From Bacteroidaceae bacterium (GTDB taxonomy: Bacteria; Bacteroidota; Bacteroidia; Bacteroidales; Bacteroidaceae), in contig JAFQBB010000046.1 in the NCBI GenBank assembly GCA_017416805.1, positions 1 to 47,606 of the forward strand: DNA of 47,606 nucleotides, given 5' to 3'. The position numbers were made by a program, and so were the translations under genes. The notes under the pieces were generated by a model. It did not search any database. It was given only the letters and a program-made list of their open reading frames with translations, and was not told the origin of the DNA. Shown piece after piece: positions 1 to 47,606 of this stretch; positions within the stretch are counted from its first letter, which is position 1; each line of letters opens with the position of its first letter.

Positions 1-66
1 CCTAATCCCTAAACCCTAATCCCTAAACCTTCAACCTTCAACCCTAATCCCTAAACCACCAACCCT
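1..66. repeat. Heptanucleotide tandem repeat, CCTAAWC type
   Basis: The window opens with nine consecutive 7-bp units in perfect register (CCTAATC, CCTAAAC, CTTCAAC and a final CACCAAC) followed by CCT, ending directly before the ATG at 67. The array occupies the place of the leader and ribosome binding site of the ABC gene and contains no Shine-Dalgarno sequence. It may extend leftward beyond the window. Confidence 0.85.
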
Positions 67-1512
67 ATGATAAAAATAACCAACGGCATTGCCCGCCATC
101 CGCTTCACCGGATGAAACACCCTATCAATTTTTCTTTAGATACAGGCGAACACATAGCCATTGTAGGCCCTAATGGCGGAGGAAAGAGCGAATTAGTGAA
201 CACCCTGATTGGCAAATACCCATTATTGATGAATGAAGTGGAGTATGACTTCACACCCCGCACCTCAACAATGGCCTTCGAGAATATACGTTACATGGCT
301 TTCCGCGACACGTATGGCGACACAGCCGAAGGAAGCTACTATTACCAACAACGTTGGAATAGCCAAGACGCAGACATCTACCCCACCGTGGCCGAGTTGC
401 TACCCGAAGGAGGCAATCCGGAAATGCGTAGCAAACTCTACAAACTGTTTGGCATAGAGGATTTGCTGGCCAAGACCTCCATCCTGTTATCAAGCGGCGA
501 AATGCGCAAGTTCCACCTGACAAAGGCACTGATTGGCAATCCGCGAGTACTGATATTGGACAACCCGTTCATAGGACTGGATGCCGATACACGCATACAA
601 CTACGCCTGTTGCTTAAGGAGCTGATAAACGAGAGCGATTTGCAACTTATTCTTGTCCTTTCGAAAACGGAAGACATCCCCGAATTCATCACCCACGTAG
701 TGCATGTGGAGCAGATGACCTGCAGCCCCAAGCAGACACTGGAAGAATATCAGAAAAACCTGCAAGCCCAACCTATATATATGTTGGACAAGGAAAAGGA
801 AAAATCCCTGCTTGACCTTCCTGTCCGTACTGACGATATGAAGGCCAATTGCATTGTAAACTTACACAACGTCTCCATCCAATATGGTAGCCGTACAATA
901 TTGAAATCACTTGATTGGACAGTCCACAATGGCGAACGGTGGGCTCTTTCTGGCGAGAACGGAGCAGGAAAATCCACCTTGCTGAGCCTCATCTGTGCCG
1001 ACAATCCGCAATCATACGCCTGCGACATCAGCCTATTTGACAGAAAAAGAGGCACAGGTGAGAGCATTTGGGAAATCAAGAAGCATATAGGCTACGTGTC
1101 GCCCGAAATGCACCGGGCCTACCTGAAAAACCTGCCCGCCATCGACATCGTAGCTTCAGGTTTGCACGACACCATAGGACTGTACCGCCGCACACTACCC
1201 GAACAACAGGAAATGTGCCGGTGGTGGATGAATATTTTCAACATCGCCCATTTGGCAGAGCGCGACTTCCTGACCCTTTCCAGCGGTGAGCAACGTCTGT
1301 GCCTCTTGGCGCGTGCGTTTGTCAAAGACCCCCAATTGCTCATTCTCGACGAACCCCTACACGGATTGGACAACCGAAACGGACAGATGGTAAAAGATAT
1401 AATCAATACTTTCTGCCGCCGTCCGGGAAAGACACTCATCATGGTATCCCACTACGAGGAAGAACTTCCCTCTTGCATCACACACCGTTTGCATCTCAAG
1501 AAACATTCATAA
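67..1512 (+). CDS. Tandem-domain ABC ATPase, ModF-like
   Basis: A 481-residue cytoplasmic protein made of two ABC nucleotide-binding domains with no membrane segment. Domain 1 has Walker A GPNGGGKS (34-41), signature LSSGE (141-145) and Walker B VLILDNP (about 161-167). Domain 2 has GENGAGKS (296-303), LSSGEQR (about 404-410) and LLILDEP (about 424-430). In domain 1 the usual catalytic glutamate after the Walker B aspartate is asparagine, so one composite site is probably impaired in hydrolysis. The size and two-domain layout fit the ModF/PhrA group; the biological substrate is unknown. The ATG follows a repeat array, and no operon partner is visible upstream because the window ends there. 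Confidence 0.82.
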   Translation: MIKITNGIARHPLHRMKHPINFSLDTGEHIAIVGPNGGGKSELVNTLIGKYPLLMNEVEYDFTPRTSTMAFENIRYMAFRDTYGDTAEGSYYYQQRWNSQDADIYPTVAELLPEGGNPEMRSKLYKLFGIEDLLAKTSILLSSGEMRKFHLTKALIGNPRVLILDNPFIGLDADTRIQLRLLLKELINESDLQLILVLSKTEDIPEFITHVVHVEQMTCSPKQTLEEYQKNLQAQPIYMLDKEKEKSLLDLPVRTDDMKANCIVNLHNVSIQYGSRTILKSLDWTVHNGERWALSGENGAGKSTLLSLICADNPQSYACDISLFDRKRGTGESIWEIKKHIGYVSPEMHRAYLKNLPAIDIVASGLHDTIGLYRRTLPEQQEMCRWWMNIFNIAHLAERDFLTLSSGEQRLCLLARAFVKDPQLLILDEPLHGLDNRNGQMVKDIINTFCRRPGKTLIMVSHYEEELPSCITHRLHLKKHS

Positions 1513-1573
1513 CGTGGGTCGGGCTTGGCCTCCATCAGTTTCACTGTCGTTGGGATTTGATTATCAATAGAAG

Positions 1574-1630
1574 AGGGTGTGTCATAATGATGCCTTTTGT
1601 TTTTTCAGGCACGTATTTTTGACACACCCC
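1574..1630. repeat. Inverted-repeat element with GGGTGTGTCA ends, copy 1
   Basis: Arms GGGTGTGTCA (1575-1584) and TGACACACCC (1620-1629) are perfectly complementary across about 35 bases, downstream of the ABC gene. A second element with the same outer sequences and a different interior lies at 28151-28272. It may act as a terminator-like hairpin or be a small non-autonomous mobile element. Confidence 0.6.
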
Positions 1631-1726
1631 CTTCGTATCTTGCGAGGGGAACACAGTGTTAGTGGCCCGAAGGGAGCGCAACAGAGGGGGGGGTAGCAGA
1701 ATCTGAAAGAGGCAATCCGTATCCAC

Positions 1727-1789
1727 AATAAGGGCTTGTACGTCCTTAAAATGCACTAATTCAAAATATTATATGTTTACCGGACACCA
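1727..1789 (+). repeat. Dispersed repeat, copy A
   Basis: This stretch (from AATAAGGGCTTGTACGTCC to TTTACCGGACACCA) aligns by eye, with a few substitutions and a 2-base gap, to the reverse complement of 39304-39373. No reading frame is preserved between the copies, so it looks like a non-coding dispersed repeat. A G8 tract sits just upstream at 1686-1693. Confidence 0.55.
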
Positions 1790-1861
1790 ATATAAAACTA
1801 TTGGCCAATAAACTTTCTTGAACAGTTTCCGACAACTCTGAAATGCCAAAAGGAAAATGAA

Positions 1862-1888
1862 ACATCTCCTGCGAGGAGATGTACAATC
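1862..1888 (+). repeat. Left inverted repeat of invertible capsule promoter
   Basis: This 27-bp sequence is the exact reverse complement of 2022-2048. It is itself nearly palindromic: ACATCTCCT, GCG, AGGAGATGT. The asymmetric centre (GCG here, CGC in the partner) gives the site an orientation. Such paired repeats around capsule promoters in Bacteroides are substrates for site-specific invertases; no recombinase gene lies in this window. Confidence 0.85.
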
Positions 1889-2021
1889 GTATATATATTG
1901 TTGATTAACAATAAGCTACAATTTAAAGAGTTGTTTTTTTTCAGAACAACAGTTTGACTTCTATCAACTATTTGGAAATTTTTCTGTTATAATTAGAAAA
2001 AAAATACTACCTTTGCCCATT
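1889..2021 (+). promoter_or_regulatory. Invertible promoter segment, ON toward upxY
   Basis: The 133 bp between the inverted repeats are AT-rich and carry a perfect Bacteroides -7 element TACCTTTG at 2008-2015, pointing right toward upxY. A weak -33 (TCTG, 1983-1986) lies 21 bp upstream. Transcription should start near 2020-2023, at the edge of the right repeat. Inversion would turn the promoter toward the ABC gene and silence the capsule operon. The orientation in this sequence is ON. Confidence 0.8.
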
Positions 2022-2048
2022 GATTGTACATCTCCTCGCAGGAGATGT
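2022..2048 (+). repeat. Right inverted repeat of invertible capsule promoter
   Basis: Exact reverse complement of 1862-1888. Bases 2028-2048 can fold as a 9-bp stem with a 3-base loop, which would place a hairpin close to the 5' end of the upxY transcript, a few bases upstream of the ribosome binding site. Confidence 0.85.
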
Positions 2049-2051
2049 ATC

Positions 2052-2062
2052 AAAAAGGAGGT
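2052..2062 (+). promoter_or_regulatory. Strong Shine-Dalgarno of upxY
   Basis: AAAAAGGAGGT ends five bases before ATG 2067. Good Shine-Dalgarno matches are uncommon in Bacteroides. This one fixes the start at 2067 rather than at the in-frame ATG at 2013, which lies inside the -7 promoter element. Confidence 0.75.
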
Positions 2063-2066
2063 ATTC

Positions 2067-2747
2067 ATGGAAGCAAAAACCGATGCCCCACATACACATT
2101 CCGTAACGCCAGCCAATGGGACTGACGACCGCGAAGCGCGACCCCAATATTGGGTTGCAGCCTTTGTACAGATACGCAGTGAAAAGGCTGTCGGCAAAAA
2201 ATTGGACGGACTCGGAATTGAAAATTACGTCCCTTCCCAATGGGAATATCACCAATGGAGCGACCGCAAGAAGAAAGTGGAACGGGTAGTCATTCCCATG
2301 ATAGTCTTCATCCATACCGACAAAGCCACCATAAAGCGGTTGGTCACCTATTCCTTTATCAACAAAGTGCTCACCTATCCCGGACAGAGGCCCCCCGCCA
2401 TCATTCCCGACGAGCAGATAGAGAGTCTGAAGTTCATGCTCAAGCAGTCCGATTCGCAGATTGAAATGCACGACCAAGTCTTTAAGACAGGTGAAATGGT
2501 ACGCATCATGCGCGGTCCGTTGAAAGACCTCGAAGGAGAACTTTGCCGCGTACAGGCAGAAAAGCCCATGGTAGCCGTGCAGATAAACTGTTTGGGCTAT
2601 GCCTGCGTCAGCATTGAGAAATCAGACATCAAAGTCATTGCCCGCAAGTCTGAGGAATTCCCCAAAGGAGCAAAATCCACGAAGACACAGAAGACTTCCC
2701 CCGACAAGAAGACAAAGCCCTCCGCATCTCCGTGTACTCCATCATAA
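2067..2747 (+). CDS. upxY: UpxY-family transcription antiterminator
   Basis: A 226-residue NusG-like protein. The NusG N-terminal fold begins at PQYWVAAFVQIRSEKAVGKK and runs through the YVPSQWEYHQW and IPMIVFIHTD segments. A KOW-type domain follows (GEMVRIMRGPLKDLEGELCRV), then a lysine/threonine/serine-rich tail. UpxY proteins are encoded first in Bacteroides capsule operons and bind RNA polymerase to prevent premature termination in the long untranslated leader and operon. Here the gene sits directly behind an invertible promoter. No adjacent upxZ was recognised. The stop codon (2745-2747) lies within the first units of a heptamer repeat array shared with the convergent amidase gene, so the tail length may vary between strains. 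Confidence 0.9.
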   Translation: MEAKTDAPHTHSVTPANGTDDREARPQYWVAAFVQIRSEKAVGKKLDGLGIENYVPSQWEYHQWSDRKKKVERVVIPMIVFIHTDKATIKRLVTYSFINKVLTYPGQRPPAIIPDEQIESLKFMLKQSDSQIEMHDQVFKTGEMVRIMRGPLKDLEGELCRVQAEKPMVAVQINCLGYACVSIEKSDIKVIARKSEEFPKGAKSTKTQKTSPDKKTKPSASPCTPS

Positions 2748-2796
2748 ATCATAATTCATAAATCATAATTCATAATTCATAAATCATAAATCACAA
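2741..2796. repeat. Heptanucleotide tandem repeat, WTCATAA type
   Basis: Eight 7-bp units in perfect register (ATCATAA or TTCATAA, the last ATCACAA). The array covers the convergent junction between upxY and the amidase: upxY stops at 2745-2747 and the amidase stops at 2777-2779, both inside the array. Confidence 0.85.
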
Positions 2797-3181
2797 ATCC
2801 CGGACAATGCGGTTTCCTGTAGTCCAAGTCGCAATGCCCCACCACTAAAACACCCGGATACCGTTTGCGGAGGTCAGCAATCAAGGTCTGCAAGGCTCTC
2901 TTTTGGGCATCTGTGCGTGTGTCAGCAGGAGTCACTCCGTCAGCAGCCAGTCCGCCGACATAACAAATCCCGATAGAGTGTCTGTTATGGTTCCTGCAAT
3001 GTGCCCCCACCATCTCCTCCGCTCTTCCCGCTTCGATAGTGCCGTCCGTAGGAATCACATAGTGGTAGCCGCAACCTTTCCAGCCCCGCAAGCGATGGTC
3101 TCGGTCAATGTCGGCCATCCGCAAGGCACTGCCCGCCTTGTTGGCCGAGCAGTGCACAATGATTAGCGTAATGCGTCTCAT
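2777..3181 (-). CDS. N-acetylmuramoyl-L-alanine amidase, T7 lysozyme-like
   Basis: A 134-residue Amidase_2 / PGRP-fold enzyme that would cut the amide bond between N-acetylmuramic acid and the stem peptide. Likely zinc ligands are the His of IIVHCS near residue 9, the His of VVGHCDL and the Cys of HCPGF near the C-terminus. It has no signal peptide. The last residues (VIYDL) are encoded by the heptamer repeat, so the natural C-terminus appears replaced or shortened. The start overlaps the stop of the smalltalk gene (ATGA at 3178-3181), and the HU gene lies upstream, so the three form one minus-strand unit. This cassette is frequent beside Bacteroides capsule loci; its physiological role is not established. 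Confidence 0.87.
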   Translation of the reverse strand: MRRITLIIVHCSANKAGSALRMADIDRDHRLRGWKGCGYHYVIPTDGTIEAGRAEEMVGAHCRNHNRHSIGICYVGGLAADGVTPADTRTDAQKRALQTLIADLRKRYPGVLVVGHCDLDYRKPHCPGFVIYDL

Positions 3182-3279
3182 AGCGTAGTTACCAGTGCGC
3201 CCCCAGCCGCACCCATGAGAAGCATCTCGATGATTCGGACAATGTAGAGCGCAACGCTCTTCCAGTCAATATTCTTCAT
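3178..3279 (-). CDS. Smalltalk-type small membrane protein
   Basis: A 33-residue protein starting MKNIDWKSVALYIVRII and ending GAAGGALVTTL: a short charged N-terminus, then one hydrophobic segment. Proteins of this size and pattern next to an amidase in Bacteroidales are called smalltalk proteins. The start at 3279 is preferred over longer in-frame starts because the upstream extension reads through the CTNGTAR heptamer array. The stop overlaps the amidase start by 4 bases, which implies translational coupling. A holin-like partner role for the amidase is possible but not shown. Confidence 0.7.
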   Translation of the reverse strand: MKNIDWKSVALYIVRIIEMLLMGAAGGALVTTL

Positions 3280-3349
3280 GCTTTTAGTCTTTAAATAAAC
3301 AATGATTAACAACTTCATAGATTCACAAATTGGTTTCAGTGACGGGTCA

Positions 3350-3392
3350 CTCGCTACTCGTAGCTCGTAGCCCGTCACTCATCACTCATCAC
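3350..3392 (+). repeat. Heptanucleotide tandem repeat, CTNGTAR type, locus 1
   Basis: Six 7-bp units in register (CTCGCTA, CTCGTAG twice, CCCGTCA, CTCATCA twice). The stop codon of the HU gene (3389-3391) is inside the last unit, so slippage could change the HU C-terminus. Confidence 0.8.
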
Positions 3393-3943
3393 AGCGGATT
3401 ACCCTCATCGCCAGCCGATCCCGAGTTACCGGTATTGTCCGAGCCACCGGCATCCGTTGCAGGCTCATCATCAGCAGAGTTTCCACCTTTAGCAGCAGCC
3501 AAGTCAACAGTAGTTTGGCCGGATTTCTCCGCTTTCAGCGTTGCAGCCTGTGCCACACGGCTGGCCACACGGTTGAAGGTCGCCTTGGAAATCATGTTGG
3601 CGAAATCCTCTCCCGGAGTGAATACAAGGTTTACCGCCTTGATATTGTCTTCAGTGAATACCTCCATATTGTCAGCACTTTCGCTGCTTAATGATACAGA
3701 AAAGCTTCCAAGTTCACCCAGATAGACCTTGTTTCCATTAAGGACCTGTTCCACAAGGCGATTACACAGGTCGCTCACAACACCCTTCACAGTTCCACGA
3801 GAGAACACCCCATTGTGGTCGGCCAAGTGGCGTACAAAACGGTCTCCGTCCCACACTTCACGTATTTGAGCCTTAGCATAAGCTCTTTCTCCAGCTTCAG
3901 GTTTCAGATGGTTGGTCTGCAAATAAACAGAATAGTCAATCAT
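3389..3943 (-). CDS. HU family DNA-binding protein with acidic low-complexity tail
   Basis: A 184-residue protein. Residues about 1-125 resemble the Bacteroidales HU-HIG type of HU-like domain: MIDYSVYLQTNHLKPEAG, then FSRGTVKGVVSDLCNRLVE, GNKVYLGELGSFSVSL and VNLVFTPGEDF. After about residue 145 the sequence becomes a Gly/Asp/Ser/Asn-rich disordered tail. It is first in the HU-smalltalk-amidase unit, behind a perfect consensus promoter. It probably binds DNA architecturally; a role in the neighbouring capsule locus is only inferred from position. Confidence 0.85.
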   Translation of the reverse strand: MIDYSVYLQTNHLKPEAGERAYAKAQIREVWDGDRFVRHLADHNGVFSRGTVKGVVSDLCNRLVEQVLNGNKVYLGELGSFSVSLSSESADNMEVFTEDNIKAVNLVFTPGEDFANMISKATFNRVASRVAQAATLKAEKSGQTTVDLAAAKGGNSADDEPATDAGGSDNTGNSGSAGDEGNPL

Positions 3944-4023
3944 ACAATAAAACTTTTTTAATAGTTAAACAATAAATACTTCTTGTCATTTGGATGTTGC
4001 GCGCCTCATCGTTTTTGACAATG

Positions 4024-4055
4024 CAAAGATACCACCTCCACGAGGCAGGAACAAA
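4024..4055 (-). promoter_or_regulatory. Consensus promoter of the HU-smalltalk-amidase unit
   Basis: On the minus strand TTTG (complement of 4052-4055) is followed after exactly 20 bp by TATCTTTG (complement of 4024-4031), a full match to the Bacteroides TTTG-N19-21-TAnnTTTG consensus. The leader before the HU start would be about 75 bases. Confidence 0.8.
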
Positions 4056-4113
4056 TCTGTTCATTCCCGTTTACAATCCGTTTATTGTAGGTTAACCACT
4101 CATTCATTGCGAA

Positions 4114-4148
4114 CTATAAGTGACGAGTTACAAGCTACAAGTGACAAG
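4114..4148 (-). repeat. Heptanucleotide tandem repeat, CTNGTAR type, locus 2
   Basis: Five 7-bp units in register, written on the plus strand as CTATAAG, TGACGAG, TTACAAG, CTACAAG and TGACAAG. They are the reverse complement of the CTNGTAR family seen at 3350, 23937 and 47061. Confidence 0.75.
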
Positions 4149-4163
4149 TGGTCAGTAGCTGAA

Positions 4164-4191
4164 TTCACAATTCATAATTCATAATTCACAA
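4164..4191 (+). repeat. Heptanucleotide tandem repeat before the GTG start of the next gene
   Basis: Four units (TTCACAA, TTCATAA twice, TTCACAA) end one base before the GTG start at 4193, so the whole ribosome-binding region of that gene is repeat DNA with no Shine-Dalgarno sequence. Confidence 0.75.
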
Positions 4192-4192
4192 A

Positions 4193-4618
4193 GTGTCCGA
4201 CATAATTATCAACATACACGGAGGCAACAACCAGATATTGCCCAATGCCACCGAGGCCGTCCAGAACTTCTATGGAGCAGGAGAGTCAGTTTCCCGACCT
4301 GACGCCCCTTCCCTCCCCACATTGTCCGATGACTATTTGGATCCGGCAGTCTCCCGCCTTATACCTTATTTAAATAATAAGGCAGACCTTAATGAGTATC
4401 TTGTCCAGCTTCAAGCATGTCAGTCGGCCTCAGAACTGGCCCGCATCATTCTTGACATGTGCAGTAAAGAAGACAGAATCACTAAAGACGAAATAGTGAA
4501 AGAACGTTTCATCAGCCTTTTCCTCCCGCTGGTCAATTTTTCCGCTGGAAGGACTGTACAGAATATCCGTGCCCGCATCAACGAATTGTTATCGACGAGG
4601 CCACGAAAACATCCCTGA
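4193..4618 (+). CDS. Uncharacterised protein with N-terminal IINIHGG motif
   Basis: A 141-residue protein starting with GTG that I do not recognise. The N-terminus DIIINIHGGNNQILPNATEA looks like a short beta hairpin. The remainder (about 50-141) is helical in character, with SRLIPYLNNKADLNEYLVQL and a C-terminal VQNIRARINELLSTRPRKHP. There is no signal peptide or membrane segment. The next gene ends with the same IINIHGG-x-N-x-I-x-P-x-A pattern, so the two products may be related or bind the same partner. The position directly after upxY is where some capsule loci carry upxZ, but I see no basis for that assignment. Confidence 0.65.
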   Translation: MSDIIINIHGGNNQILPNATEAVQNFYGAGESVSRPDAPSLPTLSDDYLDPAVSRLIPYLNNKADLNEYLVQLQACQSASELARIILDMCSKEDRITKDEIVKERFISLFLPLVNFSAGRTVQNIRARINELLSTRPRKHP

Positions 4619-4623
4619 AAAAT

Positions 4624-4701
4624 GAACATATGTTCAAGTGCCGACGAACTTATGTTAAAAGCCCTTTTAACATAAGTTCATGAGCCGGTGAACATATGTC
4701 C
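4624..4701. promoter_or_regulatory. Four palindromic sites at exact 22-bp spacing
   Basis: Four 12-bp sites start at 4624 (GAACATATGTTC), 4646 (GAACTTATGTTA), 4668 (TAACATAAGTTC) and 4690 (GAACATATGTCC). Each is separated by 10 bp, a 22-bp period or about two helical turns. Sites 2 and 3 are exact reverse complements and with their spacer form a 16-bp stem with a 2-base loop (4646-4679). The array fills the gap between two unidentified genes. It could be a multimeric operator or a structured repeat. Confidence 0.7.
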
Positions 4702-4734
4702 CCTAAATGCCATACTCTTGTACCGTGATTTCGA

Positions 4735-5493
4735 GTGTCAAATTTTTCATTCTTGCAACAAACACAATCCATGATAGAACCCTATATCACTTTGCTCGCA
4801 ACCCGACTCATAAAGTCCGCTCTTGATGCTTCGGCCAACAATGTGAGGAAACAGTCGCTCGCAGGCAAAATTGCAGGCTCTCCCGATTCAGGCGGGGAAA
4901 AAGCCTCAAAGACAATAAAGAGTGCCACTTTATCCACAGCATCGTTCCAGTTGGAAGACACAAGTAGTGTGAAAAAGGACTTCACAAATGGGACAATCCG
5001 AATCCCAACGTCGCGTCCGGTAAGTCCCATACGGAAACCAAAGCCACCCAAGGTTAAAGTGGAAAAGAAACCTGTGGCTGAAGCTCCTTTGATTCCTGTC
5101 AGATTCAAAGGAAGTGAAATGTCGGAAATAATAGTAGATGGAGGAGGAAAGAAAGGAAATGAAGAGAAACTGATATCATTGGCTGTGGACAGACTGAAGA
5201 AGGAACTGCCGGAAATATTGAAAGAATACCTCAAGTCCCTTCCTGTTACGGCGACACCCAAAGAACTCGATACCGTTTATCTCAACCAGATAGCTGCAGC
5301 CCAAGAGTTCCTGAACGAGAACAGCAAGGCTGACCTTTCACGCATTAAGTGCCTGTTGTGGAAAATGTTTCCCAAAGAATATCACGACGTCATAGATTGT
5401 CTGAAACAGCATCAGGATCCACAAGTCATTATCAACATCCACGGTGGACAAAATGTCATAGCCCCCAAAGCGATGGACGTACAACAAGGTTAG
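4735..5493 (+). CDS. Uncharacterised protein with C-terminal IINIHGG motif
   Basis: A 252-residue protein from GTG 4735 (an ATG at 4771, MIEPYITLLATRL, is an alternative). The N-terminal part is helical. The centre is low-complexity and basic, rich in Lys/Pro (RPVSPIRKPKPPKVKVEKKP). A helical domain follows (about 150-235: LAVDRLKKELPEILKEYLKS, then FLNENSKADLSRIKCLLWKM), and the C-terminus is VIINIHGGQNVIAPKAMDV. No membrane segment or signal peptide is seen. The shared motif with the upstream gene and the operator-like array between them suggest a pair. Function unknown. Confidence 0.62.
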   Translation: MSNFSFLQQTQSMIEPYITLLATRLIKSALDASANNVRKQSLAGKIAGSPDSGGEKASKTIKSATLSTASFQLEDTSSVKKDFTNGTIRIPTSRPVSPIRKPKPPKVKVEKKPVAEAPLIPVRFKGSEMSEIIVDGGGKKGNEEKLISLAVDRLKKELPEILKEYLKSLPVTATPKELDTVYLNQIAAAQEFLNENSKADLSRIKCLLWKMFPKEYHDVIDCLKQHQDPQVIINIHGGQNVIAPKAMDVQQG

Positions 5494-5504
5494 CAGGCAA
5501 GCAT

Positions 5505-5520
5505 CCCCCCCCCAAAAAAA
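5505..5520. repeat. C9-A7 homopolymer run
   Basis: Nine C (5505-5513) followed by seven A (5514-5520), 12 bases after the stop of the upstream gene and about 100 bases before the sugar kinase start. Length variation here would not alter a protein but could affect spacing or read-through. Confidence 0.6.
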
Positions 5521-5624
5521 GGCCTATTCTTCTACCCTTAAATAGCGAAAAACTGTTCATCACTTCCTTCTGATTTTTAACCCGGAACGTTGAAGCTTCG
5601 CTCATCATTCCGCCAATATACTAT

Positions 5625-6794
5625 ATGCAAGAATCCTTTAAGAAACACTTCGGCGAAGAAGCTCAATATCATATCTTCTCGCCCTACCGCGTGTGTCCGT
5701 TGGGTGCCCATGTCGATCATCAGCACGGACTGGTGACAGGATTTGCCTTCGATAAAGGCGTCGATTTGTTGTTCAGTGTTACCGATGACGGCAGTGTCAG
5801 TCTGCGTAGCCTCACCTTTGAAGGGGACATAGATTTCTATATCAATCGTCCTACCCAAGTGAAGGAAGGCAATTGGGGCGACTATGCCCGGGGTGCCAAG
5901 TTCGCATTGCGGAAACGCTTCGTGCTCACTAAAGGCATCAAGGGAGTCATTAAAGGCAGTCTGCCCGTAGGTGGACTATCTTCCAGTGCCGCCGTACTGA
6001 TAGCATACGTTATGGCCTTGGCCAAGGCAAACAACATAACCCTCACCCCTATGGAGGTCATCAAGATTGCCAGCGAGGCCGAGCGCGAATACATAGGTCT
6101 CTCCAATGGCATTCTGGACCAGTCATGCATTGTGTTGGGCGAAAAAGATGCCCTCTTGTTCCTTGATACGGATACGGAGCAGTACCGTATTATCCGCCGC
6201 AATCCGCGTATGCCTGAGTTCGAACTGGCCATCATCTTCAGCGGGCTTACCCGCAACCTGGTCGGTAGCGACTACAACCTGCGTGTAGCCGAGTGCAAGA
6301 CCGCCGCTTGGAACATGATGGCCTATACCGGAATGCCCCTCAAAGGACTGGACAAGACCTTCTTGCGCGACATACCCCGCGAGACCTACGACCTCACAAA
6401 AGAAAAAATGCCCCCGCGGTTTGCCCGTCGGGCCGAACATTTCTATAGCGAATACAAGCGTGTCCGCAAAGGAGTCACAGCTTGGGAGACAGGCAACCTC
6501 CAGCTCTTCGGCCAACTCTGTTTCGAAAGTTGCGAAAGCAGTATCAAGAACTACGAGTGCGGCAGCGAAGAGCTGATAGCCATCTACAACATCATGCGTC
6601 AGACCGCAGGCATCTACGGAGGCCGTTTCAGCGGCGCAGGCTTCAAAGGGGCCTGCATAGCCCTCATCGATTCTTCCAAGAAGGAAGACATCCGCAGCCA
6701 GATAACCGAGGAATACCTCCGCATGTTTCCCGAATATGCCGACACCTTCCAGATCCATTTCTGCAAGACAGACAACGGAGCAAGATTCGTATAA
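5625..6794 (+). CDS. GHMP sugar-1-kinase, galactokinase / galacturonokinase-like
   Basis: A 389-residue cytoplasmic GHMP kinase. The substrate loop reads SPYRVCPLGAHVDHQHG (19-35) where galactokinases usually have a GEHTDY-type motif. As I recall them, plant galacturonokinases carry a similar CPLGAH-DHQ motif, so a sugar other than galactose is plausible. The ATP-binding motif LPVGGLSSSAA is at 113-123, and the C-terminal motif GGRFSGAGFKGACIAL is near 332-347. It should phosphorylate a free sugar at C1. The nucleotidyltransferase 85 bases downstream could then form the NDP-sugar, a salvage route like that of fucose in Fkp. It is the first metabolic gene of the capsule operon. Exact substrate uncertain. 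Confidence 0.8.
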   Translation: MQESFKKHFGEEAQYHIFSPYRVCPLGAHVDHQHGLVTGFAFDKGVDLLFSVTDDGSVSLRSLTFEGDIDFYINRPTQVKEGNWGDYARGAKFALRKRFVLTKGIKGVIKGSLPVGGLSSSAAVLIAYVMALAKANNITLTPMEVIKIASEAEREYIGLSNGILDQSCIVLGEKDALLFLDTDTEQYRIIRRNPRMPEFELAIIFSGLTRNLVGSDYNLRVAECKTAAWNMMAYTGMPLKGLDKTFLRDIPRETYDLTKEKMPPRFARRAEHFYSEYKRVRKGVTAWETGNLQLFGQLCFESCESSIKNYECGSEELIAIYNIMRQTAGIYGGRFSGAGFKGACIALIDSSKKEDIRSQITEEYLRMFPEYADTFQIHFCKTDNGARFV

Positions 6795-6879
6795 ACAAAT
6801 ATTATTTTGGCACGGAAAAACGTAATGACGATAAAGTATAAGTCCGTGTTAATCCGTGAAATCCGTGCCTGAGAACAAG

Positions 6880-7683
6880 ATGAAAACCATAGTTATCGCC
6901 GCCGGTTATGCCACCCGCCTGGGAGAGCTGACCAAGGACTTCCCCAAACCCCTGTTGAAGATTGGTGACAACACCATCCTCGGCCGCATGTTGGACGACA
7001 TCGACCGCATTCCCGACATTGACGAACACATCATTGTCACCAACCACAAGTTTGCCCCTATCTTCGAAGAGTGGGCCAGCGGGCAGCACTACACCAAGCC
7101 CCTCACCATCATCGACGATGGCACAGAGACCAACGAAACCCGCCTTGGTGCAGTCTGCGATTTGCTGTTGGCAATAGAGTATATAGATAAGGTTCAAAGT
7201 TCAACCCCTCAACCATCCGAAGACCCCAGCACTCAGAATTCAGAATTTATAATTCATAATTCAGGAACCGACCTCCTCGTCGTTGCCGCCGACAACCTCC
7301 TCTTCTTCAGTTTTCAGGAGTTCGTCGATTTCGCCAAGCAGAAGGGAACCAGTTGCATCATGTGCCACGAGCAACCGAGCATTGAGAAACTCCAGCGCAC
7401 CGGTGTCATCGTCATGGACGAGCATAACCGCGTCCTCAATATGGAAGAGAAGCCCCAGCAGCCCAAGAGCCACTGGGCCGTTCCACCTTTTTATATATAT
7501 AGGAAAGAAGACCTCGACCTCGTCCGTCACAGCGTCGAGAACGGATGTGGCAAAGATGCACCCGGCAACCTCGCCCACTACATGGTAGAAAAGACCATGA
7601 TGCACGCCTGGCCCATGTCCGCCGGCCGCTTCGACATCGGCAGTCTCGACACCTACTACGAAGCCTGCGAGAAATTTGGGTGA
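6880..7683 (+). CDS. Sugar-phosphate nucleotidyltransferase with repeat-encoded insert
   Basis: A 267-residue NTP_transferase enzyme that joins a sugar-1-phosphate to a nucleotide. It starts MKTIVIAAGYATRLGELT, the nucleotide-binding loop, and continues FPKPLLKIGDNTILGRML. The metal-binding region is LLVVAADNLLFFS (about 132-144), and MEEKPQQPKSHW is the EKP motif. ATG 6880 is preferred over GTG 6856 because the extension reads through an intergenic GTCCGTG repeat. Residues about 105-129 are encoded by heptamer repeats (7192-7266) placed just before the conserved strand, an in-frame insertion. It acts with the preceding kinase. The nucleotide (UTP, dTTP, CTP or GTP) cannot be told from sequence. 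Confidence 0.82.
   Translation: MKTIVIAAGYATRLGELTKDFPKPLLKIGDNTILGRMLDDIDRIPDIDEHIIVTNHKFAPIFEEWASGQHYTKPLTIIDDGTETNETRLGAVCDLLLAIEYIDKVQSSTPQPSEDPSTQNSEFIIHNSGTDLLVVAADNLLFFSFQEFVDFAKQKGTSCIMCHEQPSIEKLQRTGVIVMDEHNRVLNMEEKPQQPKSHWAVPPFYIYRKEDLDLVRHSVENGCGKDAPGNLAHYMVEKTMMHAWPMSAGRFDIGSLDTYYEACEKFG
7192..7266 (+). repeat. Heptamer repeats inserted in the nucleotidyltransferase gene
   Basis: Two GTTCAAM units (7192-7205), a 26-base spacer, then five units of the TTCATAA family in register (7232-7266). The 75 bp keep the reading frame and encode residues about 105-129, a Ser/Pro/Gln-rich loop. Confidence 0.7.
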
Positions 7684-7857
7684 TGTGTGTACTGTTATTT
7701 TGGGGCGTTTTGACTCTTAATTTTTAATTTGCAAGTACGTTATTCGTAGCTCATACAGCTCTTTAAATTCCCAATTCCCAATGGGTTATGGGACGTCATT
7801 TTTTTGTGCTTATGAAATTCCCATGTTGATTTTATTAAATTAATTATAATACTGATT

Positions 7858-8085
7858 ATGGAATTACAAGAATTTATCTCTGCATTTGCAGAACAGTTTG
7901 ATGACACAGATGCATCAGAAATCCAGGCAGATACCAATTATCAAGAATTGGACGAGTGGAGTAGTTTGACTTCAATGGCAATCATTGCTTTCGTGAAGAC
8001 TGCCTATAATAAAGAAGTTACAGGTAAAGAAATCCGTTCTTGCGAAACGGTGGAAGAACTTTATAATTTGGTTGCTTCTAAGTAA
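7858..8085 (+). CDS. Acyl carrier protein
   Basis: A 75-residue acidic protein with the four-helix ACP pattern. The phosphopantetheine site is Ser36 in DEWSSLTSM (32-40). The Trp-x-Ser-Leu variant is typical of dedicated ACPs in polysaccharide or secondary pathways rather than the DSL of fatty-acid AcpP. It is followed one base later by the SDR gene, and the KAS III and acyltransferase genes come next, so it probably carries the acyl group built for capsule decoration. A phosphopantetheinyl transferase from elsewhere in the genome would be needed. Confidence 0.88.
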   Translation: MELQEFISAFAEQFDDTDASEIQADTNYQELDEWSSLTSMAIIAFVKTAYNKEVTGKEIRSCETVEELYNLVASK

Positions 8086-8086
8086 G

Positions 8087-8842
8087 ATGGCAGAAATTCC
8101 ATTTAATCCGTTTTCGTTATCTGGTAAAACCATCCTAGTAACGGGAGCTTCCGCAGGAATAGGCAAGGCTATAGCCATTGCCTGTTCCCAAATGGGGGGT
8201 ATCGTCATACTTAATGGCCGTAATCAAGAACGGTTGAAAGAAACCTTACAGGAATTGTCTGGTGAAGGGCATCAAATCATTCCTGCAGACCTTTCTATGG
8301 AGAAAGACCGTACAAGATTGATTGACAATTTACCAAAACTTGACGGCTTGGTGCAATGCGCAGGTGTAGGAAGTCAGGTTCCTTGTAAGATGATAGGGAA
8401 AGACGATTTGGAACACGTATTTGTTCCTAATGTTGAGGCTCCCATACTTTTACAGACCGAGTTGTTGGCAAAGAAGAAAATAAATAAATCATCTTCCATT
8501 GTCTTTATCGCTTCAAAGGCTGCATCATTTCCAAGTATCGGTAATGCCGCATACAGTGCCAGTAAAGGAGCCATTATCTCCTATGCCAAATGTCTGGCTC
8601 TTGAATTGGCTCCGCGTCAAATACGTGTAAACTGTATTTGTCCTGCAATGGTCTGGACAGACTTGATTCTTCAAGGTGGAATATCAAAAGAAGATTTAGA
8701 AGAAGCCCAATTGAAATACCCTCTCAAGCGGTATGGTAAACCTGAAGATATCGCATATTTGGCCATATATTTGTTGTCGGATGCTTCTTCTTGGATGACA
8801 GGTACTTGTGTTGATATAACAGGGGGGGCGAAGGAACTTTAA
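8087..8842 (+). CDS. Short-chain dehydrogenase/reductase, 3-oxoacyl-ACP reductase-like
   Basis: A 251-residue classical SDR. The nucleotide-binding motif is TGASAGIG (19-26). The catalytic residues are Ser143, Tyr156 and Lys160 (YSASK), with the usual 13-residue Ser-Tyr spacing. The C-terminal segment ASSWMTGTCVDITGG resembles FabG-type reductases. The ATG at 8087 lies one base after the ACP stop. Between ACP and KAS III genes, the likely reaction is NADPH reduction of a 3-ketoacyl-ACP to 3-hydroxyacyl-ACP. A sugar substrate is the alternative. A G7 run (8822-8828) lies near the 3' end. Confidence 0.85.
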   Translation: MAEIPFNPFSLSGKTILVTGASAGIGKAIAIACSQMGGIVILNGRNQERLKETLQELSGEGHQIIPADLSMEKDRTRLIDNLPKLDGLVQCAGVGSQVPCKMIGKDDLEHVFVPNVEAPILLQTELLAKKKINKSSSIVFIASKAASFPSIGNAAYSASKGAIISYAKCLALELAPRQIRVNCICPAMVWTDLILQGGISKEDLEEAQLKYPLKRYGKPEDIAYLAIYLLSDASSWMTGTCVDITGGAKEL

Positions 8843-8859
8843 CCAGTTGAATAGATAAA

Positions 8860-9861
8860 ATGAAAGCATATATAAAAGCAATCTCCTATTATCTTCCGGA
8901 GCGGATTGTAACAAATGAAGAGTTGCTGCAAGAATTTCCAGAATGGAGCGTTGATAAAGTTGCAGCCAAAGTTGGTGTGAATACCCGTCATCTGGCTGCT
9001 TCTGATGAAACAGCCGGTGATATGGCTGAAAAAGCAGCCCGCAAATTGTTTGCAGAATACGGTATAAAGGCAGAGGATGTGGATTTCGTCATGCTCTGTA
9101 CACAGAGTCCGGACTATTTCCTGCCTTCTACTGCTTGTATTCTCCAGCATCGGTTGGGAATACCAACAACAGCGGGAGCATTCGACTATAATTTAGGATG
9201 TTCAGGTTGTATTTATGGTTTGGCAGTAGCTAAAGGATTAATCGTAGCAGGTATAGCAAAGAATGTGCTAATGTTGACAGCCGAAACTTACAATAAATAT
9301 CTGCATCCATCAGACAAAAGCAACCGTTCCATCTTTGGAGATGGGGCAGCTGCATGTTTGATTTCAACAGAGGGCATTGCTGAAATCGGTGAGTTTGTTT
9401 TAGGTACAGATGGTAATGGAGCTGAAAATTTGATTGTAAAGACCGGTGCAGCCAGACAGAAGCAACCGACAGGACTTTCATCAATAGATGACGAAGGTCA
9501 TGAACGATTTGATGACTATCTCTATATGAATGGTGGTGCCATCTTCAATTTTACGCTTGAGGCTGTTCCGGCCATGATGAAGCAAGTGTTGGAGAAAAAC
9601 GGAGTAGAGAAGGATAATATTGATTACTATGTATTCCATCAGGCCAACAAATTCATGCTCAATACGATCCGTAAGGTTTGTGTGTTACCTAAAGATAAAT
9701 TCCATATCAATCTGGAGAATACAGGCAATACCGTATCTTCAACGGTGATGATAGCTTTGAAAGATTGTATAGAAGAAGGTATAATCAGCGCAGGAATGAA
9801 TGTGATGATTACTGGCTTTGGTGTAGGATTGAGCTGGGGTGGAACAATATTGAAGTTTTAA
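8860..9861 (+). CDS. 3-oxoacyl-ACP synthase III (KAS III, FabH-like)
   Basis: A 333-residue thiolase-fold condensing enzyme. The catalytic triad is complete: Cys114 (NLGCSGC), His260 (VFHQAN) and Asn290 (NTGNTVSS). KAS III enzymes condense an acyl-CoA, usually acetyl-CoA, with malonyl-ACP to give 3-ketoacyl-ACP. Some relatives instead transfer an acyl group to a hydroxyl or amine. Its place 17 bases after the SDR and 3 bases before a left-handed beta-helix acyltransferase supports a short dedicated acyl pathway rather than bulk fatty-acid synthesis. Confidence 0.9.
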   Translation: MKAYIKAISYYLPERIVTNEELLQEFPEWSVDKVAAKVGVNTRHLAASDETAGDMAEKAARKLFAEYGIKAEDVDFVMLCTQSPDYFLPSTACILQHRLGIPTTAGAFDYNLGCSGCIYGLAVAKGLIVAGIAKNVLMLTAETYNKYLHPSDKSNRSIFGDGAAACLISTEGIAEIGEFVLGTDGNGAENLIVKTGAARQKQPTGLSSIDDEGHERFDDYLYMNGGAIFNFTLEAVPAMMKQVLEKNGVEKDNIDYYVFHQANKFMLNTIRKVCVLPKDKFHINLENTGNTVSSTVMIALKDCIEEGIISAGMNVMITGFGVGLSWGGTILKF

Positions 9862-9864
9862 CTT

Positions 9865-10542
9865 ATGGAAATGAAGAGACTTGCACGGTTTATACGTTTT
9901 GTATTGTTTTTACCGTACACGATATATTTTAATTTTAAATGTCTTCCATACAAACAGGCGATAAAGTTGCCAATTGTGTTTTATGTGAGGCCAACTTTCT
10001 TATCATTAAAAGGAAAAGTGATTCTTGATTGTCAGGCAAGACGTAATATGATACGTTTGGGGTTGGAAATGGCTCCTATGGTTACATACTCTGGATTTAG
10101 ATGGAAGAATTTGGGAACAATTATTTTTAAAGGGGATTTGACTTTTTCTTATAAGGGTTTTATTTCTTGTGGGGAAAAAGGTTGTATAGAATTTGGAAAT
10201 AATAATAGTTTTTCCTTTGGTTGCAGAGTTATATGCGAAGAAAGTATTGTATTTGCTGATAAAATTAGAGTAAGTTGGGACTGTTCTTTTATAGATACGG
10301 ATTTTCATCCTATTATTGATACAGTTTCGAATCGTCCCTTGAAAATGACGTTACCTATAAATCTGCGATACGGAGTATGGATAGGTCATAATTGTATAAT
10401 ATCAAAAGGTTGTAAGATTCTAGAAAATTCTATAGTATCTTCAGGTGCAATAGTAAAAGGTAAATTTAGCAAGGAAAATGTTATTATTGCTGGAAATCCC
10501 GCTGTTGTTGTGGATGAAGGATATGTTAGAGATGATGTCTGA
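9865..10542 (+). CDS. Hexapeptide-repeat (LbH) acyltransferase
   Basis: A 225-residue protein with a hydrophobic N-terminus (FIRFVLFLPYTIYFNF) and irregular hexapeptide repeats from about residue 90. These include DTDFHPIID, GVWIGHNCIISKG and the typical closing IIAGNPAVVV. It starts 3 bases after the KAS III stop, so it is the best candidate for moving the acyl group from the ACP to a sugar. It resembles the product of 12141-12944 in size, N-terminal pattern and the D-T/S-D-F-H motif, so the two are probably paralogues. The AT-rich composition differs from the upstream genes. Confidence 0.8.
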   Translation: MEMKRLARFIRFVLFLPYTIYFNFKCLPYKQAIKLPIVFYVRPTFLSLKGKVILDCQARRNMIRLGLEMAPMVTYSGFRWKNLGTIIFKGDLTFSYKGFISCGEKGCIEFGNNNSFSFGCRVICEESIVFADKIRVSWDCSFIDTDFHPIIDTVSNRPLKMTLPINLRYGVWIGHNCIISKGCKILENSIVSSGAIVKGKFSKENVIIAGNPAVVVDEGYVRDDV

Positions 10543-10615
10543 TATGACACAATCATAAAGCGTTTTGTTAACATAAAAATGACATATTGATACTTCAACT
10601 AAACCCAAGATTATA

Positions 10616-12163
10616 ATGTCAGAATCATCATATAGCAATAAACGTTTGGCCAAAAATACATTGTTCCTATATTTTCGAATGCTATTTGTCATGGCGATAG
10701 GGCTATATACTAGTCGTGTTGTTTTGAGGACATTAGGTGTAGAAGATTTCGGAATATACAATGTCGTTGGTAGTTTTGTTTCCATGTTTAGCTTGATTTC
10801 AGGTGCATTGACTGCAGCTGTTAGCCGATTTTTAAATATAGAGATGGGTAGAAAAGATAGTACCAAATTAAAAGATGTATTTTCTACAGCAATCAATATT
10901 CATATCATTCTGGCAGTCATTATATTGCTTGTAGCAGAGATGATAGGTCCATGGTTTATAAGAACTCAAATGACAATTTCTCTTGATAAAATAGACTCGG
11001 CAATTTATGTCTTTCATTTTTCATTATTAACATTCTTAGTCAACCTTATAAGTATTCCTTATAACGCCTGCATCATTGCACATGAGGACATGAAAATATT
11101 TGCATATATAAGTTTTGTTGAGGTTAGTCTGAAATTGCTGATTGTTTATTTATTACTACTTTTCTCTTATGATAAATTAGTATTGTATGGCTTCTTTATG
11201 CTATGTACGTCTTTGATAATACGTTGCATCTATCAGATATATTGTCGGAGACATTATGCAGAAAGTTCTTTTAGATTTTACATGGACAAGCAAATCTTCC
11301 GCGAAATGTTTGGATTTACGAGTTGGAATATAATAGGAAGTACATCCGTCATTTTAAGTAATCAAGGAGTAAACATCTTGCTTAATGTATTTGGTTCGCC
11401 TGTAGTGAATGCCGCAAGGGGAATCGCTGTACAAATTGAAGCTACGATAAATAGTTTTGTGCAGAATTTTATGACCGCAATGAACCCTCAGATAACCAAA
11501 AGTTATGGAGCTGGGGATTTAGAGACTTATTCGAAGCTGATGATGTATGGTGGTCGTTTCTCTGTCGGATTATTAACCCTCTTATCTTTGCCATTTCTTG
11601 TCGAAACACATTATATTCTCGAACTTTGGCTAGGTGAGGTTCCTGAATATACTGTGAACTTTGCAAGACTTATATTGATATTTGCTATTTCAGAAGCAAT
11701 GTCCTACACTTTTACGACTGGTCTACTAGCAACGGATAAAATTAAGAAATTGCAAATCCTTGTTGGCGGATGTAGAATGATGAATTTACCAATTTCTTAC
11801 GTATTATTAAAGTTGGGAATGGAACCTGAAATCACAATGGTAGTTGCAATTGTTTTATCTCAAGTTAATTTATTATTGCGGTTAACTCTATTAAAACAAT
11901 ATATCCAATTATCCATTAAGAGGTTCTATAGAATAATAGTTCTCAAACAAGTTATATCAATATTACTTCCATTGGCAATAGGGATATATTTAACAAAACT
12001 ATTACCTATGGGATTATTTCGTTTAGCCATAATGGTTTTTATTTTGATCATAACAGAGTTATGTTGCCTTTTATTTATTAACTGTAATCAAAGAGAGAGA
12101 TTTTATATCGTTGATAAATTATTTATGATGATTAAAAAATATGATTATAAAAAGCATCGTTAA
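10616..12163 (+). CDS. Wzx-type polysaccharide flippase
   Basis: A 515-residue polytopic inner-membrane protein of the MATE/Wzx superfamily. It has about 12-14 hydrophobic segments, beginning NTLFLYFRMLFVMAIGLYTS and followed by the conserved RVVLRTLGVEDFGIYNVVGS. It would flip the lipid-linked repeat unit across the inner membrane. Its 3' end overlaps the next gene by 23 bases, showing tight operon packing. The Wzy-like polymerase downstream completes a Wzx/Wzy-type locus. Confidence 0.87.
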   Translation: MSESSYSNKRLAKNTLFLYFRMLFVMAIGLYTSRVVLRTLGVEDFGIYNVVGSFVSMFSLISGALTAAVSRFLNIEMGRKDSTKLKDVFSTAINIHIILAVIILLVAEMIGPWFIRTQMTISLDKIDSAIYVFHFSLLTFLVNLISIPYNACIIAHEDMKIFAYISFVEVSLKLLIVYLLLLFSYDKLVLYGFFMLCTSLIIRCIYQIYCRRHYAESSFRFYMDKQIFREMFGFTSWNIIGSTSVILSNQGVNILLNVFGSPVVNAARGIAVQIEATINSFVQNFMTAMNPQITKSYGAGDLETYSKLMMYGGRFSVGLLTLLSLPFLVETHYILELWLGEVPEYTVNFARLILIFAISEAMSYTFTTGLLATDKIKKLQILVGGCRMMNLPISYVLLKLGMEPEITMVVAIVLSQVNLLLRLTLLKQYIQLSIKRFYRIIVLKQVISILLPLAIGIYLTKLLPMGLFRLAIMVFILIITELCCLLFINCNQRERFYIVDKLFMMIKKYDYKKHR

Positions 12164-12944
12164 TAAATTAATCCGTTTTCTACATAAGCAGAATCGAGTA
12201 AATTTTGTAAAAACAATAGCCATAAATATTGTCTATTTCCCATTAAAAACGGCTTTGAAGTTTCCTATAATAATTTATGGTCCATGCAGATTGCAAAAAT
12301 TATCCGGACAAATAATATTTGATGGAGAAATAAAAACAGGAATACTGAAGATTGGCCTTTCTGATCCTGTAAAGAGTTGGAATTCATATTCTTTTATATC
12401 ACTAGATGGGAAAATACATTTGGGTAAACAGGTGATTTTACGACGTGGAATAAATTTACAGGTTTCTCGTGATACTTTATTGAATATTGAAGACAATGTT
12501 TCTATTGGACATAATTGTACTCTTATCGTACATCGACAAATATATATAGGAAAGGCCACAAGCATAGGTAATAATACTACAATTATGGATTCAGATTTTC
12601 ACTACGTAGTTAATCTGAGTTCTCGTATGATAAAACCTGCCAGTTTACCAATAATTATCGGTGAATGTAATTGGATTGCAAGTTGGTGCACGATAAAAAA
12701 AGGGACTCAAACCCCTAAAGGGACTATTGTAGCTGGACCTTATTCAATGCTTGGCAAAAACTATATAGGTAAAATCCCTGAATTTAGTCTTATTGCCGGT
12801 TCACCTGCAAAATTATTGGTAGAAGGTGTGCGAAGAGTCAATAATAAATATAGCGAAAACGAATTAATTAAGCATTTTGCTAAAACATCTTCAAATTATG
12901 TATTACCTGACGATGTTGATTTGGATGAGTTTTGTATGCCCTAA
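12141..12944 (+). CDS. Hexapeptide-repeat (LbH) acyltransferase
   Basis: A 267-residue left-handed beta-helix transferase. Repeats such as LNIEDNVSIGHNCTLIVHRQ and IGKATSIGNNTTIMDSDFHY are followed by IIIGECNWIASWCTIKKG and the closing SLIAGSPAKLLVEG. The DSDFH motif and hydrophobic N-terminus match the product of 9865-10542. It overlaps the wzx gene by 23 bases. It probably adds an acetyl or other acyl group to a capsule sugar; the acceptor is not predictable. Confidence 0.8.
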   Translation: MIIKSIVNKLIRFLHKQNRVNFVKTIAINIVYFPLKTALKFPIIIYGPCRLQKLSGQIIFDGEIKTGILKIGLSDPVKSWNSYSFISLDGKIHLGKQVILRRGINLQVSRDTLLNIEDNVSIGHNCTLIVHRQIYIGKATSIGNNTTIMDSDFHYVVNLSSRMIKPASLPIIIGECNWIASWCTIKKGTQTPKGTIVAGPYSMLGKNYIGKIPEFSLIAGSPAKLLVEGVRRVNNKYSENELIKHFAKTSSNYVLPDDVDLDEFCMP

Positions 12945-12968
12945 TTATAGATTTTGAAAATACAAATA

Positions 12969-14024
12969 ATGAATAACACGGTATCAATAACTAAAGCTAT
13001 AGGCATATTTTTAATGGTTTTGGGTCACGCAGGACTATGGGACTCTGCACTCAATTATATCGCCATGTTTCATATGCCGCTATTTTTCTTTATGAGCGGA
13101 TATTGCTTTAAAGAGAAATATCTGACAGGCATGAGAACTTTTGTAAAGAAACGAATCACAGGAGTGTGGTGGCCTTATGTAAAGTGGGGAGTTATTTTCC
13201 TTTTGTTTCATAATCTATTTTTTCATTTAAATATATATAGTGATGTAATAGGATTTCAAGGAAAGGTCGAGCATCTCTATTCATGGTCTGAATATTGGAG
13301 TGAGTTCATCGGAATATTGAAAATGCGTGCTCGTGAACCATTATTAGGAGGGTATTGGTTTCTTGCTTCATTATTCTGGGGCAGTATAATATTCTTGTTA
13401 GCACGCAAGTTTATAAATAACAAATGGATACAGGGGGGGGGGATTTTAACTGTTTGCATATTCATGTTTGTGACAAAATGTCAAATTCCATTCTTTGGCG
13501 TTGGAGGCAGAGCCTTTTTAGCCGCATTCTTTATATGGATTGGTGCAGAAATGTCATGTGATAAAAGATTCGTTGCAAGTTTTATCAATAATAGAATCTT
13601 TGCCTTCTTAAGTTTTATTTTTGTTGGAGTTGGTTCTATTTATTGGCATACTTCAATGCCAAAAATGACTACAGAATTAGTTATTCCATATTGTATTACA
13701 GCAGTTCTTGGCACATTGGGAATATATGCAATCAGTAAATGGATTGACAACAAATATGCCAATACGTCGATTGGAAAGTTTCTTTGTTTCACAGGAAATC
13801 ATACACTTGAAATATTAACTTGGCATTTGTTGCTATTTAAAATTGTCAATCTATTGATTGTCTGCATATACAATCTTCCAGAGGAAAATCTCGCTCAGTT
13901 CCCAGTTTATGTAGAATATGCTCGTAAAGGATGGATTGTCCTCTATTTCATTGTAGGCTGCGGAATTCCTTTGGCATGTTGTTGGGTGTATGAGAAAATA
14001 GAGTACAATCGCAGTAAAATATAA
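12969..14024 (+). CDS. Membrane acyltransferase (acyltransferase 3 family) with G10 tract
   Basis: A 351-residue polytopic membrane protein starting MNNTVSITKAIGIFLMVLGH. The early His (VLGH) and the MFHMPLFFFMSGY motif are typical of acyltransferase-3 / OafA / fucose-4-O-acetylase proteins, which transfer acetyl groups to extracytoplasmic glycans. About ten hydrophobic segments follow. ATG 12969 is preferred over TTG 12954. A run of ten G (13433-13442) lies in the middle of the frame, encoding GGG in WIQGGGILTV. In this sequence the frame is open, but slippage by one base would truncate the protein, so it is probably phase-variable. Confidence 0.83.
   Translation: MNNTVSITKAIGIFLMVLGHAGLWDSALNYIAMFHMPLFFFMSGYCFKEKYLTGMRTFVKKRITGVWWPYVKWGVIFLLFHNLFFHLNIYSDVIGFQGKVEHLYSWSEYWSEFIGILKMRAREPLLGGYWFLASLFWGSIIFLLARKFINNKWIQGGGILTVCIFMFVTKCQIPFFGVGGRAFLAAFFIWIGAEMSCDKRFVASFINNRIFAFLSFIFVGVGSIYWHTSMPKMTTELVIPYCITAVLGTLGIYAISKWIDNKYANTSIGKFLCFTGNHTLEILTWHLLLFKIVNLLIVCIYNLPEENLAQFPVYVEYARKGWIVLYFIVGCGIPLACCWVYEKIEYNRSKI
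13433..13442 (+). repeat. G10 homopolymer in coding sequence
   Basis: Ten consecutive G in an AT-rich gene, about 465 bases after the start codon. Tracts of this length slip during replication in many bacteria and act as on/off switches of surface-glycan genes. Confidence 0.85.
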
Positions 14025-14034
14025 AATCAGAGAA

Positions 14035-14991
14035 ATGAAAACAGGAATCGTTATATTAAATTACAATAGTGTAGAAGATACGAAGAATTGTATAGACTCT
14101 GTATTGAAATATAATACCGCAGATGTTAAATTTGTCGTGGTAGATAATGGTTCTCCTAATCCAGAAGTAGTTCCACAAATTGAACATTATTTAAGAGGTA
14201 CATTCAAAGAGGATTTGGTGATTGCTACAGAAAAAGATAGTGTGCCAACTTGTTTGCCTACGATGACCTATTATATATCCTCCACAAATACAGGATATGC
14301 AGACGGAAACAATAAGGGATTGAAACTCTTGTATGCAGATAAAGGAATCAAATATATATTGATTTTGAATTCTGATATACTGTTTATTGAAGATATTATT
14401 CCATCGCTGATAAGTGCTCTAAATGAAAATAAAGATGCTGCAATTGTAAGCCCTTTACTTTACAAGAAGGATAAAGCAGGAATAGACTATAATTGTGCCC
14501 GTACAGATACAAATATTGACGATTTGATTGCGAGGTATAGATATAGTTTTTTCGGAATGTGGAACAAATTAGTGAAACTTCAAGATAAGCGTAAGCTTTT
14601 GATATCTAATCCTTCGCTGTTAAACGAAAAGTATTTACCCATAGAATTGCCATCAGGTTCGTGTATGCTGGTTCAAAAGGATTATTTTCGGGAAATTGGA
14701 GGTTTTGATTCAAACACTTTCTTGTATTTTGAAGAGAATATTTTGTGGGCAAAAGTCAAAAAGACAGGAAAGGTTAATTATTTGTGTTCGCAGTTGTCTT
14801 GCATACATTTAGGAGCAAGTAGCACGAAAAAGGTAAAAGGAAGTTATAAGAAAGACGTAATGCATAATAAAAGTGTACGATATTATGTGGAAAAATATGT
14901 AGAATGTCCATCTTGGAAAAAATGGATATTTTATACGTATAGAATCTTATTTCTAATTAGACAAAGAATTTATTATTTAGTGAAACGATAA
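14035..14991 (+). CDS. Glycosyltransferase family 2
   Basis: A 318-residue GT-A enzyme. It starts KTGIVILNYNSVEDTKNCID, followed by VVDNGS and the metal-binding LILNSDILF. The acceptor-side ELPSGSCMLVQKDYFREIGG and FDSNTFLYFEE resemble rhamnosyltransferase-like GT2 proteins. It lacks a signal peptide and should work at the cytoplasmic face on the lipid-linked repeat unit. It starts 10 bases after the acyltransferase stop. Confidence 0.85.
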   Translation: MKTGIVILNYNSVEDTKNCIDSVLKYNTADVKFVVVDNGSPNPEVVPQIEHYLRGTFKEDLVIATEKDSVPTCLPTMTYYISSTNTGYADGNNKGLKLLYADKGIKYILILNSDILFIEDIIPSLISALNENKDAAIVSPLLYKKDKAGIDYNCARTDTNIDDLIARYRYSFFGMWNKLVKLQDKRKLLISNPSLLNEKYLPIELPSGSCMLVQKDYFREIGGFDSNTFLYFEENILWAKVKKTGKVNYLCSQLSCIHLGASSTKKVKGSYKKDVMHNKSVRYYVEKYVECPSWKKWIFYTYRILFLIRQRIYYLVKR

Positions 14992-15004
14992 TTCAATTTG
15001 CAGG

Positions 15005-16159
15005 ATGAGACTCTTATATAATTTAAAAGCAACCCAACCCATAGGGAATACGAAATTCCATGGGGGAGGAAAATATGGATTGATCGTATTTAAAAGACTG
15101 GTTGAAATCGCTCCTGACAAAGTGGCGGTATATTATGATGACCAAAGCTATTTAGATGAAGATACAAGAAGAATAATTGTCCAGAATAATCTACCCGTCT
15201 ATCTCAAAAATGACATGTCGCTTTATGATGCGGCAAGAAAAGAAAGTAAAGTTATTTATTCACCCCTATTTTCGGGTAATTATGTTCCAGAAGATATAAC
15301 AATTATCCAAACACAGCATGGTTGTCGAATTTTAGAAATGTCATATGATAAATACCAACAGAATTACGAACATGATAAAGGTATAATTTATAAGCTAATA
15401 AGAGGTATTAGATGTTTGTTCTCCTCTGTTATCTTAAAAAGGGACATCAAAAGGTTTCAAAAACGTTTACTTCTCACTAATATAAAAACTGTTACAGTTT
15501 CTGAGCATAGCAAATATTCACTGTTTACATTTATACCAGAATTGCAGAAACAAGACTTAAAAGTATTCTATTCTCCTTCGACAATTAGTGAAAACGATTC
15601 AAAATCTTACATTTCGAAAAACACATTAGGAAAATATTATTTGGTAGTAAGTGGAAACCGCTGGATAAAAAACGGATATAGAGTATTAAAAGCTATGGAT
15701 GAATTATTTTCTGAACATGCAGAACTTGAAGGGATGGTCGTTGTTACGGGACTTAACTCTTGGAAAGAACTTAAAATCCGAATCAGAAATAAGGAACGTT
15801 TTATCCTTATGGGATATGTGGATGAGAAAACTTTAAAACAACTTTATCACAATGCTCATCTGTTTGTTTATGGCTCATTGAACGAAGGATTTGGATATCC
15901 CCCTTTAGAGGCCATGCATGAAGGATGTCCGGTAATAACATCAGCTATAGCATCAATTCCTGAAATTTGTGGCGACGCTGTGTTATACTTCAATCCTTAT
16001 TCCATTCCTGAAATAAAAATGAGAATTGTACAAATGGAAAACTCTGATACAAGACTCCATTACATTGAAAAAGGACGAGAACGCCATAATTCAATAAAGA
16101 AAAAACAAGATGAAGATTTGAATTTGTTTTGTAAATATCTTATTTCTTTCGTATCATAA
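15005..16159 (+). CDS. Glycosyltransferase, GT4-like (GT-B fold)
   Basis: A 384-residue GT-B enzyme. The N-terminal half is variable (MRLLYNLKATQPIGNTKFHG). The C-terminal half has the nucleotide-sugar region with YYLVVSGNRWIKNGYRVLKA and the EX7E-type motif LNEGFGYPPLEAMHEGCPV. It should add one sugar of the repeat unit from an NDP-sugar. It lies in the AT-rich part of the operon, 13 bases after the previous gene. Confidence 0.85.
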   Translation: MRLLYNLKATQPIGNTKFHGGGKYGLIVFKRLVEIAPDKVAVYYDDQSYLDEDTRRIIVQNNLPVYLKNDMSLYDAARKESKVIYSPLFSGNYVPEDITIIQTQHGCRILEMSYDKYQQNYEHDKGIIYKLIRGIRCLFSSVILKRDIKRFQKRLLLTNIKTVTVSEHSKYSLFTFIPELQKQDLKVFYSPSTISENDSKSYISKNTLGKYYLVVSGNRWIKNGYRVLKAMDELFSEHAELEGMVVVTGLNSWKELKIRIRNKERFILMGYVDEKTLKQLYHNAHLFVYGSLNEGFGYPPLEAMHEGCPVITSAIASIPEICGDAVLYFNPYSIPEIKMRIVQMENSDTRLHYIEKGRERHNSIKKKQDEDLNLFCKYLISFVS

Positions 16160-16168
16160 TGTTGATGT

Positions 16169-17392
16169 ATGAAAACAAAGATTCAAACAATTGTTATCAT
16201 TTCAATAATATTATTGACTTCAAACATATTGGATTGCAATTTAATCAGTCCATTGGTATTTAAGGTCGTACGATTTCCCATTATAGCTGTTTTATGCTTT
16301 TTATTACTAAAAAGACATAATTGGAAACAGAAACGGATGTTGTTTGCTAAAGACATCAAATGGACGATGATTGTTCCATGTCTCAGTTGGATTTCTGCCA
16401 TATTGATTTGGGGTCAATCACCTTTTGCTTCTTTTGTAGCTTGTGCACAAATCTATATTTTCCTACTTTATTTCTTTTGTTTTGCCTACGATGTAAGTGA
16501 ACAGATATTATTAAAAATATTTGCAAGCTTTACGATTGTTGTATTTTTGATTCAAATTTATGAACAATTTATTACATCTCCTCCTTTTCTTTTTGGAGGT
16601 ATTGATGGTGAATACGGTTGGATTAAAAGAGGATTAGTATATCGCATTTCAATCTTGACAAATATTACGATCATAGTACTATTCTATTATTGGATAAAAT
16701 TGTTGCGTGGTGAGAACAAGTATATTAGTCTCTTTTTTTTTGTTGTTGGGCTGATGCTTGCCTATTTTTCGTGTACAAGACAAATTATCATTGCGACACT
16801 AATAGGACTAATCTATGCCGCAATCAAAAATTCAAGAAGGCGTAAGGGAGCTATACTCATTATAGGAATGTGCGTTGTTCTTTTGTATGCATATGGTGGA
16901 TTTTTATTTGAAAGTCTATTGGAATTATCAAAAAGCCAAATGGAGGAAGACTCTTTTGGAGGAAGAAATGACAGCTATGCCTTTTATTGGAATAAAATAG
17001 TAACTGAACCTTTAACTTTTTTACTAGGAAGTGGAAAAGCCTATGGTGGAGAATACGAAAGAGTAATGTTCTCTTGGACAGATGCACAGAAACATATACT
17101 TGTGGATATAGGACACATCGGTGAATGGTTTCTGTTTGGTATTGGATATATGATTGTATTTTTTACAATGCAATATAAACTATTAATAAAGTATCGTAAA
17201 TATCTATCCGACTACCTCGTTTGTTATTTCTTATACATTAATATTATTGGTTTTATGATAGCACCGTATGCCAATATGGAGCTTATATGCGCAACAGCTT
17301 TAGGCTATTACTTAGCAGATAAAGATATACAAAAGAACAAGATGAGAAGTTTAGCTCAACAATACAATGAACCGCATACTTTTATTCATTGA
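16169..17392 (+). CDS. Wzy-like O-antigen / capsule polymerase
   Basis: A 407-residue inner-membrane protein with about ten hydrophobic segments and a long loop around residues 250-310 (SQMEEDSFGGRNDSYAFYW, LLGSGKAYGG). This pattern matches Wzy/O-antigen ligase-type polymerases, which show little sequence conservation. It would polymerise repeat units on the periplasmic face. It overlaps the next glycosyltransferase by 26 bases. A T9 run (16733-16741) lies in the coding sequence. Confidence 0.78.
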   Translation: MKTKIQTIVIISIILLTSNILDCNLISPLVFKVVRFPIIAVLCFLLLKRHNWKQKRMLFAKDIKWTMIVPCLSWISAILIWGQSPFASFVACAQIYIFLLYFFCFAYDVSEQILLKIFASFTIVVFLIQIYEQFITSPPFLFGGIDGEYGWIKRGLVYRISILTNITIIVLFYYWIKLLRGENKYISLFFFVVGLMLAYFSCTRQIIIATLIGLIYAAIKNSRRRKGAILIIGMCVVLLYAYGGFLFESLLELSKSQMEEDSFGGRNDSYAFYWNKIVTEPLTFLLGSGKAYGGEYERVMFSWTDAQKHILVDIGHIGEWFLFGIGYMIVFFTMQYKLLIKYRKYLSDYLVCYFLYINIIGFMIAPYANMELICATALGYYLADKDIQKNKMRSLAQQYNEPHTFIH

Positions 17393-18455
17393 CTCTTTGG
17401 GTGCCGGAGGTGCCCAAAGACAACTGACTGGATTAGCCTGTTTGCTGAAGGAAAAAGGTTATTCCGTGAAAGTGGCAACTTACTATGACCACCCTTTTTA
17501 TAAGTACCTTTTAGATGAAAATCAGATAGAATATGAATGCTTTAGGGTAAACTCTAAGTTGTGTCTGCCTAAATTGGTGGAATGCATCAAACGCTTCAAA
17601 GCTGATGTAGTGATTTCATTTCAGACAGATCCGAATGCACTGGCATGTATAGCTGCAAAAATCTGTGGAACAAAACTGATAGTATCAGAACGGAACACTC
17701 ATCAAGGAATCACTTGGAAAGACAGGATTATCTTCCAATTGTATAGACTGGCGGACTATGTTGTACCAAATTCTTATTCAGAGAAGAACTTCATTGAAAA
17801 GTATTTTCCGCACCTCAAATCCAAGACACAAACAATTCCTAATTTTGTGGATTTGAAAAGATTCTCGCCAACAGATAGAAAGGAATATAATCAGGGGCTT
17901 CTCATTCTGTCGGTAGCCTCCGTAAAGGCATCAAAAAATACAAAGAACTTTATCAAAGCGTATCATGAGGCTTTTATGAGAGGATGCAGGGCAAAGGTAA
18001 TATGGTATGGAGTAAATCCTAAACAAAATGATCTTGCGATAAACTATGCCTATGCGAATGAATGCCAAGCAATGATAAAAGAACTTGGTATCGAGGATTT
18101 TTTTAAACTGATGCCCAAACGTCAGGATATAGAGAATGCCTATCGCGAAGCGGATATATTTTGCCTGCCTTCTCATTTTGAGGGAACTCCAAATGTCATA
18201 TGCGAAGCTATGGCTTCAGGATTACCTGTAATGGCGAGCAATGTGTGTGACAATCCTCACTTTGTAAAATCAGAAGAAAATGGCTGGTTATTTGACCAAA
18301 ACAATGTACCTGAAATGGCTGATGTAATAGTGAATGCGACAGGAGGAAATTGGGATTTGCAAGCTATGGGAAAAAGAAGCCGGAAGTTTGCAGAAGATTT
18401 GTGTTCTGAAGACATCTTTATTAACAGATACCTCAATTTGATAAAAGCATTATGA
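17367..18455 (+). CDS. Glycosyltransferase family 4
   Basis: A 362-residue GT-B enzyme. The N-terminal glycine-rich loop is LFIDSLGAGGAQRQLTGLA. The middle has PNFVDLKRFSPTDR, and the donor site contains LPSHFEGTPNVICEAMASG, the EX7E motif of GT4 retaining transferases. The 26-base overlap with the polymerase gene and 4-base overlap with the next gene show translational coupling. Confidence 0.9.
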   Translation: MNRILLFIDSLGAGGAQRQLTGLACLLKEKGYSVKVATYYDHPFYKYLLDENQIEYECFRVNSKLCLPKLVECIKRFKADVVISFQTDPNALACIAAKICGTKLIVSERNTHQGITWKDRIIFQLYRLADYVVPNSYSEKNFIEKYFPHLKSKTQTIPNFVDLKRFSPTDRKEYNQGLLILSVASVKASKNTKNFIKAYHEAFMRGCRAKVIWYGVNPKQNDLAINYAYANECQAMIKELGIEDFFKLMPKRQDIENAYREADIFCLPSHFEGTPNVICEAMASGLPVMASNVCDNPHFVKSEENGWLFDQNNVPEMADVIVNATGGNWDLQAMGKRSRKFAEDLCSEDIFINRYLNLIKAL

Positions 18456-19018
18456 TTACCTCACACAAACAAATGAAGGAATACCTCTCCGTAGAGGCAG
18501 AGAAACTGAATATAAAGCATTTTTGGATTCAGTATCTGACGGGGAGTGAATTTGCCACAATCTATTCATACATGTGGATTCTCCGGCATCTCGAATACTA
18601 TATGTTCAAGAAAGAAAAATCGGCTTTATATACACTACCTTATTATCTCTTTTATATTCTGCATCGTCGATGGAGAATTAAAACACAGATACATCTCGGG
18701 CCGCGGGCCGCGGGCTGCGGATTCCATTTGGTACATCTTGGTTTCTTCAGAAGTTATGGTATTACCAAGTTTGGAGAAAACTGCACAGTGCTTCCCATGA
18801 CTCTGTTTGGGAAACGAATTCCAAGTGTTCCAGACAGAGAACAAATTATAGTTGGTGATAATTGCTATTTCGGAACAGGTGTAACAGTATTAGGACCTTG
18901 CAGAATAGGCAACAACGTAACAGTGGCAGCTGGTGCTGTGGTTACAATGAAAGAGATACCGGACAATGCCGTAGTAGCAGGAGTACCGGCAAAAATCATA
19001 AAATACAAAAATGAATGA
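18452..19018 (+). CDS. Serine-acetyltransferase-type O-acetyltransferase with GGGCCGC repeats
   Basis: A 188-residue LbH acetyltransferase of the CysE/WcaB type. It has a helical N-terminus, then GFHLVHLGFF and hexapeptide repeats (VGDNCYFGTGVTVLGPCRIG, GNNVTVAAGAVVTM), and closes AVVAGVPAKII. Within a capsule locus it more likely acetylates a sugar than serine. Residues GPRAAGCG are encoded by three GC-rich heptamers (18698-18720), very unlike the AT-rich surroundings. It overlaps both neighbours by 4 bases (start at 18452, ATGA at 19015). Confidence 0.82.
   Translation: MITSHKQMKEYLSVEAEKLNIKHFWIQYLTGSEFATIYSYMWILRHLEYYMFKKEKSALYTLPYYLFYILHRRWRIKTQIHLGPRAAGCGFHLVHLGFFRSYGITKFGENCTVLPMTLFGKRIPSVPDREQIIVGDNCYFGTGVTVLGPCRIGNNVTVAAGAVVTMKEIPDNAVVAGVPAKIIKYKNE
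18698..18720 (+). repeat. GC-rich heptamer repeat in acetyltransferase gene
   Basis: GGGCCGC, GGGCCGC and GGGCTGC in tandem, followed by GG. This is 7-bp periodic, inside an open frame and far richer in GC than the flanking sequence. Gain or loss of one unit would shift the frame. Confidence 0.75.
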
Positions 19019-20103
19019 AGAAAGTAATCTTATTGACCCCATTGACAGGTAATGGAGGTATAGCTTCGTGGTCGAGGAAGTTTATTCAAACTTTTAAAGA
19101 TGAAAATTACACTCTCATACCAATTGACCGTACAGCCAAAGGCCGTACGTTTCAAGAAACAACATTCTTTAAGAGAATGAAAGCTGGGTTGGTAGAGATG
19201 AAACGCAATATAGAACAGATTAAGAAAGAAATAGCCAAACAACAAATTGATATATTGCATACAACGACAAGTGGCAGTTTGGGAACCTATAGAGATTATC
19301 AGGTAGCCAAGATATGCCGCAAGCATGGAATAAAGACCATAATGCATTGTCACTATGGATGTATCCCTGAGGATATAAAGAAACCTCTCTATGGGAAATT
19401 CCTGCAAAAGACAATGAGCCTTTATGACCAGATTTGGGTGTTAGACACTCGCACTGAAAAGGTATTGAAGGAGTATCCTGCATTGAAAGACAAGGTGTTC
19501 GTAACTCCTAACTCTATTCATGTAGATGAGGGAATAAAGATACAGCCTTCTAATTATAAACATATAGCGTTTGTGGGGAATTTGATACCGAATAAAGGCT
19601 TGTATGAATTGGTTGAGGCTGTAGTAAAAAACTCTTCACAAGAAGTTAGACTGTCTATCGTGGGAAAAGGTGACGAGAATGTAATCACAAAGATTAAAGC
19701 TATTGCAGGGAACAAACTAAATAAAAGGGTGCATCTGTTGGGGTTATTATCCAATGAAGAGGCTGTGGCATTCATGAAAATGGTTGATATAGTGGCATTG
19801 CCAACTTATTATCCATGGGAGGCTTTCCCCATTTCCATACTGGAAGCAATGAGTCTGGGAAAATTGGTAATTTCTACTCCTCGCGCAGCTATCAAAGATA
19901 TGCTGACGGCATTGGATGGTACAGATTGCGGAATATTGGTCCGAGAAAAGTCCGTAGAAGATATTGTTCAAGCAATCGAGTGGTGCAACATCCACAAAGA
20001 TGAGGCAGATGAACTTTGCCGAAAAGCATACGAAAAGGTATATACAGCCTATCGTATGGAGGTGGTATATAGTCTTTACAGACAATTATATAGGAAATTG
20101 TAA
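19015..20103 (+). CDS. Glycosyltransferase family 4
   Basis: A 362-residue GT-B transferase. It starts MKKVILLTPLTGNGGIASWS. A Rossmann core includes HIAFVGNLIPNKGLYELVEA, and the donor-binding region is LPTYYPWEAFPISILEAMSL, an EX7E-type motif. The start overlaps the previous stop (ATGA), and the next gene begins 19 bases after its stop. It is likely another committed step of repeat-unit assembly. Confidence 0.88.
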   Translation: MKKVILLTPLTGNGGIASWSRKFIQTFKDENYTLIPIDRTAKGRTFQETTFFKRMKAGLVEMKRNIEQIKKEIAKQQIDILHTTTSGSLGTYRDYQVAKICRKHGIKTIMHCHYGCIPEDIKKPLYGKFLQKTMSLYDQIWVLDTRTEKVLKEYPALKDKVFVTPNSIHVDEGIKIQPSNYKHIAFVGNLIPNKGLYELVEAVVKNSSQEVRLSIVGKGDENVITKIKAIAGNKLNKRVHLLGLLSNEEAVAFMKMVDIVALPTYYPWEAFPISILEAMSLGKLVISTPRAAIKDMLTALDGTDCGILVREKSVEDIVQAIEWCNIHKDEADELCRKAYEKVYTAYRMEVVYSLYRQLYRKL

Positions 20104-20122
20104 TAAAGAGCAAAACAGAATA

Positions 20123-20668
20123 ATGAATCTCTCTTCTTTCTCCCCCTCCAACTTCGATAAGGGAGCTGGGAAACTGAAAATCACTCTTTGGTATTTTGTC
20201 AATGCGCTGTTGGTAAGGGCATCATGGAATCCTTTTATGGGAATCAAAATCCAGTTGCTCAAGGCTTTTGGGGCCAAGATTGGCAAAGGACTGGTGATGA
20301 AAAATAATGTAACGATTAAATTTCCATGGAAATTAATAATTGGCAACAACGTGTGGTTGGGGGAAAATGTATGGATTGACAATCTGGACAATGTGACTAT
20401 CGGAAATGATGTGTGCATCTCGCAAGGGGCACTGTTATTGACGGGTAACCATGATTATACCCGTTCTACGTTTGACTATCGGAATGCACCGATTACAGTA
20501 GAGGATGGGGCTTGGATAGGGGCGAAAAGTGTGGTATGCCCAGGGGTTAAAGTACACTCTCATGCGATACTCACCGTAAGCTCTGTAGCTACAAAAGATT
20601 TGGAGGCATACGGTATCTATCAAGGTAATCCGGCAGTGAAGGTAAGGGAGAGGAGGATTAACCAATAA
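20123..20668 (+). CDS. WcaF-type colanic-acid-like acetyltransferase
   Basis: A 181-residue LbH O-acetyltransferase starting MNLSSFSPSNFDKGAGKLKI. Recognisable parts are the N-terminal WYFVNALLVRASWNPFMGIK, the core LLLTGNHDYTRSTFDYRNAP with the His-Asp pair, and the closing YGIYQGNPAVKVRERR. ATG 20123 is chosen because an upstream in-frame extension to 19964 would lie within the glycosyltransferase gene and lacks family similarity. It should acetylate a capsule sugar or its lipid-linked precursor. Confidence 0.87.
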   Translation: MNLSSFSPSNFDKGAGKLKITLWYFVNALLVRASWNPFMGIKIQLLKAFGAKIGKGLVMKNNVTIKFPWKLIIGNNVWLGENVWIDNLDNVTIGNDVCISQGALLLTGNHDYTRSTFDYRNAPITVEDGAWIGAKSVVCPGVKVHSHAILTVSSVATKDLEAYGIYQGNPAVKVRERRINQ

Positions 20669-20836
20669 GTTACTTATTATTTCCCCATGACGAGTTTTCG
20701 ACTCCACGACATGACAACTGATAATGTACACAATCTTGACCCAATAAGAGAATTGGCTCCCAAATTACCCGTATCGAGAAAAAAGGGAACCAAGAGGACT
20801 ATAGAATGGATCAAATTCCCCAAGGGCAATTGACGA

Positions 20837-21139
20837 TTATCTGTCTATCCGTTTCAGTGACTTCTCCATCTTCTTACCGTAGGCTTCACCACGGCTGACA
20901 AGGTATTCAAAGAATACCACATCATCGATGATTTCGATATGGAAAGTAAAAAAAGCACGGTAATCTCCTATACGAATGCGATAGACATTCTTATAACCAA
21001 CAAGATGTTTGCAATCGGTTATTTGCTTGATGTCGTCGGCTTGCTTCACTTCCTTGATAACATTCCGAACTGCATCCAAAATCTTGCCGGAGAGTTTACG
21101 GACGGATTTCTCAAAGCTTTTGGAATATTCTACTTTCAT
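20837..21139 (-). CDS. RelE/ParE-family toxin
   Basis: A 100-residue protein with the RelE/ParE layout: MKVEYSKSFEKSVRKL, then ITDCKHLVGYKNVYRIRIGDYRAFF and VVFFEYLVSRGEAYGK. The start at 21139 gives a 4-base ATGA overlap with the antitoxin stop; an in-frame ATG at 21151 (MAWCMKV) would overlap by 16. RelE-type toxins cleave ribosome-bound mRNA and ParE-type poison gyrase; which applies is not clear. It runs against the capsule operon, between an acetyltransferase and the last glycosyltransferase. Confidence 0.83.
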   Translation of the reverse strand: MKVEYSKSFEKSVRKLSGKILDAVRNVIKEVKQADDIKQITDCKHLVGYKNVYRIRIGDYRAFFTFHIEIIDDVVFFEYLVSRGEAYGKKMEKSLKRIDR

Positions 21140-21393
21140 ACACCAAGCCAATTTTCAAAATCGGATTTCTCTTTTTGGGTGAGGGACAATTTGCCATCGG
21201 GGTCGGACTTGGACAGATGGTCGTACAGAAGGGTATCGTCATAATCGCTTGCTACTTTATCAAGGATGTTTTCGATAAATCTCTTGAGATTGGTGCCTTG
21301 ATGAATCGCCATTATAGAGAGTGACTTGAATGTGTCCTCTTTTAACTCTATCAGTTTTTTCTTGGGTTGTACTGTTGCTGTAATCATAATCAT
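21136..21393 (-). CDS. Antitoxin of RelE/ParE module
   Basis: An 85-residue protein (start 21393, or 21387 at the second Met) with a short N-terminal strand TATVQPKKKLIEL. A helical segment follows (DTFKSLSIMAIHQGTNLKRF), then an acidic C-terminus (LSLTQKEKSDFENWLGV). The pattern suggests ribbon-helix-helix-like DNA binding followed by a toxin-binding tail. It is encoded first in the operon, with a minus-strand promoter just upstream, as expected for an autoregulated antitoxin. Confidence 0.72.
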   Translation of the reverse strand: MIMITATVQPKKKLIELKEDTFKSLSIMAIHQGTNLKRFIENILDKVASDYDDTLLYDHLSKSDPDGKLSLTQKEKSDFENWLGV

Positions 21394-21407
21394 TAAGTAT
21401 TTTGCCG

Positions 21408-21415
21408 CAAAGATA
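21408..21415 (-). promoter_or_regulatory. -7 element of the RelE/ParE module
   Basis: TATCTTTG on the minus strand, a full TAnnTTTG match, 15 bases before the antitoxin ATG at 21393. The surrounding AT-rich dyads (ATATATC / GATATAT type) are possible autoregulatory operators. Confidence 0.6.
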
Positions 21416-21468
21416 TATCATATATTTTGTATATACGAAATATATCTGCGTTTTTTTTGCTAAATAAA

Positions 21469-22236
21469 ATGAAAATATCAATCATCACCTCCTGCTATAA
21501 CCGGGAGGCTACGATTCGTGACGCTATCAGAAGTGTATTGGAACAGGAATATCCTGACATTGAGTATATCATCGTAGATGGGGCTTCGACGGATGGCTCT
21601 GTTGAAGCTATTAAAGAAGCTATCAAAGGATATGAAGAAAGGGTGAAGTTCATCTCCGAACCAGACCATGGGATGTATGAGGCCATCAATAAGGGTATCC
21701 GTTTGGCTACGGGGGACTACATCGGGTTGGTACATTCGGATGATTTCCTCTATTCGCCGCAGACTGTCGCACATATTGTAAAACGACTGAAGGAGACTCA
21801 TGCTGACTTCCTGTATGCTGACGGACTGTTTGTGAATGCTAAGAATACAGATAAGGTTGTGCGGAACTGGATAGGGGGTGAGTACAGATTATGGAAGGTA
21901 CGGCATGGATGGCTTCCCTTGCATCCGACATGCTACATCCGCAGAGGGGTGATGTTAAATAGGGGATTGTATAATGAATCGTATAAAATCGCTGCAGATT
22001 CAGATTTGCTTTTCCGCTACTTGTTGGGAGGGGATTTGACTGTTACTTATTTGAATAAATATGTAGTGAAGATGCGTATGGGAGGAATGAGCACGGATAC
22101 TTCCCGTAGAAAACAAATGTGGAAGGAGGATGTCAGGATGTATAACTCACATGGTATGAATCCAACAATCACTAAAATTGAAAAGATGTTGTGGAAAGTG
22201 CCGCAATATGTCACAGCTTTGTTGAAAAAGGGGTAG
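21469..22236 (+). CDS. Glycosyltransferase family 2, WcaA-like
   Basis: A 255-residue GT-A enzyme starting MKISIITSCYNREATIRDAI, with VDGASTDGS, the DXD-like HSDDFLY and KIAADSDLLFRYLLGG. ATG 21469 is preferred; the extension to 21427 crosses a T8 run and lacks family similarity. This is the last sugar-transfer gene of the locus and is separated from the others by the divergent toxin-antitoxin module, so it may depend on read-through or on its own promoter. Confidence 0.88.
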   Translation: MKISIITSCYNREATIRDAIRSVLEQEYPDIEYIIVDGASTDGSVEAIKEAIKGYEERVKFISEPDHGMYEAINKGIRLATGDYIGLVHSDDFLYSPQTVAHIVKRLKETHADFLYADGLFVNAKNTDKVVRNWIGGEYRLWKVRHGWLPLHPTCYIRRGVMLNRGLYNESYKIAADSDLLFRYLLGGDLTVTYLNKYVVKMRMGGMSTDTSRRKQMWKEDVRMYNSHGMNPTITKIEKMLWKVPQYVTALLKKG

Positions 22237-22345
22237 TGAGTTGATAATTCCATGTACCATTTACAAAGTACAATTACAGGATCATTTACCAAATATAATG
22301 TACAGGTAGTGAGTTAGAATACAAATTCTCCTCAATGATGTGTGT

Positions 22346-22373
22346 ACCTATCAAAATAGGTGCTCAAAGCACC
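22346..22373 (+). terminator. Two overlapping hairpins after the capsule locus
   Basis: ACCTAT-CAAA-ATAGGT (22346-22361) and GGTGCT-CAA-AGCACC (22359-22373) share three bases, so only one can form at a time. They lie 110 bases after the last glycosyltransferase. No U-run follows directly, so the terminator reading is weak. Confidence 0.35.
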
Positions 22374-22474
22374 GTATTCTATAGACAGTCATTTTTGGAC
22401 GCTTACAAAATTGTAAATTGAAGCTGAAAATGAGAAAAAAGATGGAGTTTCTTGTTATTCTGAAATAATCTGTG

Positions 22475-22482
22475 TTACTTTG
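22475..22482 (+). promoter_or_regulatory. Promoter of the PIN toxin-antitoxin module
   Basis: TTACTTTG, a near match to TAnnTTTG, with TTG at 22452-22454 about 20 bp upstream. The predicted start lies about 20 bases before the antitoxin ATG at 22508. This supports 22508 over the earlier in-frame start at 22472, which falls at the promoter. Confidence 0.55.
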
Positions 22483-22507
22483 CAGCATAACTAACAAAGA
22501 ATGTAAT

Positions 22508-22738
22508 ATGGAAGCAACAGTATTCAATCCTGCTCAACTGAAGTTGATAAATCTCGTCTCAGTGCTAAATACTCCCGATGAATTGTATGGATTACAAAAG
22601 GTCATATCTGATTATTTGGCTAAGCAATTGGATTGTGAGATCAACAAGTTGTGGGAGAATGGGACTCTTACAGAAGAGAAAGTCGAGAGTTTCAGGCATC
22701 TTCATGAAAGGACTCCATATACTAAAAAGCAATTATGA
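22508..22738 (+). CDS. Putative antitoxin of PIN module
   Basis: A 76-residue, mostly helical protein (MEATVFNPAQLKLINLVSVL) with acidic segments and LERTPYTKKQL-like ending (HERTPYTKKQL). I do not recognise a DNA-binding fold with confidence. It is called an antitoxin because of its size and the 4-base overlap (22735-22738) with a PIN-domain toxin gene. It probably binds the PIN protein and represses the shared promoter. Confidence 0.68.
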   Translation: MEATVFNPAQLKLINLVSVLNTPDELYGLQKVISDYLAKQLDCEINKLWENGTLTEEKVESFRHLHERTPYTKKQL

Positions 22739-23250
22739 CAGGCAGTCGTAGTATGGACATTGTATTAGATACAAACGTATTGGTAATGTCACTCTCCTTA
22801 CGGAACGAATATTCACGCATTTGGGAGTCTTTCGTGAAAGGAGATTATACTTTATGTCTGTCAAATGATATTATGGAAGAATATGAGGAGGTAATATCCC
22901 GGAATATCAATCCCAAGGTTGCCCGTATTGTAATATCATACCTTTTAATACTACCCAATGTACGTTTTTTAGATCCGCATTATAGCTTTGGACTTATTAA
23001 AGCGGATGTGGATGACAATAAATTTGTGGATTGTGCCATTTGTGCCAATGCCAAATACATTGTCAGTGAAGACCATCATTTCGACATCTTGAAGGAATAT
23101 TCTTTTCCCAGGGTTGAAGTCATTGGTATTGATTTGTTTGCAAACATTCTCAAGGTTCGTCCTTATAGTCTCCCGGATGAAGATTCTCCCATGCTCTTGA
23201 ATGAAGACGCAGCAGAGTATTCAAACAAAAAGTCTGAATCAAACCTTTGA
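22735..23250 (+). CDS. PIN-domain toxin (VapC-like ribonuclease)
   Basis: A 171-residue PIN-domain protein. The first acidic residue is in MDIVLDTNVLVMSL; further acidic residues lie in SNDIMEEYEEVI and VDDNKFVDCAICANAKYIVS. The set matches the metal-binding quartet of PIN nucleases. ATG 22735 overlaps the antitoxin stop; the Met at 22753 is an alternative start. These toxins cut RNA when freed from the antitoxin. The C-terminus after about residue 140 is a poorly conserved tail. Confidence 0.85.
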   Translation: MTGSRSMDIVLDTNVLVMSLSLRNEYSRIWESFVKGDYTLCLSNDIMEEYEEVISRNINPKVARIVISYLLILPNVRFLDPHYSFGLIKADVDDNKFVDCAICANAKYIVSEDHHFDILKEYSFPRVEVIGIDLFANILKVRPYSLPDEDSPMLLNEDAAEYSNKKSESNL

Positions 23251-23373
23251 TATTCCCCTATAGTGGTATCTAACCAGTTTATTTTGTTATAATTGACAAG
23301 TGTATGCCCTGCGCATACCCCCTCACTCTTATACCCTGACATTCAGGTAAGCGTACCAAAATGGCGTATTACT

Positions 23374-23558
23374 GGGTCAGTCCGAAAAGTCGGTTATATA
23401 TGATTGTTTATATGATCTCTCTTGTCACCCTGAGCTTGTCGAAGGGTCTCGGAGCATTGCTGACGGTCTATAGTTTCTTTTGCAGTACCCTGAGACCCTT
23501 CGACAAGCTCAGGGTGACAGAGACGGCATAATTTGCAACTGACTTTTCGGACTGACCC
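23374..23558. repeat. Nested inverted-repeat element (MITE-like)
   Basis: Outer arms 23374-23395 and 23537-23558 pair over 22 bp with one mismatch (18 bp perfect: GACTTTTCGGACTGACCC in the right arm). Inner arms 23423-23450 and 23492-23519 are a perfect 28-bp inverted repeat containing CCCTTCGACAAGCTCAGGG, with a 41-base loop. There is no coding content. A degenerate fragment of the inner right arm occurs at 39406-39461. It is probably a miniature mobile or structured repeat. Confidence 0.7.
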
Positions 23559-23714
23559 GAAAAAATGCTCTGCTCCTGAAGTGTCCCCTTTGTTAGTTCG
23601 GGTAAACCCCTCATCAAACTTCGCAGTCTATAAAAAGGCCAATTATGACTTTACATTTACAGTAGCAGCATCAGCTGACTGCAAGAACTCTTTCCCCCCT
23701 TTTTTTTCTTGTTT
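23559..23714. other. Non-coding leader before helicase
   Basis: Sequence between the inverted-repeat element and the helicase start. It ends with a C6-T8 run (23694-23707) seven bases before ATG 23715. The only frame crossing it begins inside the repeat element and was not accepted as a gene. No promoter was identified with confidence. Confidence 0.4.
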
Positions 23715-25994
23715 ATGAATCTTCTTCGTGACTACCAACAGGAGATTGTTTCGCGTGTCCATGAAGCATGGATGCACCACCGCAGTGTGATGGTGCAAAT
23801 GCCTACGGGGACGGGAAAGACGCATGTGCTGGCGGAAGTAGTGAAGGGCCATGAGCTACGAGCTACGAGTGGGAGTGCAGCTACAAGTAATGAGTTACAA
23901 GCTACGAGTAGAAGGGAGTTAATTCCGAATGGCTCACTTGTAGCTCGTAGCTCATCACTTGTAACTAATAAAACCATTCTCATTGTAGCCCATCGCATAG
24001 AGCTGATAGAGCAGATTAAGGAAACGCTTTTGAAATTTAAAATTGAAAGTGAAAAATTAAAAGTTGAATCTATTCAGACTATCTCACGCCGCATTGATTC
24101 CCTTGACCTTAATCCAGACTTGATTGTCATTGATGAAGCTCACCATGCTTTGGCTAAGACTTACAAAATGCTTTGGAAGAAGTGGCCGGAAGCGAGGTTC
24201 TTGGGACTGACAGCTACACCGTGCCGGATGAACCGGAGTGGGTTTACGGATTTGTTTGATACGTTAGTGACTTCGTGGAGCATTGCGGAGTTCATCGAAA
24301 AGGGTGTGCTTTCGGCTTTTGACTATGCATCAATCTATCCCGACAGTGAGGAGCAGAGGCTGATTGACTCTTTGGAAAAGCGAGGGGCAGACGGTGATTA
24401 TCAGGTGAAGGAAATGGACGAGGTGCTGAACAGACGGCCGAGCATTGAGCGACTTTACAGAAGCATGATGCAGTTTGCCGAGGGGAAAAAGGGTATCGTA
24501 TATGCCATCAGCATAGATCATGCGCAACAAATTGCAAATTACTATAAGGAGCAAGGGGTAAAAGCGGTTGCCATTGACAGCCGGACTCCGAGGGAGGAAC
24601 GCAAGCTGTTGGTAAATGACTTCAAGGAGGGGAAAATAGAGGTATTGGTGAATGTGGATATATTCAGTGAGGGTTTTGACTGTCCTGATGTGGAGTTTGT
24701 GCAGATGGCACGACCTACACTATCGCTATCCAAGTACCTGCAACAGGTGGGAAGAGGATTACGGAAAAGTGAAGGAAAGGAAAGCTGCATGATGATAGAC
24801 AATGTGGGGCTTTACCGGATTTTCGGACTGCCTGTAGTGAACAGGAATTGGGAAAGGATGTTCCGTGGAGAGGAATCTGGAAAGGGAGTGCGTGCAAATT
24901 CTGTTGTCAATGAAACGGTATGCTGCACTCGCCAATCTATGGAACAGAGTGAATATGAAACGGGGGTCGGGTTGGTTGTTTCGCACGACGAGTTGTTGTC
25001 AAGGCTCAACGAATGGAAACGGACTCCCGGCATGGAAACCAGAACTGCCAAGTTGAAAGCTTGGCAGGAGAAAGAAACCGGGCTATGGGGGCTAAAACGT
25101 GGCAGATACCAAACGACAGGAGCGGAATATGTCACCGTATTTGACTTGAAGGACGGACTGGCGGCTGTAAGGTTTCGAGGCAATGCATGCGGAATAGTGG
25201 ATGATATGGGAACGGTCATCTGGAGACGGGAAAGCTGTATATCCATGCGGTTCACCCAGAACAAGTTCTTAGTGATAAACTTGAAGGGAGGCGAGGAAAA
25301 CTATGTGGACTTGTACAATCTCAACACTTACAGCAGCAAGCCGGAAATCAAACGGTACGGCAAATTTGAGCTACTGAAAGTGGGACACAAATGCTATACC
25401 CGCACGGAAAGGGTTTATGTGAGCGGAGTGGATTTCACCGGACTTATCGTTACCAACAAGGGAGGGATGCTGAAACTCTATGAATCTCCGGAGCATTCAT
25501 ACTGTATCCTTGATGGAGACAACAAGGGGTATTATCGGTTCCATTATTTGTTGGCGGATGGAAGTATGGTCATTTCAGACTGGAATGGTGATTTTTATCG
25601 GACAGATAAAGGGGGTAAGAAAGTATATATAGGAGAAAAAGAGATCTCCAAAGCTATGCTGGACAAGCAGGTCTGCATGGAGATGGAGACGAACGAGAAA
25701 CGGAAGAGGGAGGAAATATATAAAGAACACCTGCATGCAGTGCCTTACCAATCGGGCCAGAAATGGGGACTGAAAGTTGGCAAACGGATTACCGTCCCAC
25801 CTATCTATCGGAGCATCCGGACGCCTATCGGGAAGTATTGTGCCGTGGAGAAGAACTACAGCCAATGGGGGGTAATCACCATAGACGGCCGGCTATTGAT
25901 TGACACAAAATATCCGGATGTGACCATTGAACAGAATGGTACGGTCTGGCTGACGCAGGTGACAGGAAAGAAAAAGAGGGTGAAACTGGATTGA
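23715..25994 (+). CDS. DEAD/DEAH-box superfamily 2 helicase with WG-like C-terminal repeats
   Basis: A 759-residue protein. Helicase motifs are Walker A MPTGTGKT (29-36), motif Ia ILIVAHRIEL (about 88), DEAH (140-143), TATPCR (motif III) and QVGRGLRKSEGK (motif VI, about 342). The C-terminal 350 residues are unlike typical helicases and contain Trp-Gly blocks (GLWGLKRGRY, QKWGLKVGKR, SQWGVITIDG) resembling WG repeats. Two stretches of the helicase core are encoded by heptamer DNA repeats: residues about 46-85 between motifs I and Ia, and about 106-118. It is likely a nucleic-acid-dependent ATPase, perhaps in repair or RNA metabolism; the substrate is unknown. ATG 23715 is preferred over TTG 23709. 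Confidence 0.85.
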   Translation: MNLLRDYQQEIVSRVHEAWMHHRSVMVQMPTGTGKTHVLAEVVKGHELRATSGSAATSNELQATSRRELIPNGSLVARSSSLVTNKTILIVAHRIELIEQIKETLLKFKIESEKLKVESIQTISRRIDSLDLNPDLIVIDEAHHALAKTYKMLWKKWPEARFLGLTATPCRMNRSGFTDLFDTLVTSWSIAEFIEKGVLSAFDYASIYPDSEEQRLIDSLEKRGADGDYQVKEMDEVLNRRPSIERLYRSMMQFAEGKKGIVYAISIDHAQQIANYYKEQGVKAVAIDSRTPREERKLLVNDFKEGKIEVLVNVDIFSEGFDCPDVEFVQMARPTLSLSKYLQQVGRGLRKSEGKESCMMIDNVGLYRIFGLPVVNRNWERMFRGEESGKGVRANSVVNETVCCTRQSMEQSEYETGVGLVVSHDELLSRLNEWKRTPGMETRTAKLKAWQEKETGLWGLKRGRYQTTGAEYVTVFDLKDGLAAVRFRGNACGIVDDMGTVIWRRESCISMRFTQNKFLVINLKGGEENYVDLYNLNTYSSKPEIKRYGKFELLKVGHKCYTRTERVYVSGVDFTGLIVTNKGGMLKLYESPEHSYCILDGDNKGYYRFHYLLADGSMVISDWNGDFYRTDKGGKKVYIGEKEISKAMLDKQVCMEMETNEKRKREEIYKEHLHAVPYQSGQKWGLKVGKRITVPPIYRSIRTPIGKYCAVEKNYSQWGVITIDGRLLIDTKYPDVTIEQNGTVWLTQVTGKKKRVKLD
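23849..23971. repeat. Inverted heptamer arrays inside helicase gene
   Basis: Units of CTACGAG / TTACAAG type (23849-23908, one short gap in register) are followed by a 28-base spacer and five units of the complementary CTNGTAR type (23937-23971). Segments 23851-23866 and 23940-23955 are perfect 16-bp inverted repeats. The insert encodes an Arg/Ser/Thr/Ala-rich loop between helicase motifs I and Ia and keeps the frame. Confidence 0.8.
24032..24066 (+). repeat. Second heptamer array in helicase gene, AAARTTG type
   Basis: Five 7-bp units in register (GAAATTT, AAAATTG, AAAGTGA, AAAATTA, AAAGTTG). They encode a charged KFKIESEKLKVE segment just after motif Ia. Confidence 0.65.
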
Positions 25995-26020
25995 AGGGAA
26001 TCCCAAAGGTTACCCTTCAA
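25991..26020. terminator. Hairpin across convergent stop codons
   Basis: TTGAAGGG (25991-25998) pairs perfectly with CCCTTCAA (26013-26020). The stem contains the helicase stop (25992-25994) and lies over the stop of the convergent ABC-F gene (26010-26012). It could terminate both genes; no long U-run is present on either strand. Confidence 0.45.
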
Positions 26021-27887
26021 TCTCTCCCAATTCAAACCAACGGAGGGTTTTTGCTTCCAGTTCATCGGTGAGCAGGGGAAGGCGCTTGGACTTTTCGGTC
26101 AACTCGTCCACTGTAAGTGTACCACTACAGAGGGCGGCTTCGATGGAGGACTTTTCCTCTTCGAGGGCTGCAATCTCCACTTCCAGTTGCTCATATTCAC
26201 GACGCTCCTTGAAACTCATGCGATGACGCTGGGTTTGAGGAGTTTTTTGTTTGGCAGGTGTTTCTTTTTCCTTAGGGCGTGAGGCTTCGCGTTCAAGTTG
26301 CTTGCGCTCTTCCTTCCACTCGCGATAGCGGCTATAATTGCCTGGGAAATCGCGGATATCGCCTTGCCCTTGGAAGACGAGGAGGTGATCCACTACCTTA
26401 TCCATAAAGTAACGGTCGTGGCTGACCACGATGACGCACCCCTTAAAATGGCTAAGATACTCCTCGAGGATTTGGAGGGTGACAATGTCAAGGTCATTTG
26501 TCGGCTCGTCCAACACCAAGAAGTTCGGATTTCGCATCAACACCGTACAGAGGTAGAGACGGCGACGCTCGCCACCACTCAGTTTATAGACATAGCTGTA
26601 CTGGGTTTCGGGTGTGAAAAGGAAGTGCTGGAGGAATTGCGAAGCGGTAAGCCGTTGGCCATTGCCCAACTCCACCACTTCGGCAATGTCGCGCACCACG
26701 TCGATGACTTTCATCTGTTCGTCGAACTGGAGGCCTTCTTGCGAATAATATCCGAAACGGACTGTTTCTCCGACATCTATCGTGCCACTATCGGGCGGCA
26801 CAATGCCCATCAGCATTTTGATGAAAGAGCTTTTCCCCGTGCCGTTGTTTCCTACAATACCCATCTTTTCGTAGCGCGAGAAGATGTAGTTGAAATCGTC
26901 CAATATGGTCAGGTCACCCCACCGTTTGCAAAGGTGGTTGGCTTCAAATATTTTCGAACCTATATAGGAGGCCTTCATCTGAAGGTTCACGTTGCGATTG
27001 TCTATGCGCTTTTTGGCCACCTTTTCCAACTCATAGAAGGCTTCTTCGCGATAACGTGCCTTATGGCCGCGTGCTTGCGGCTGGCGCCGCATCCAATCAA
27101 GTTCGGTACGATAGAGATTGGCCGCCCGGGCTATTTCGAGGTTGGTGGCATCGATGCGCTCTTGCCGCTTTTCAAGGTAATAGCTGTAGTTGCCCTTGTA
27201 GCTATATACTTGCCGATTGTCGATTTCTATAATCTCCGAGCATACGCGGTCAAGGAAATAGCGGTCGTGCGTCACCATGAGCAAGGTAAGGTTTCCGCGC
27301 CGCAAATACTCCTCGAGCCACTCGGTCATCTCCAAGTCAAGATGGTTGGTCGGCTCGTCCAGAATAAGGAAGTCCGGCTCGGTGATAAGAGCATTGGCTA
27401 ATGCTACACGCTTGAGTTGTCCGCCCGAAAGTTGTCCGACGGGCTGGTCAAAATCGCGAATCTTCAGTTGCGAAAGGATTTGCTTGATTTTCCGTTCGTA
27501 GTCCCACGCCTTCTCGTGCTCCATACGGGCAAGCAGTTCTTCAAGCCCCGGATTGCCTGTTGTTTCCATACAGTGCTCGTACTCTTTGATGAGTTGGGTG
27601 ACGGGACTTGCTTGCCAAAAGCAGGCTTCCAACACGGTGAGCCCGGCTGGATAGACGGGTGCCTGCTCAAGGTAACCCACACGCACATCGCGGCGGTAGG
27701 TGATTTTCCCGTCATCGTAGCCCTCCTTGCCGGATAGTATATTCAATAAGGTAGTCTTGCCACTTCCGTTCTTGGCTATAAGTCCGATGCGCTGACCTTC
27801 GGCAAGGCCGAAAGAGATGTCACTGAAAAGCACAAGGTCGCCGAAAGATTTCGTCAGGTTCTCAACCTGTAGAATGGGGTTTGCCAT
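26010..27887 (-). CDS. ABC-F family ATPase, Uup-like
   Basis: A 625-residue soluble protein with two ABC domains joined by a linker and no membrane segments. Domain 1 has GLIAKNGSGKTT, LSGGQLKRVALA and LILDEPTNHLD. Domain 2 has GIVGNNGTGKSS, LSGGERRRLYLC and LVLDEPTNDLD. A charged coiled coil closes the protein (YEQLEVEIAALEEEKSSIEA), as in Uup. ABC-F proteins act on ribosomes or translation stress rather than transport. It is convergent with the helicase gene. The catalytic glutamates of both domains are intact. Confidence 0.92.
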   Translation of the reverse strand: MANPILQVENLTKSFGDLVLFSDISFGLAEGQRIGLIAKNGSGKTTLLNILSGKEGYDDGKITYRRDVRVGYLEQAPVYPAGLTVLEACFWQASPVTQLIKEYEHCMETTGNPGLEELLARMEHEKAWDYERKIKQILSQLKIRDFDQPVGQLSGGQLKRVALANALITEPDFLILDEPTNHLDLEMTEWLEEYLRRGNLTLLMVTHDRYFLDRVCSEIIEIDNRQVYSYKGNYSYYLEKRQERIDATNLEIARAANLYRTELDWMRRQPQARGHKARYREEAFYELEKVAKKRIDNRNVNLQMKASYIGSKIFEANHLCKRWGDLTILDDFNYIFSRYEKMGIVGNNGTGKSSFIKMLMGIVPPDSGTIDVGETVRFGYYSQEGLQFDEQMKVIDVVRDIAEVVELGNGQRLTASQFLQHFLFTPETQYSYVYKLSGGERRRLYLCTVLMRNPNFLVLDEPTNDLDIVTLQILEEYLSHFKGCVIVVSHDRYFMDKVVDHLLVFQGQGDIRDFPGNYSRYREWKEERKQLEREASRPKEKETPAKQKTPQTQRHRMSFKERREYEQLEVEIAALEEEKSSIEAALCSGTLTVDELTEKSKRLPLLTDELEAKTLRWFELGEIEG

Positions 27888-27968
27888 AATTGTTTGAAGG
27901 CTTCCCTCCTGCCCTTTGTCTGGGAGGAGAATGAAATGCCCGACTATATAATTAAACTGTTATTTTTA

Positions 27969-28131
27969 AGTTTCGCAAGCTCAACTTTTTGGAGTTAAAG
28001 GAGTTATCGCAGGCTTTGGCCTGCTAGCCAAATGTATAGCAAAACTATTGGCTCTAACTCCTAGGCTCGAAGAGCCGATAACTCCTTTAACTCCTATAAC
28101 TCCTTCGCAAGTTTCTACTTGCGAAAGTTGA
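27969..28131. repeat. Nested inverted repeats upstream of the ABC-F gene
   Basis: A perfect 19-bp inverted repeat (GGAGTTAAAGGAGTTATCG at 27991-28009; complement at 28076-28094) encloses smaller dyads (TAGCCAAAT / ATTGGCT type). TTCGCAAG / CTTGCGAA segments flank it. AACTCC recurs every 9 bases in the right arm. No gene is present; it may form a large cruciform or RNA structure. Confidence 0.6.
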
Positions 28132-28150
28132 ATAATTTTTATTTTACTTG

Positions 28151-28272
28151 AGGGTGTGTCATAATTAACTTTTTAGACGCGGATTTTTCTTGATTATTAT
28201 ACCCGATAGGTTATAATTTATCTGCGTTATCCGCGTCTAAAGAATGAAAAGAAAGCATTTTGACACATCCCC
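28151..28272. repeat. Inverted-repeat element with GGGTGTGTCA ends, copy 2
   Basis: It begins AGGGTGTGTCATAAT and ends TTTTGACACATCCCC, matching the ends of the element at 1574-1630 with one change. Its interior is different and carries a nested hairpin, TTTAGACGCGGAT / ATCCGCGTCTAAA (13 bp), of the CGCGGAT type also seen at 45386-45509. Confidence 0.6.
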
Positions 28273-28291
28273 GAGCATTTTACCATAACCT

Positions 28292-29104
28292 TCACTTGGA
28301 AGAGGTCAGAAGAAGGGTCTCATACACCTCTTTCAAATCACACTTTCCCTGCTTGGTTATGTAGGCGGCCAGGCGCTCGGCAGGATTCACCATCCCCGCA
28401 TTCAGATAGAGGGCCGGATATTCGCGATGTCCGTCAATGACACTCACCCACTCTACCCCATCCATTTCATTGGTGAGGAAACAACCAAGGACAAGAGCCA
28501 GACGCTCCACGTTGGCCGGATTGAGTTTGATTCGCCCTTCGTCTATGAGACGTTGGATATTGGCTATGCCCGTAGCGGTATCAACCGATGAAAAATCCTT
28601 CTTCAATGCCTGCTTCACCTCCTTCTGGGTGCGCTCATAGGCATCGTTGATTAGAGCCACTTCGGACAACCTTACAGGGATAACCTCGTGGCATTGGGGT
28701 TTCATGGGATTCAGCAATCTGAGGCTTTCCAATACGGACACGGCCTCGTCCACAGGTTCACCCTTTGGGCAAGTAAAGGTGGCATAAACCGCCATCTGCC
28801 CGCTACCTGTCACCCAAAAGTGTGAAGTGTACCATACACTCTCTTCCTGGAATGTTTCGCGGCTATATACAAATTCATTTTTCCCGATACTCTCCAATTG
28901 GGCATCGGCATAACGTGCCAACTCTTCGCGCAACGTGTCGCGTGCAAAATCGGGCGATGCATCCATTGATGCTGATATGCGGAAACTCCCCGTCCACTTA
29001 TTGGGATTATAGAAAAGGAAACTGCCCGCTTCGTCTTCAAACTCATGCCAGGCCTCGGGATAGCTGAACGAAAACCACGAGCCGGAGGATATATATTTCT
29101 TCAT
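28292..29104 (-). CDS. DUF3805/DUF3806-type protein
   Basis: A 270-residue protein without signal peptide. The N-terminal half (SSGSWFSFSYPEAWHEFEDE, FRISASMDASPDFARDTLRE) fits the DUF3805 type. The C-terminal half (NPANVERLALVLGCFLTNEM, YPALYLNAGMVNPAERLAAY) fits DUF3806. Proteins of this kind are found in Bacteroides without known function; the N-terminal part may be a small-molecule or protein-binding fold. It stands alone on the minus strand, divergent from the dehydrogenase gene. Confidence 0.75.
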   Translation of the reverse strand: MKKYISSGSWFSFSYPEAWHEFEDEAGSFLFYNPNKWTGSFRISASMDASPDFARDTLREELARYADAQLESIGKNEFVYSRETFQEESVWYTSHFWVTGSGQMAVYATFTCPKGEPVDEAVSVLESLRLLNPMKPQCHEVIPVRLSEVALINDAYERTQKEVKQALKKDFSSVDTATGIANIQRLIDEGRIKLNPANVERLALVLGCFLTNEMDGVEWVSVIDGHREYPALYLNAGMVNPAERLAAYITKQGKCDLKEVYETLLLTSSK

Positions 29105-29271
29105 AATCTGTAGTATATTTTTTCCCTACCTGAGAAAAATTTTTCCCTAACCTGAGAATTTCAGCGCGAAAATACAACACTTTTCCATAATATGAAAACT
29201 TTTCAATCAAAAGCCCATTTTTTCTGCTTTATAACATAAAAAGAAAAAGAGGTTTATTGAAAAAGTATTTG

Positions 29272-29279
29272 TTACTTTG
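29272..29279 (+). promoter_or_regulatory. Probable -7 element of the dehydrogenase gene
   Basis: TTACTTTG followed by CACC, near-consensus, about 50 bases before ATG 29328. No clear -33 element stands at the right distance. It supports 29328 as start, since the longer frame begins at 29277. Confidence 0.45.
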
Positions 29280-29327
29280 CACCGTTTTATTGTACAACAA
29301 ACCTATTCATTAACATTAAATAGAACT

Positions 29328-30482
29328 ATGATTAATAGATTCGTATTGAACGAAGTTTCATACTTCGGACCTGGTGCACGCGAAGTGCTTCCTCAAGAGA
29401 TTAAAAGATTGGGCCTGAACAAAGCATTTGTTGCCACTGATAAGGACCTTCTGAAATTTGGTGTTGCCGACAAGGTGCTGAAGGTACTTGAAGGTGCCGG
29501 TATTCCCTACGTGGTGTTCAGCGAAATCAAGCCTAACCCCACGGTAAGCAACGTAAATGCCGGTGTGAAAGCTTTTGCCGAATCAGGTGCCGACTTCATC
29601 CTGGCCATTGGTGGAGGTTCTTCAATTGACACTTCAAAAGCTATCGGTATCATTACCAACAACCCTGAATTTGCTGATGTGGTATCGCTCGAAGGTGTAG
29701 CTCCCACCAAGAAGAAATCAGTGCCCATCATTGCCCTGCCCACCACTGCAGGTACGGCCGCTGAGGTAACTATCAACTATGTGATTACCGACGAGGTGAA
29801 CGAGAAAAAGATGGTATGCGTTGACCCCAACGACATCCCTGCCATCGCCATCGTTGATGCCGAATTGATGTACACCCTGCCCAAGAGCCTCACAGCCTCT
29901 ACCGGTCTTGATGCTTTGACTCACGCCATCGAAGGCCTCATCACTAAGGGTGCATGGGAAATGAGTGACATGTTTGAAATCAAAGCCATCGAGATGATTG
30001 CCCGTTACTTGGAAACTGCCGTAAACGAGCCTAACAATGCAGAAGCACGCAACGGTATGGCCGTGGCCCAATACATTGCAGGTATGGCATTCTCAAACGT
30101 AGGACTCGGTGTTGTTCACGGCATGGCCCACCCGCTCGGCGCCATTTTTGACGTGCCTCATGGTGTAGCCAACGCCCTGTTGCTCCCCACCATCATGGAG
30201 TTCAACGCACCGGCCGCACTCGACAAATATGTGGATATCGCTAAGGCAATGAACGTATATAAGGATGGTATGACCAAGGAAGAGGCTGCCGACGCCGCTT
30301 GCGACGCCGTGCGCCAGCTCTCTATCCGCGTAGGCATCCCACAACACTTGAGCGAAATCGGCATCAAAGAAGAAGACCTGCCCAAGTTGGCAAAATCAGC
30401 CTTTGCCGATGTCTGCACTCCGGGCAACCCACGTGAAGTGACCGAAGAAATCATTCTTGACCTCTACAAGAAAGTACTTTAA
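29328..30482 (+). CDS. fucO: Iron-containing alcohol dehydrogenase, lactaldehyde reductase-like
   Basis: A 384-residue group III alcohol dehydrogenase. NAD-binding residues lie in FILAIGGGSSIDTSKAIGII. The metal site is built from Asp and His of TGLDALTHAIEG and two His in VVHGMAHPLGAIFDVPHG. The similarity to FucO suggests reduction of L-lactaldehyde to 1,2-propanediol, the last step of anaerobic fucose or rhamnose breakdown. It is a single-gene unit with an intrinsic terminator downstream. Related butanol or propanediol dehydrogenases cannot be excluded. Confidence 0.88.
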   Translation: MINRFVLNEVSYFGPGAREVLPQEIKRLGLNKAFVATDKDLLKFGVADKVLKVLEGAGIPYVVFSEIKPNPTVSNVNAGVKAFAESGADFILAIGGGSSIDTSKAIGIITNNPEFADVVSLEGVAPTKKKSVPIIALPTTAGTAAEVTINYVITDEVNEKKMVCVDPNDIPAIAIVDAELMYTLPKSLTASTGLDALTHAIEGLITKGAWEMSDMFEIKAIEMIARYLETAVNEPNNAEARNGMAVAQYIAGMAFSNVGLGVVHGMAHPLGAIFDVPHGVANALLLPTIMEFNAPAALDKYVDIAKAMNVYKDGMTKEEAADAACDAVRQLSIRVGIPQHLSEIGIKEEDLPKLAKSAFADVCTPGNPREVTEEIILDLYKKVL

Positions 30483-30560
30483 GGATTAAAATAAAGAGAA
30501 AACCCAATGGGGGATTTTGCTTGCTTCCCTCTTGGGTGATGTGCAAATTGATTTGTAGGA

Positions 30561-30594
30561 AGCGCGTCTCTGTGAAGAGATGCGCTTTATTTTT
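30561..30594 (+). terminator. Rho-independent terminator of the dehydrogenase gene
   Basis: AGCGCGTCTCT pairs with AGAGATGCGCT (one G-T wobble) around a GTGA tetraloop, followed by TTATTTTT. It lies about 80 bases after the stop codon. Confidence 0.85.
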
Positions 30595-30680
30595 CCTCAC
30601 CATTCGGACTTATGTATCACGTTTTTTTGAATTACCACGTTAATTCACGTTAAGCCTTCGTTCTTTCAACTGATATTATT

Positions 30681-30688
30681 TATCTTTG
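30681..30688 (+). promoter_or_regulatory. -7 element before GT2-pyrC operon
   Basis: TATCTTTG, a full TAnnTTTG match, 30 bases upstream of ATG 30719. The -33 region is weak. It probably drives the operon from the mannosyltransferase-like gene through dihydroorotase and beyond. Confidence 0.6.
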
Positions 30689-30718
30689 CGCGTTATATAT
30701 ATAAAAAAGGTATAAAAC

Positions 30719-31471
30719 ATGGCTACATCAGACAGCATTGTCATTATCCCGACATACAACGAGAAGGAAAACATCGAAAACATCATCCGCGCCGTTTTCG
30801 GGTTGGAAAAGGTGTTTCACATATTAGTCATTGAAGACGGTTCGCCCGATGGCACGGCCGGCATAGTCAAAGAGTTGCAAAAAGAATTTCCCGAACGCCT
30901 CTTCATGATTGAACGCACTGGAAAATTAGGACTTGGCACCGCATACATCACAGGGTTCAAATGGGCCATTGCACACAAGTATGACTATATATTCGAAATG
31001 GATGCCGACTTTTCGCACAATCCAAACGATTTGCCACGCCTCTATTCGGCTTGCGCCGATGAAGGATACGACTTGGCCATCGGATCGCGCTATGTCAGTG
31101 GGGTGAACGTGGTGAACTGGCCTATGGGACGAGTCCTGATGAGTTATTACGCCTCGAAATATGTACGTCTTATAACAGGTGTAAGAATCCACGACACAAC
31201 GGCTGGTTTCAAATGTTACCGACGCCGTGTATTGGAAACCATAAACCTCGACGACATACGTTTCAAAGGATATGCTTTCCAGATAGAAATGAAATATACG
31301 ACCTACAAATGCGGATTCAAAATCAAGGAAGTACCCGTCATCTTCATCAATCGCGAATTGGGCACATCCAAAATGAGCGGCGGCATCTTCAGCGAAGCCA
31401 TGTTTGGTGTCATGCGCCTGCGGTGGGACGGCTGGTTCAAGAAATATCCCAAACCCATAGATAAAGAATAA
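30719..31471 (+). CDS. Polyprenol-phosphate mannose synthase-like GT2
   Basis: A 250-residue GT-A transferase of the dolichol-phosphate mannose synthase type. It shows IIPTYNEKENIENIIRAVFG, VIEDGSPDGTA, the metal site EMDADFSHNP and the IGSRYVSGVNVVNWPMGR motif. It lacks the C-terminal membrane domain present in some relatives. It should transfer a sugar from an NDP-sugar (GDP-mannose in characterised enzymes) to undecaprenyl phosphate, feeding periplasmic glycosylation. The stop is 4 bases before the dihydroorotase start. Confidence 0.88.
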   Translation: MATSDSIVIIPTYNEKENIENIIRAVFGLEKVFHILVIEDGSPDGTAGIVKELQKEFPERLFMIERTGKLGLGTAYITGFKWAIAHKYDYIFEMDADFSHNPNDLPRLYSACADEGYDLAIGSRYVSGVNVVNWPMGRVLMSYYASKYVRLITGVRIHDTTAGFKCYRRRVLETINLDDIRFKGYAFQIEMKYTTYKCGFKIKEVPVIFINRELGTSKMSGGIFSEAMFGVMRLRWDGWFKKYPKPIDKE

Positions 31472-31475
31472 TGGC

Positions 31476-32816
31476 ATGAGAACAATCATTCGCAACGCCA
31501 CTCTCGTCAACGAAGGAAAAAGTTTCAAAGGCCATCTGGTCATTGAAGACAACCTCATTGCTGAAGTGTTGACAGAAAAAGAAGAGCCCACACTTGCCTG
31601 CGACAAGGTTATTGATGCAACGGGGCTATTTCTGATTCCTGGTGTGATAGACGATCACGTCCATTTCCGTGACCCTGGTCTTACACATAAAGCCGATATG
31701 GAAAGTGAAAGCCGTGCTGCCGCCGCTGGAGGAGTCACTTCGTACATGGACATGCCCAACACCTCACCACAAACAACCTCTATCGAAGCCTTACAAGCCA
31801 AATTCTCTGATGCAACAAAGAAAAGCCTTGTAAACTATAGTTTCTTCTTCGGGGCCACAAACGACAACAGCCACCTCCTACCTCTGTTGGACAAACAACA
31901 CGTATGCGGAGTCAAACTTTTCATGGGTTCGAGTACTGGCAACATGTTGGTGGACAGGAAAGATGCACTTCAAAAAATCTTTTCCGAAGCAGGGATGCTT
32001 ATCATGGCCCATTGCGAAGACCAACACATTATCCAACAAAACACCGAACAGTTGAAAGCCAAGCAAGGCGATGACCCGGACGTGAGTTTTCACCCAATCA
32101 TACGGAATACAGAAGCCTGCTACCGCTCTACCGCACAAGCCATACAATTGGCCAAAGAAACAGGAGCACGCCTGCACATTGCCCACGTTACGACCGAAAA
32201 AGAATTGGAACTCTTTTCACCGACCCCACTCACCGAAGAGAAGCTTATCACGGCCGAAGCATGTGTGGCCCACCTCTTCTTCACGGACAATGACTATACC
32301 ACTTTAGGCACACGCATCAAATGCAACCCTGCCATTAAGACAAAAGCCGACCGTGAAGCCCTCCGCCGTTCACTTTCCGATGGCCGCATAGACGTTGTAG
32401 GAACCGATCATGCTCCCCACCTCTTGAACGAAAAACAGGGTGGATGCCTAAAAGCTGTATCAGGAATGCCTATGATACAATTCTCGCTCGTCACCATGTT
32501 AGAACTGGTTGATGCCGGAGTCCTCAAAATAGAGGAACTGGTCGAAAAGATGTGTCATGCACCCGCACGATTATTCCAAATAAAAAATAGAGGATACTTA
32601 CGACCCGGATATGCCGCAGATTTGGTAATTATCCATCCGAATCTCCCTTGGACGGTAACAGCCGATACGATATTGAGCAAATGCGGATGGAGCCCGATGG
32701 AAGGACATACCTACCAATGGAAGGTTGAACAAACATTCGTGAACGGACAATGCGTTTACAATAACGGACAGGTCAATGACACCGTACGCGGCTTGCCGTT
32801 AGAATTTGACCGTTAA
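31476..32816 (+). CDS. pyrC: Dihydroorotase
   Basis: A 446-residue amidohydrolase. Metal-binding HVHFRDPG is near residue 61, with later His in MAHCEDQH and HIAHVTTE, and the catalytic Asp in GTDHAPH. It closes carbamoyl aspartate to dihydroorotate in pyrimidine synthesis. The length and the HFRDPG motif fit the class I type. It lies directly behind the GT2 gene in the same operon. Allantoinase-like relatives are less likely given the motif set. Confidence 0.9.
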   Translation: MRTIIRNATLVNEGKSFKGHLVIEDNLIAEVLTEKEEPTLACDKVIDATGLFLIPGVIDDHVHFRDPGLTHKADMESESRAAAAGGVTSYMDMPNTSPQTTSIEALQAKFSDATKKSLVNYSFFFGATNDNSHLLPLLDKQHVCGVKLFMGSSTGNMLVDRKDALQKIFSEAGMLIMAHCEDQHIIQQNTEQLKAKQGDDPDVSFHPIIRNTEACYRSTAQAIQLAKETGARLHIAHVTTEKELELFSPTPLTEEKLITAEACVAHLFFTDNDYTTLGTRIKCNPAIKTKADREALRRSLSDGRIDVVGTDHAPHLLNEKQGGCLKAVSGMPMIQFSLVTMLELVDAGVLKIEELVEKMCHAPARLFQIKNRGYLRPGYAADLVIIHPNLPWTVTADTILSKCGWSPMEGHTYQWKVEQTFVNGQCVYNNGQVNDTVRGLPLEFDR

Positions 32817-32904
32817 CACCATAATCCTGTAACGGCATAGTCGCGGATGCTTGCCTCCCAAGTCCTATAGTGACACACTACATAACCAGCTTCCTGATAA
32901 AAAA

Positions 32905-33801
32905 ATGCGAGAGAAACAATTCACATACTCCGTACATGAAATAACGGAATACATCAATTGGGATTATTTTTTTCACGCATGGGGATTTTCATCACGTTTT
33001 GCCAATATAGCCAACGTGCACGAATGTGACTCTTGTCGTGCTTTGTGGCTTGCCTCCTTTCCTGAAGAAGAACAAGCAAAAGCCTCCGAAGCCATACATC
33101 TTTTCAAGGATGCAAAAAAGATGCTGACCAAACTTGACAATGGATGTTCAACACACGCTCTTTGCCGCTTATGCTCGGCCAATTCGGATGGCGACGACTT
33201 GCTATTGGACGACATGCGACTTCCTTTACTCCGGCAACAAGCCATTGGAGAAAGTTGTATTTGTTTAAGTGATTTCGTACGTCCTCTGTCAGGAGGAATC
33301 AGCGATTGCGTAGGAGTATTCGCCACCACGGTTGACCACCAAATGGAGGAACTATTCCCCAATGACTCATATGCGAATTTGCTTGCACAGACATTGGCCG
33401 ACCGGTTAGCCGAAGCCACCGCCGAAGTGTTGCACTTGCATGTGCGTCGCCTTTTTTGGGGATACGCGCCCAATGAGCATCTCAGCATCAAACAACTACA
33501 CCGCGAAGAGTTTCAAGGGATAAGACCTGCCGTGGGATACCCATCTTTGCCCGACCTTTCTGTCAATTTCATCATTGACAAGATTTTGGAAATGAACAGG
33601 ATAGGAATCACACTCACCGAAAATGGAGCAATGCGCCCTCATGCCTCGGTAAGCGGATTGATGATAGCCCACCCAAAATCGCATTATTTTGCTATCAATA
33701 AGATAACAAAAGAGCAATTGGTTGATTATGCCACCCGTCGCGGTATCCCAATTATTGACATGGAGAAATTCTTACGAAAAAACTTAATTTGCAATTCATA
33801 A
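32905..33801 (+). CDS. Stand-alone MetH reactivation-domain protein
   Basis: A 298-residue protein matching the C-terminal activation domain of cobalamin-dependent methionine synthase. The SAM-binding RPAVGYPSLPD corresponds to the RxxxGYPxxPD motif, and LADRLAEATAEVLHLHVRR is the helix preceding it. The catalytic and B12-binding domains of MetH are absent, so it may act with a separate MetH or as a reactivase in trans. ATG 32905 is preferred over an upstream start because homology begins with the YSVHEITEYINWDYFFHAWG segment. It abuts the metallophosphoesterase start without a gap. Confidence 0.82.
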   Translation: MREKQFTYSVHEITEYINWDYFFHAWGFSSRFANIANVHECDSCRALWLASFPEEEQAKASEAIHLFKDAKKMLTKLDNGCSTHALCRLCSANSDGDDLLLDDMRLPLLRQQAIGESCICLSDFVRPLSGGISDCVGVFATTVDHQMEELFPNDSYANLLAQTLADRLAEATAEVLHLHVRRLFWGYAPNEHLSIKQLHREEFQGIRPAVGYPSLPDLSVNFIIDKILEMNRIGITLTENGAMRPHASVSGLMIAHPKSHYFAINKITKEQLVDYATRRGIPIIDMEKFLRKNLICNS

Positions 33802-35016
33802 ATGGTACATCGGATATTTGTTTTTCTGTTACTTCTCACATGGCTTCCTGATTTGTACATTTACTGCCAGTTCATAAAGCCACGAACCTCAACTTTTCGT
33901 AAGTTACGATGGTTATTCTGGATTCCGTCCATTGTATTAAGCCTTGCCCTTATAGGTTTGATGATTGGAGATAATTTCACTCCACAACGCGTGACACTTA
34001 CCGGCATCTACATGATTGCCTATTTGAGTGTCGTTGTCCCAAAATGTTTGTTTACACTATTGTCTCTATCAGGGAAACTATTTTCCCTGATAGGGCGTAT
34101 CCCTCCACTTTATATTATAAGGAAACGGCCAACTGAAATGATTTTCAATATAATAGGATTAATTTCCGCTTTTGTGGGAGCATACATTATTCTTTACGGA
34201 TGCATTGGCGGATGGCGAAGATTCGAGATCAAAGAGGTTTCTTTTTACCATCCTGATATACCTGAAGCCTTCGATGGCTACCGGATTGCGCAAATATCAG
34301 ACTTTCATATTGGCACCATTGCACACTATCCTAACGAGATACGCCGCGCTATAGAGATTATCAATGCACAAGCTCCCAATATGATAGTTTTTACCGGAGA
34401 TCTGGTTAATAACGAAGCAAACGAGTTGAACGATGTAGAAGCCATCTTGGCAGAGCTGAAAGCACCTGATGGAGTGTTTTCCGTACTTGGAAATCACGAT
34501 TATGGTTCATATCGCCAATGGCCTACCCGACAAGCAAAAACCAATAATCTGGAAGATTTGAAGAAACGGGAAAGGATGATGGGCTGGACACTCTTATTGA
34601 ATGATAACCGGATCATCCACAATGGCAAGGACAGTATAGCCATACTTGGGGTAGAAAATGATGGAAAGCCCCCCTTCCCTGCACTTGGAGATTTGCCACA
34701 AACAACCCAAGGGACAGATGGCATGTTCAAAGTCTTACTCAGCCATGACCCTTCACATTGGCGCAGGAAAGTATTACCCGAAACAGACATCCAGCTTACC
34801 CTGTCCGGACACACACATGCCATGCAATTCCGATTGGGCAACTTTTCACCTTCAGCATGGATATATCCTGAATGGGGAGGACTTTATACCGAAACTGACG
34901 GACGAGGATTGTATGTCAACACAGGACTTGGCTCCGTAATGATACCTTACCGGTTTGGTGCCTGGCCAGAAATATCGGTCATCACATTAAGGAGAAAATC
35001 AGATAATCAAGACTAA
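33802..35016 (+). CDS. Membrane-anchored metallophosphoesterase
   Basis: A 404-residue protein. Four hydrophobic segments occupy about residues 1-140. A calcineurin-type phosphoesterase domain follows: QISDFHIGT, FTGDLVNNEANE, LGNHDYGSY, LLSHDPSHW and LSGHTHAMQ, which give the complete di-metal site. Membrane-bound relatives include UDP-diacylglucosamine hydrolase-like and YkuE-like enzymes that act on lipids. The substrate is unknown. It is the last gene of the operon with the MetH-domain protein. Confidence 0.88.
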   Translation: MVHRIFVFLLLLTWLPDLYIYCQFIKPRTSTFRKLRWLFWIPSIVLSLALIGLMIGDNFTPQRVTLTGIYMIAYLSVVVPKCLFTLLSLSGKLFSLIGRIPPLYIIRKRPTEMIFNIIGLISAFVGAYIILYGCIGGWRRFEIKEVSFYHPDIPEAFDGYRIAQISDFHIGTIAHYPNEIRRAIEIINAQAPNMIVFTGDLVNNEANELNDVEAILAELKAPDGVFSVLGNHDYGSYRQWPTRQAKTNNLEDLKKRERMMGWTLLLNDNRIIHNGKDSIAILGVENDGKPPFPALGDLPQTTQGTDGMFKVLLSHDPSHWRRKVLPETDIQLTLSGHTHAMQFRLGNFSPSAWIYPEWGGLYTETDGRGLYVNTGLGSVMIPYRFGAWPEISVITLRRKSDNQD

Positions 35017-35064
35017 AAAGAAGACTTTTTGACCAAAGCCGGTTGAAAAAAATATATTTTATCT

Positions 35065-35095
35065 TTTGATATATGGACGCCTTATAGTATCTTTG
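35065..35095 (+). promoter_or_regulatory. Consensus promoter of the plsC-like gene
   Basis: TTTG (35065-35068), 19 bp, then TATCTTTG (35088-35095), a full match to the Bacteroides consensus, with a leader of about 30 bases before ATG 35131. Confidence 0.8.
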
Positions 35096-35130
35096 CACCA
35101 CTCATAAAACATAAAAACAGAATAACGAAT

Positions 35131-35868
35131 ATGAAATTCTTGTATTCTCTTTACCAGCTGATTGTTGTATTGCCATTAATGTTAGTAGCCACTATCCTGA
35201 CAGCCCTCTTTACAAGTGTGGGATGTCTTTTGGGCTTCGGTCATTTCTGGGGATATTACCCAGCCAAGTGTTGGGCTTGGTTTACAATCAGACTCTTATT
35301 GTTACCTATTAAGGTTAAAGGACACGAAAATATTGACACAAAGACATCATACGTATTCGTATCCAACCATCAAGGAGCATTTGACATATTTATCATTTTG
35401 GGCTTTTTAGGCCGAAACTTCAAGTGGATGCTCAAACAATCGCTTCGCAAAGCCCCCATTATAGGACGTGCATGCTATGATGCCGGTTATATTTTTGTAG
35501 ATAAAAGTGGGCCAAAAGCCATCAAACAGACCATAGACCGCGCAAAAAACATTTTACAAGGAGGAACCTCGCTTGTAGTATTCCCTGAAGGAAGCCGTTC
35601 GTGGGACGGACAAATGATAGCATTCAAGAAAGGAGCCTTCCAATTGGCAGACCAATTACAAATGCCGGTTGTACCACTGACCATTACCGGTTCCTTTCAG
35701 GTTTATCCGCGTACACATAAAGGATTCGTCCGTTTCCACCCTTTGACTCTTACTATCCATAAGCCTATCGCACCCAAAGGAGAAGGGCCCGAGAACCTCA
35801 AACTCATTATGGATGAATCGTACCATATCATAAGCAACGAATTGGAGAAACAGACCAAACCGAATTAA
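35131..35868 (+). CDS. plsC: 1-acyl-sn-glycerol-3-phosphate acyltransferase
   Basis: A 245-residue membrane acyltransferase. Two hydrophobic N-terminal segments (IVVLPLMLVATILTALFTSV) are followed by the catalytic NHQGAFD (HX4D) and FPEGSRS motifs, then PVVPLTITGS. It should acylate lysophosphatidic acid to phosphatidic acid in phospholipid synthesis. Other acyl acceptors are possible, since Bacteroides carry several family members. It is a single gene with its own consensus promoter. Confidence 0.88.
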   Translation: MKFLYSLYQLIVVLPLMLVATILTALFTSVGCLLGFGHFWGYYPAKCWAWFTIRLLLLPIKVKGHENIDTKTSYVFVSNHQGAFDIFIILGFLGRNFKWMLKQSLRKAPIIGRACYDAGYIFVDKSGPKAIKQTIDRAKNILQGGTSLVVFPEGSRSWDGQMIAFKKGAFQLADQLQMPVVPLTITGSFQVYPRTHKGFVRFHPLTLTIHKPIAPKGEGPENLKLIMDESYHIISNELEKQTKPN

Positions 35869-35964
35869 TCCAAAACCGAGGCGTAATCTGAAAGGATTTT
35901 ATGGAAGTGAAATAAAATACCGTAAAATTACGCCGGAAAATATGGAAGTTTAAAAATAAAGGCT

Positions 35965-35972
35965 TATTTTTG
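35965..35972 (+). promoter_or_regulatory. -7 element of the SPOR gene
   Basis: TATTTTTG matches TAnnTTTG, 20 bases before ATG 35993. The -33 element is not clear. Confidence 0.5.
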
Positions 35973-35992
35973 CAAGGCAAAGTAATATACAC

Positions 35993-37168
35993 ATGAAAGA
36001 ACTGACCAGACACATAGAGTCCCTATTGGTTGAAAACGATTGCGTCATCCTGCCCCACTTTGGAGGATTTGTGACCAATCATGCACCTGCACGATGGGTG
36101 GAAGATGAAAATATCATGTTGCCTCCTTACCGCACAATAGGCTTCAATCCACAATTGAAAATCAATGACGGATTGTTGGTACAATCATACATGCTGACAC
36201 ATGATGCAACCTATCCGGAAGCTACCCGTTTGACAGAAGCAGCCATTGAGAAGTTAAACGAGGAGTTGTATAGGGAAGGAATTGTAGAACTACACGGCAT
36301 TGGAACTTTACGACGCACCATAGGAGGTGAATTCCTTTTTGATGCGGCAGAGAGCGGTGTAATCACACCGGCTCATTACGGATTGGGGGCTGTCAAAATA
36401 AAGACACTGGCCGCAATAGAGGAAGAACGTAAACACATGGCGGATGAACCACGTGTGGAAATAAGGACGGAACCTGTAGAAACCCCGGTTATAGAAAACA
36501 AAAACCATACTATCACAATCAACATACGCCATGAATGGATTGTAAACACTATAGCCACGGCCGCTGCGGTAATCCTATTCTTCTTCCTGTCAACTCCTGT
36601 AGATAACACTTATATAGAGAGGGAGAATTATGCATCATTAGGCAATATCAGTGTATTTGAACAAGTCAGTCGAGAATCTGTATTGACAAACCTTATGGAG
36701 GTGTCAACAAAAAAAGCTGAAAATTCAAATGTAGCTGAAACCTCAAAAAACACTATAAAACCAACAGCCAAAAACAAGGTTGCCCAACCTGTTGGCAATA
36801 AAATCGCAGAAGCCCCAAAAACTGGAACCACCGTTTCTACCTTCAACACAAGTAAAGTTGAGACACCTGCCCCACAAGAGAAAGCAACAAAAGAAACTAA
36901 GGCTGAACCAGTTGTGGCGCAACCGAAGAAACGGACTGCCACCTACAATATTATAGTGGCCAGTGTACCTACCGAAAAGGATGTCAATCCTACCATTGGA
37001 GATTTGGCCACAAAAGGATATCCTGGTGCATTCCTCATCAAAGGAAATGGACGTTTCCGCATCGCCTTGAAGGCTTATGACACTGAGGCCGAAGCATACA
37101 GCCAGGTAAATACACTGAAACAAAATGGAGTATTCAAAGATGCTTGGGTGCTGAAAACAAGAAACTAA
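35993..37168 (+). CDS. HU-CCDC81 / SPOR domain membrane protein
   Basis: A 391-residue protein. Residues about 1-125 form the HU-related CCDC81 domain (LTRHIESLLVENDCVILPHF, VELHGIGTLRRTIGGEF). One membrane segment lies at about 182-201 (IVNTIATAAAVILFFFLSTP). A Lys/Thr/Ala/Pro-rich linker follows, then a C-terminal SPOR domain (YNIIVASVPTEKDVNPTIGD, with FRIALKAYDTEAEA). SPOR domains bind denuded peptidoglycan at the septum. The N-terminus is cytoplasmic, so the protein may link division-site cell wall to a cytoplasmic partner. Confidence 0.87.
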   Translation: MKELTRHIESLLVENDCVILPHFGGFVTNHAPARWVEDENIMLPPYRTIGFNPQLKINDGLLVQSYMLTHDATYPEATRLTEAAIEKLNEELYREGIVELHGIGTLRRTIGGEFLFDAAESGVITPAHYGLGAVKIKTLAAIEEERKHMADEPRVEIRTEPVETPVIENKNHTITINIRHEWIVNTIATAAAVILFFFLSTPVDNTYIERENYASLGNISVFEQVSRESVLTNLMEVSTKKAENSNVAETSKNTIKPTAKNKVAQPVGNKIAEAPKTGTTVSTFNTSKVETPAPQEKATKETKAEPVVAQPKKRTATYNIIVASVPTEKDVNPTIGDLATKGYPGAFLIKGNGRFRIALKAYDTEAEAYSQVNTLKQNGVFKDAWVLKTRN

Positions 37169-37256
37169 GGATGGTTAGTCCAAATCCTCTTTTAAGTAAT
37201 ACACAATACTCCACATTACACATCCAAAGTCTGTGGCCAATAGCTAAACATGTCAT

Positions 37257-37787
37257 ATGAAGCGAGTAAGATGTCCTAAATGCGAAGGTTTCATAACGTT
37301 TGACGAGACACAATATACCGATGGGCAATCATTGGTCTTTGTTTGTCCTGATTGCAAAAAACAATTTGGCATACGCATTGGTGTATCAAAACTGAAAGCC
37401 ACCCGACGCGAGGAGAAAGTGGACGAGCAAGAAAACAGGCAAGCATGTGGAAGCATCGTAGTTGTAGAAAACGTGTTCGGCTATAAACAAGTATTACCGT
37501 TATACGAAGGAGACAATACCATCGGAAGGCGTAATCAAGGAACCAATATTACCACTCCGATTGAAACCAGTGACCCCAGCATGGATCGCCACCATTGCAT
37601 CATCAACGTAAGCCGTAACAAACAAGGGAAACTTATATATACCTTACGAGACGGACTTAGCAATACTGGCACCTTTGTAATGAACGAGATATTAGGACCC
37701 AAAGACCGTATACGGATCTCTGATGGCGACATCATAACACTCGGGGCTACTACTATAATCCTACGTGAAGGAGAAGGATTAGAATAA
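37257..37787 (+). CDS. Zinc-ribbon and FHA domain protein
   Basis: A 176-residue cytoplasmic protein. The N-terminus has a CPKC ... CPDC zinc ribbon (about residues 6-37). The C-terminal part is an FHA domain with NTIGRR, SDPSMDRHHCIIN and GLSNTGTFVMN, the residues that hold a phosphothreonine peptide. It probably reads Ser/Thr phosphorylation; no kinase gene is in the window. It stands between the SPOR gene and the sigma factor. Confidence 0.82.
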   Translation: MKRVRCPKCEGFITFDETQYTDGQSLVFVCPDCKKQFGIRIGVSKLKATRREEKVDEQENRQACGSIVVVENVFGYKQVLPLYEGDNTIGRRNQGTNITTPIETSDPSMDRHHCIINVSRNKQGKLIYTLRDGLSNTGTFVMNEILGPKDRIRISDGDIITLGATTIILREGEGLE

Positions 37788-37990
37788 CCCCCCTATCCAT
37801 TCACACTTGATTTTCGTCACTTGCCTGAAAAAATAATTTCTCAGACACAAGAGAAAAAAGCCTTCAGGCAATTGCCCCCAAAACAACCATTAGAAGAAAT
37901 TTTCAACGATTATATTTTATATTTTTTGAATTTTCAAAAGATAATATCTATATTTTTCGAAAAACGCACCTTTTATTAAAGAAAAAGTAG

Positions 37991-37998
37991 TAACTTTG
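37991..37998 (+). promoter_or_regulatory. -7 element of the sigma factor gene
   Basis: TAACTTTG, a full TAnnTTTG match, 24 bases before ATG 38022. The preceding 37788-37990 is an AT-rich non-coding gap in which no other feature was recognised. Confidence 0.6.
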
Positions 37999-38021
37999 CC
38001 GTTCAAAATCGATTTTGAATA

Positions 38022-38885
38022 ATGAGACAACTAAAAATCACTAAAAGTATTACCAATCGAAGCAGCGAAGCGCTTGACAAATATTTGCTGGAGATTGGTA
38101 AGGAAGAATTGGTATCAGTAGAGGAAGAAGTTGAGTTGGCACAAAAAATCCGTCAAGGTGATCAGCGTGCCTTGGAAAAATTAACAAAAGCCAACTTGCG
38201 CTTTGTCGTATCTGTAGCCAAGCAATATCAAAATCAGGGGTTGAGTCTGCAAGACCTTATAAACGAAGGCAATATCGGACTCATCAAAGCCGCGCAAAAG
38301 TTTGACGAGACACGCGGTTTCAAATTCATCAGTTATGCCGTATGGTGGATTCGCCAATCCATTTTGCAAGCATTGGCAGAGCAGTCCCGTATCGTACGTT
38401 TGCCGTTGAACCAAGTAGGTTCTGTAAACAAAATCAACAAGGTTCTCTCAAAGTTTGAACAAGAGAATGAACGCCGTCCATCCGTATCTGAATTGGCCGA
38501 AGAGCTGAACATCGAAGAAGAAAAGATTTCAGAAGTACTTCGTGTATCAGGCCGTCAGGTTTCCGTGGATGCACCCTTCCAAGATGGAGAAGAAAACTGC
38601 TTGCTTGATGTGTTGACCAACGAAGATGCTCCCCATACAGACAGCCCCATGGACAAGGAATCTCTCAGTTCGGAATTGGACAACATCCTTTCAGCCGTAC
38701 TGAAGGACAGGGAGAAGAAAGTCATCGTCATGTCATTCGGCATCGGATGTCATGAAAAATCACTCGAAGAAATTGGAGACCTGTTGGGATTGACACGTGA
38801 ACGTGTAAGACAGATTAAAGAAAAATCGCTCCGCAAAATCAAAAATGACCCGGGAAGCAGAATCCTGCTGAAATATTTGGGATAA
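38022..38885 (+). CDS. rpoD: Primary RNA polymerase sigma factor, RpoD/SigA-type
   Basis: A 287-residue group 1/2 sigma-70 without the long N-terminal region 1.1, as in Bacteroidota. Region 1.2 begins near [20 protein letters not shown]. Region 2 has [20 protein letters not shown] and [14 protein letters not shown]. Region 3 has [20 protein letters not shown], and region 4.2 ends [16 protein letters not shown]. It recognises the TTTG / TAnnTTTG promoters seen throughout this window. A paired-arm hairpin follows at 38901-38958. Confidence 0.93.
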
Positions 38886-38900
38886 AAGAAATACATTTGG

Positions 38901-38958
38901 AATATGCCAATGCGCCACCGGCTCCTTATTGGGAGAGAAAGTGATGCATTGGCATATT
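38901..38958 (+). terminator. Long hairpin after the sigma factor gene
   Basis: AATATGCCAATGC (38901-38913) pairs perfectly with GCATTGGCATATT (38946-38958), with an inner CTCC / GGAG pairing and T residues after the stem. It begins 15 bases after the stop codon. Confidence 0.65.
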
Positions 38959-38994
38959 TTGTATTATTACTGTCCGGCAGAAAGTAGAGTAATA

Positions 38995-39022
38995 ATAATA
39001 AGGTACGCGCGTACCTTATTAT
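38995..39022. repeat. 28-bp perfect palindrome
   Basis: A perfect palindrome centred on GGTACGCGCGTACC with AT-rich outer arms. The GCGCGC core is unusual in this AT-rich gap. It may be a protein-binding site or a cruciform-forming sequence. Confidence 0.6.
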
Positions 39023-39095
39023 ATATAAAGGAGGAGTTCTCTTCTCTCAAAATCGGACTGTTCGTAGCAATTCAGATGAGAAGTCTGCGAGTATC

Positions 39096-39262
39096 AGAAC
39101 GGATAATTTACGGTTTGGCAAATGAACAGTTATCGACTACCCTAAATGAACAGTTATTGGCTTACCCAAGTGAATAACTTACGGCTTGGGAAGTGAACTA
39201 TAAGCGGCTTGACAAGTGAATAATAGTTCACTTGAGAAGCCTCCAAAAGTTCACTTGAGAAG
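39096..39262. repeat. Degenerate 23-24 bp tandem repeat with TGAAC core
   Basis: Units start at 39096, 39120, 39144, 39168, 39191 and 39214 (periods 24, 24, 24, 23, 23). The consensus is roughly AARTGAAYAGTTAT-GGCTT-CCC. The array then inverts into two copies of AGTTCACTTGAGAAGCC. No convincing gene lies here. Confidence 0.6.
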
Positions 39263-39303
39263 CCTCTTATACCCCAATTCCCCTGCCAATTATTGGCTAT
39301 TAT

Positions 39304-39373
39304 AGGTCTCCGGTAAACGACTATAATGTTTTGCATTAGTGTGTTTTAAGGGAGTACAAACCCCTACTTATAT
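39304..39373 (-). repeat. Dispersed repeat, copy B
   Basis: The reverse complement aligns by eye with 1727-1789 (shared CTTAAAA, CACTAAT, CAAAA, ATTATA and TTTACCGG blocks in the same order). A related GTGTCCGGCAAAC motif follows at 39383-39395. Confidence 0.55.
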
Positions 39374-39405
39374 TTTTTGTTAGTGTCCGGCAAACATCTG
39401 TAGGT

Positions 39406-39461
39406 TCCTTTTGCTGCACCCGGAGACCCTTCGACTACGATCAGGGTGACAGAGACAGCAT
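39406..39461 (+). repeat. Fragment of the CCCTTCGAC inverted-repeat family
   Basis: It resembles 23477-23527 with several substitutions, keeping GAGACCCTTCGAC and CAGGGTGACAGAGAC, but the partner arm is missing. It is a decayed copy of the MITE-like element. Confidence 0.55.
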
Positions 39462-39663
39462 GAACCTGAATATTGATTAAACCATAAAGTTTTAGCAGAT
39501 ACCAATAATTGGCTATGCATTATGCGGCTAAAGGATGAAGACTGTAAATCTTCACAAAGGCTTTGAAAGAGTATGAATATTAGATGTTCAAACTGACATT
39601 TTTACAAGACATCAGTTTTGAAAAAATGTGTCCATAAACTCGCCTATATAAAAAAAAATGTTT

Positions 39664-39671
39664 TAACTTTG
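39664..39671 (+). promoter_or_regulatory. -7 element of the pectin enzyme cluster
   Basis: TAACTTTG, a full TAnnTTTG match, 54 bases before ATG 39726. It shows that the longer in-frame start at 39618 lies upstream of the promoter and is not used. Confidence 0.6.
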
Positions 39672-39725
39672 CATTGCTTTGATTTTAAATGCTTCAACCT
39701 AAAGCATAAAACTCTATCCACGACC

Positions 39726-41030
39726 ATGAACAACTTATGGAGAAATGGGCTATTGGCCATCACCTTAGCCTTATGTTTACCAGTTACCGCCAATGCACAG
39801 ACAGGCGAAGAGGCTCGCGAACGGGCCATCCGCATTGCTGACCGCATAGTGGCTTCCACCACCTATAATTTTGTAAACAAACAGACGGGTGAAGTCTATA
39901 CTTCGCTCAAAGGAGTGACACCTGACAAGAACGTAAAGGTGAAAAGCAAATACCTCGATTGGCACTACACCAATGGAGTGACCAACCTGGCTTTGATGGA
40001 ATTGGGCGACAAACTGGAGACAAAGAAATATGAAGAATTTGTCCTTAAGAACATGACCTTCATCTTCCGTCCCGACAATCAGGAATATTTCAGAAATCTT
40101 TACGAGAAGACATTGCAGGAAGAGGGATGGCTGCCCGTACGCAATGTGAATTGGCACATGATTTACCGCAACAAGCGGTTGGACGACAACGGACCTATGG
40201 GAGCCAGCCTCGTGGTACTGAATAGACGTCACCCCAATAAGGCTTTTGAGAACTACATTGCCGCCACGGACAAACATATCCGAGAAACAGAACCCCGTCT
40301 GGAAGATGGCACCATTGCCCGTTTGTGGCCACACGAAAATACGATATGGGCCGATGATGCCTATATGGCACTCTCCTTCTTGGTGAATATGGGTGAAGCC
40401 ACAGGTGACACGAGCTATTTCACCGATGCAGCCACCCAGATCTTGAACTACACCCGCTACCTGTGGTGCCCCGAAAAGCAATTGTATTACCATTGTTACC
40501 ACACGGATACAAAGACAAATGGGGTGGCACACTGGAGCCGGGCCAACGGATGGGTATTTATGGCTACGGCCGACCTGTTACAGAAGATGCCACTCTCCCA
40601 CCCTATGCGCAACGATGTGTTGAAGAATTTCCAGATGCAAGCCGAGGGTGTGGCACGCTATCAAGGAGCAAACGGACTTTGGCACCAACTGCTGGACAAG
40701 GTTGACTCCTACGAAGAGGTGACAGGAACAGCCATGTTCGTCTGCGGTATGGCACGCGGAGTGAAGGAAGGGTGGCTGCACCTCGACTTTATCCATGTGG
40801 CATGGCAAGGACTGAAGGGTATTTTCACCAAAGTCTCTCCCGAGGGGGATGTGACGGCCATCTGTGCCGGCACAGGCATCATGCCCTCACTCAGTTTCTA
40901 CTACAACCGTCCGCAATGGACCAACGACCCTATGGGCGAAGGTCCCGTCCTGCGGGCATTGGTAGAGATGATAGACGCTCCCAAGCATGCCTCCATCAAA
41001 GCCGAAGCCCAATACGACAAGATAAAATAG
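39726..41030 (+). CDS. Unsaturated rhamnogalacturonyl hydrolase, GH105/GH88 type
   Basis: A 434-residue secreted enzyme. The signal peptide is MNNLWRNGLLAITLALCLPV with cleavage after TANAQ. The (alpha/alpha)6-barrel motifs IWADDAYMALSFLVNMGEAT and HWSRANGWVFMATADLLQ are those of GH105/GH88 enzymes. These remove the unsaturated uronic acid that pectin, rhamnogalacturonan or glycosaminoglycan lyases leave at the non-reducing end. The neighbouring PL22-like and GH35 genes favour a pectin-type substrate. It is first in a four-gene plus-strand cluster behind its own promoter. Confidence 0.85.
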   Translation: MNNLWRNGLLAITLALCLPVTANAQTGEEARERAIRIADRIVASTTYNFVNKQTGEVYTSLKGVTPDKNVKVKSKYLDWHYTNGVTNLALMELGDKLETKKYEEFVLKNMTFIFRPDNQEYFRNLYEKTLQEEGWLPVRNVNWHMIYRNKRLDDNGPMGASLVVLNRRHPNKAFENYIAATDKHIRETEPRLEDGTIARLWPHENTIWADDAYMALSFLVNMGEATGDTSYFTDAATQILNYTRYLWCPEKQLYYHCYHTDTKTNGVAHWSRANGWVFMATADLLQKMPLSHPMRNDVLKNFQMQAEGVARYQGANGLWHQLLDKVDSYEEVTGTAMFVCGMARGVKEGWLHLDFIHVAWQGLKGIFTKVSPEGDVTAICAGTGIMPSLSFYYNRPQWTNDPMGEGPVLRALVEMIDAPKHASIKAEAQYDKIK

Positions 41031-41105
41031 CCTATCAGCTATCACTTCCCTGAATCAATCAGCACCACTGAAAAAGATTTTAACCAAACATAAATTATTA
41101 CCATT

Positions 41106-42425
41106 ATGAGAACTATTTTCAAGAAACTCATTTGTGCCTGCATGGCCGTATCATGCACCTTGGTACTGCCCGCACAGATTGGAACAAGATTTCCGTCAGA
41201 GAGAAAAGTTATCAAAGATCCTAAAACCGGAGTTGAACTGATTTTCTTGACCTCAAAGAGTGGTACCGGAGATTCCAAAATCTACCAGACCCACAACCAA
41301 TGGACCTCAGATGGCAAATGGGTAATCTTCCGCTCGACCCGTGTGCGCGGCGAAGCCATGGCGGTCAACGAAGAGACTGGTGACATCGTACAGGTGACCG
41401 AAGGTGGATTTTCGGGTATGCTGTGCGTGGCCCGCAAATCAATGAACCTCTATTACATGCGTCCGCTCAAGAACAAAAAGGACGAAAGATTGGGCATGGA
41501 AGTCGTTGAAGTCAACCTCGAGCGCTTGTTTGCCGATTCTGAAGCCGGAAAACTGAAAAAGAAGAAACATTATGAGCGCATCTGCGGACTCATCCCCCAA
41601 GAAATGGGTGCCGGTGGAGACATGGCACTGGATGGAAGCGAGACATTCGCCTACTTCCGCTTAGGTAAGGAGTATGCCGGCAAGTTCCCCATCAAGGAAG
41701 AGTTGTCAGGCACCTTCGGTCCTCGCAGAATGGGAGCCGGCCCTTCAGGTATCGGAAAGATTGACCTCACCACCGGCCAGATTGACCACGTAGTGAGCGT
41801 ACACTTCCAAGTAGGTCACATACAGGGAAATCCTTGGCATCCGGGCGAAGTGATCTTCTGCTGGGAAACTGGCGGAAAGGCTCCACAGCGCACCTGGATG
41901 GTGAATGCCGATGGCACCGGTCTGCGCCCCATCTACCGCGAAACGGAATATGACTGGGTGACTCACGAAGCCGTCATCAGCGAAGACGAACTGGTGATTG
42001 CCGTATTGGGACACAGAAAAATAGCAGAAGAACGGAACATGGATTTCTCCAAGGATTGGGGACCTTCCGGCACCAAGGAATATGCCACAGGTATGGCCGT
42101 TGTGAATATGAGAACACGCGAATTCACTATGGAAGGACAGGTGGATGGCGACAACTTCTGGCACGTGGCCGGTTCACAGGACGGACATTGGGTAGCCGGA
42201 GACACCTTTGCACGCGAACTGTGGCTCATCGACCGCCACACCAAGGAGCGCATCCTGCTGACCGCCGGACACAAGACTACCGCACGCGACCATGTACACC
42301 CCACCTTCAAGCCCGACGGCACAGCCATCGAAATCCAGTCGGCCATGCTTTCCGAGGACGGACGTTCACTCAACATCTGCGTAGTGAAACTCCCACAACA
42401 TCTGCTCGACCGATATAAGAAATAA
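41106..42425 (+). CDS. Oligogalacturonate lyase-like beta-propeller protein (PL22-like)
   Basis: A 439-residue protein with signal peptide (IFKKLICACMAVSCTLVLPA, then Q). It has beta-propeller blades with WTSDGKWVIFRSTR and FKPDGTAIEIQS. The conserved YQTHNQWTSDG and RDHVHPTF motifs resemble family PL22 oligogalacturonate lyases, whose manganese site uses clustered His residues (HVHP). It would split oligogalacturonides by beta-elimination, giving unsaturated products for the preceding GH105/88 enzyme. A non-catalytic propeller remains possible. Confidence 0.75.
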   Translation: MRTIFKKLICACMAVSCTLVLPAQIGTRFPSERKVIKDPKTGVELIFLTSKSGTGDSKIYQTHNQWTSDGKWVIFRSTRVRGEAMAVNEETGDIVQVTEGGFSGMLCVARKSMNLYYMRPLKNKKDERLGMEVVEVNLERLFADSEAGKLKKKKHYERICGLIPQEMGAGGDMALDGSETFAYFRLGKEYAGKFPIKEELSGTFGPRRMGAGPSGIGKIDLTTGQIDHVVSVHFQVGHIQGNPWHPGEVIFCWETGGKAPQRTWMVNADGTGLRPIYRETEYDWVTHEAVISEDELVIAVLGHRKIAEERNMDFSKDWGPSGTKEYATGMAVVNMRTREFTMEGQVDGDNFWHVAGSQDGHWVAGDTFARELWLIDRHTKERILLTAGHKTTARDHVHPTFKPDGTAIEIQSAMLSEDGRSLNICVVKLPQHLLDRYKK

Positions 42426-42465
42426 CAATAAAAAGAACAATCATTATATAATAATATAGAGAACT

Positions 42466-44184
42466 ATGAAAAAGATTTTTGGCGCCATGATAGCCACTAT
42501 GCTCGTTGTATGTGGCTGTACATCAAACGCAACACAGAAAGAGGATGCTTCGGCCGATTGTCAAGGCCCACACTTGGAGAAACGGGGCAATGTGACCCAA
42601 CTGATTGTGAAAGACAAACCTTGGTTGGCACTGGCCGGAGAATTGGGCAATTCCACTTCTTCGAGCCGCGAATACCTGGCACCCCATTGGCAAAAGATGA
42701 AGGATGCAGGCCTGAATACTGTGCTGGCCGTAGTATCTTGGGAACAGACCGAACCGGAAGAGGGCAAGTTCGACTTCACCGTAGTAGATAACCTGCTGGC
42801 CGATGCCCGCGCACACGACATGAAGTTGATGATCCTGTGGTTCGGAAGCTGGAAAAACGGTATCACCAGCTACATCCCTACTTGGGTCAAAAAGGACACA
42901 GAGCGTTTCCCTTTGGCACACACGCCCGAAGGCAGACCGTTGCCCATCCTGACAACGTTGGGTGAAAACACACGCGAAGCCGACGGAAAGGCTTTTGCCG
43001 CCATGATGCGCCACCTGAAGGAGGTCGATGCCAAGGAACAGACCGTCATCATGATACAGATGGAAAACGAGGTGGGCCTGCACGGACATCCGCGCGACTA
43101 TTGCCCATTGGCTGAGAAAGCTTTCCAAAGCGCCGTTCCCCAGCAGTTGACAGACTGGCTGACGGCCAACAAGGCCAACCTGCTGCCCGAGACACGCACC
43201 GCATGGAAAACCAACGGATGCAAGACATCAGGCACATGGGAAGAGGTATTCGGCAAGAACGACCGCACAGCCGAAATCTTCATGGCATGGAACTATGCCG
43301 CATACATGGACCGTATCACCGCACTCGGAAAGGCAGAGTACGACCTCCCCACTTTCGTGAATGCATGGATTGTACAACCCGAGGACACACGTCCCGGCAA
43401 CTATCCTTCAGGAGGTCCGCAGGCCCAGAACCACGACATCTGGAGAGCTGCCGCTCCCCACATCGACATCCTCTGTCCAGACATCTACCTGAACGACTAT
43501 CCCGAAATCCTGAAACTTTATGCACGCTCTGGCAACCCCGTATTCGTCCCCGAATCACGTGCCGGACAAAATGGTGCTGCCAATGCAGCCTACACCATTG
43601 GTGCATTGGGTGGCATCGGCTATTCTCCCTTCGGCATCGAACGTTACTGTAGCGAAAAGTCCAACGACACCTTCAACGCCTTCTACCGCAAGGCCGGAAG
43701 CATTGCCGACCAGATTCTCTCCGCACAGGCCGAAGGACGCATCGGTGCAGCTTGGCTGAAAGGCTCAGACCCCTTCAAGGTGAAAGATGAAATCTGTTTG
43801 GGCGACGTACGCATCCAGTGCGAGCTCGTGTCAAGCGGTATGAGAAACGGTGGCGCACCCCAGCTGACAGGCGGCACCTACGACCCCGAAGCCATCGGCT
43901 ACGTGATTGCCATCAAGAACGAGAACGACTACCTGTTCCTTGGCTCAAACGTGCGCGTCACCTTCCTGCCTGCTGATGGTAAGGGATACGTGGGACTTGC
44001 CAAGGTGACTGAAGGCGAATTTGATGCACAAGGCCAATGGATTGAGGGACGCTGGTTGAACGGTGACGAAATCCAGCTCCGCTACGACCTGCTCTATGCC
44101 GTAGAAGAAGGATTCTCCGGTCAAGGACTCAACTTCGGAAAGCCCGACCCGCATTTCTTGAAAGTGGAACTGTTCAACTATTGA
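42466..44184 (+). CDS. GH35-type beta-galactosidase lipoprotein with DUF5597-like C-terminus
   Basis: A 572-residue lipoprotein. The signal MKKIFGAMIATMLVVCGC has a lipobox ending at Cys18. The TIM barrel carries the probable acid/base Glu202 in QMENEVG (198-204) and nucleophile Glu363 in PVFVPES. After the barrel, a beta-rich domain (about 440-572) resembles the DUF5597 domain of Bacteroides GH35-like proteins. It should release beta-linked galactose, for example from galactan side chains of pectin. The TGA is followed 2 bases later by the start of the PKD gene. Confidence 0.85.
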   Translation: MKKIFGAMIATMLVVCGCTSNATQKEDASADCQGPHLEKRGNVTQLIVKDKPWLALAGELGNSTSSSREYLAPHWQKMKDAGLNTVLAVVSWEQTEPEEGKFDFTVVDNLLADARAHDMKLMILWFGSWKNGITSYIPTWVKKDTERFPLAHTPEGRPLPILTTLGENTREADGKAFAAMMRHLKEVDAKEQTVIMIQMENEVGLHGHPRDYCPLAEKAFQSAVPQQLTDWLTANKANLLPETRTAWKTNGCKTSGTWEEVFGKNDRTAEIFMAWNYAAYMDRITALGKAEYDLPTFVNAWIVQPEDTRPGNYPSGGPQAQNHDIWRAAAPHIDILCPDIYLNDYPEILKLYARSGNPVFVPESRAGQNGAANAAYTIGALGGIGYSPFGIERYCSEKSNDTFNAFYRKAGSIADQILSAQAEGRIGAAWLKGSDPFKVKDEICLGDVRIQCELVSSGMRNGGAPQLTGGTYDPEAIGYVIAIKNENDYLFLGSNVRVTFLPADGKGYVGLAKVTEGEFDAQGQWIEGRWLNGDEIQLRYDLLYAVEEGFSGQGLNFGKPDPHFLKVELFNY

Positions 44185-44186
44185 TT

Positions 44187-45305
44187 ATGAAAAGACTATA
44201 TATAATAGGTATAGCAGCCCTCATGGGGTGCTATACCTTTGCACAAGAGAAGATACAGGTACAGGAACCGGGATTCAAGGTGTTCCAGTTCCCACGGAAT
44301 GCCATCCCTTGCATCGACGGTTCGTTTGCCGACTGGGACATCGTGCCCGACAGCTATGCCGTAGGTATAGAAGAGATGTGGGACGACACGAAGAAGCATA
44401 CCGGCATCGACCGTTCGACACTCGACATCACCGTGAAAGTGGGATGGGTAGAAGGGCTCAACCGCCTCTATTTCCTCTACGAGGCGTACGACAACTATTG
44501 GGAATTCGACCAGCTGGGACTTCGCAACGACACGTATGAAATCGTGGTGGATGCCGACCTTTCAGGAGGTCCCCATACTGACGAGTTCCGCCTCAACCCC
44601 GAAGTGATGACACGCATGGATGCCTTCTTCGAGTTCCAGAACATACATGCCCAGAACTACCACATCATGACACCCCCCACCGAAGGCAAGTCATGGACCA
44701 TGGTATGGGGCACCCAGCAATGGCTCAAGTATCTGCCATACGCCAACTATGCCTACGACTTCAACTTCAGCCACGGAGAGAGTGGCAAGCTGCGCATGGA
44801 GTTCTACATCACCCCCTTCGACTTTGCCAGTCCCGAAGGTCCGGCCAAATCTACCGAGAGCCGTCTCTATGAGAACAAGAAGATTGGTCTCTGCTGGGCT
44901 GTGATTGACTACGATGGTGGAGACGACAAGGACGGTTTCTGGAACCTCTCGAAGCATCACCATGTGTATGGCAATGCCTCCATGCAACGCCTGTTTACCC
45001 TGATGCCTCTTGAGAAGCAGTTCCGCAAGCCGGTGGAGTGCGACTGGACATTCACTGTAGTGCCCGACACACGCACCGTCTGCTTCCGCGATGAGAGCTA
45101 CGGCAATATCACCTCATGGCATTGGGACTTTGGCGACGGCACAACCTCAAACGAGCAACACCCCGTACACACCTATGCACGCGACAATGCCCACTACGTG
45201 GTGACCCTCTACGTGGAAGGCCCCGAAGGGAAAGCCCGCAATTGTAAGGTTTGGGAAGTGTGTGTGCGCGACTTGAAGAATCCGTCGAACACACCTTATG
45301 ATTGA
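44187..45305 (+). CDS. Secreted PKD-domain protein with CBM9-like N-terminal domain
   Basis: A 372-residue secreted protein. The signal peptide is MKRLYIIGIAALMGCYTFAQ. The main domain (IPCIDGSFADWDIVPDSYAV, then VGWVEGLNRLYFLYEAYDNY) has the CBM9 / DOMON-like pattern of a sugar-binding beta-sandwich. The C-terminal 80 residues form a PKD domain (SWHWDFGDGTTSNEQHPVHT). No catalytic motif was found. The role is probably glycan binding or presentation for the cluster. The ATG is chosen over TTG 44181. Confidence 0.78.
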   Translation: MKRLYIIGIAALMGCYTFAQEKIQVQEPGFKVFQFPRNAIPCIDGSFADWDIVPDSYAVGIEEMWDDTKKHTGIDRSTLDITVKVGWVEGLNRLYFLYEAYDNYWEFDQLGLRNDTYEIVVDADLSGGPHTDEFRLNPEVMTRMDAFFEFQNIHAQNYHIMTPPTEGKSWTMVWGTQQWLKYLPYANYAYDFNFSHGESGKLRMEFYITPFDFASPEGPAKSTESRLYENKKIGLCWAVIDYDGGDDKDGFWNLSKHHHVYGNASMQRLFTLMPLEKQFRKPVECDWTFTVVPDTRTVCFRDESYGNITSWHWDFGDGTTSNEQHPVHTYARDNAHYVVTLYVEGPEGKARNCKVWEVCVRDLKNPSNTPYD

Positions 45306-45385
45306 AATTTTCAGACACGGATTTTTCGCTTTGCTCAAGGGAACTCCACGGATAAATTATTATTAGTTCCGATAAAATTGCCACC

Positions 45386-45509
45386 ATACATTTTTCATCC
45401 GCAGATGACGCGGATAACGCGGATTTTTATTTTTATTCTCTTTGCTTTATCGTACCGGATGGTAATATCTACCTGCGTTATCTGCGCTATCTGCGGATGA
45501 AAAATGTAT
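45386..45509. repeat. Large hairpin element of the CGCGGAT family
   Basis: Arms 45386-45406 and 45489-45509 pair over 21 bp without mismatch. Pairing continues inward (GCGGATAACGCGG with CTGCGTTATCTGC), giving a stem near 37 bp. The interior resembles 28172-28244. It lies between two convergent genes and may end transcription from both. Confidence 0.7.
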
Positions 45510-45518
45510 TTCTCAGAA

Positions 45519-46961
45519 CTACTCCTTATTCAGCGCCTCAGCAATGATTTCCGCCATACGGCGTGCCCCGTCCCCATTGGGATGGATGCCGTCGGAAAGC
45601 ATTTTGTCGCCATCGCCGGCAAACAGTGTGTGGAGGTCAATCACCTGCAGGCCATACTCGCCGGCCACCTCCTGCTGGACAGGGATAATGCCATTCACAA
45701 TGACCGAATCGTTGATATTCCACGTCTGCTTGAATGCAGGGATGGGTGTGCAGAGGAATATCTTGGTTTTCACTCCGGCCAAAGCCTTGGCTCTTTTTTT
45801 CTTATTCTTAGGCAATGCCGCCAGTTCAGGACAAAGGGTAGTAACCATCTGCACCAGATCCTGCTTGAACTCCGCACCATGTTGCCAGTTTCCGGGTTTG
45901 GAATCGTTCGTACCTAACTTGATGATGGCTATGTCCGGACGGAAAGCCACCGCATCGCGCCAGGCCAATTCGTTCATGTACGGATGGTCACCCTTGTTCA
46001 ACATCGTGCGGGCACTCACGCCGAAATTCTTCACCCAATACTTCTCTCCCAACTTTTGTTGCAACAAGGCCGGATAGCCATGCTGGGTAGCCATGTCTAT
46101 GCCGTGACCGTCGGTAATGCTGTTGCCGATGCAGGCCACACGGATAGCATCGGGGGCAGGCATCGGCCGATTGTCCAACCAATGTCCGAGGTCGGCCATC
46201 AACTGGTCGTGATGCTTGAACCAGGTGCCAAATCCGAAGCCATGGTCACCCGAGGGATAGACGTGCATCGTACACTCATTGCCCGAATTGCGCATGGCCT
46301 TGTAATACTCCAATCCATTCGTCACAAAAGGCACCAGCCGATCATCGCTGGCCGTGATGATGAGAGCCGGCGGAGTCAAGTGGCGGCGCACCGCATTCTG
46401 GGTTGAAAACTGGCGCACCAATTCCTTGTCCTTCTGCCCTTCCCTACCCAAGAAGTTCCGGCAAGAATATTTGTGTGTCACCCGTTCGTCCATCGAAATC
46501 ACGGGATAGAACAAGATGCTGAAGTCCGGGCGCACATCAAACTCCGAATGAGTGGAGATGACCGAGGCCAGATGACCTCCGGCCGAGAAACCCATAATGC
46601 CCACATCGCGCGGATGGATGCCCCACACAGCAGCCGAATCGCGCACCGTGCGTATAGCCTTCTGCACATCGCCCACAGGCAGGGAGCGGTCACCATGAGG
46701 CAGCCTGTAGTTCACCACAAAGTAGGCAATCCCCCGCCCATTCATCCAGCCGGAAGCCTCATACCCCTCATGCGTGTTCGACAACATGGAATATCCACCT
46801 CCCGGAACACCCACAATGGCCCTTCCCGACGGCTTTTCGGGCAAGTAACACACCATCTGTGCCTTCCCGTCATCGGTAAGGTCAATCGTAAACTTTCTCG
46901 CAGTCTGTGCCTGTGCCGTGACAACGCATAGCAACAAGACGAAAAATGCAATCTTCTTCAT
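45519..46961 (-). CDS. Two-domain carbohydrate esterase: alpha/beta hydrolase plus SGNH
   Basis: A 480-residue secreted protein with signal peptide MKKIAFFVLLLCVVTAQAQ. Domain 1 (about 20-275) is an alpha/beta hydrolase with oxyanion VPGGGY, nucleophile GFSAGG, Asp in ASDDRLVP and His in SGDHGFGFG. Domain 2 (about 290-480) is SGNH with GNSITDGHG, LGTNDS and DGIHPNGDG. Both sets of catalytic residues are complete, so it may remove two kinds of ester, such as acetyl groups at different positions of plant glycans. ATG 46961 is preferred over 47015, which lies upstream of the promoter. Confidence 0.85.
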   Translation of the reverse strand: MKKIAFFVLLLCVVTAQAQTARKFTIDLTDDGKAQMVCYLPEKPSGRAIVGVPGGGYSMLSNTHEGYEASGWMNGRGIAYFVVNYRLPHGDRSLPVGDVQKAIRTVRDSAAVWGIHPRDVGIMGFSAGGHLASVISTHSEFDVRPDFSILFYPVISMDERVTHKYSCRNFLGREGQKDKELVRQFSTQNAVRRHLTPPALIITASDDRLVPFVTNGLEYYKAMRNSGNECTMHVYPSGDHGFGFGTWFKHHDQLMADLGHWLDNRPMPAPDAIRVACIGNSITDGHGIDMATQHGYPALLQQKLGEKYWVKNFGVSARTMLNKGDHPYMNELAWRDAVAFRPDIAIIKLGTNDSKPGNWQHGAEFKQDLVQMVTTLCPELAALPKNKKKRAKALAGVKTKIFLCTPIPAFKQTWNINDSVIVNGIIPVQQEVAGEYGLQVIDLHTLFAGDGDKMLSDGIHPNGDGARRMAEIIAEALNKE

Positions 46962-46986
46962 ATCAAGATATTGATTAAACGTGGGG

Positions 46987-46994
46987 CAAAGGTA
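46987..46994 (-). promoter_or_regulatory. -7 element of the esterase gene
   Basis: On the minus strand TACCTTTG, a full TAnnTTTG match, 25 bases before ATG 46961. A TTG lies about 18 bp upstream as a possible -33. Confidence 0.65.
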
Positions 46995-47060
46995 AACAAA
47001 ATCTATAACGCACAATAATTTTTACCCCAATAATTACTTCAAACGTAACCTCACTCACCA

Positions 47061-47194
47061 CTTGCAGCTTGTAACTTGTAGCTAGTAGCTCGTAACTTGT
47101 AGCTAGTCACTTGTAACTCGTAGCTTGTAGCTTGTAGCTCGTAGCTCGTAACTCGTAACTTGTAGCTCGTAACTTGTAGCTCGTAACTAGTAAC
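47061..47194 (+). repeat. Nineteen-unit heptanucleotide array, CTNGTAR
   Basis: Nineteen 7-bp units in perfect register from 47061 to 47193 (variants CTTGTAG, CTCGTAA, CTAGTAG, CTCGTAG and others), followed by C. Position 3 varies freely among T, C and A; position 7 is A or G. It lies about 65 bp upstream of the esterase promoter. It is the longest example of the family in this window. Confidence 0.92.
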
Positions 47195-47606
47195 ATTTTG
47201 TCACTTCCGAAAATCGCATACACAGACGAAATTTGCATAATTATGCAAAAACAAGAGCCATTTTTGGGCAAAAAAGCAGGAATTTCACATTTTTATGAGT
47301 CTCTGCAAGAAGCAAATTGCAGGTTTCTACAGCTCATATCCACACCTCCATTGCCCACTTTCAGCGCACCTTTGCAGCAATTCGGCATGGAATATCTAAA
47401 AATGCGCCTTGCATTTTTTCAAATGCGGCTCACAGTTGGTATGAATGTGACTTGCATTTCAGAATATTGTCTTTTCCTGATTTCAGTAGACGTTTTTTTG
47501 TTTCATTAGCTAAAAAGGTTTACACCTTTCTTCTTGCCATACTGGAGATGTTTACGTTTTCTCCTATTCCCTACTGTTCGGCTTGACACTTCTGTCAGAT
47601 GGGACA
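47195..47606. other. Non-coding tail of the window
   Basis: No convincing gene, promoter or RNA was found. Two short frames on the plus strand overlap each other and show no domain, signal peptide or ribosome binding site. The stretch has many AAATGC / GCATTT-type words. Confidence 0.4.

Follow-up and report, generated by a model that had tools for sequence, protein, structure and literature searches.

A 47,606-nt stretch of a Bacteroidaceae genome, here called the window, carries tandem repeats with a 7-bp period and many different unit sequences. This raises the question of whether a common mechanism acts on the length of the unit, as the preliminary description proposed, or whether particular sequences have spread. 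Our sample of this genome (G000, 91% complete) covers 447,606 bp, about 14% of it, and consists of the window and stretches of contigs C3, C46 and C63 selected for length, of which C3 was already known to hold the heptamer CTNGTAR. The relatives are represented by 80 named loci from the Bacteroidaceae and related groups, scanned with one G000 locus (1.50 Mb in all), and by stretches of G012, G005, G003, G001 and G080 taken non-blind from contigs named by earlier matches; those of G012 and G080 were selected through repeat matches, which inflates array densities there. In the genome collections each species has a single genome.

Ten lag-7 segments of the window score at least 10, against a mean of 0.3 in ten Markov-2 simulations; the remaining lags from 4 to 12 give none, except lag 9 (three) and lag 12 (one), and 13 of the 33 rows returned by Tandem Repeats Finder for the window have period 7. 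The G000 sample contains 27 arrays of period 7, six of period 8 and nine of period 9, with 0-1 at the remaining lags from 4 to 15 (the harmonic 14 excepted) and practically none in simulations; C46 and C63 alone (240 kb) give nine, two and two arrays at lags 7, 8 and 9. The excess recurs with other units in the 1.50 Mb of relatives (52, 13 and 17 arrays at the same three lags), and G003 has no arrays in 180 kb. The simulations of both window and sample rule out chance or low complexity as the source, and the head-to-tail units of 5-11 bp, occurring beyond chance, place the arrays among long simple sequence repeats. The original observation is partly confirmed and largely holds, including its genome-wide reach across several unit families. 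Lag 7 is the best of lags 4-12 at all ten registers first listed, which are in phase with varying units rather than exact, the lag-7 value being only 0.68 at 4114, 23937 and 24032 and the stretch 24032-24066 also giving 0.62 at lag 6. The length is not always seven, given the 9-bp arrays in the window (hairpins 27991-28105 and 45400-45495) and 8-bp arrays elsewhere in the genome. Most period-7 arrays of the sample (23 of 27) fall between genes or at gene ends, in DNA of which 83% is called coding; raw crude gene calling gives 24, and the caller overlooked a gene at 18697, hence the former count is fairer. No bias to co-directional gaps was found (13 of 22, versus 158 of 231 of all gaps).

Table 1. 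Repeat arrays and hairpins in the window
Feature	Position	Strand	Remark
Period-7 array CCTAATC/CCTAAAC	1..57	+	contig end, directly before ABC-ATPase ORF 67-1512
Period-7 array ATCATAA/TTCATAA	2741..2799	+	overlaps two ORF ends
Period-7 array, CTNGTAR family (CTCGTAG, CTCATCA)	3357..3392	+	
CTNGTAR-family array	4118..4150	-	
Period-7 array TTCATAA/TTCACAA	4162..4191	+	
Period-7 array	7233..7264	+	in frame in nucleotidyltransferase ORF 6856-7683
GGGCCGC x3.4	18697..18720	+	inside Pfam-supported acetyltransferase ORF 18452-19018
CTNGTAR heptamer hairpin	23853..23971	.	left arm minus, core, right arm plus
Weak period-7 stretch	24033..24062	+	in helicase ORF 23709-25994
ORF-less hairpin, 9-bp-unit arms GGAGTTAAA / TAACTCCTT	27991..28105	.	
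Hairpin, 9-bp-unit arms CGCGGATAA / CTATCTGCG	45400..45495	.	past esterase gene's 3' end
Longest array, 19 CTNGTAR units	47061..47194	+	upstream of AxeA1-family esterase gene

Several of these features overlap or flank genes. The array beginning at 2741 provides the stop codon of an UpxY-family antiterminator ORF (2013-2747) and extends into the end of a reverse ORF (2777-3181), while the CTNGTAR arrays at 3357 and 4118 flank ORF 3389-3943 in inward orientation; for the array at the contig end no inverted partner is seen. As to phase-variation repeats, which sit in or before surface genes and switch the frame, the cases seen among the genes read are two in-frame arrays, one in a helicase and one in a nucleotidyltransferase. 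In the nucleotidyltransferase the array encodes part of a loop insert missing in 11 of the 15 genomes with a homologue. In the RadD-like helicase the hairpin (DNA fold z -4.55) lies in frame between Walker A and the next motif, and at the place of the weak stretch that follows the G002 relative has, by eye, a different repeat-like stretch. Array copy numbers and low-complexity in-frame inserts in draft assemblies call for care. The GGGCCGC register (18698-18718) is a doubtful member, probably a coding coincidence, and is better not counted, as it lies inside an acetyltransferase ORF and is GC-rich, unlike the other arrays. The esterase gene (45519-47015, minus strand) has repeats at both ends; no CTNGTAR array occurs in the 600 bp upstream of its homologues in G014, G005, G012 and G011, the genes beside these homologues differ, and period-7 arrays of another kind occupy this place in G014 and G011. 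The right arm of the hairpin at 27991 equals the left arm of an element on contig C61 bearing a PF05635 gene at 62 of 65 bp. No Rfam family reached its gathering score in the window.

The first reading had overlooked both the inverted pairing of arrays and the link to PF05635 genes. By a strict test (an exact inverted copy of at least 10 nt within 130 bp), partners were found for 11 of 41 arrays in G000, 9 of 19 in G012, 2 of 4 in G005 and 12 of 66 in the named loci, and for none of 33 in G080, which belongs to another genus. About a quarter to a half of the arrays in this genus thus form hairpin arms by this test; the remainder may be unpaired arms or have arisen independently by slippage. 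Opposite-strand CTNGTAR neighbours within 80 bp are always turned outward (six to none inward in the G000 sample, three to none in C46 and C63 alone, and seven to none in G012, whose contigs were chosen from a CTNGTAR match list). The idea that the arms are fresh mirror copies is not supported, those within one CTNGTAR hairpin being no more similar than those of different hairpins (p 0.28).

The unit sequences are themselves dispersed. CTNGTAR pairs number 306 in G000, versus one for the reversed control, and 0-116 in each of 14 sister species, with none in four. Each genome has few unit families, each at many loci and present in some sisters but missing in others, which leads us to speak of length and dispersal. 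The proposed mechanism acting on length agrees with the lag-7 excess across several families; its denial of sequence spread does not stand, in that units disperse too and lengths 8 and 9 belong with length 7. The three lengths are joined by a common core, CCATGCGGCAC, which has 27 copies versus two for a control; 24 of these have a period-7, -8 or -9 array within about 125 bp (chance level not computed, and two pairs of copies fall in one shared stretch each). The folding of stretches centred on this core differs little from that around other intergenic midpoints (z < -3 in 30% versus 32%; medians -2.2 and -1.3). Explanations by one sequence only or by length only were set aside, each being partly true, as was a single mobile element with a fixed core, given that cores differ between copies even though CCATGCGGCAC recurs.

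Plain replication slippage favouring 7-bp steps would need no element, arrays being born locally from chance seeds, and accords with the suggestion, credited to Mrazek 2007 in PMC4679880 and PMC4692102, that the polymerase holds about seven bases. The dominance of length 7 across unrelated unit families and lineages, the majority of partner-less arrays (with no paired array at all in G080), the repeated blocks in the longest array (L190) and the strain-to-strain difference in unit number described for the Coxiella IVS (PMC4990558) all fit it, and as the whole explanation it is a serious possibility, albeit a rather improbable one. Local birth fails on the abundance of CTNGTAR pairs here against their absence from four sisters, and slippage does not predict that many loci vary chiefly at the same positions of the unit, that pairing is outward only or that 7-, 8- and 9-bp arrays have a core in common; the link to PF05635 is left unexplained.

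The surroundings of pyrF illustrate how sequence and structure come apart. The slot between pyrF and an HD gene, which are co-directional, contains inverted repeats (score 12-22.5) in G000 and seven sister species, with arms of unrelated 7-, 8- or 9/10-bp unit families and, in G004, a short plain inverted repeat; RNA fold z values in five species are -9.2, -10.9, -10.5, -6.5 and -5.8. The slots of G001, G009 and G017 have no inverted repeats, and hairpin-less genomes have slots of 17, 44 and 62 bp; the script left the HD gene undetected in 9 of the 20 loci compared, and G015 and G016, where it was recognised by eye, have a short gap without arms. One slot can thus hold hairpins of unrelated sequence in sister species. 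The retention of a hairpin between co-directional genes would suit functional, non-mobile RNA structures (for processing, pausing or insulation in operons) maintained by selection, with sequence free to change by array growth, and most such repeats are described as transcribed in Xanthomonas (Rehm 2015, PMC4692102). We consider this unlikely, as other genomes manage without hairpins (the short slots above, and G003 as a whole stretch), arrays overall show no preference for co-directional gaps, the same families also occur inside genes, and the arms are common to PF05635 elements. The prfA-pyrF slot of G000 is a case of the last kind, with CTNGTAR arms and a PF05635 gene.

PF05635 is the 23S rRNA intervening-sequence protein (S23), a four-helix-bundle protein encoded by about 120 codons. 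With an arm score cut-off of >13 (the 99th percentile of 798 cross-locus pairs) and control genes that are not size-matched, its genes lie between inverted arms at 21 of 30 Bacteroidales loci, all kept by profile search, versus 14 of 830 controls (Fisher 4e-26); the figures are 15 of 20 versus 6 of 271 in a second Bacteroidales set (2e-16) and 15 of 22 versus 2 of 73 on plasmids of five phyla (2e-10), locus L336, which has no right flank, being scored as a miss. The combination that characterises intervening sequences (IVSs), an inverted stem with a PF05635 ORF in the loop, is thus found at 36 of 50 Bacteroidales loci, a count in which one orthologous insertion appears three times. When the first 16 plasmid loci are compared with their own cross-locus null, which arm families common to several loci inflate, 7 of them reach p < 0.05. 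The 80 named loci offer no named chromosomal test, because no PF05635 gene was found there. None of the copies whose surroundings were read lies inside a 23S rRNA helix; they lie between protein genes, and we therefore call the elements IVS-like, not IVSs. Three copies were found in G000, versus hundreds of repeats. Their arm families (7-, 9- and 8-bp) are all dispersed in G000, at 3.8-4.7 places per 100 kb as against 0-1.0 in G003, G008, G019 and G080; the arms of the G005 and G010 copies also occur in G000 (2.9-3.8 places per 100 kb), so that the match of arms to their own genome is partly genus-wide. In three species the gene-bearing element C19 is found with identical arms and unit number, with no visible slippage or movement, and good arms flank a PF05635 gene of G003 despite its stretch without arrays. 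Diversity-generating retroelements carry an Avd protein next to a reverse transcriptase and template/variable repeats; with 48.2 bits, the G000 protein stays under the cut-off of 80 set for the Avd model. No paper linking heptamer repeats with PF05635 genes was found in the part of the literature surveyed.

The uneven variability of the CTNGTAR unit could also reflect binding sites of a DNA- or RNA-binding protein, with some positions fixed and others free. Among 176 units in G000, deviations number 0, 3 and 1 at positions 1, 2 and 5, 21 and 10 at positions 4 and 6, and 51 and 79 at positions 3 and 7, although 15 of the 30 runs stem from loci chosen by means of the pattern, a choice that favours variation at 3 and 7. 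Family turnover between sister species makes this very unlikely, and common descent of dispersed units accounts for the fixed positions equally well. REP/MITE-type elements mobilised by a Y1 (RAYT) transposase, likewise palindromic, intergenic and dispersed in gene-bearing and gene-less forms, deserve hardly any credence, as the arms here are tandem arrays differing from copy to copy and G000 (91% complete) has no match to PF01797, sought as evidence of the Y1 transposase by a search positive in 5 of 14 named control genomes.

The architecture, the dispersal, the lineage-specific families, the different families in the same slot and the PF05635 association point instead to a share of the arrays being arms of IVS-like intergenic hairpin elements with tandem-repeat arms, presumably mobile, and it is this reading to which we lean. 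The elements lie between genes and often begin at a stop codon. Each comprises a core between two like, short tandem arrays in inverted orientation, built of 7-bp units or, less commonly, of 8-, 9- or 10-bp ones, the core being some 8-46 bp or the PF05635 gene, as in selfish 23S rRNA IVSs, with gene-less copies as the commoner, non-autonomous form. New copies may arise when an element is copied into a gap that is transcribed; its RNA would fold there and might be excised by RNase III, as in IVSs, leaving the host operon working. Whole-unit slippage would then lengthen, shorten and blend the arms, and the stem could re-pair in any register because both arms bear the same unit.

Some observations sit less easily with the hairpin-element reading. 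Most arrays are without a clear inverted partner (0 of 33 have one in G080), PF05635 genes are few compared with the repeats, C19 shows no visible change and no movement was observed. A role for the protein S23p is doubted by the authors of the Coxiella study (PMC4990558), and few inverted pairs are described in Nostoc PCC 7120 (Rehm 2015, PMC4692102); the first of these doubts, together with the absence of co-directional preference, lowers our confidence. A broader proposal is tentative and on balance doubtful: 7-10-bp repeats in several phyla, cyanobacterial and Bacteroidales arrays included, might largely be decayed or gene-free members of a single class of selfish elements with structured RNA, in which the S23/IVS protein, an Avd relative, would bind hairpin RNA and recruit a reverse transcriptase copying it into new gaps, unit turnover changing the arms while the hairpin persists. 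Three puzzles may be one, namely the abundance of heptamers in some bacteria, the nature of S23/four-helix-bundle genes outside rRNA and the origin of rRNA IVSs. A simple test can be applied to any complete genome: whether inverted 7-8 bp arrays flank its PF05635 genes.

Among known systems, the STRR repeats of heterocystous cyanobacteria are 7-bp tandem repeats, for which we know of no account with a gene; in our plasmid loci, the PF05635 genes of their hosts often lie between 7-bp arrays. The Rickettsia palindromic elements are palindromic repeats in frame inside genes, as here, whereas tandem arms are not known there. Paludibacter propionicigenes belongs to the Bacteroidales. TAACTGA direct repeats are described in five Bacteroidetes including this species (MacGregor 2015, PMC4679880), which amends the earlier statement that no equivalent account was known for Bacteroidales; the same paper cites Mrazek 2007 for heptanucleotides outnumbering, in most genomes, every other class of long repeat unit. 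Like the arrays here, these heptamers are intergenic and lineage-specific, occurring in Beggiatoaceae, Cyanobacteria and the five Bacteroidetes, and differ mostly by 7-nt indels between two Cyanothece strains; unlike them, TAACTGA is one unit in direct copies, with one inverted case, proposed to regulate translation, and the main text of that paper contains neither "S23" nor "four helix" nor "intervening sequence". The GGGNATC heptamer repeats of Xanthomonas and Nostoc (Rehm 2015, PMC4692102) share the 7-bp units, the intergenic excess and the position near stop and start codons, and close sites of opposite orientation are reported in Xanthomonas (70 and 75 cases in two genomes). They differ in being proposed as quadruplex formers, generally without mobile-element association; Nostoc PCC 7120, with its few inverted pairs, is described as having no such repeats on its plasmids, and "S23" and "four helix" are absent from the main text. 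The closest likeness is to the 23S rRNA IVS of Coxiella burnetii (PMC4990558), described as having a 28-bp terminal inverted stem, excision by RNase III and an S23 ORF in the loop, with tandem heptamers beside the gene in three or two copies by strain. The IVS is termed selfish and its gene expendable there, the authors considering S23p production improbable and the RNA more important. The elements described here differ in lying in gaps between protein genes instead of rRNA, in having stems that are tandem arrays with units differing by copy, and in the dominance of gene-less copies.

The window occupies positions 1-47606 of contig C14 in its parent genome (G000; 3,156,927 bp in 64 contigs, 91% complete), and the closest named loci, with 77-80% amino-acid identity over the one gene compared, come from Bacteroidaceae MAGs of the ruminant gut. 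Within the window, 10 segments reach a score of at least 10 at lag 7, as against 0.3 in simulations; among the remaining lags from 4 to 12, lag 9 yields three such segments, lag 12 one, and the rest none. In a sample comprising the window and 400 kb of contigs C3, C46 and C63, of which C3 was chosen when CTNGTAR was already known to be present there, the array count was 27 for lag 7, 6 for lag 8, 9 for lag 9 and 14 for the harmonic lag 14, with 0 or 1 for every other lag from 4 to 15. C46 and C63 alone (240 kb) contain 9, 2 and 2 arrays at lags 7, 8 and 9. The genome-wide excess at lag 7 proposed in the preliminary description is thus in the main borne out; the accompanying statement that the period is always seven holds only as a statement of predominance, since 8- and 9-bp arrays are also present, the latter even in the window.

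The density of arrays per 100 kb is 6.0 in G000, 10.0 in the sister genome G005 (40 kb) and 2.0 in G008, while the values of 7.9 for G012 and 7.5 for G080, a genome of a different genus, are inflated because their contigs were previously known to hold repeats. No arrays were found in 180 kb of G003, 40 kb of G001 or 200 kb of G019. The habit is patchy, even inside the genus.

Each genome uses few unit families. Two consecutive CTNGTAR units, the signature of one heptamer family, occur 306 times in G000 versus once for the reversed control pattern, which by chance matches another family, RATGNTC, with 445 hits in one genome of a different genus and 151 in a second. Across 14 sister species the highest CTNGTAR counts are 116 and 60, and the lowest are 1 (G004, G009) and 0 (G001, G003, G008, G010). 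Among 176 units in G000, positions 1, 2 and 5 are nearly fixed (0, 3 and 1 deviants), positions 4 and 6 moderately variable (21 and 10) and positions 3 and 7 highly variable (51 and 79), these counts being biased toward variation at positions 3 and 7 as 15 of the 30 runs came from pattern-chosen loci. The earlier view that a mechanism acts on length, as opposed to the spread of one sequence, accordingly survives in its first half only: length seven dominates, yet the unit families are few and dispersed, as the CTNGTAR counts illustrate, so that both length and spread are at work. In G080 (genus g17), heptamer stretches lie within longer dispersed repeats; examples are a 34-bp CAATAACC array, identical at four places, and a TCTTAAC array of 27 bp that likewise occurs at four. 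Two MAG loci titled Clostridium sp. (L065) and Roseburia sp. (L068) contain a contig gene 62-63% identical to a Bacteroidaceae protein of G000, and these titles may be wrong.

Coordinates of arrays, hairpins and associated genes
Feature	Location	Remarks
Contig start	window 1-57	CCCTAAT/CCCTAAA repeats
Two CTNGTAR arrays	window 3357-3392 and 4118-4150	inward-facing, opposite to the usual close pairs
ORF between these arrays	window 3389-3943	may be HU-like in appearance, judged by eye
Nucleotidyltransferase gene	window 6856-7683	
Gene overlooked by crude caller	around 18697	contains an array
CTNGTAR-type heptamer hairpin in RadD-like helicase gene	window 23853-23971	read in frame
Gene-less hairpin	window 27991-28105	62/65 bp match to left arm of C61 copy, non-repeated inner stem included
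Heptamer stretches in longer dispersed repeats, G080	L253:18690-18930; L254:8640-8790, 13000-13040, 17840-17945	

With 83% of the DNA called coding by a crude gene caller, 17 of the 27 lag-7 arrays are intergenic, 7 lie at the ends of genes and 3 fall within genes; given the gene that the caller overlooked, 4 is the fairer count for this last class. At least six arrays have their start no more than 10 bp from the end of a called gene. Co-directional neighbors bound 13 of 22 array gaps versus 158 of all 231 gaps longer than 20 bp, indicating no preference for co-directional gaps. The 19-unit CTNGTAR array upstream of the esterase gene of the window is not present in the four relatives examined, two of which carry different period-7 arrays upstream of the esterase, with neighboring genes that are not the same. 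Among 15 genomes with a homolog of the nucleotidyltransferase, one loop of this protein bears an insert in four and lacks it in 11, and all four inserts are unlike: heptamers in G000, an 8-bp array in G005, an in-frame GC-rich palindrome, CCCTCCCTCACAGGGAGGG, in G002 (L127) and another sequence in G012. A homolog of the RadD-like helicase in a different genus (L120 of G023) displays a heptamer-like stretch, ATTCACA/ATGCATA, in the same helicase loop. The repeats at the contig start match the plant-type telomere motif by mere chance, and the start most likely reflects an assembly break in a repeat.

Close arrays on opposite strands show a consistent polarity. When picked and unpicked loci are pooled, 21 CTNGTAR pairs face outward and none inward; the corresponding figures are 6 and 0 in the G000 sample, 3 and 0 in C46 and C63 only, and 7 and 0 in G012 contigs selected from a match list. 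A core of 8-46 bp fills the gap between the arms of such hairpins. The cores vary, yet one sequence, CCATGCGGCAC, occurs 27 times in G000 (control 2), with two pairs of copies each sharing one stretch. As a raw count, uncorrected for chance, 24 of these copies lie no further than about 125 bp from an array with a period of 7, 8 or 9. Arrays of unlike unit length thus have common parts. This core is most frequent in those sister species that also possess CTNGTAR (41 copies in G012, 17 each in G002 and G014, 12 in G011 and 11 in G005, against 0-4 in the remaining nine). Core-centered stretches fold about as well as other intergenic midpoints, and the arms of one CTNGTAR hairpin are not closer to each other than to those of other hairpins. 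Most arrays have no clear inverted partner (in G080, 0 of 33 have one); these could represent solo arms, elements of another kind or simple products of slippage.

The slot that separates pyrF from an HD-domain gene, scored in 20 of 30 fetched loci (in 9 of which the script did not locate the HD gene), holds hairpins of different families in different genomes. G000 has a CTNGTAR hairpin here; G002, G014, G013 and G011 have hairpins based on ACGGATTAC, with a spacing of 9-10 bp by eye and only weak periodicity by script; G006 and G005 have an 8-bp type (CACAGAGA); and G004 has a short plain hairpin. These seven sisters share 97-100% pyrF identity with G000. Arms are missing from the gaps of G001 (44 bp), G009 (62 bp) and G017 (17 bp), and from the short gaps of G015 and G016, where the HD gene was found by eye. 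RNA folding z-scores are -9.2 in G000, -10.9 in G002, -10.5 in G006, -6.5 in G014 and -5.8 in G004, versus -2.2 in the armless G001. A like shape is found in this slot with entirely different sequence. Loci L286 (G014) and L287 (G013) additionally contain a piece, TTTTTCGCT..GCTCAAGGGAACTCCAC, within one or other arm, and a similar piece lies near the esterase gene of the window.

In the adjacent prfA-pyrF gap of G000, outward CTNGTAR arms enclose a 130-codon gene whose product matches PF05635, the 23S rRNA-intervening sequence (S23) protein family (E 2.5e-40), and the four-helix-bundle family TIGR02436. The 220-bp flanks of PF05635 genes were scored as inverted repeats against a null of other loci's flanks (99th percentile 13). 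This value was exceeded by 21 of 30 loci (the top locus per genome, for 30 genomes of the order) and by 15 of 20 additional loci selected before their flanks were seen, of which L343, L347 and L349 represent one orthologous insertion. Among controls, which were not size-matched, it was exceeded by 14 of 830 long ORFs from the named loci and, for called genes of G000, by 6 of 271, some of which adjoin hairpins. The arms are mostly tandem arrays, usually of 7 bp, otherwise of 8, 9 or 10 and in one case 13, and they vary between copies. In L343, L347 and L349, from three sister species, this S23 element (the C19 element) has 8-bp arms, the same two flanking genes and, unlike the exchanged slots, an unchanged unit number.

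PF05635 copies are few, three having been found in G000, with arms of 7 bp (C46), 9 bp (C61) and 8 bp (C19). Each of these arm families occurs at 3.8-4.7 places per 100 kb in G000 and at 0-1.0 in G003, G008, G019 and G080. Arms of the copies in G005 and G010, other species of the genus, recur at 2.9-3.8 places per 100 kb in G000, so that arm families are shared inside the genus. The AATGGTC arms of the copy in G030 belong to the dispersed family of its own genus; their 12-mers occupy 7 sites across 400 kb of its congener G080 and 4 in G000, and are absent from five other samples.

A protein search of a plasmid collection returned 46 records, mainly from Nostoc and other cyanobacteria. Of 22 fetched loci, two of which (L366 and L367) are nearly identical, 10 of 16 in the first set and 5 of 6 in a set picked for breadth scored above 13, as did 2 of 73 other genes from two plasmid stretches, one of them adjoining a PF05635 gene. 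The high-scoring hosts span five phyla and include Nostoc, Calothrix, Anabaena, Pseudanabaena, Picosynechococcus, Riemerella, Treponema saccharophilum, Azospirillum and Gemmatirosa. When the first 16 loci are set against a cross-locus null of their own, inflated by arm families that recur among them, 7 give p <0.05. Lower-scoring L368, L369, L371 and L373 nonetheless have arrays on both sides; L385 has 8-bp arrays, L370 a single array and L377 none. In the cyanobacterial plasmid loci L364, L365 and L376, repeat-armed S23-family genes lie between CRISPR genes, namely between cas6 and cas4 in Pseudanabaena and between cas10 and a Cmr3-family gene in Picosynechococcus; in Riemerella the S23-family gene precedes sufB.

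The architecture of these elements, their dispersal and intergenic location, the turnover of their families and the association with PF05635 are direct observations. As for mechanism, an element might be copied into new gaps and excised by RNase III, as in rRNA intervening sequences (IVSs); its arms could re-pair in any register, and slippage would proceed in whole-unit steps. Several results weigh against such an element: the majority of arrays without a clear inverted partner, the arms of a hairpin being no closer to each other than to those of others, the unremarkable folding of core-centered stretches, the constant unit number of the C19 element, the small number of PF05635 copies and the absence of any observed insertion event. 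S23 genes inside rRNA IVSs have long been known. In the literature covered, which leaves most subscription journals outside, we found no account that places S23-family genes, at sites other than rRNA, between arms of short tandem repeats. Two earlier reports already describe a heptamer excess, lineage-specific units, an intergenic bias and inverted pairs (PMC4679880, PMC4692102). PF05635 proteins are similar to the retroelement protein Avd (PMC10053308), and this likeness suggests reverse transcription as a possible copying route. One family member, XCC0516, has a solved structure (2gsc) and by its tag comes from Xanthomonas campestris. The closest parallel is the Coxiella IVS, which has the same plan, namely an RNase III-cut stem with an S23 ORF in the loop (PMC4990558). 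Its authors doubt that the S23 protein is produced, and they record heptamers beside the S23 ORF, three or two depending on the strain (PMC4990558).
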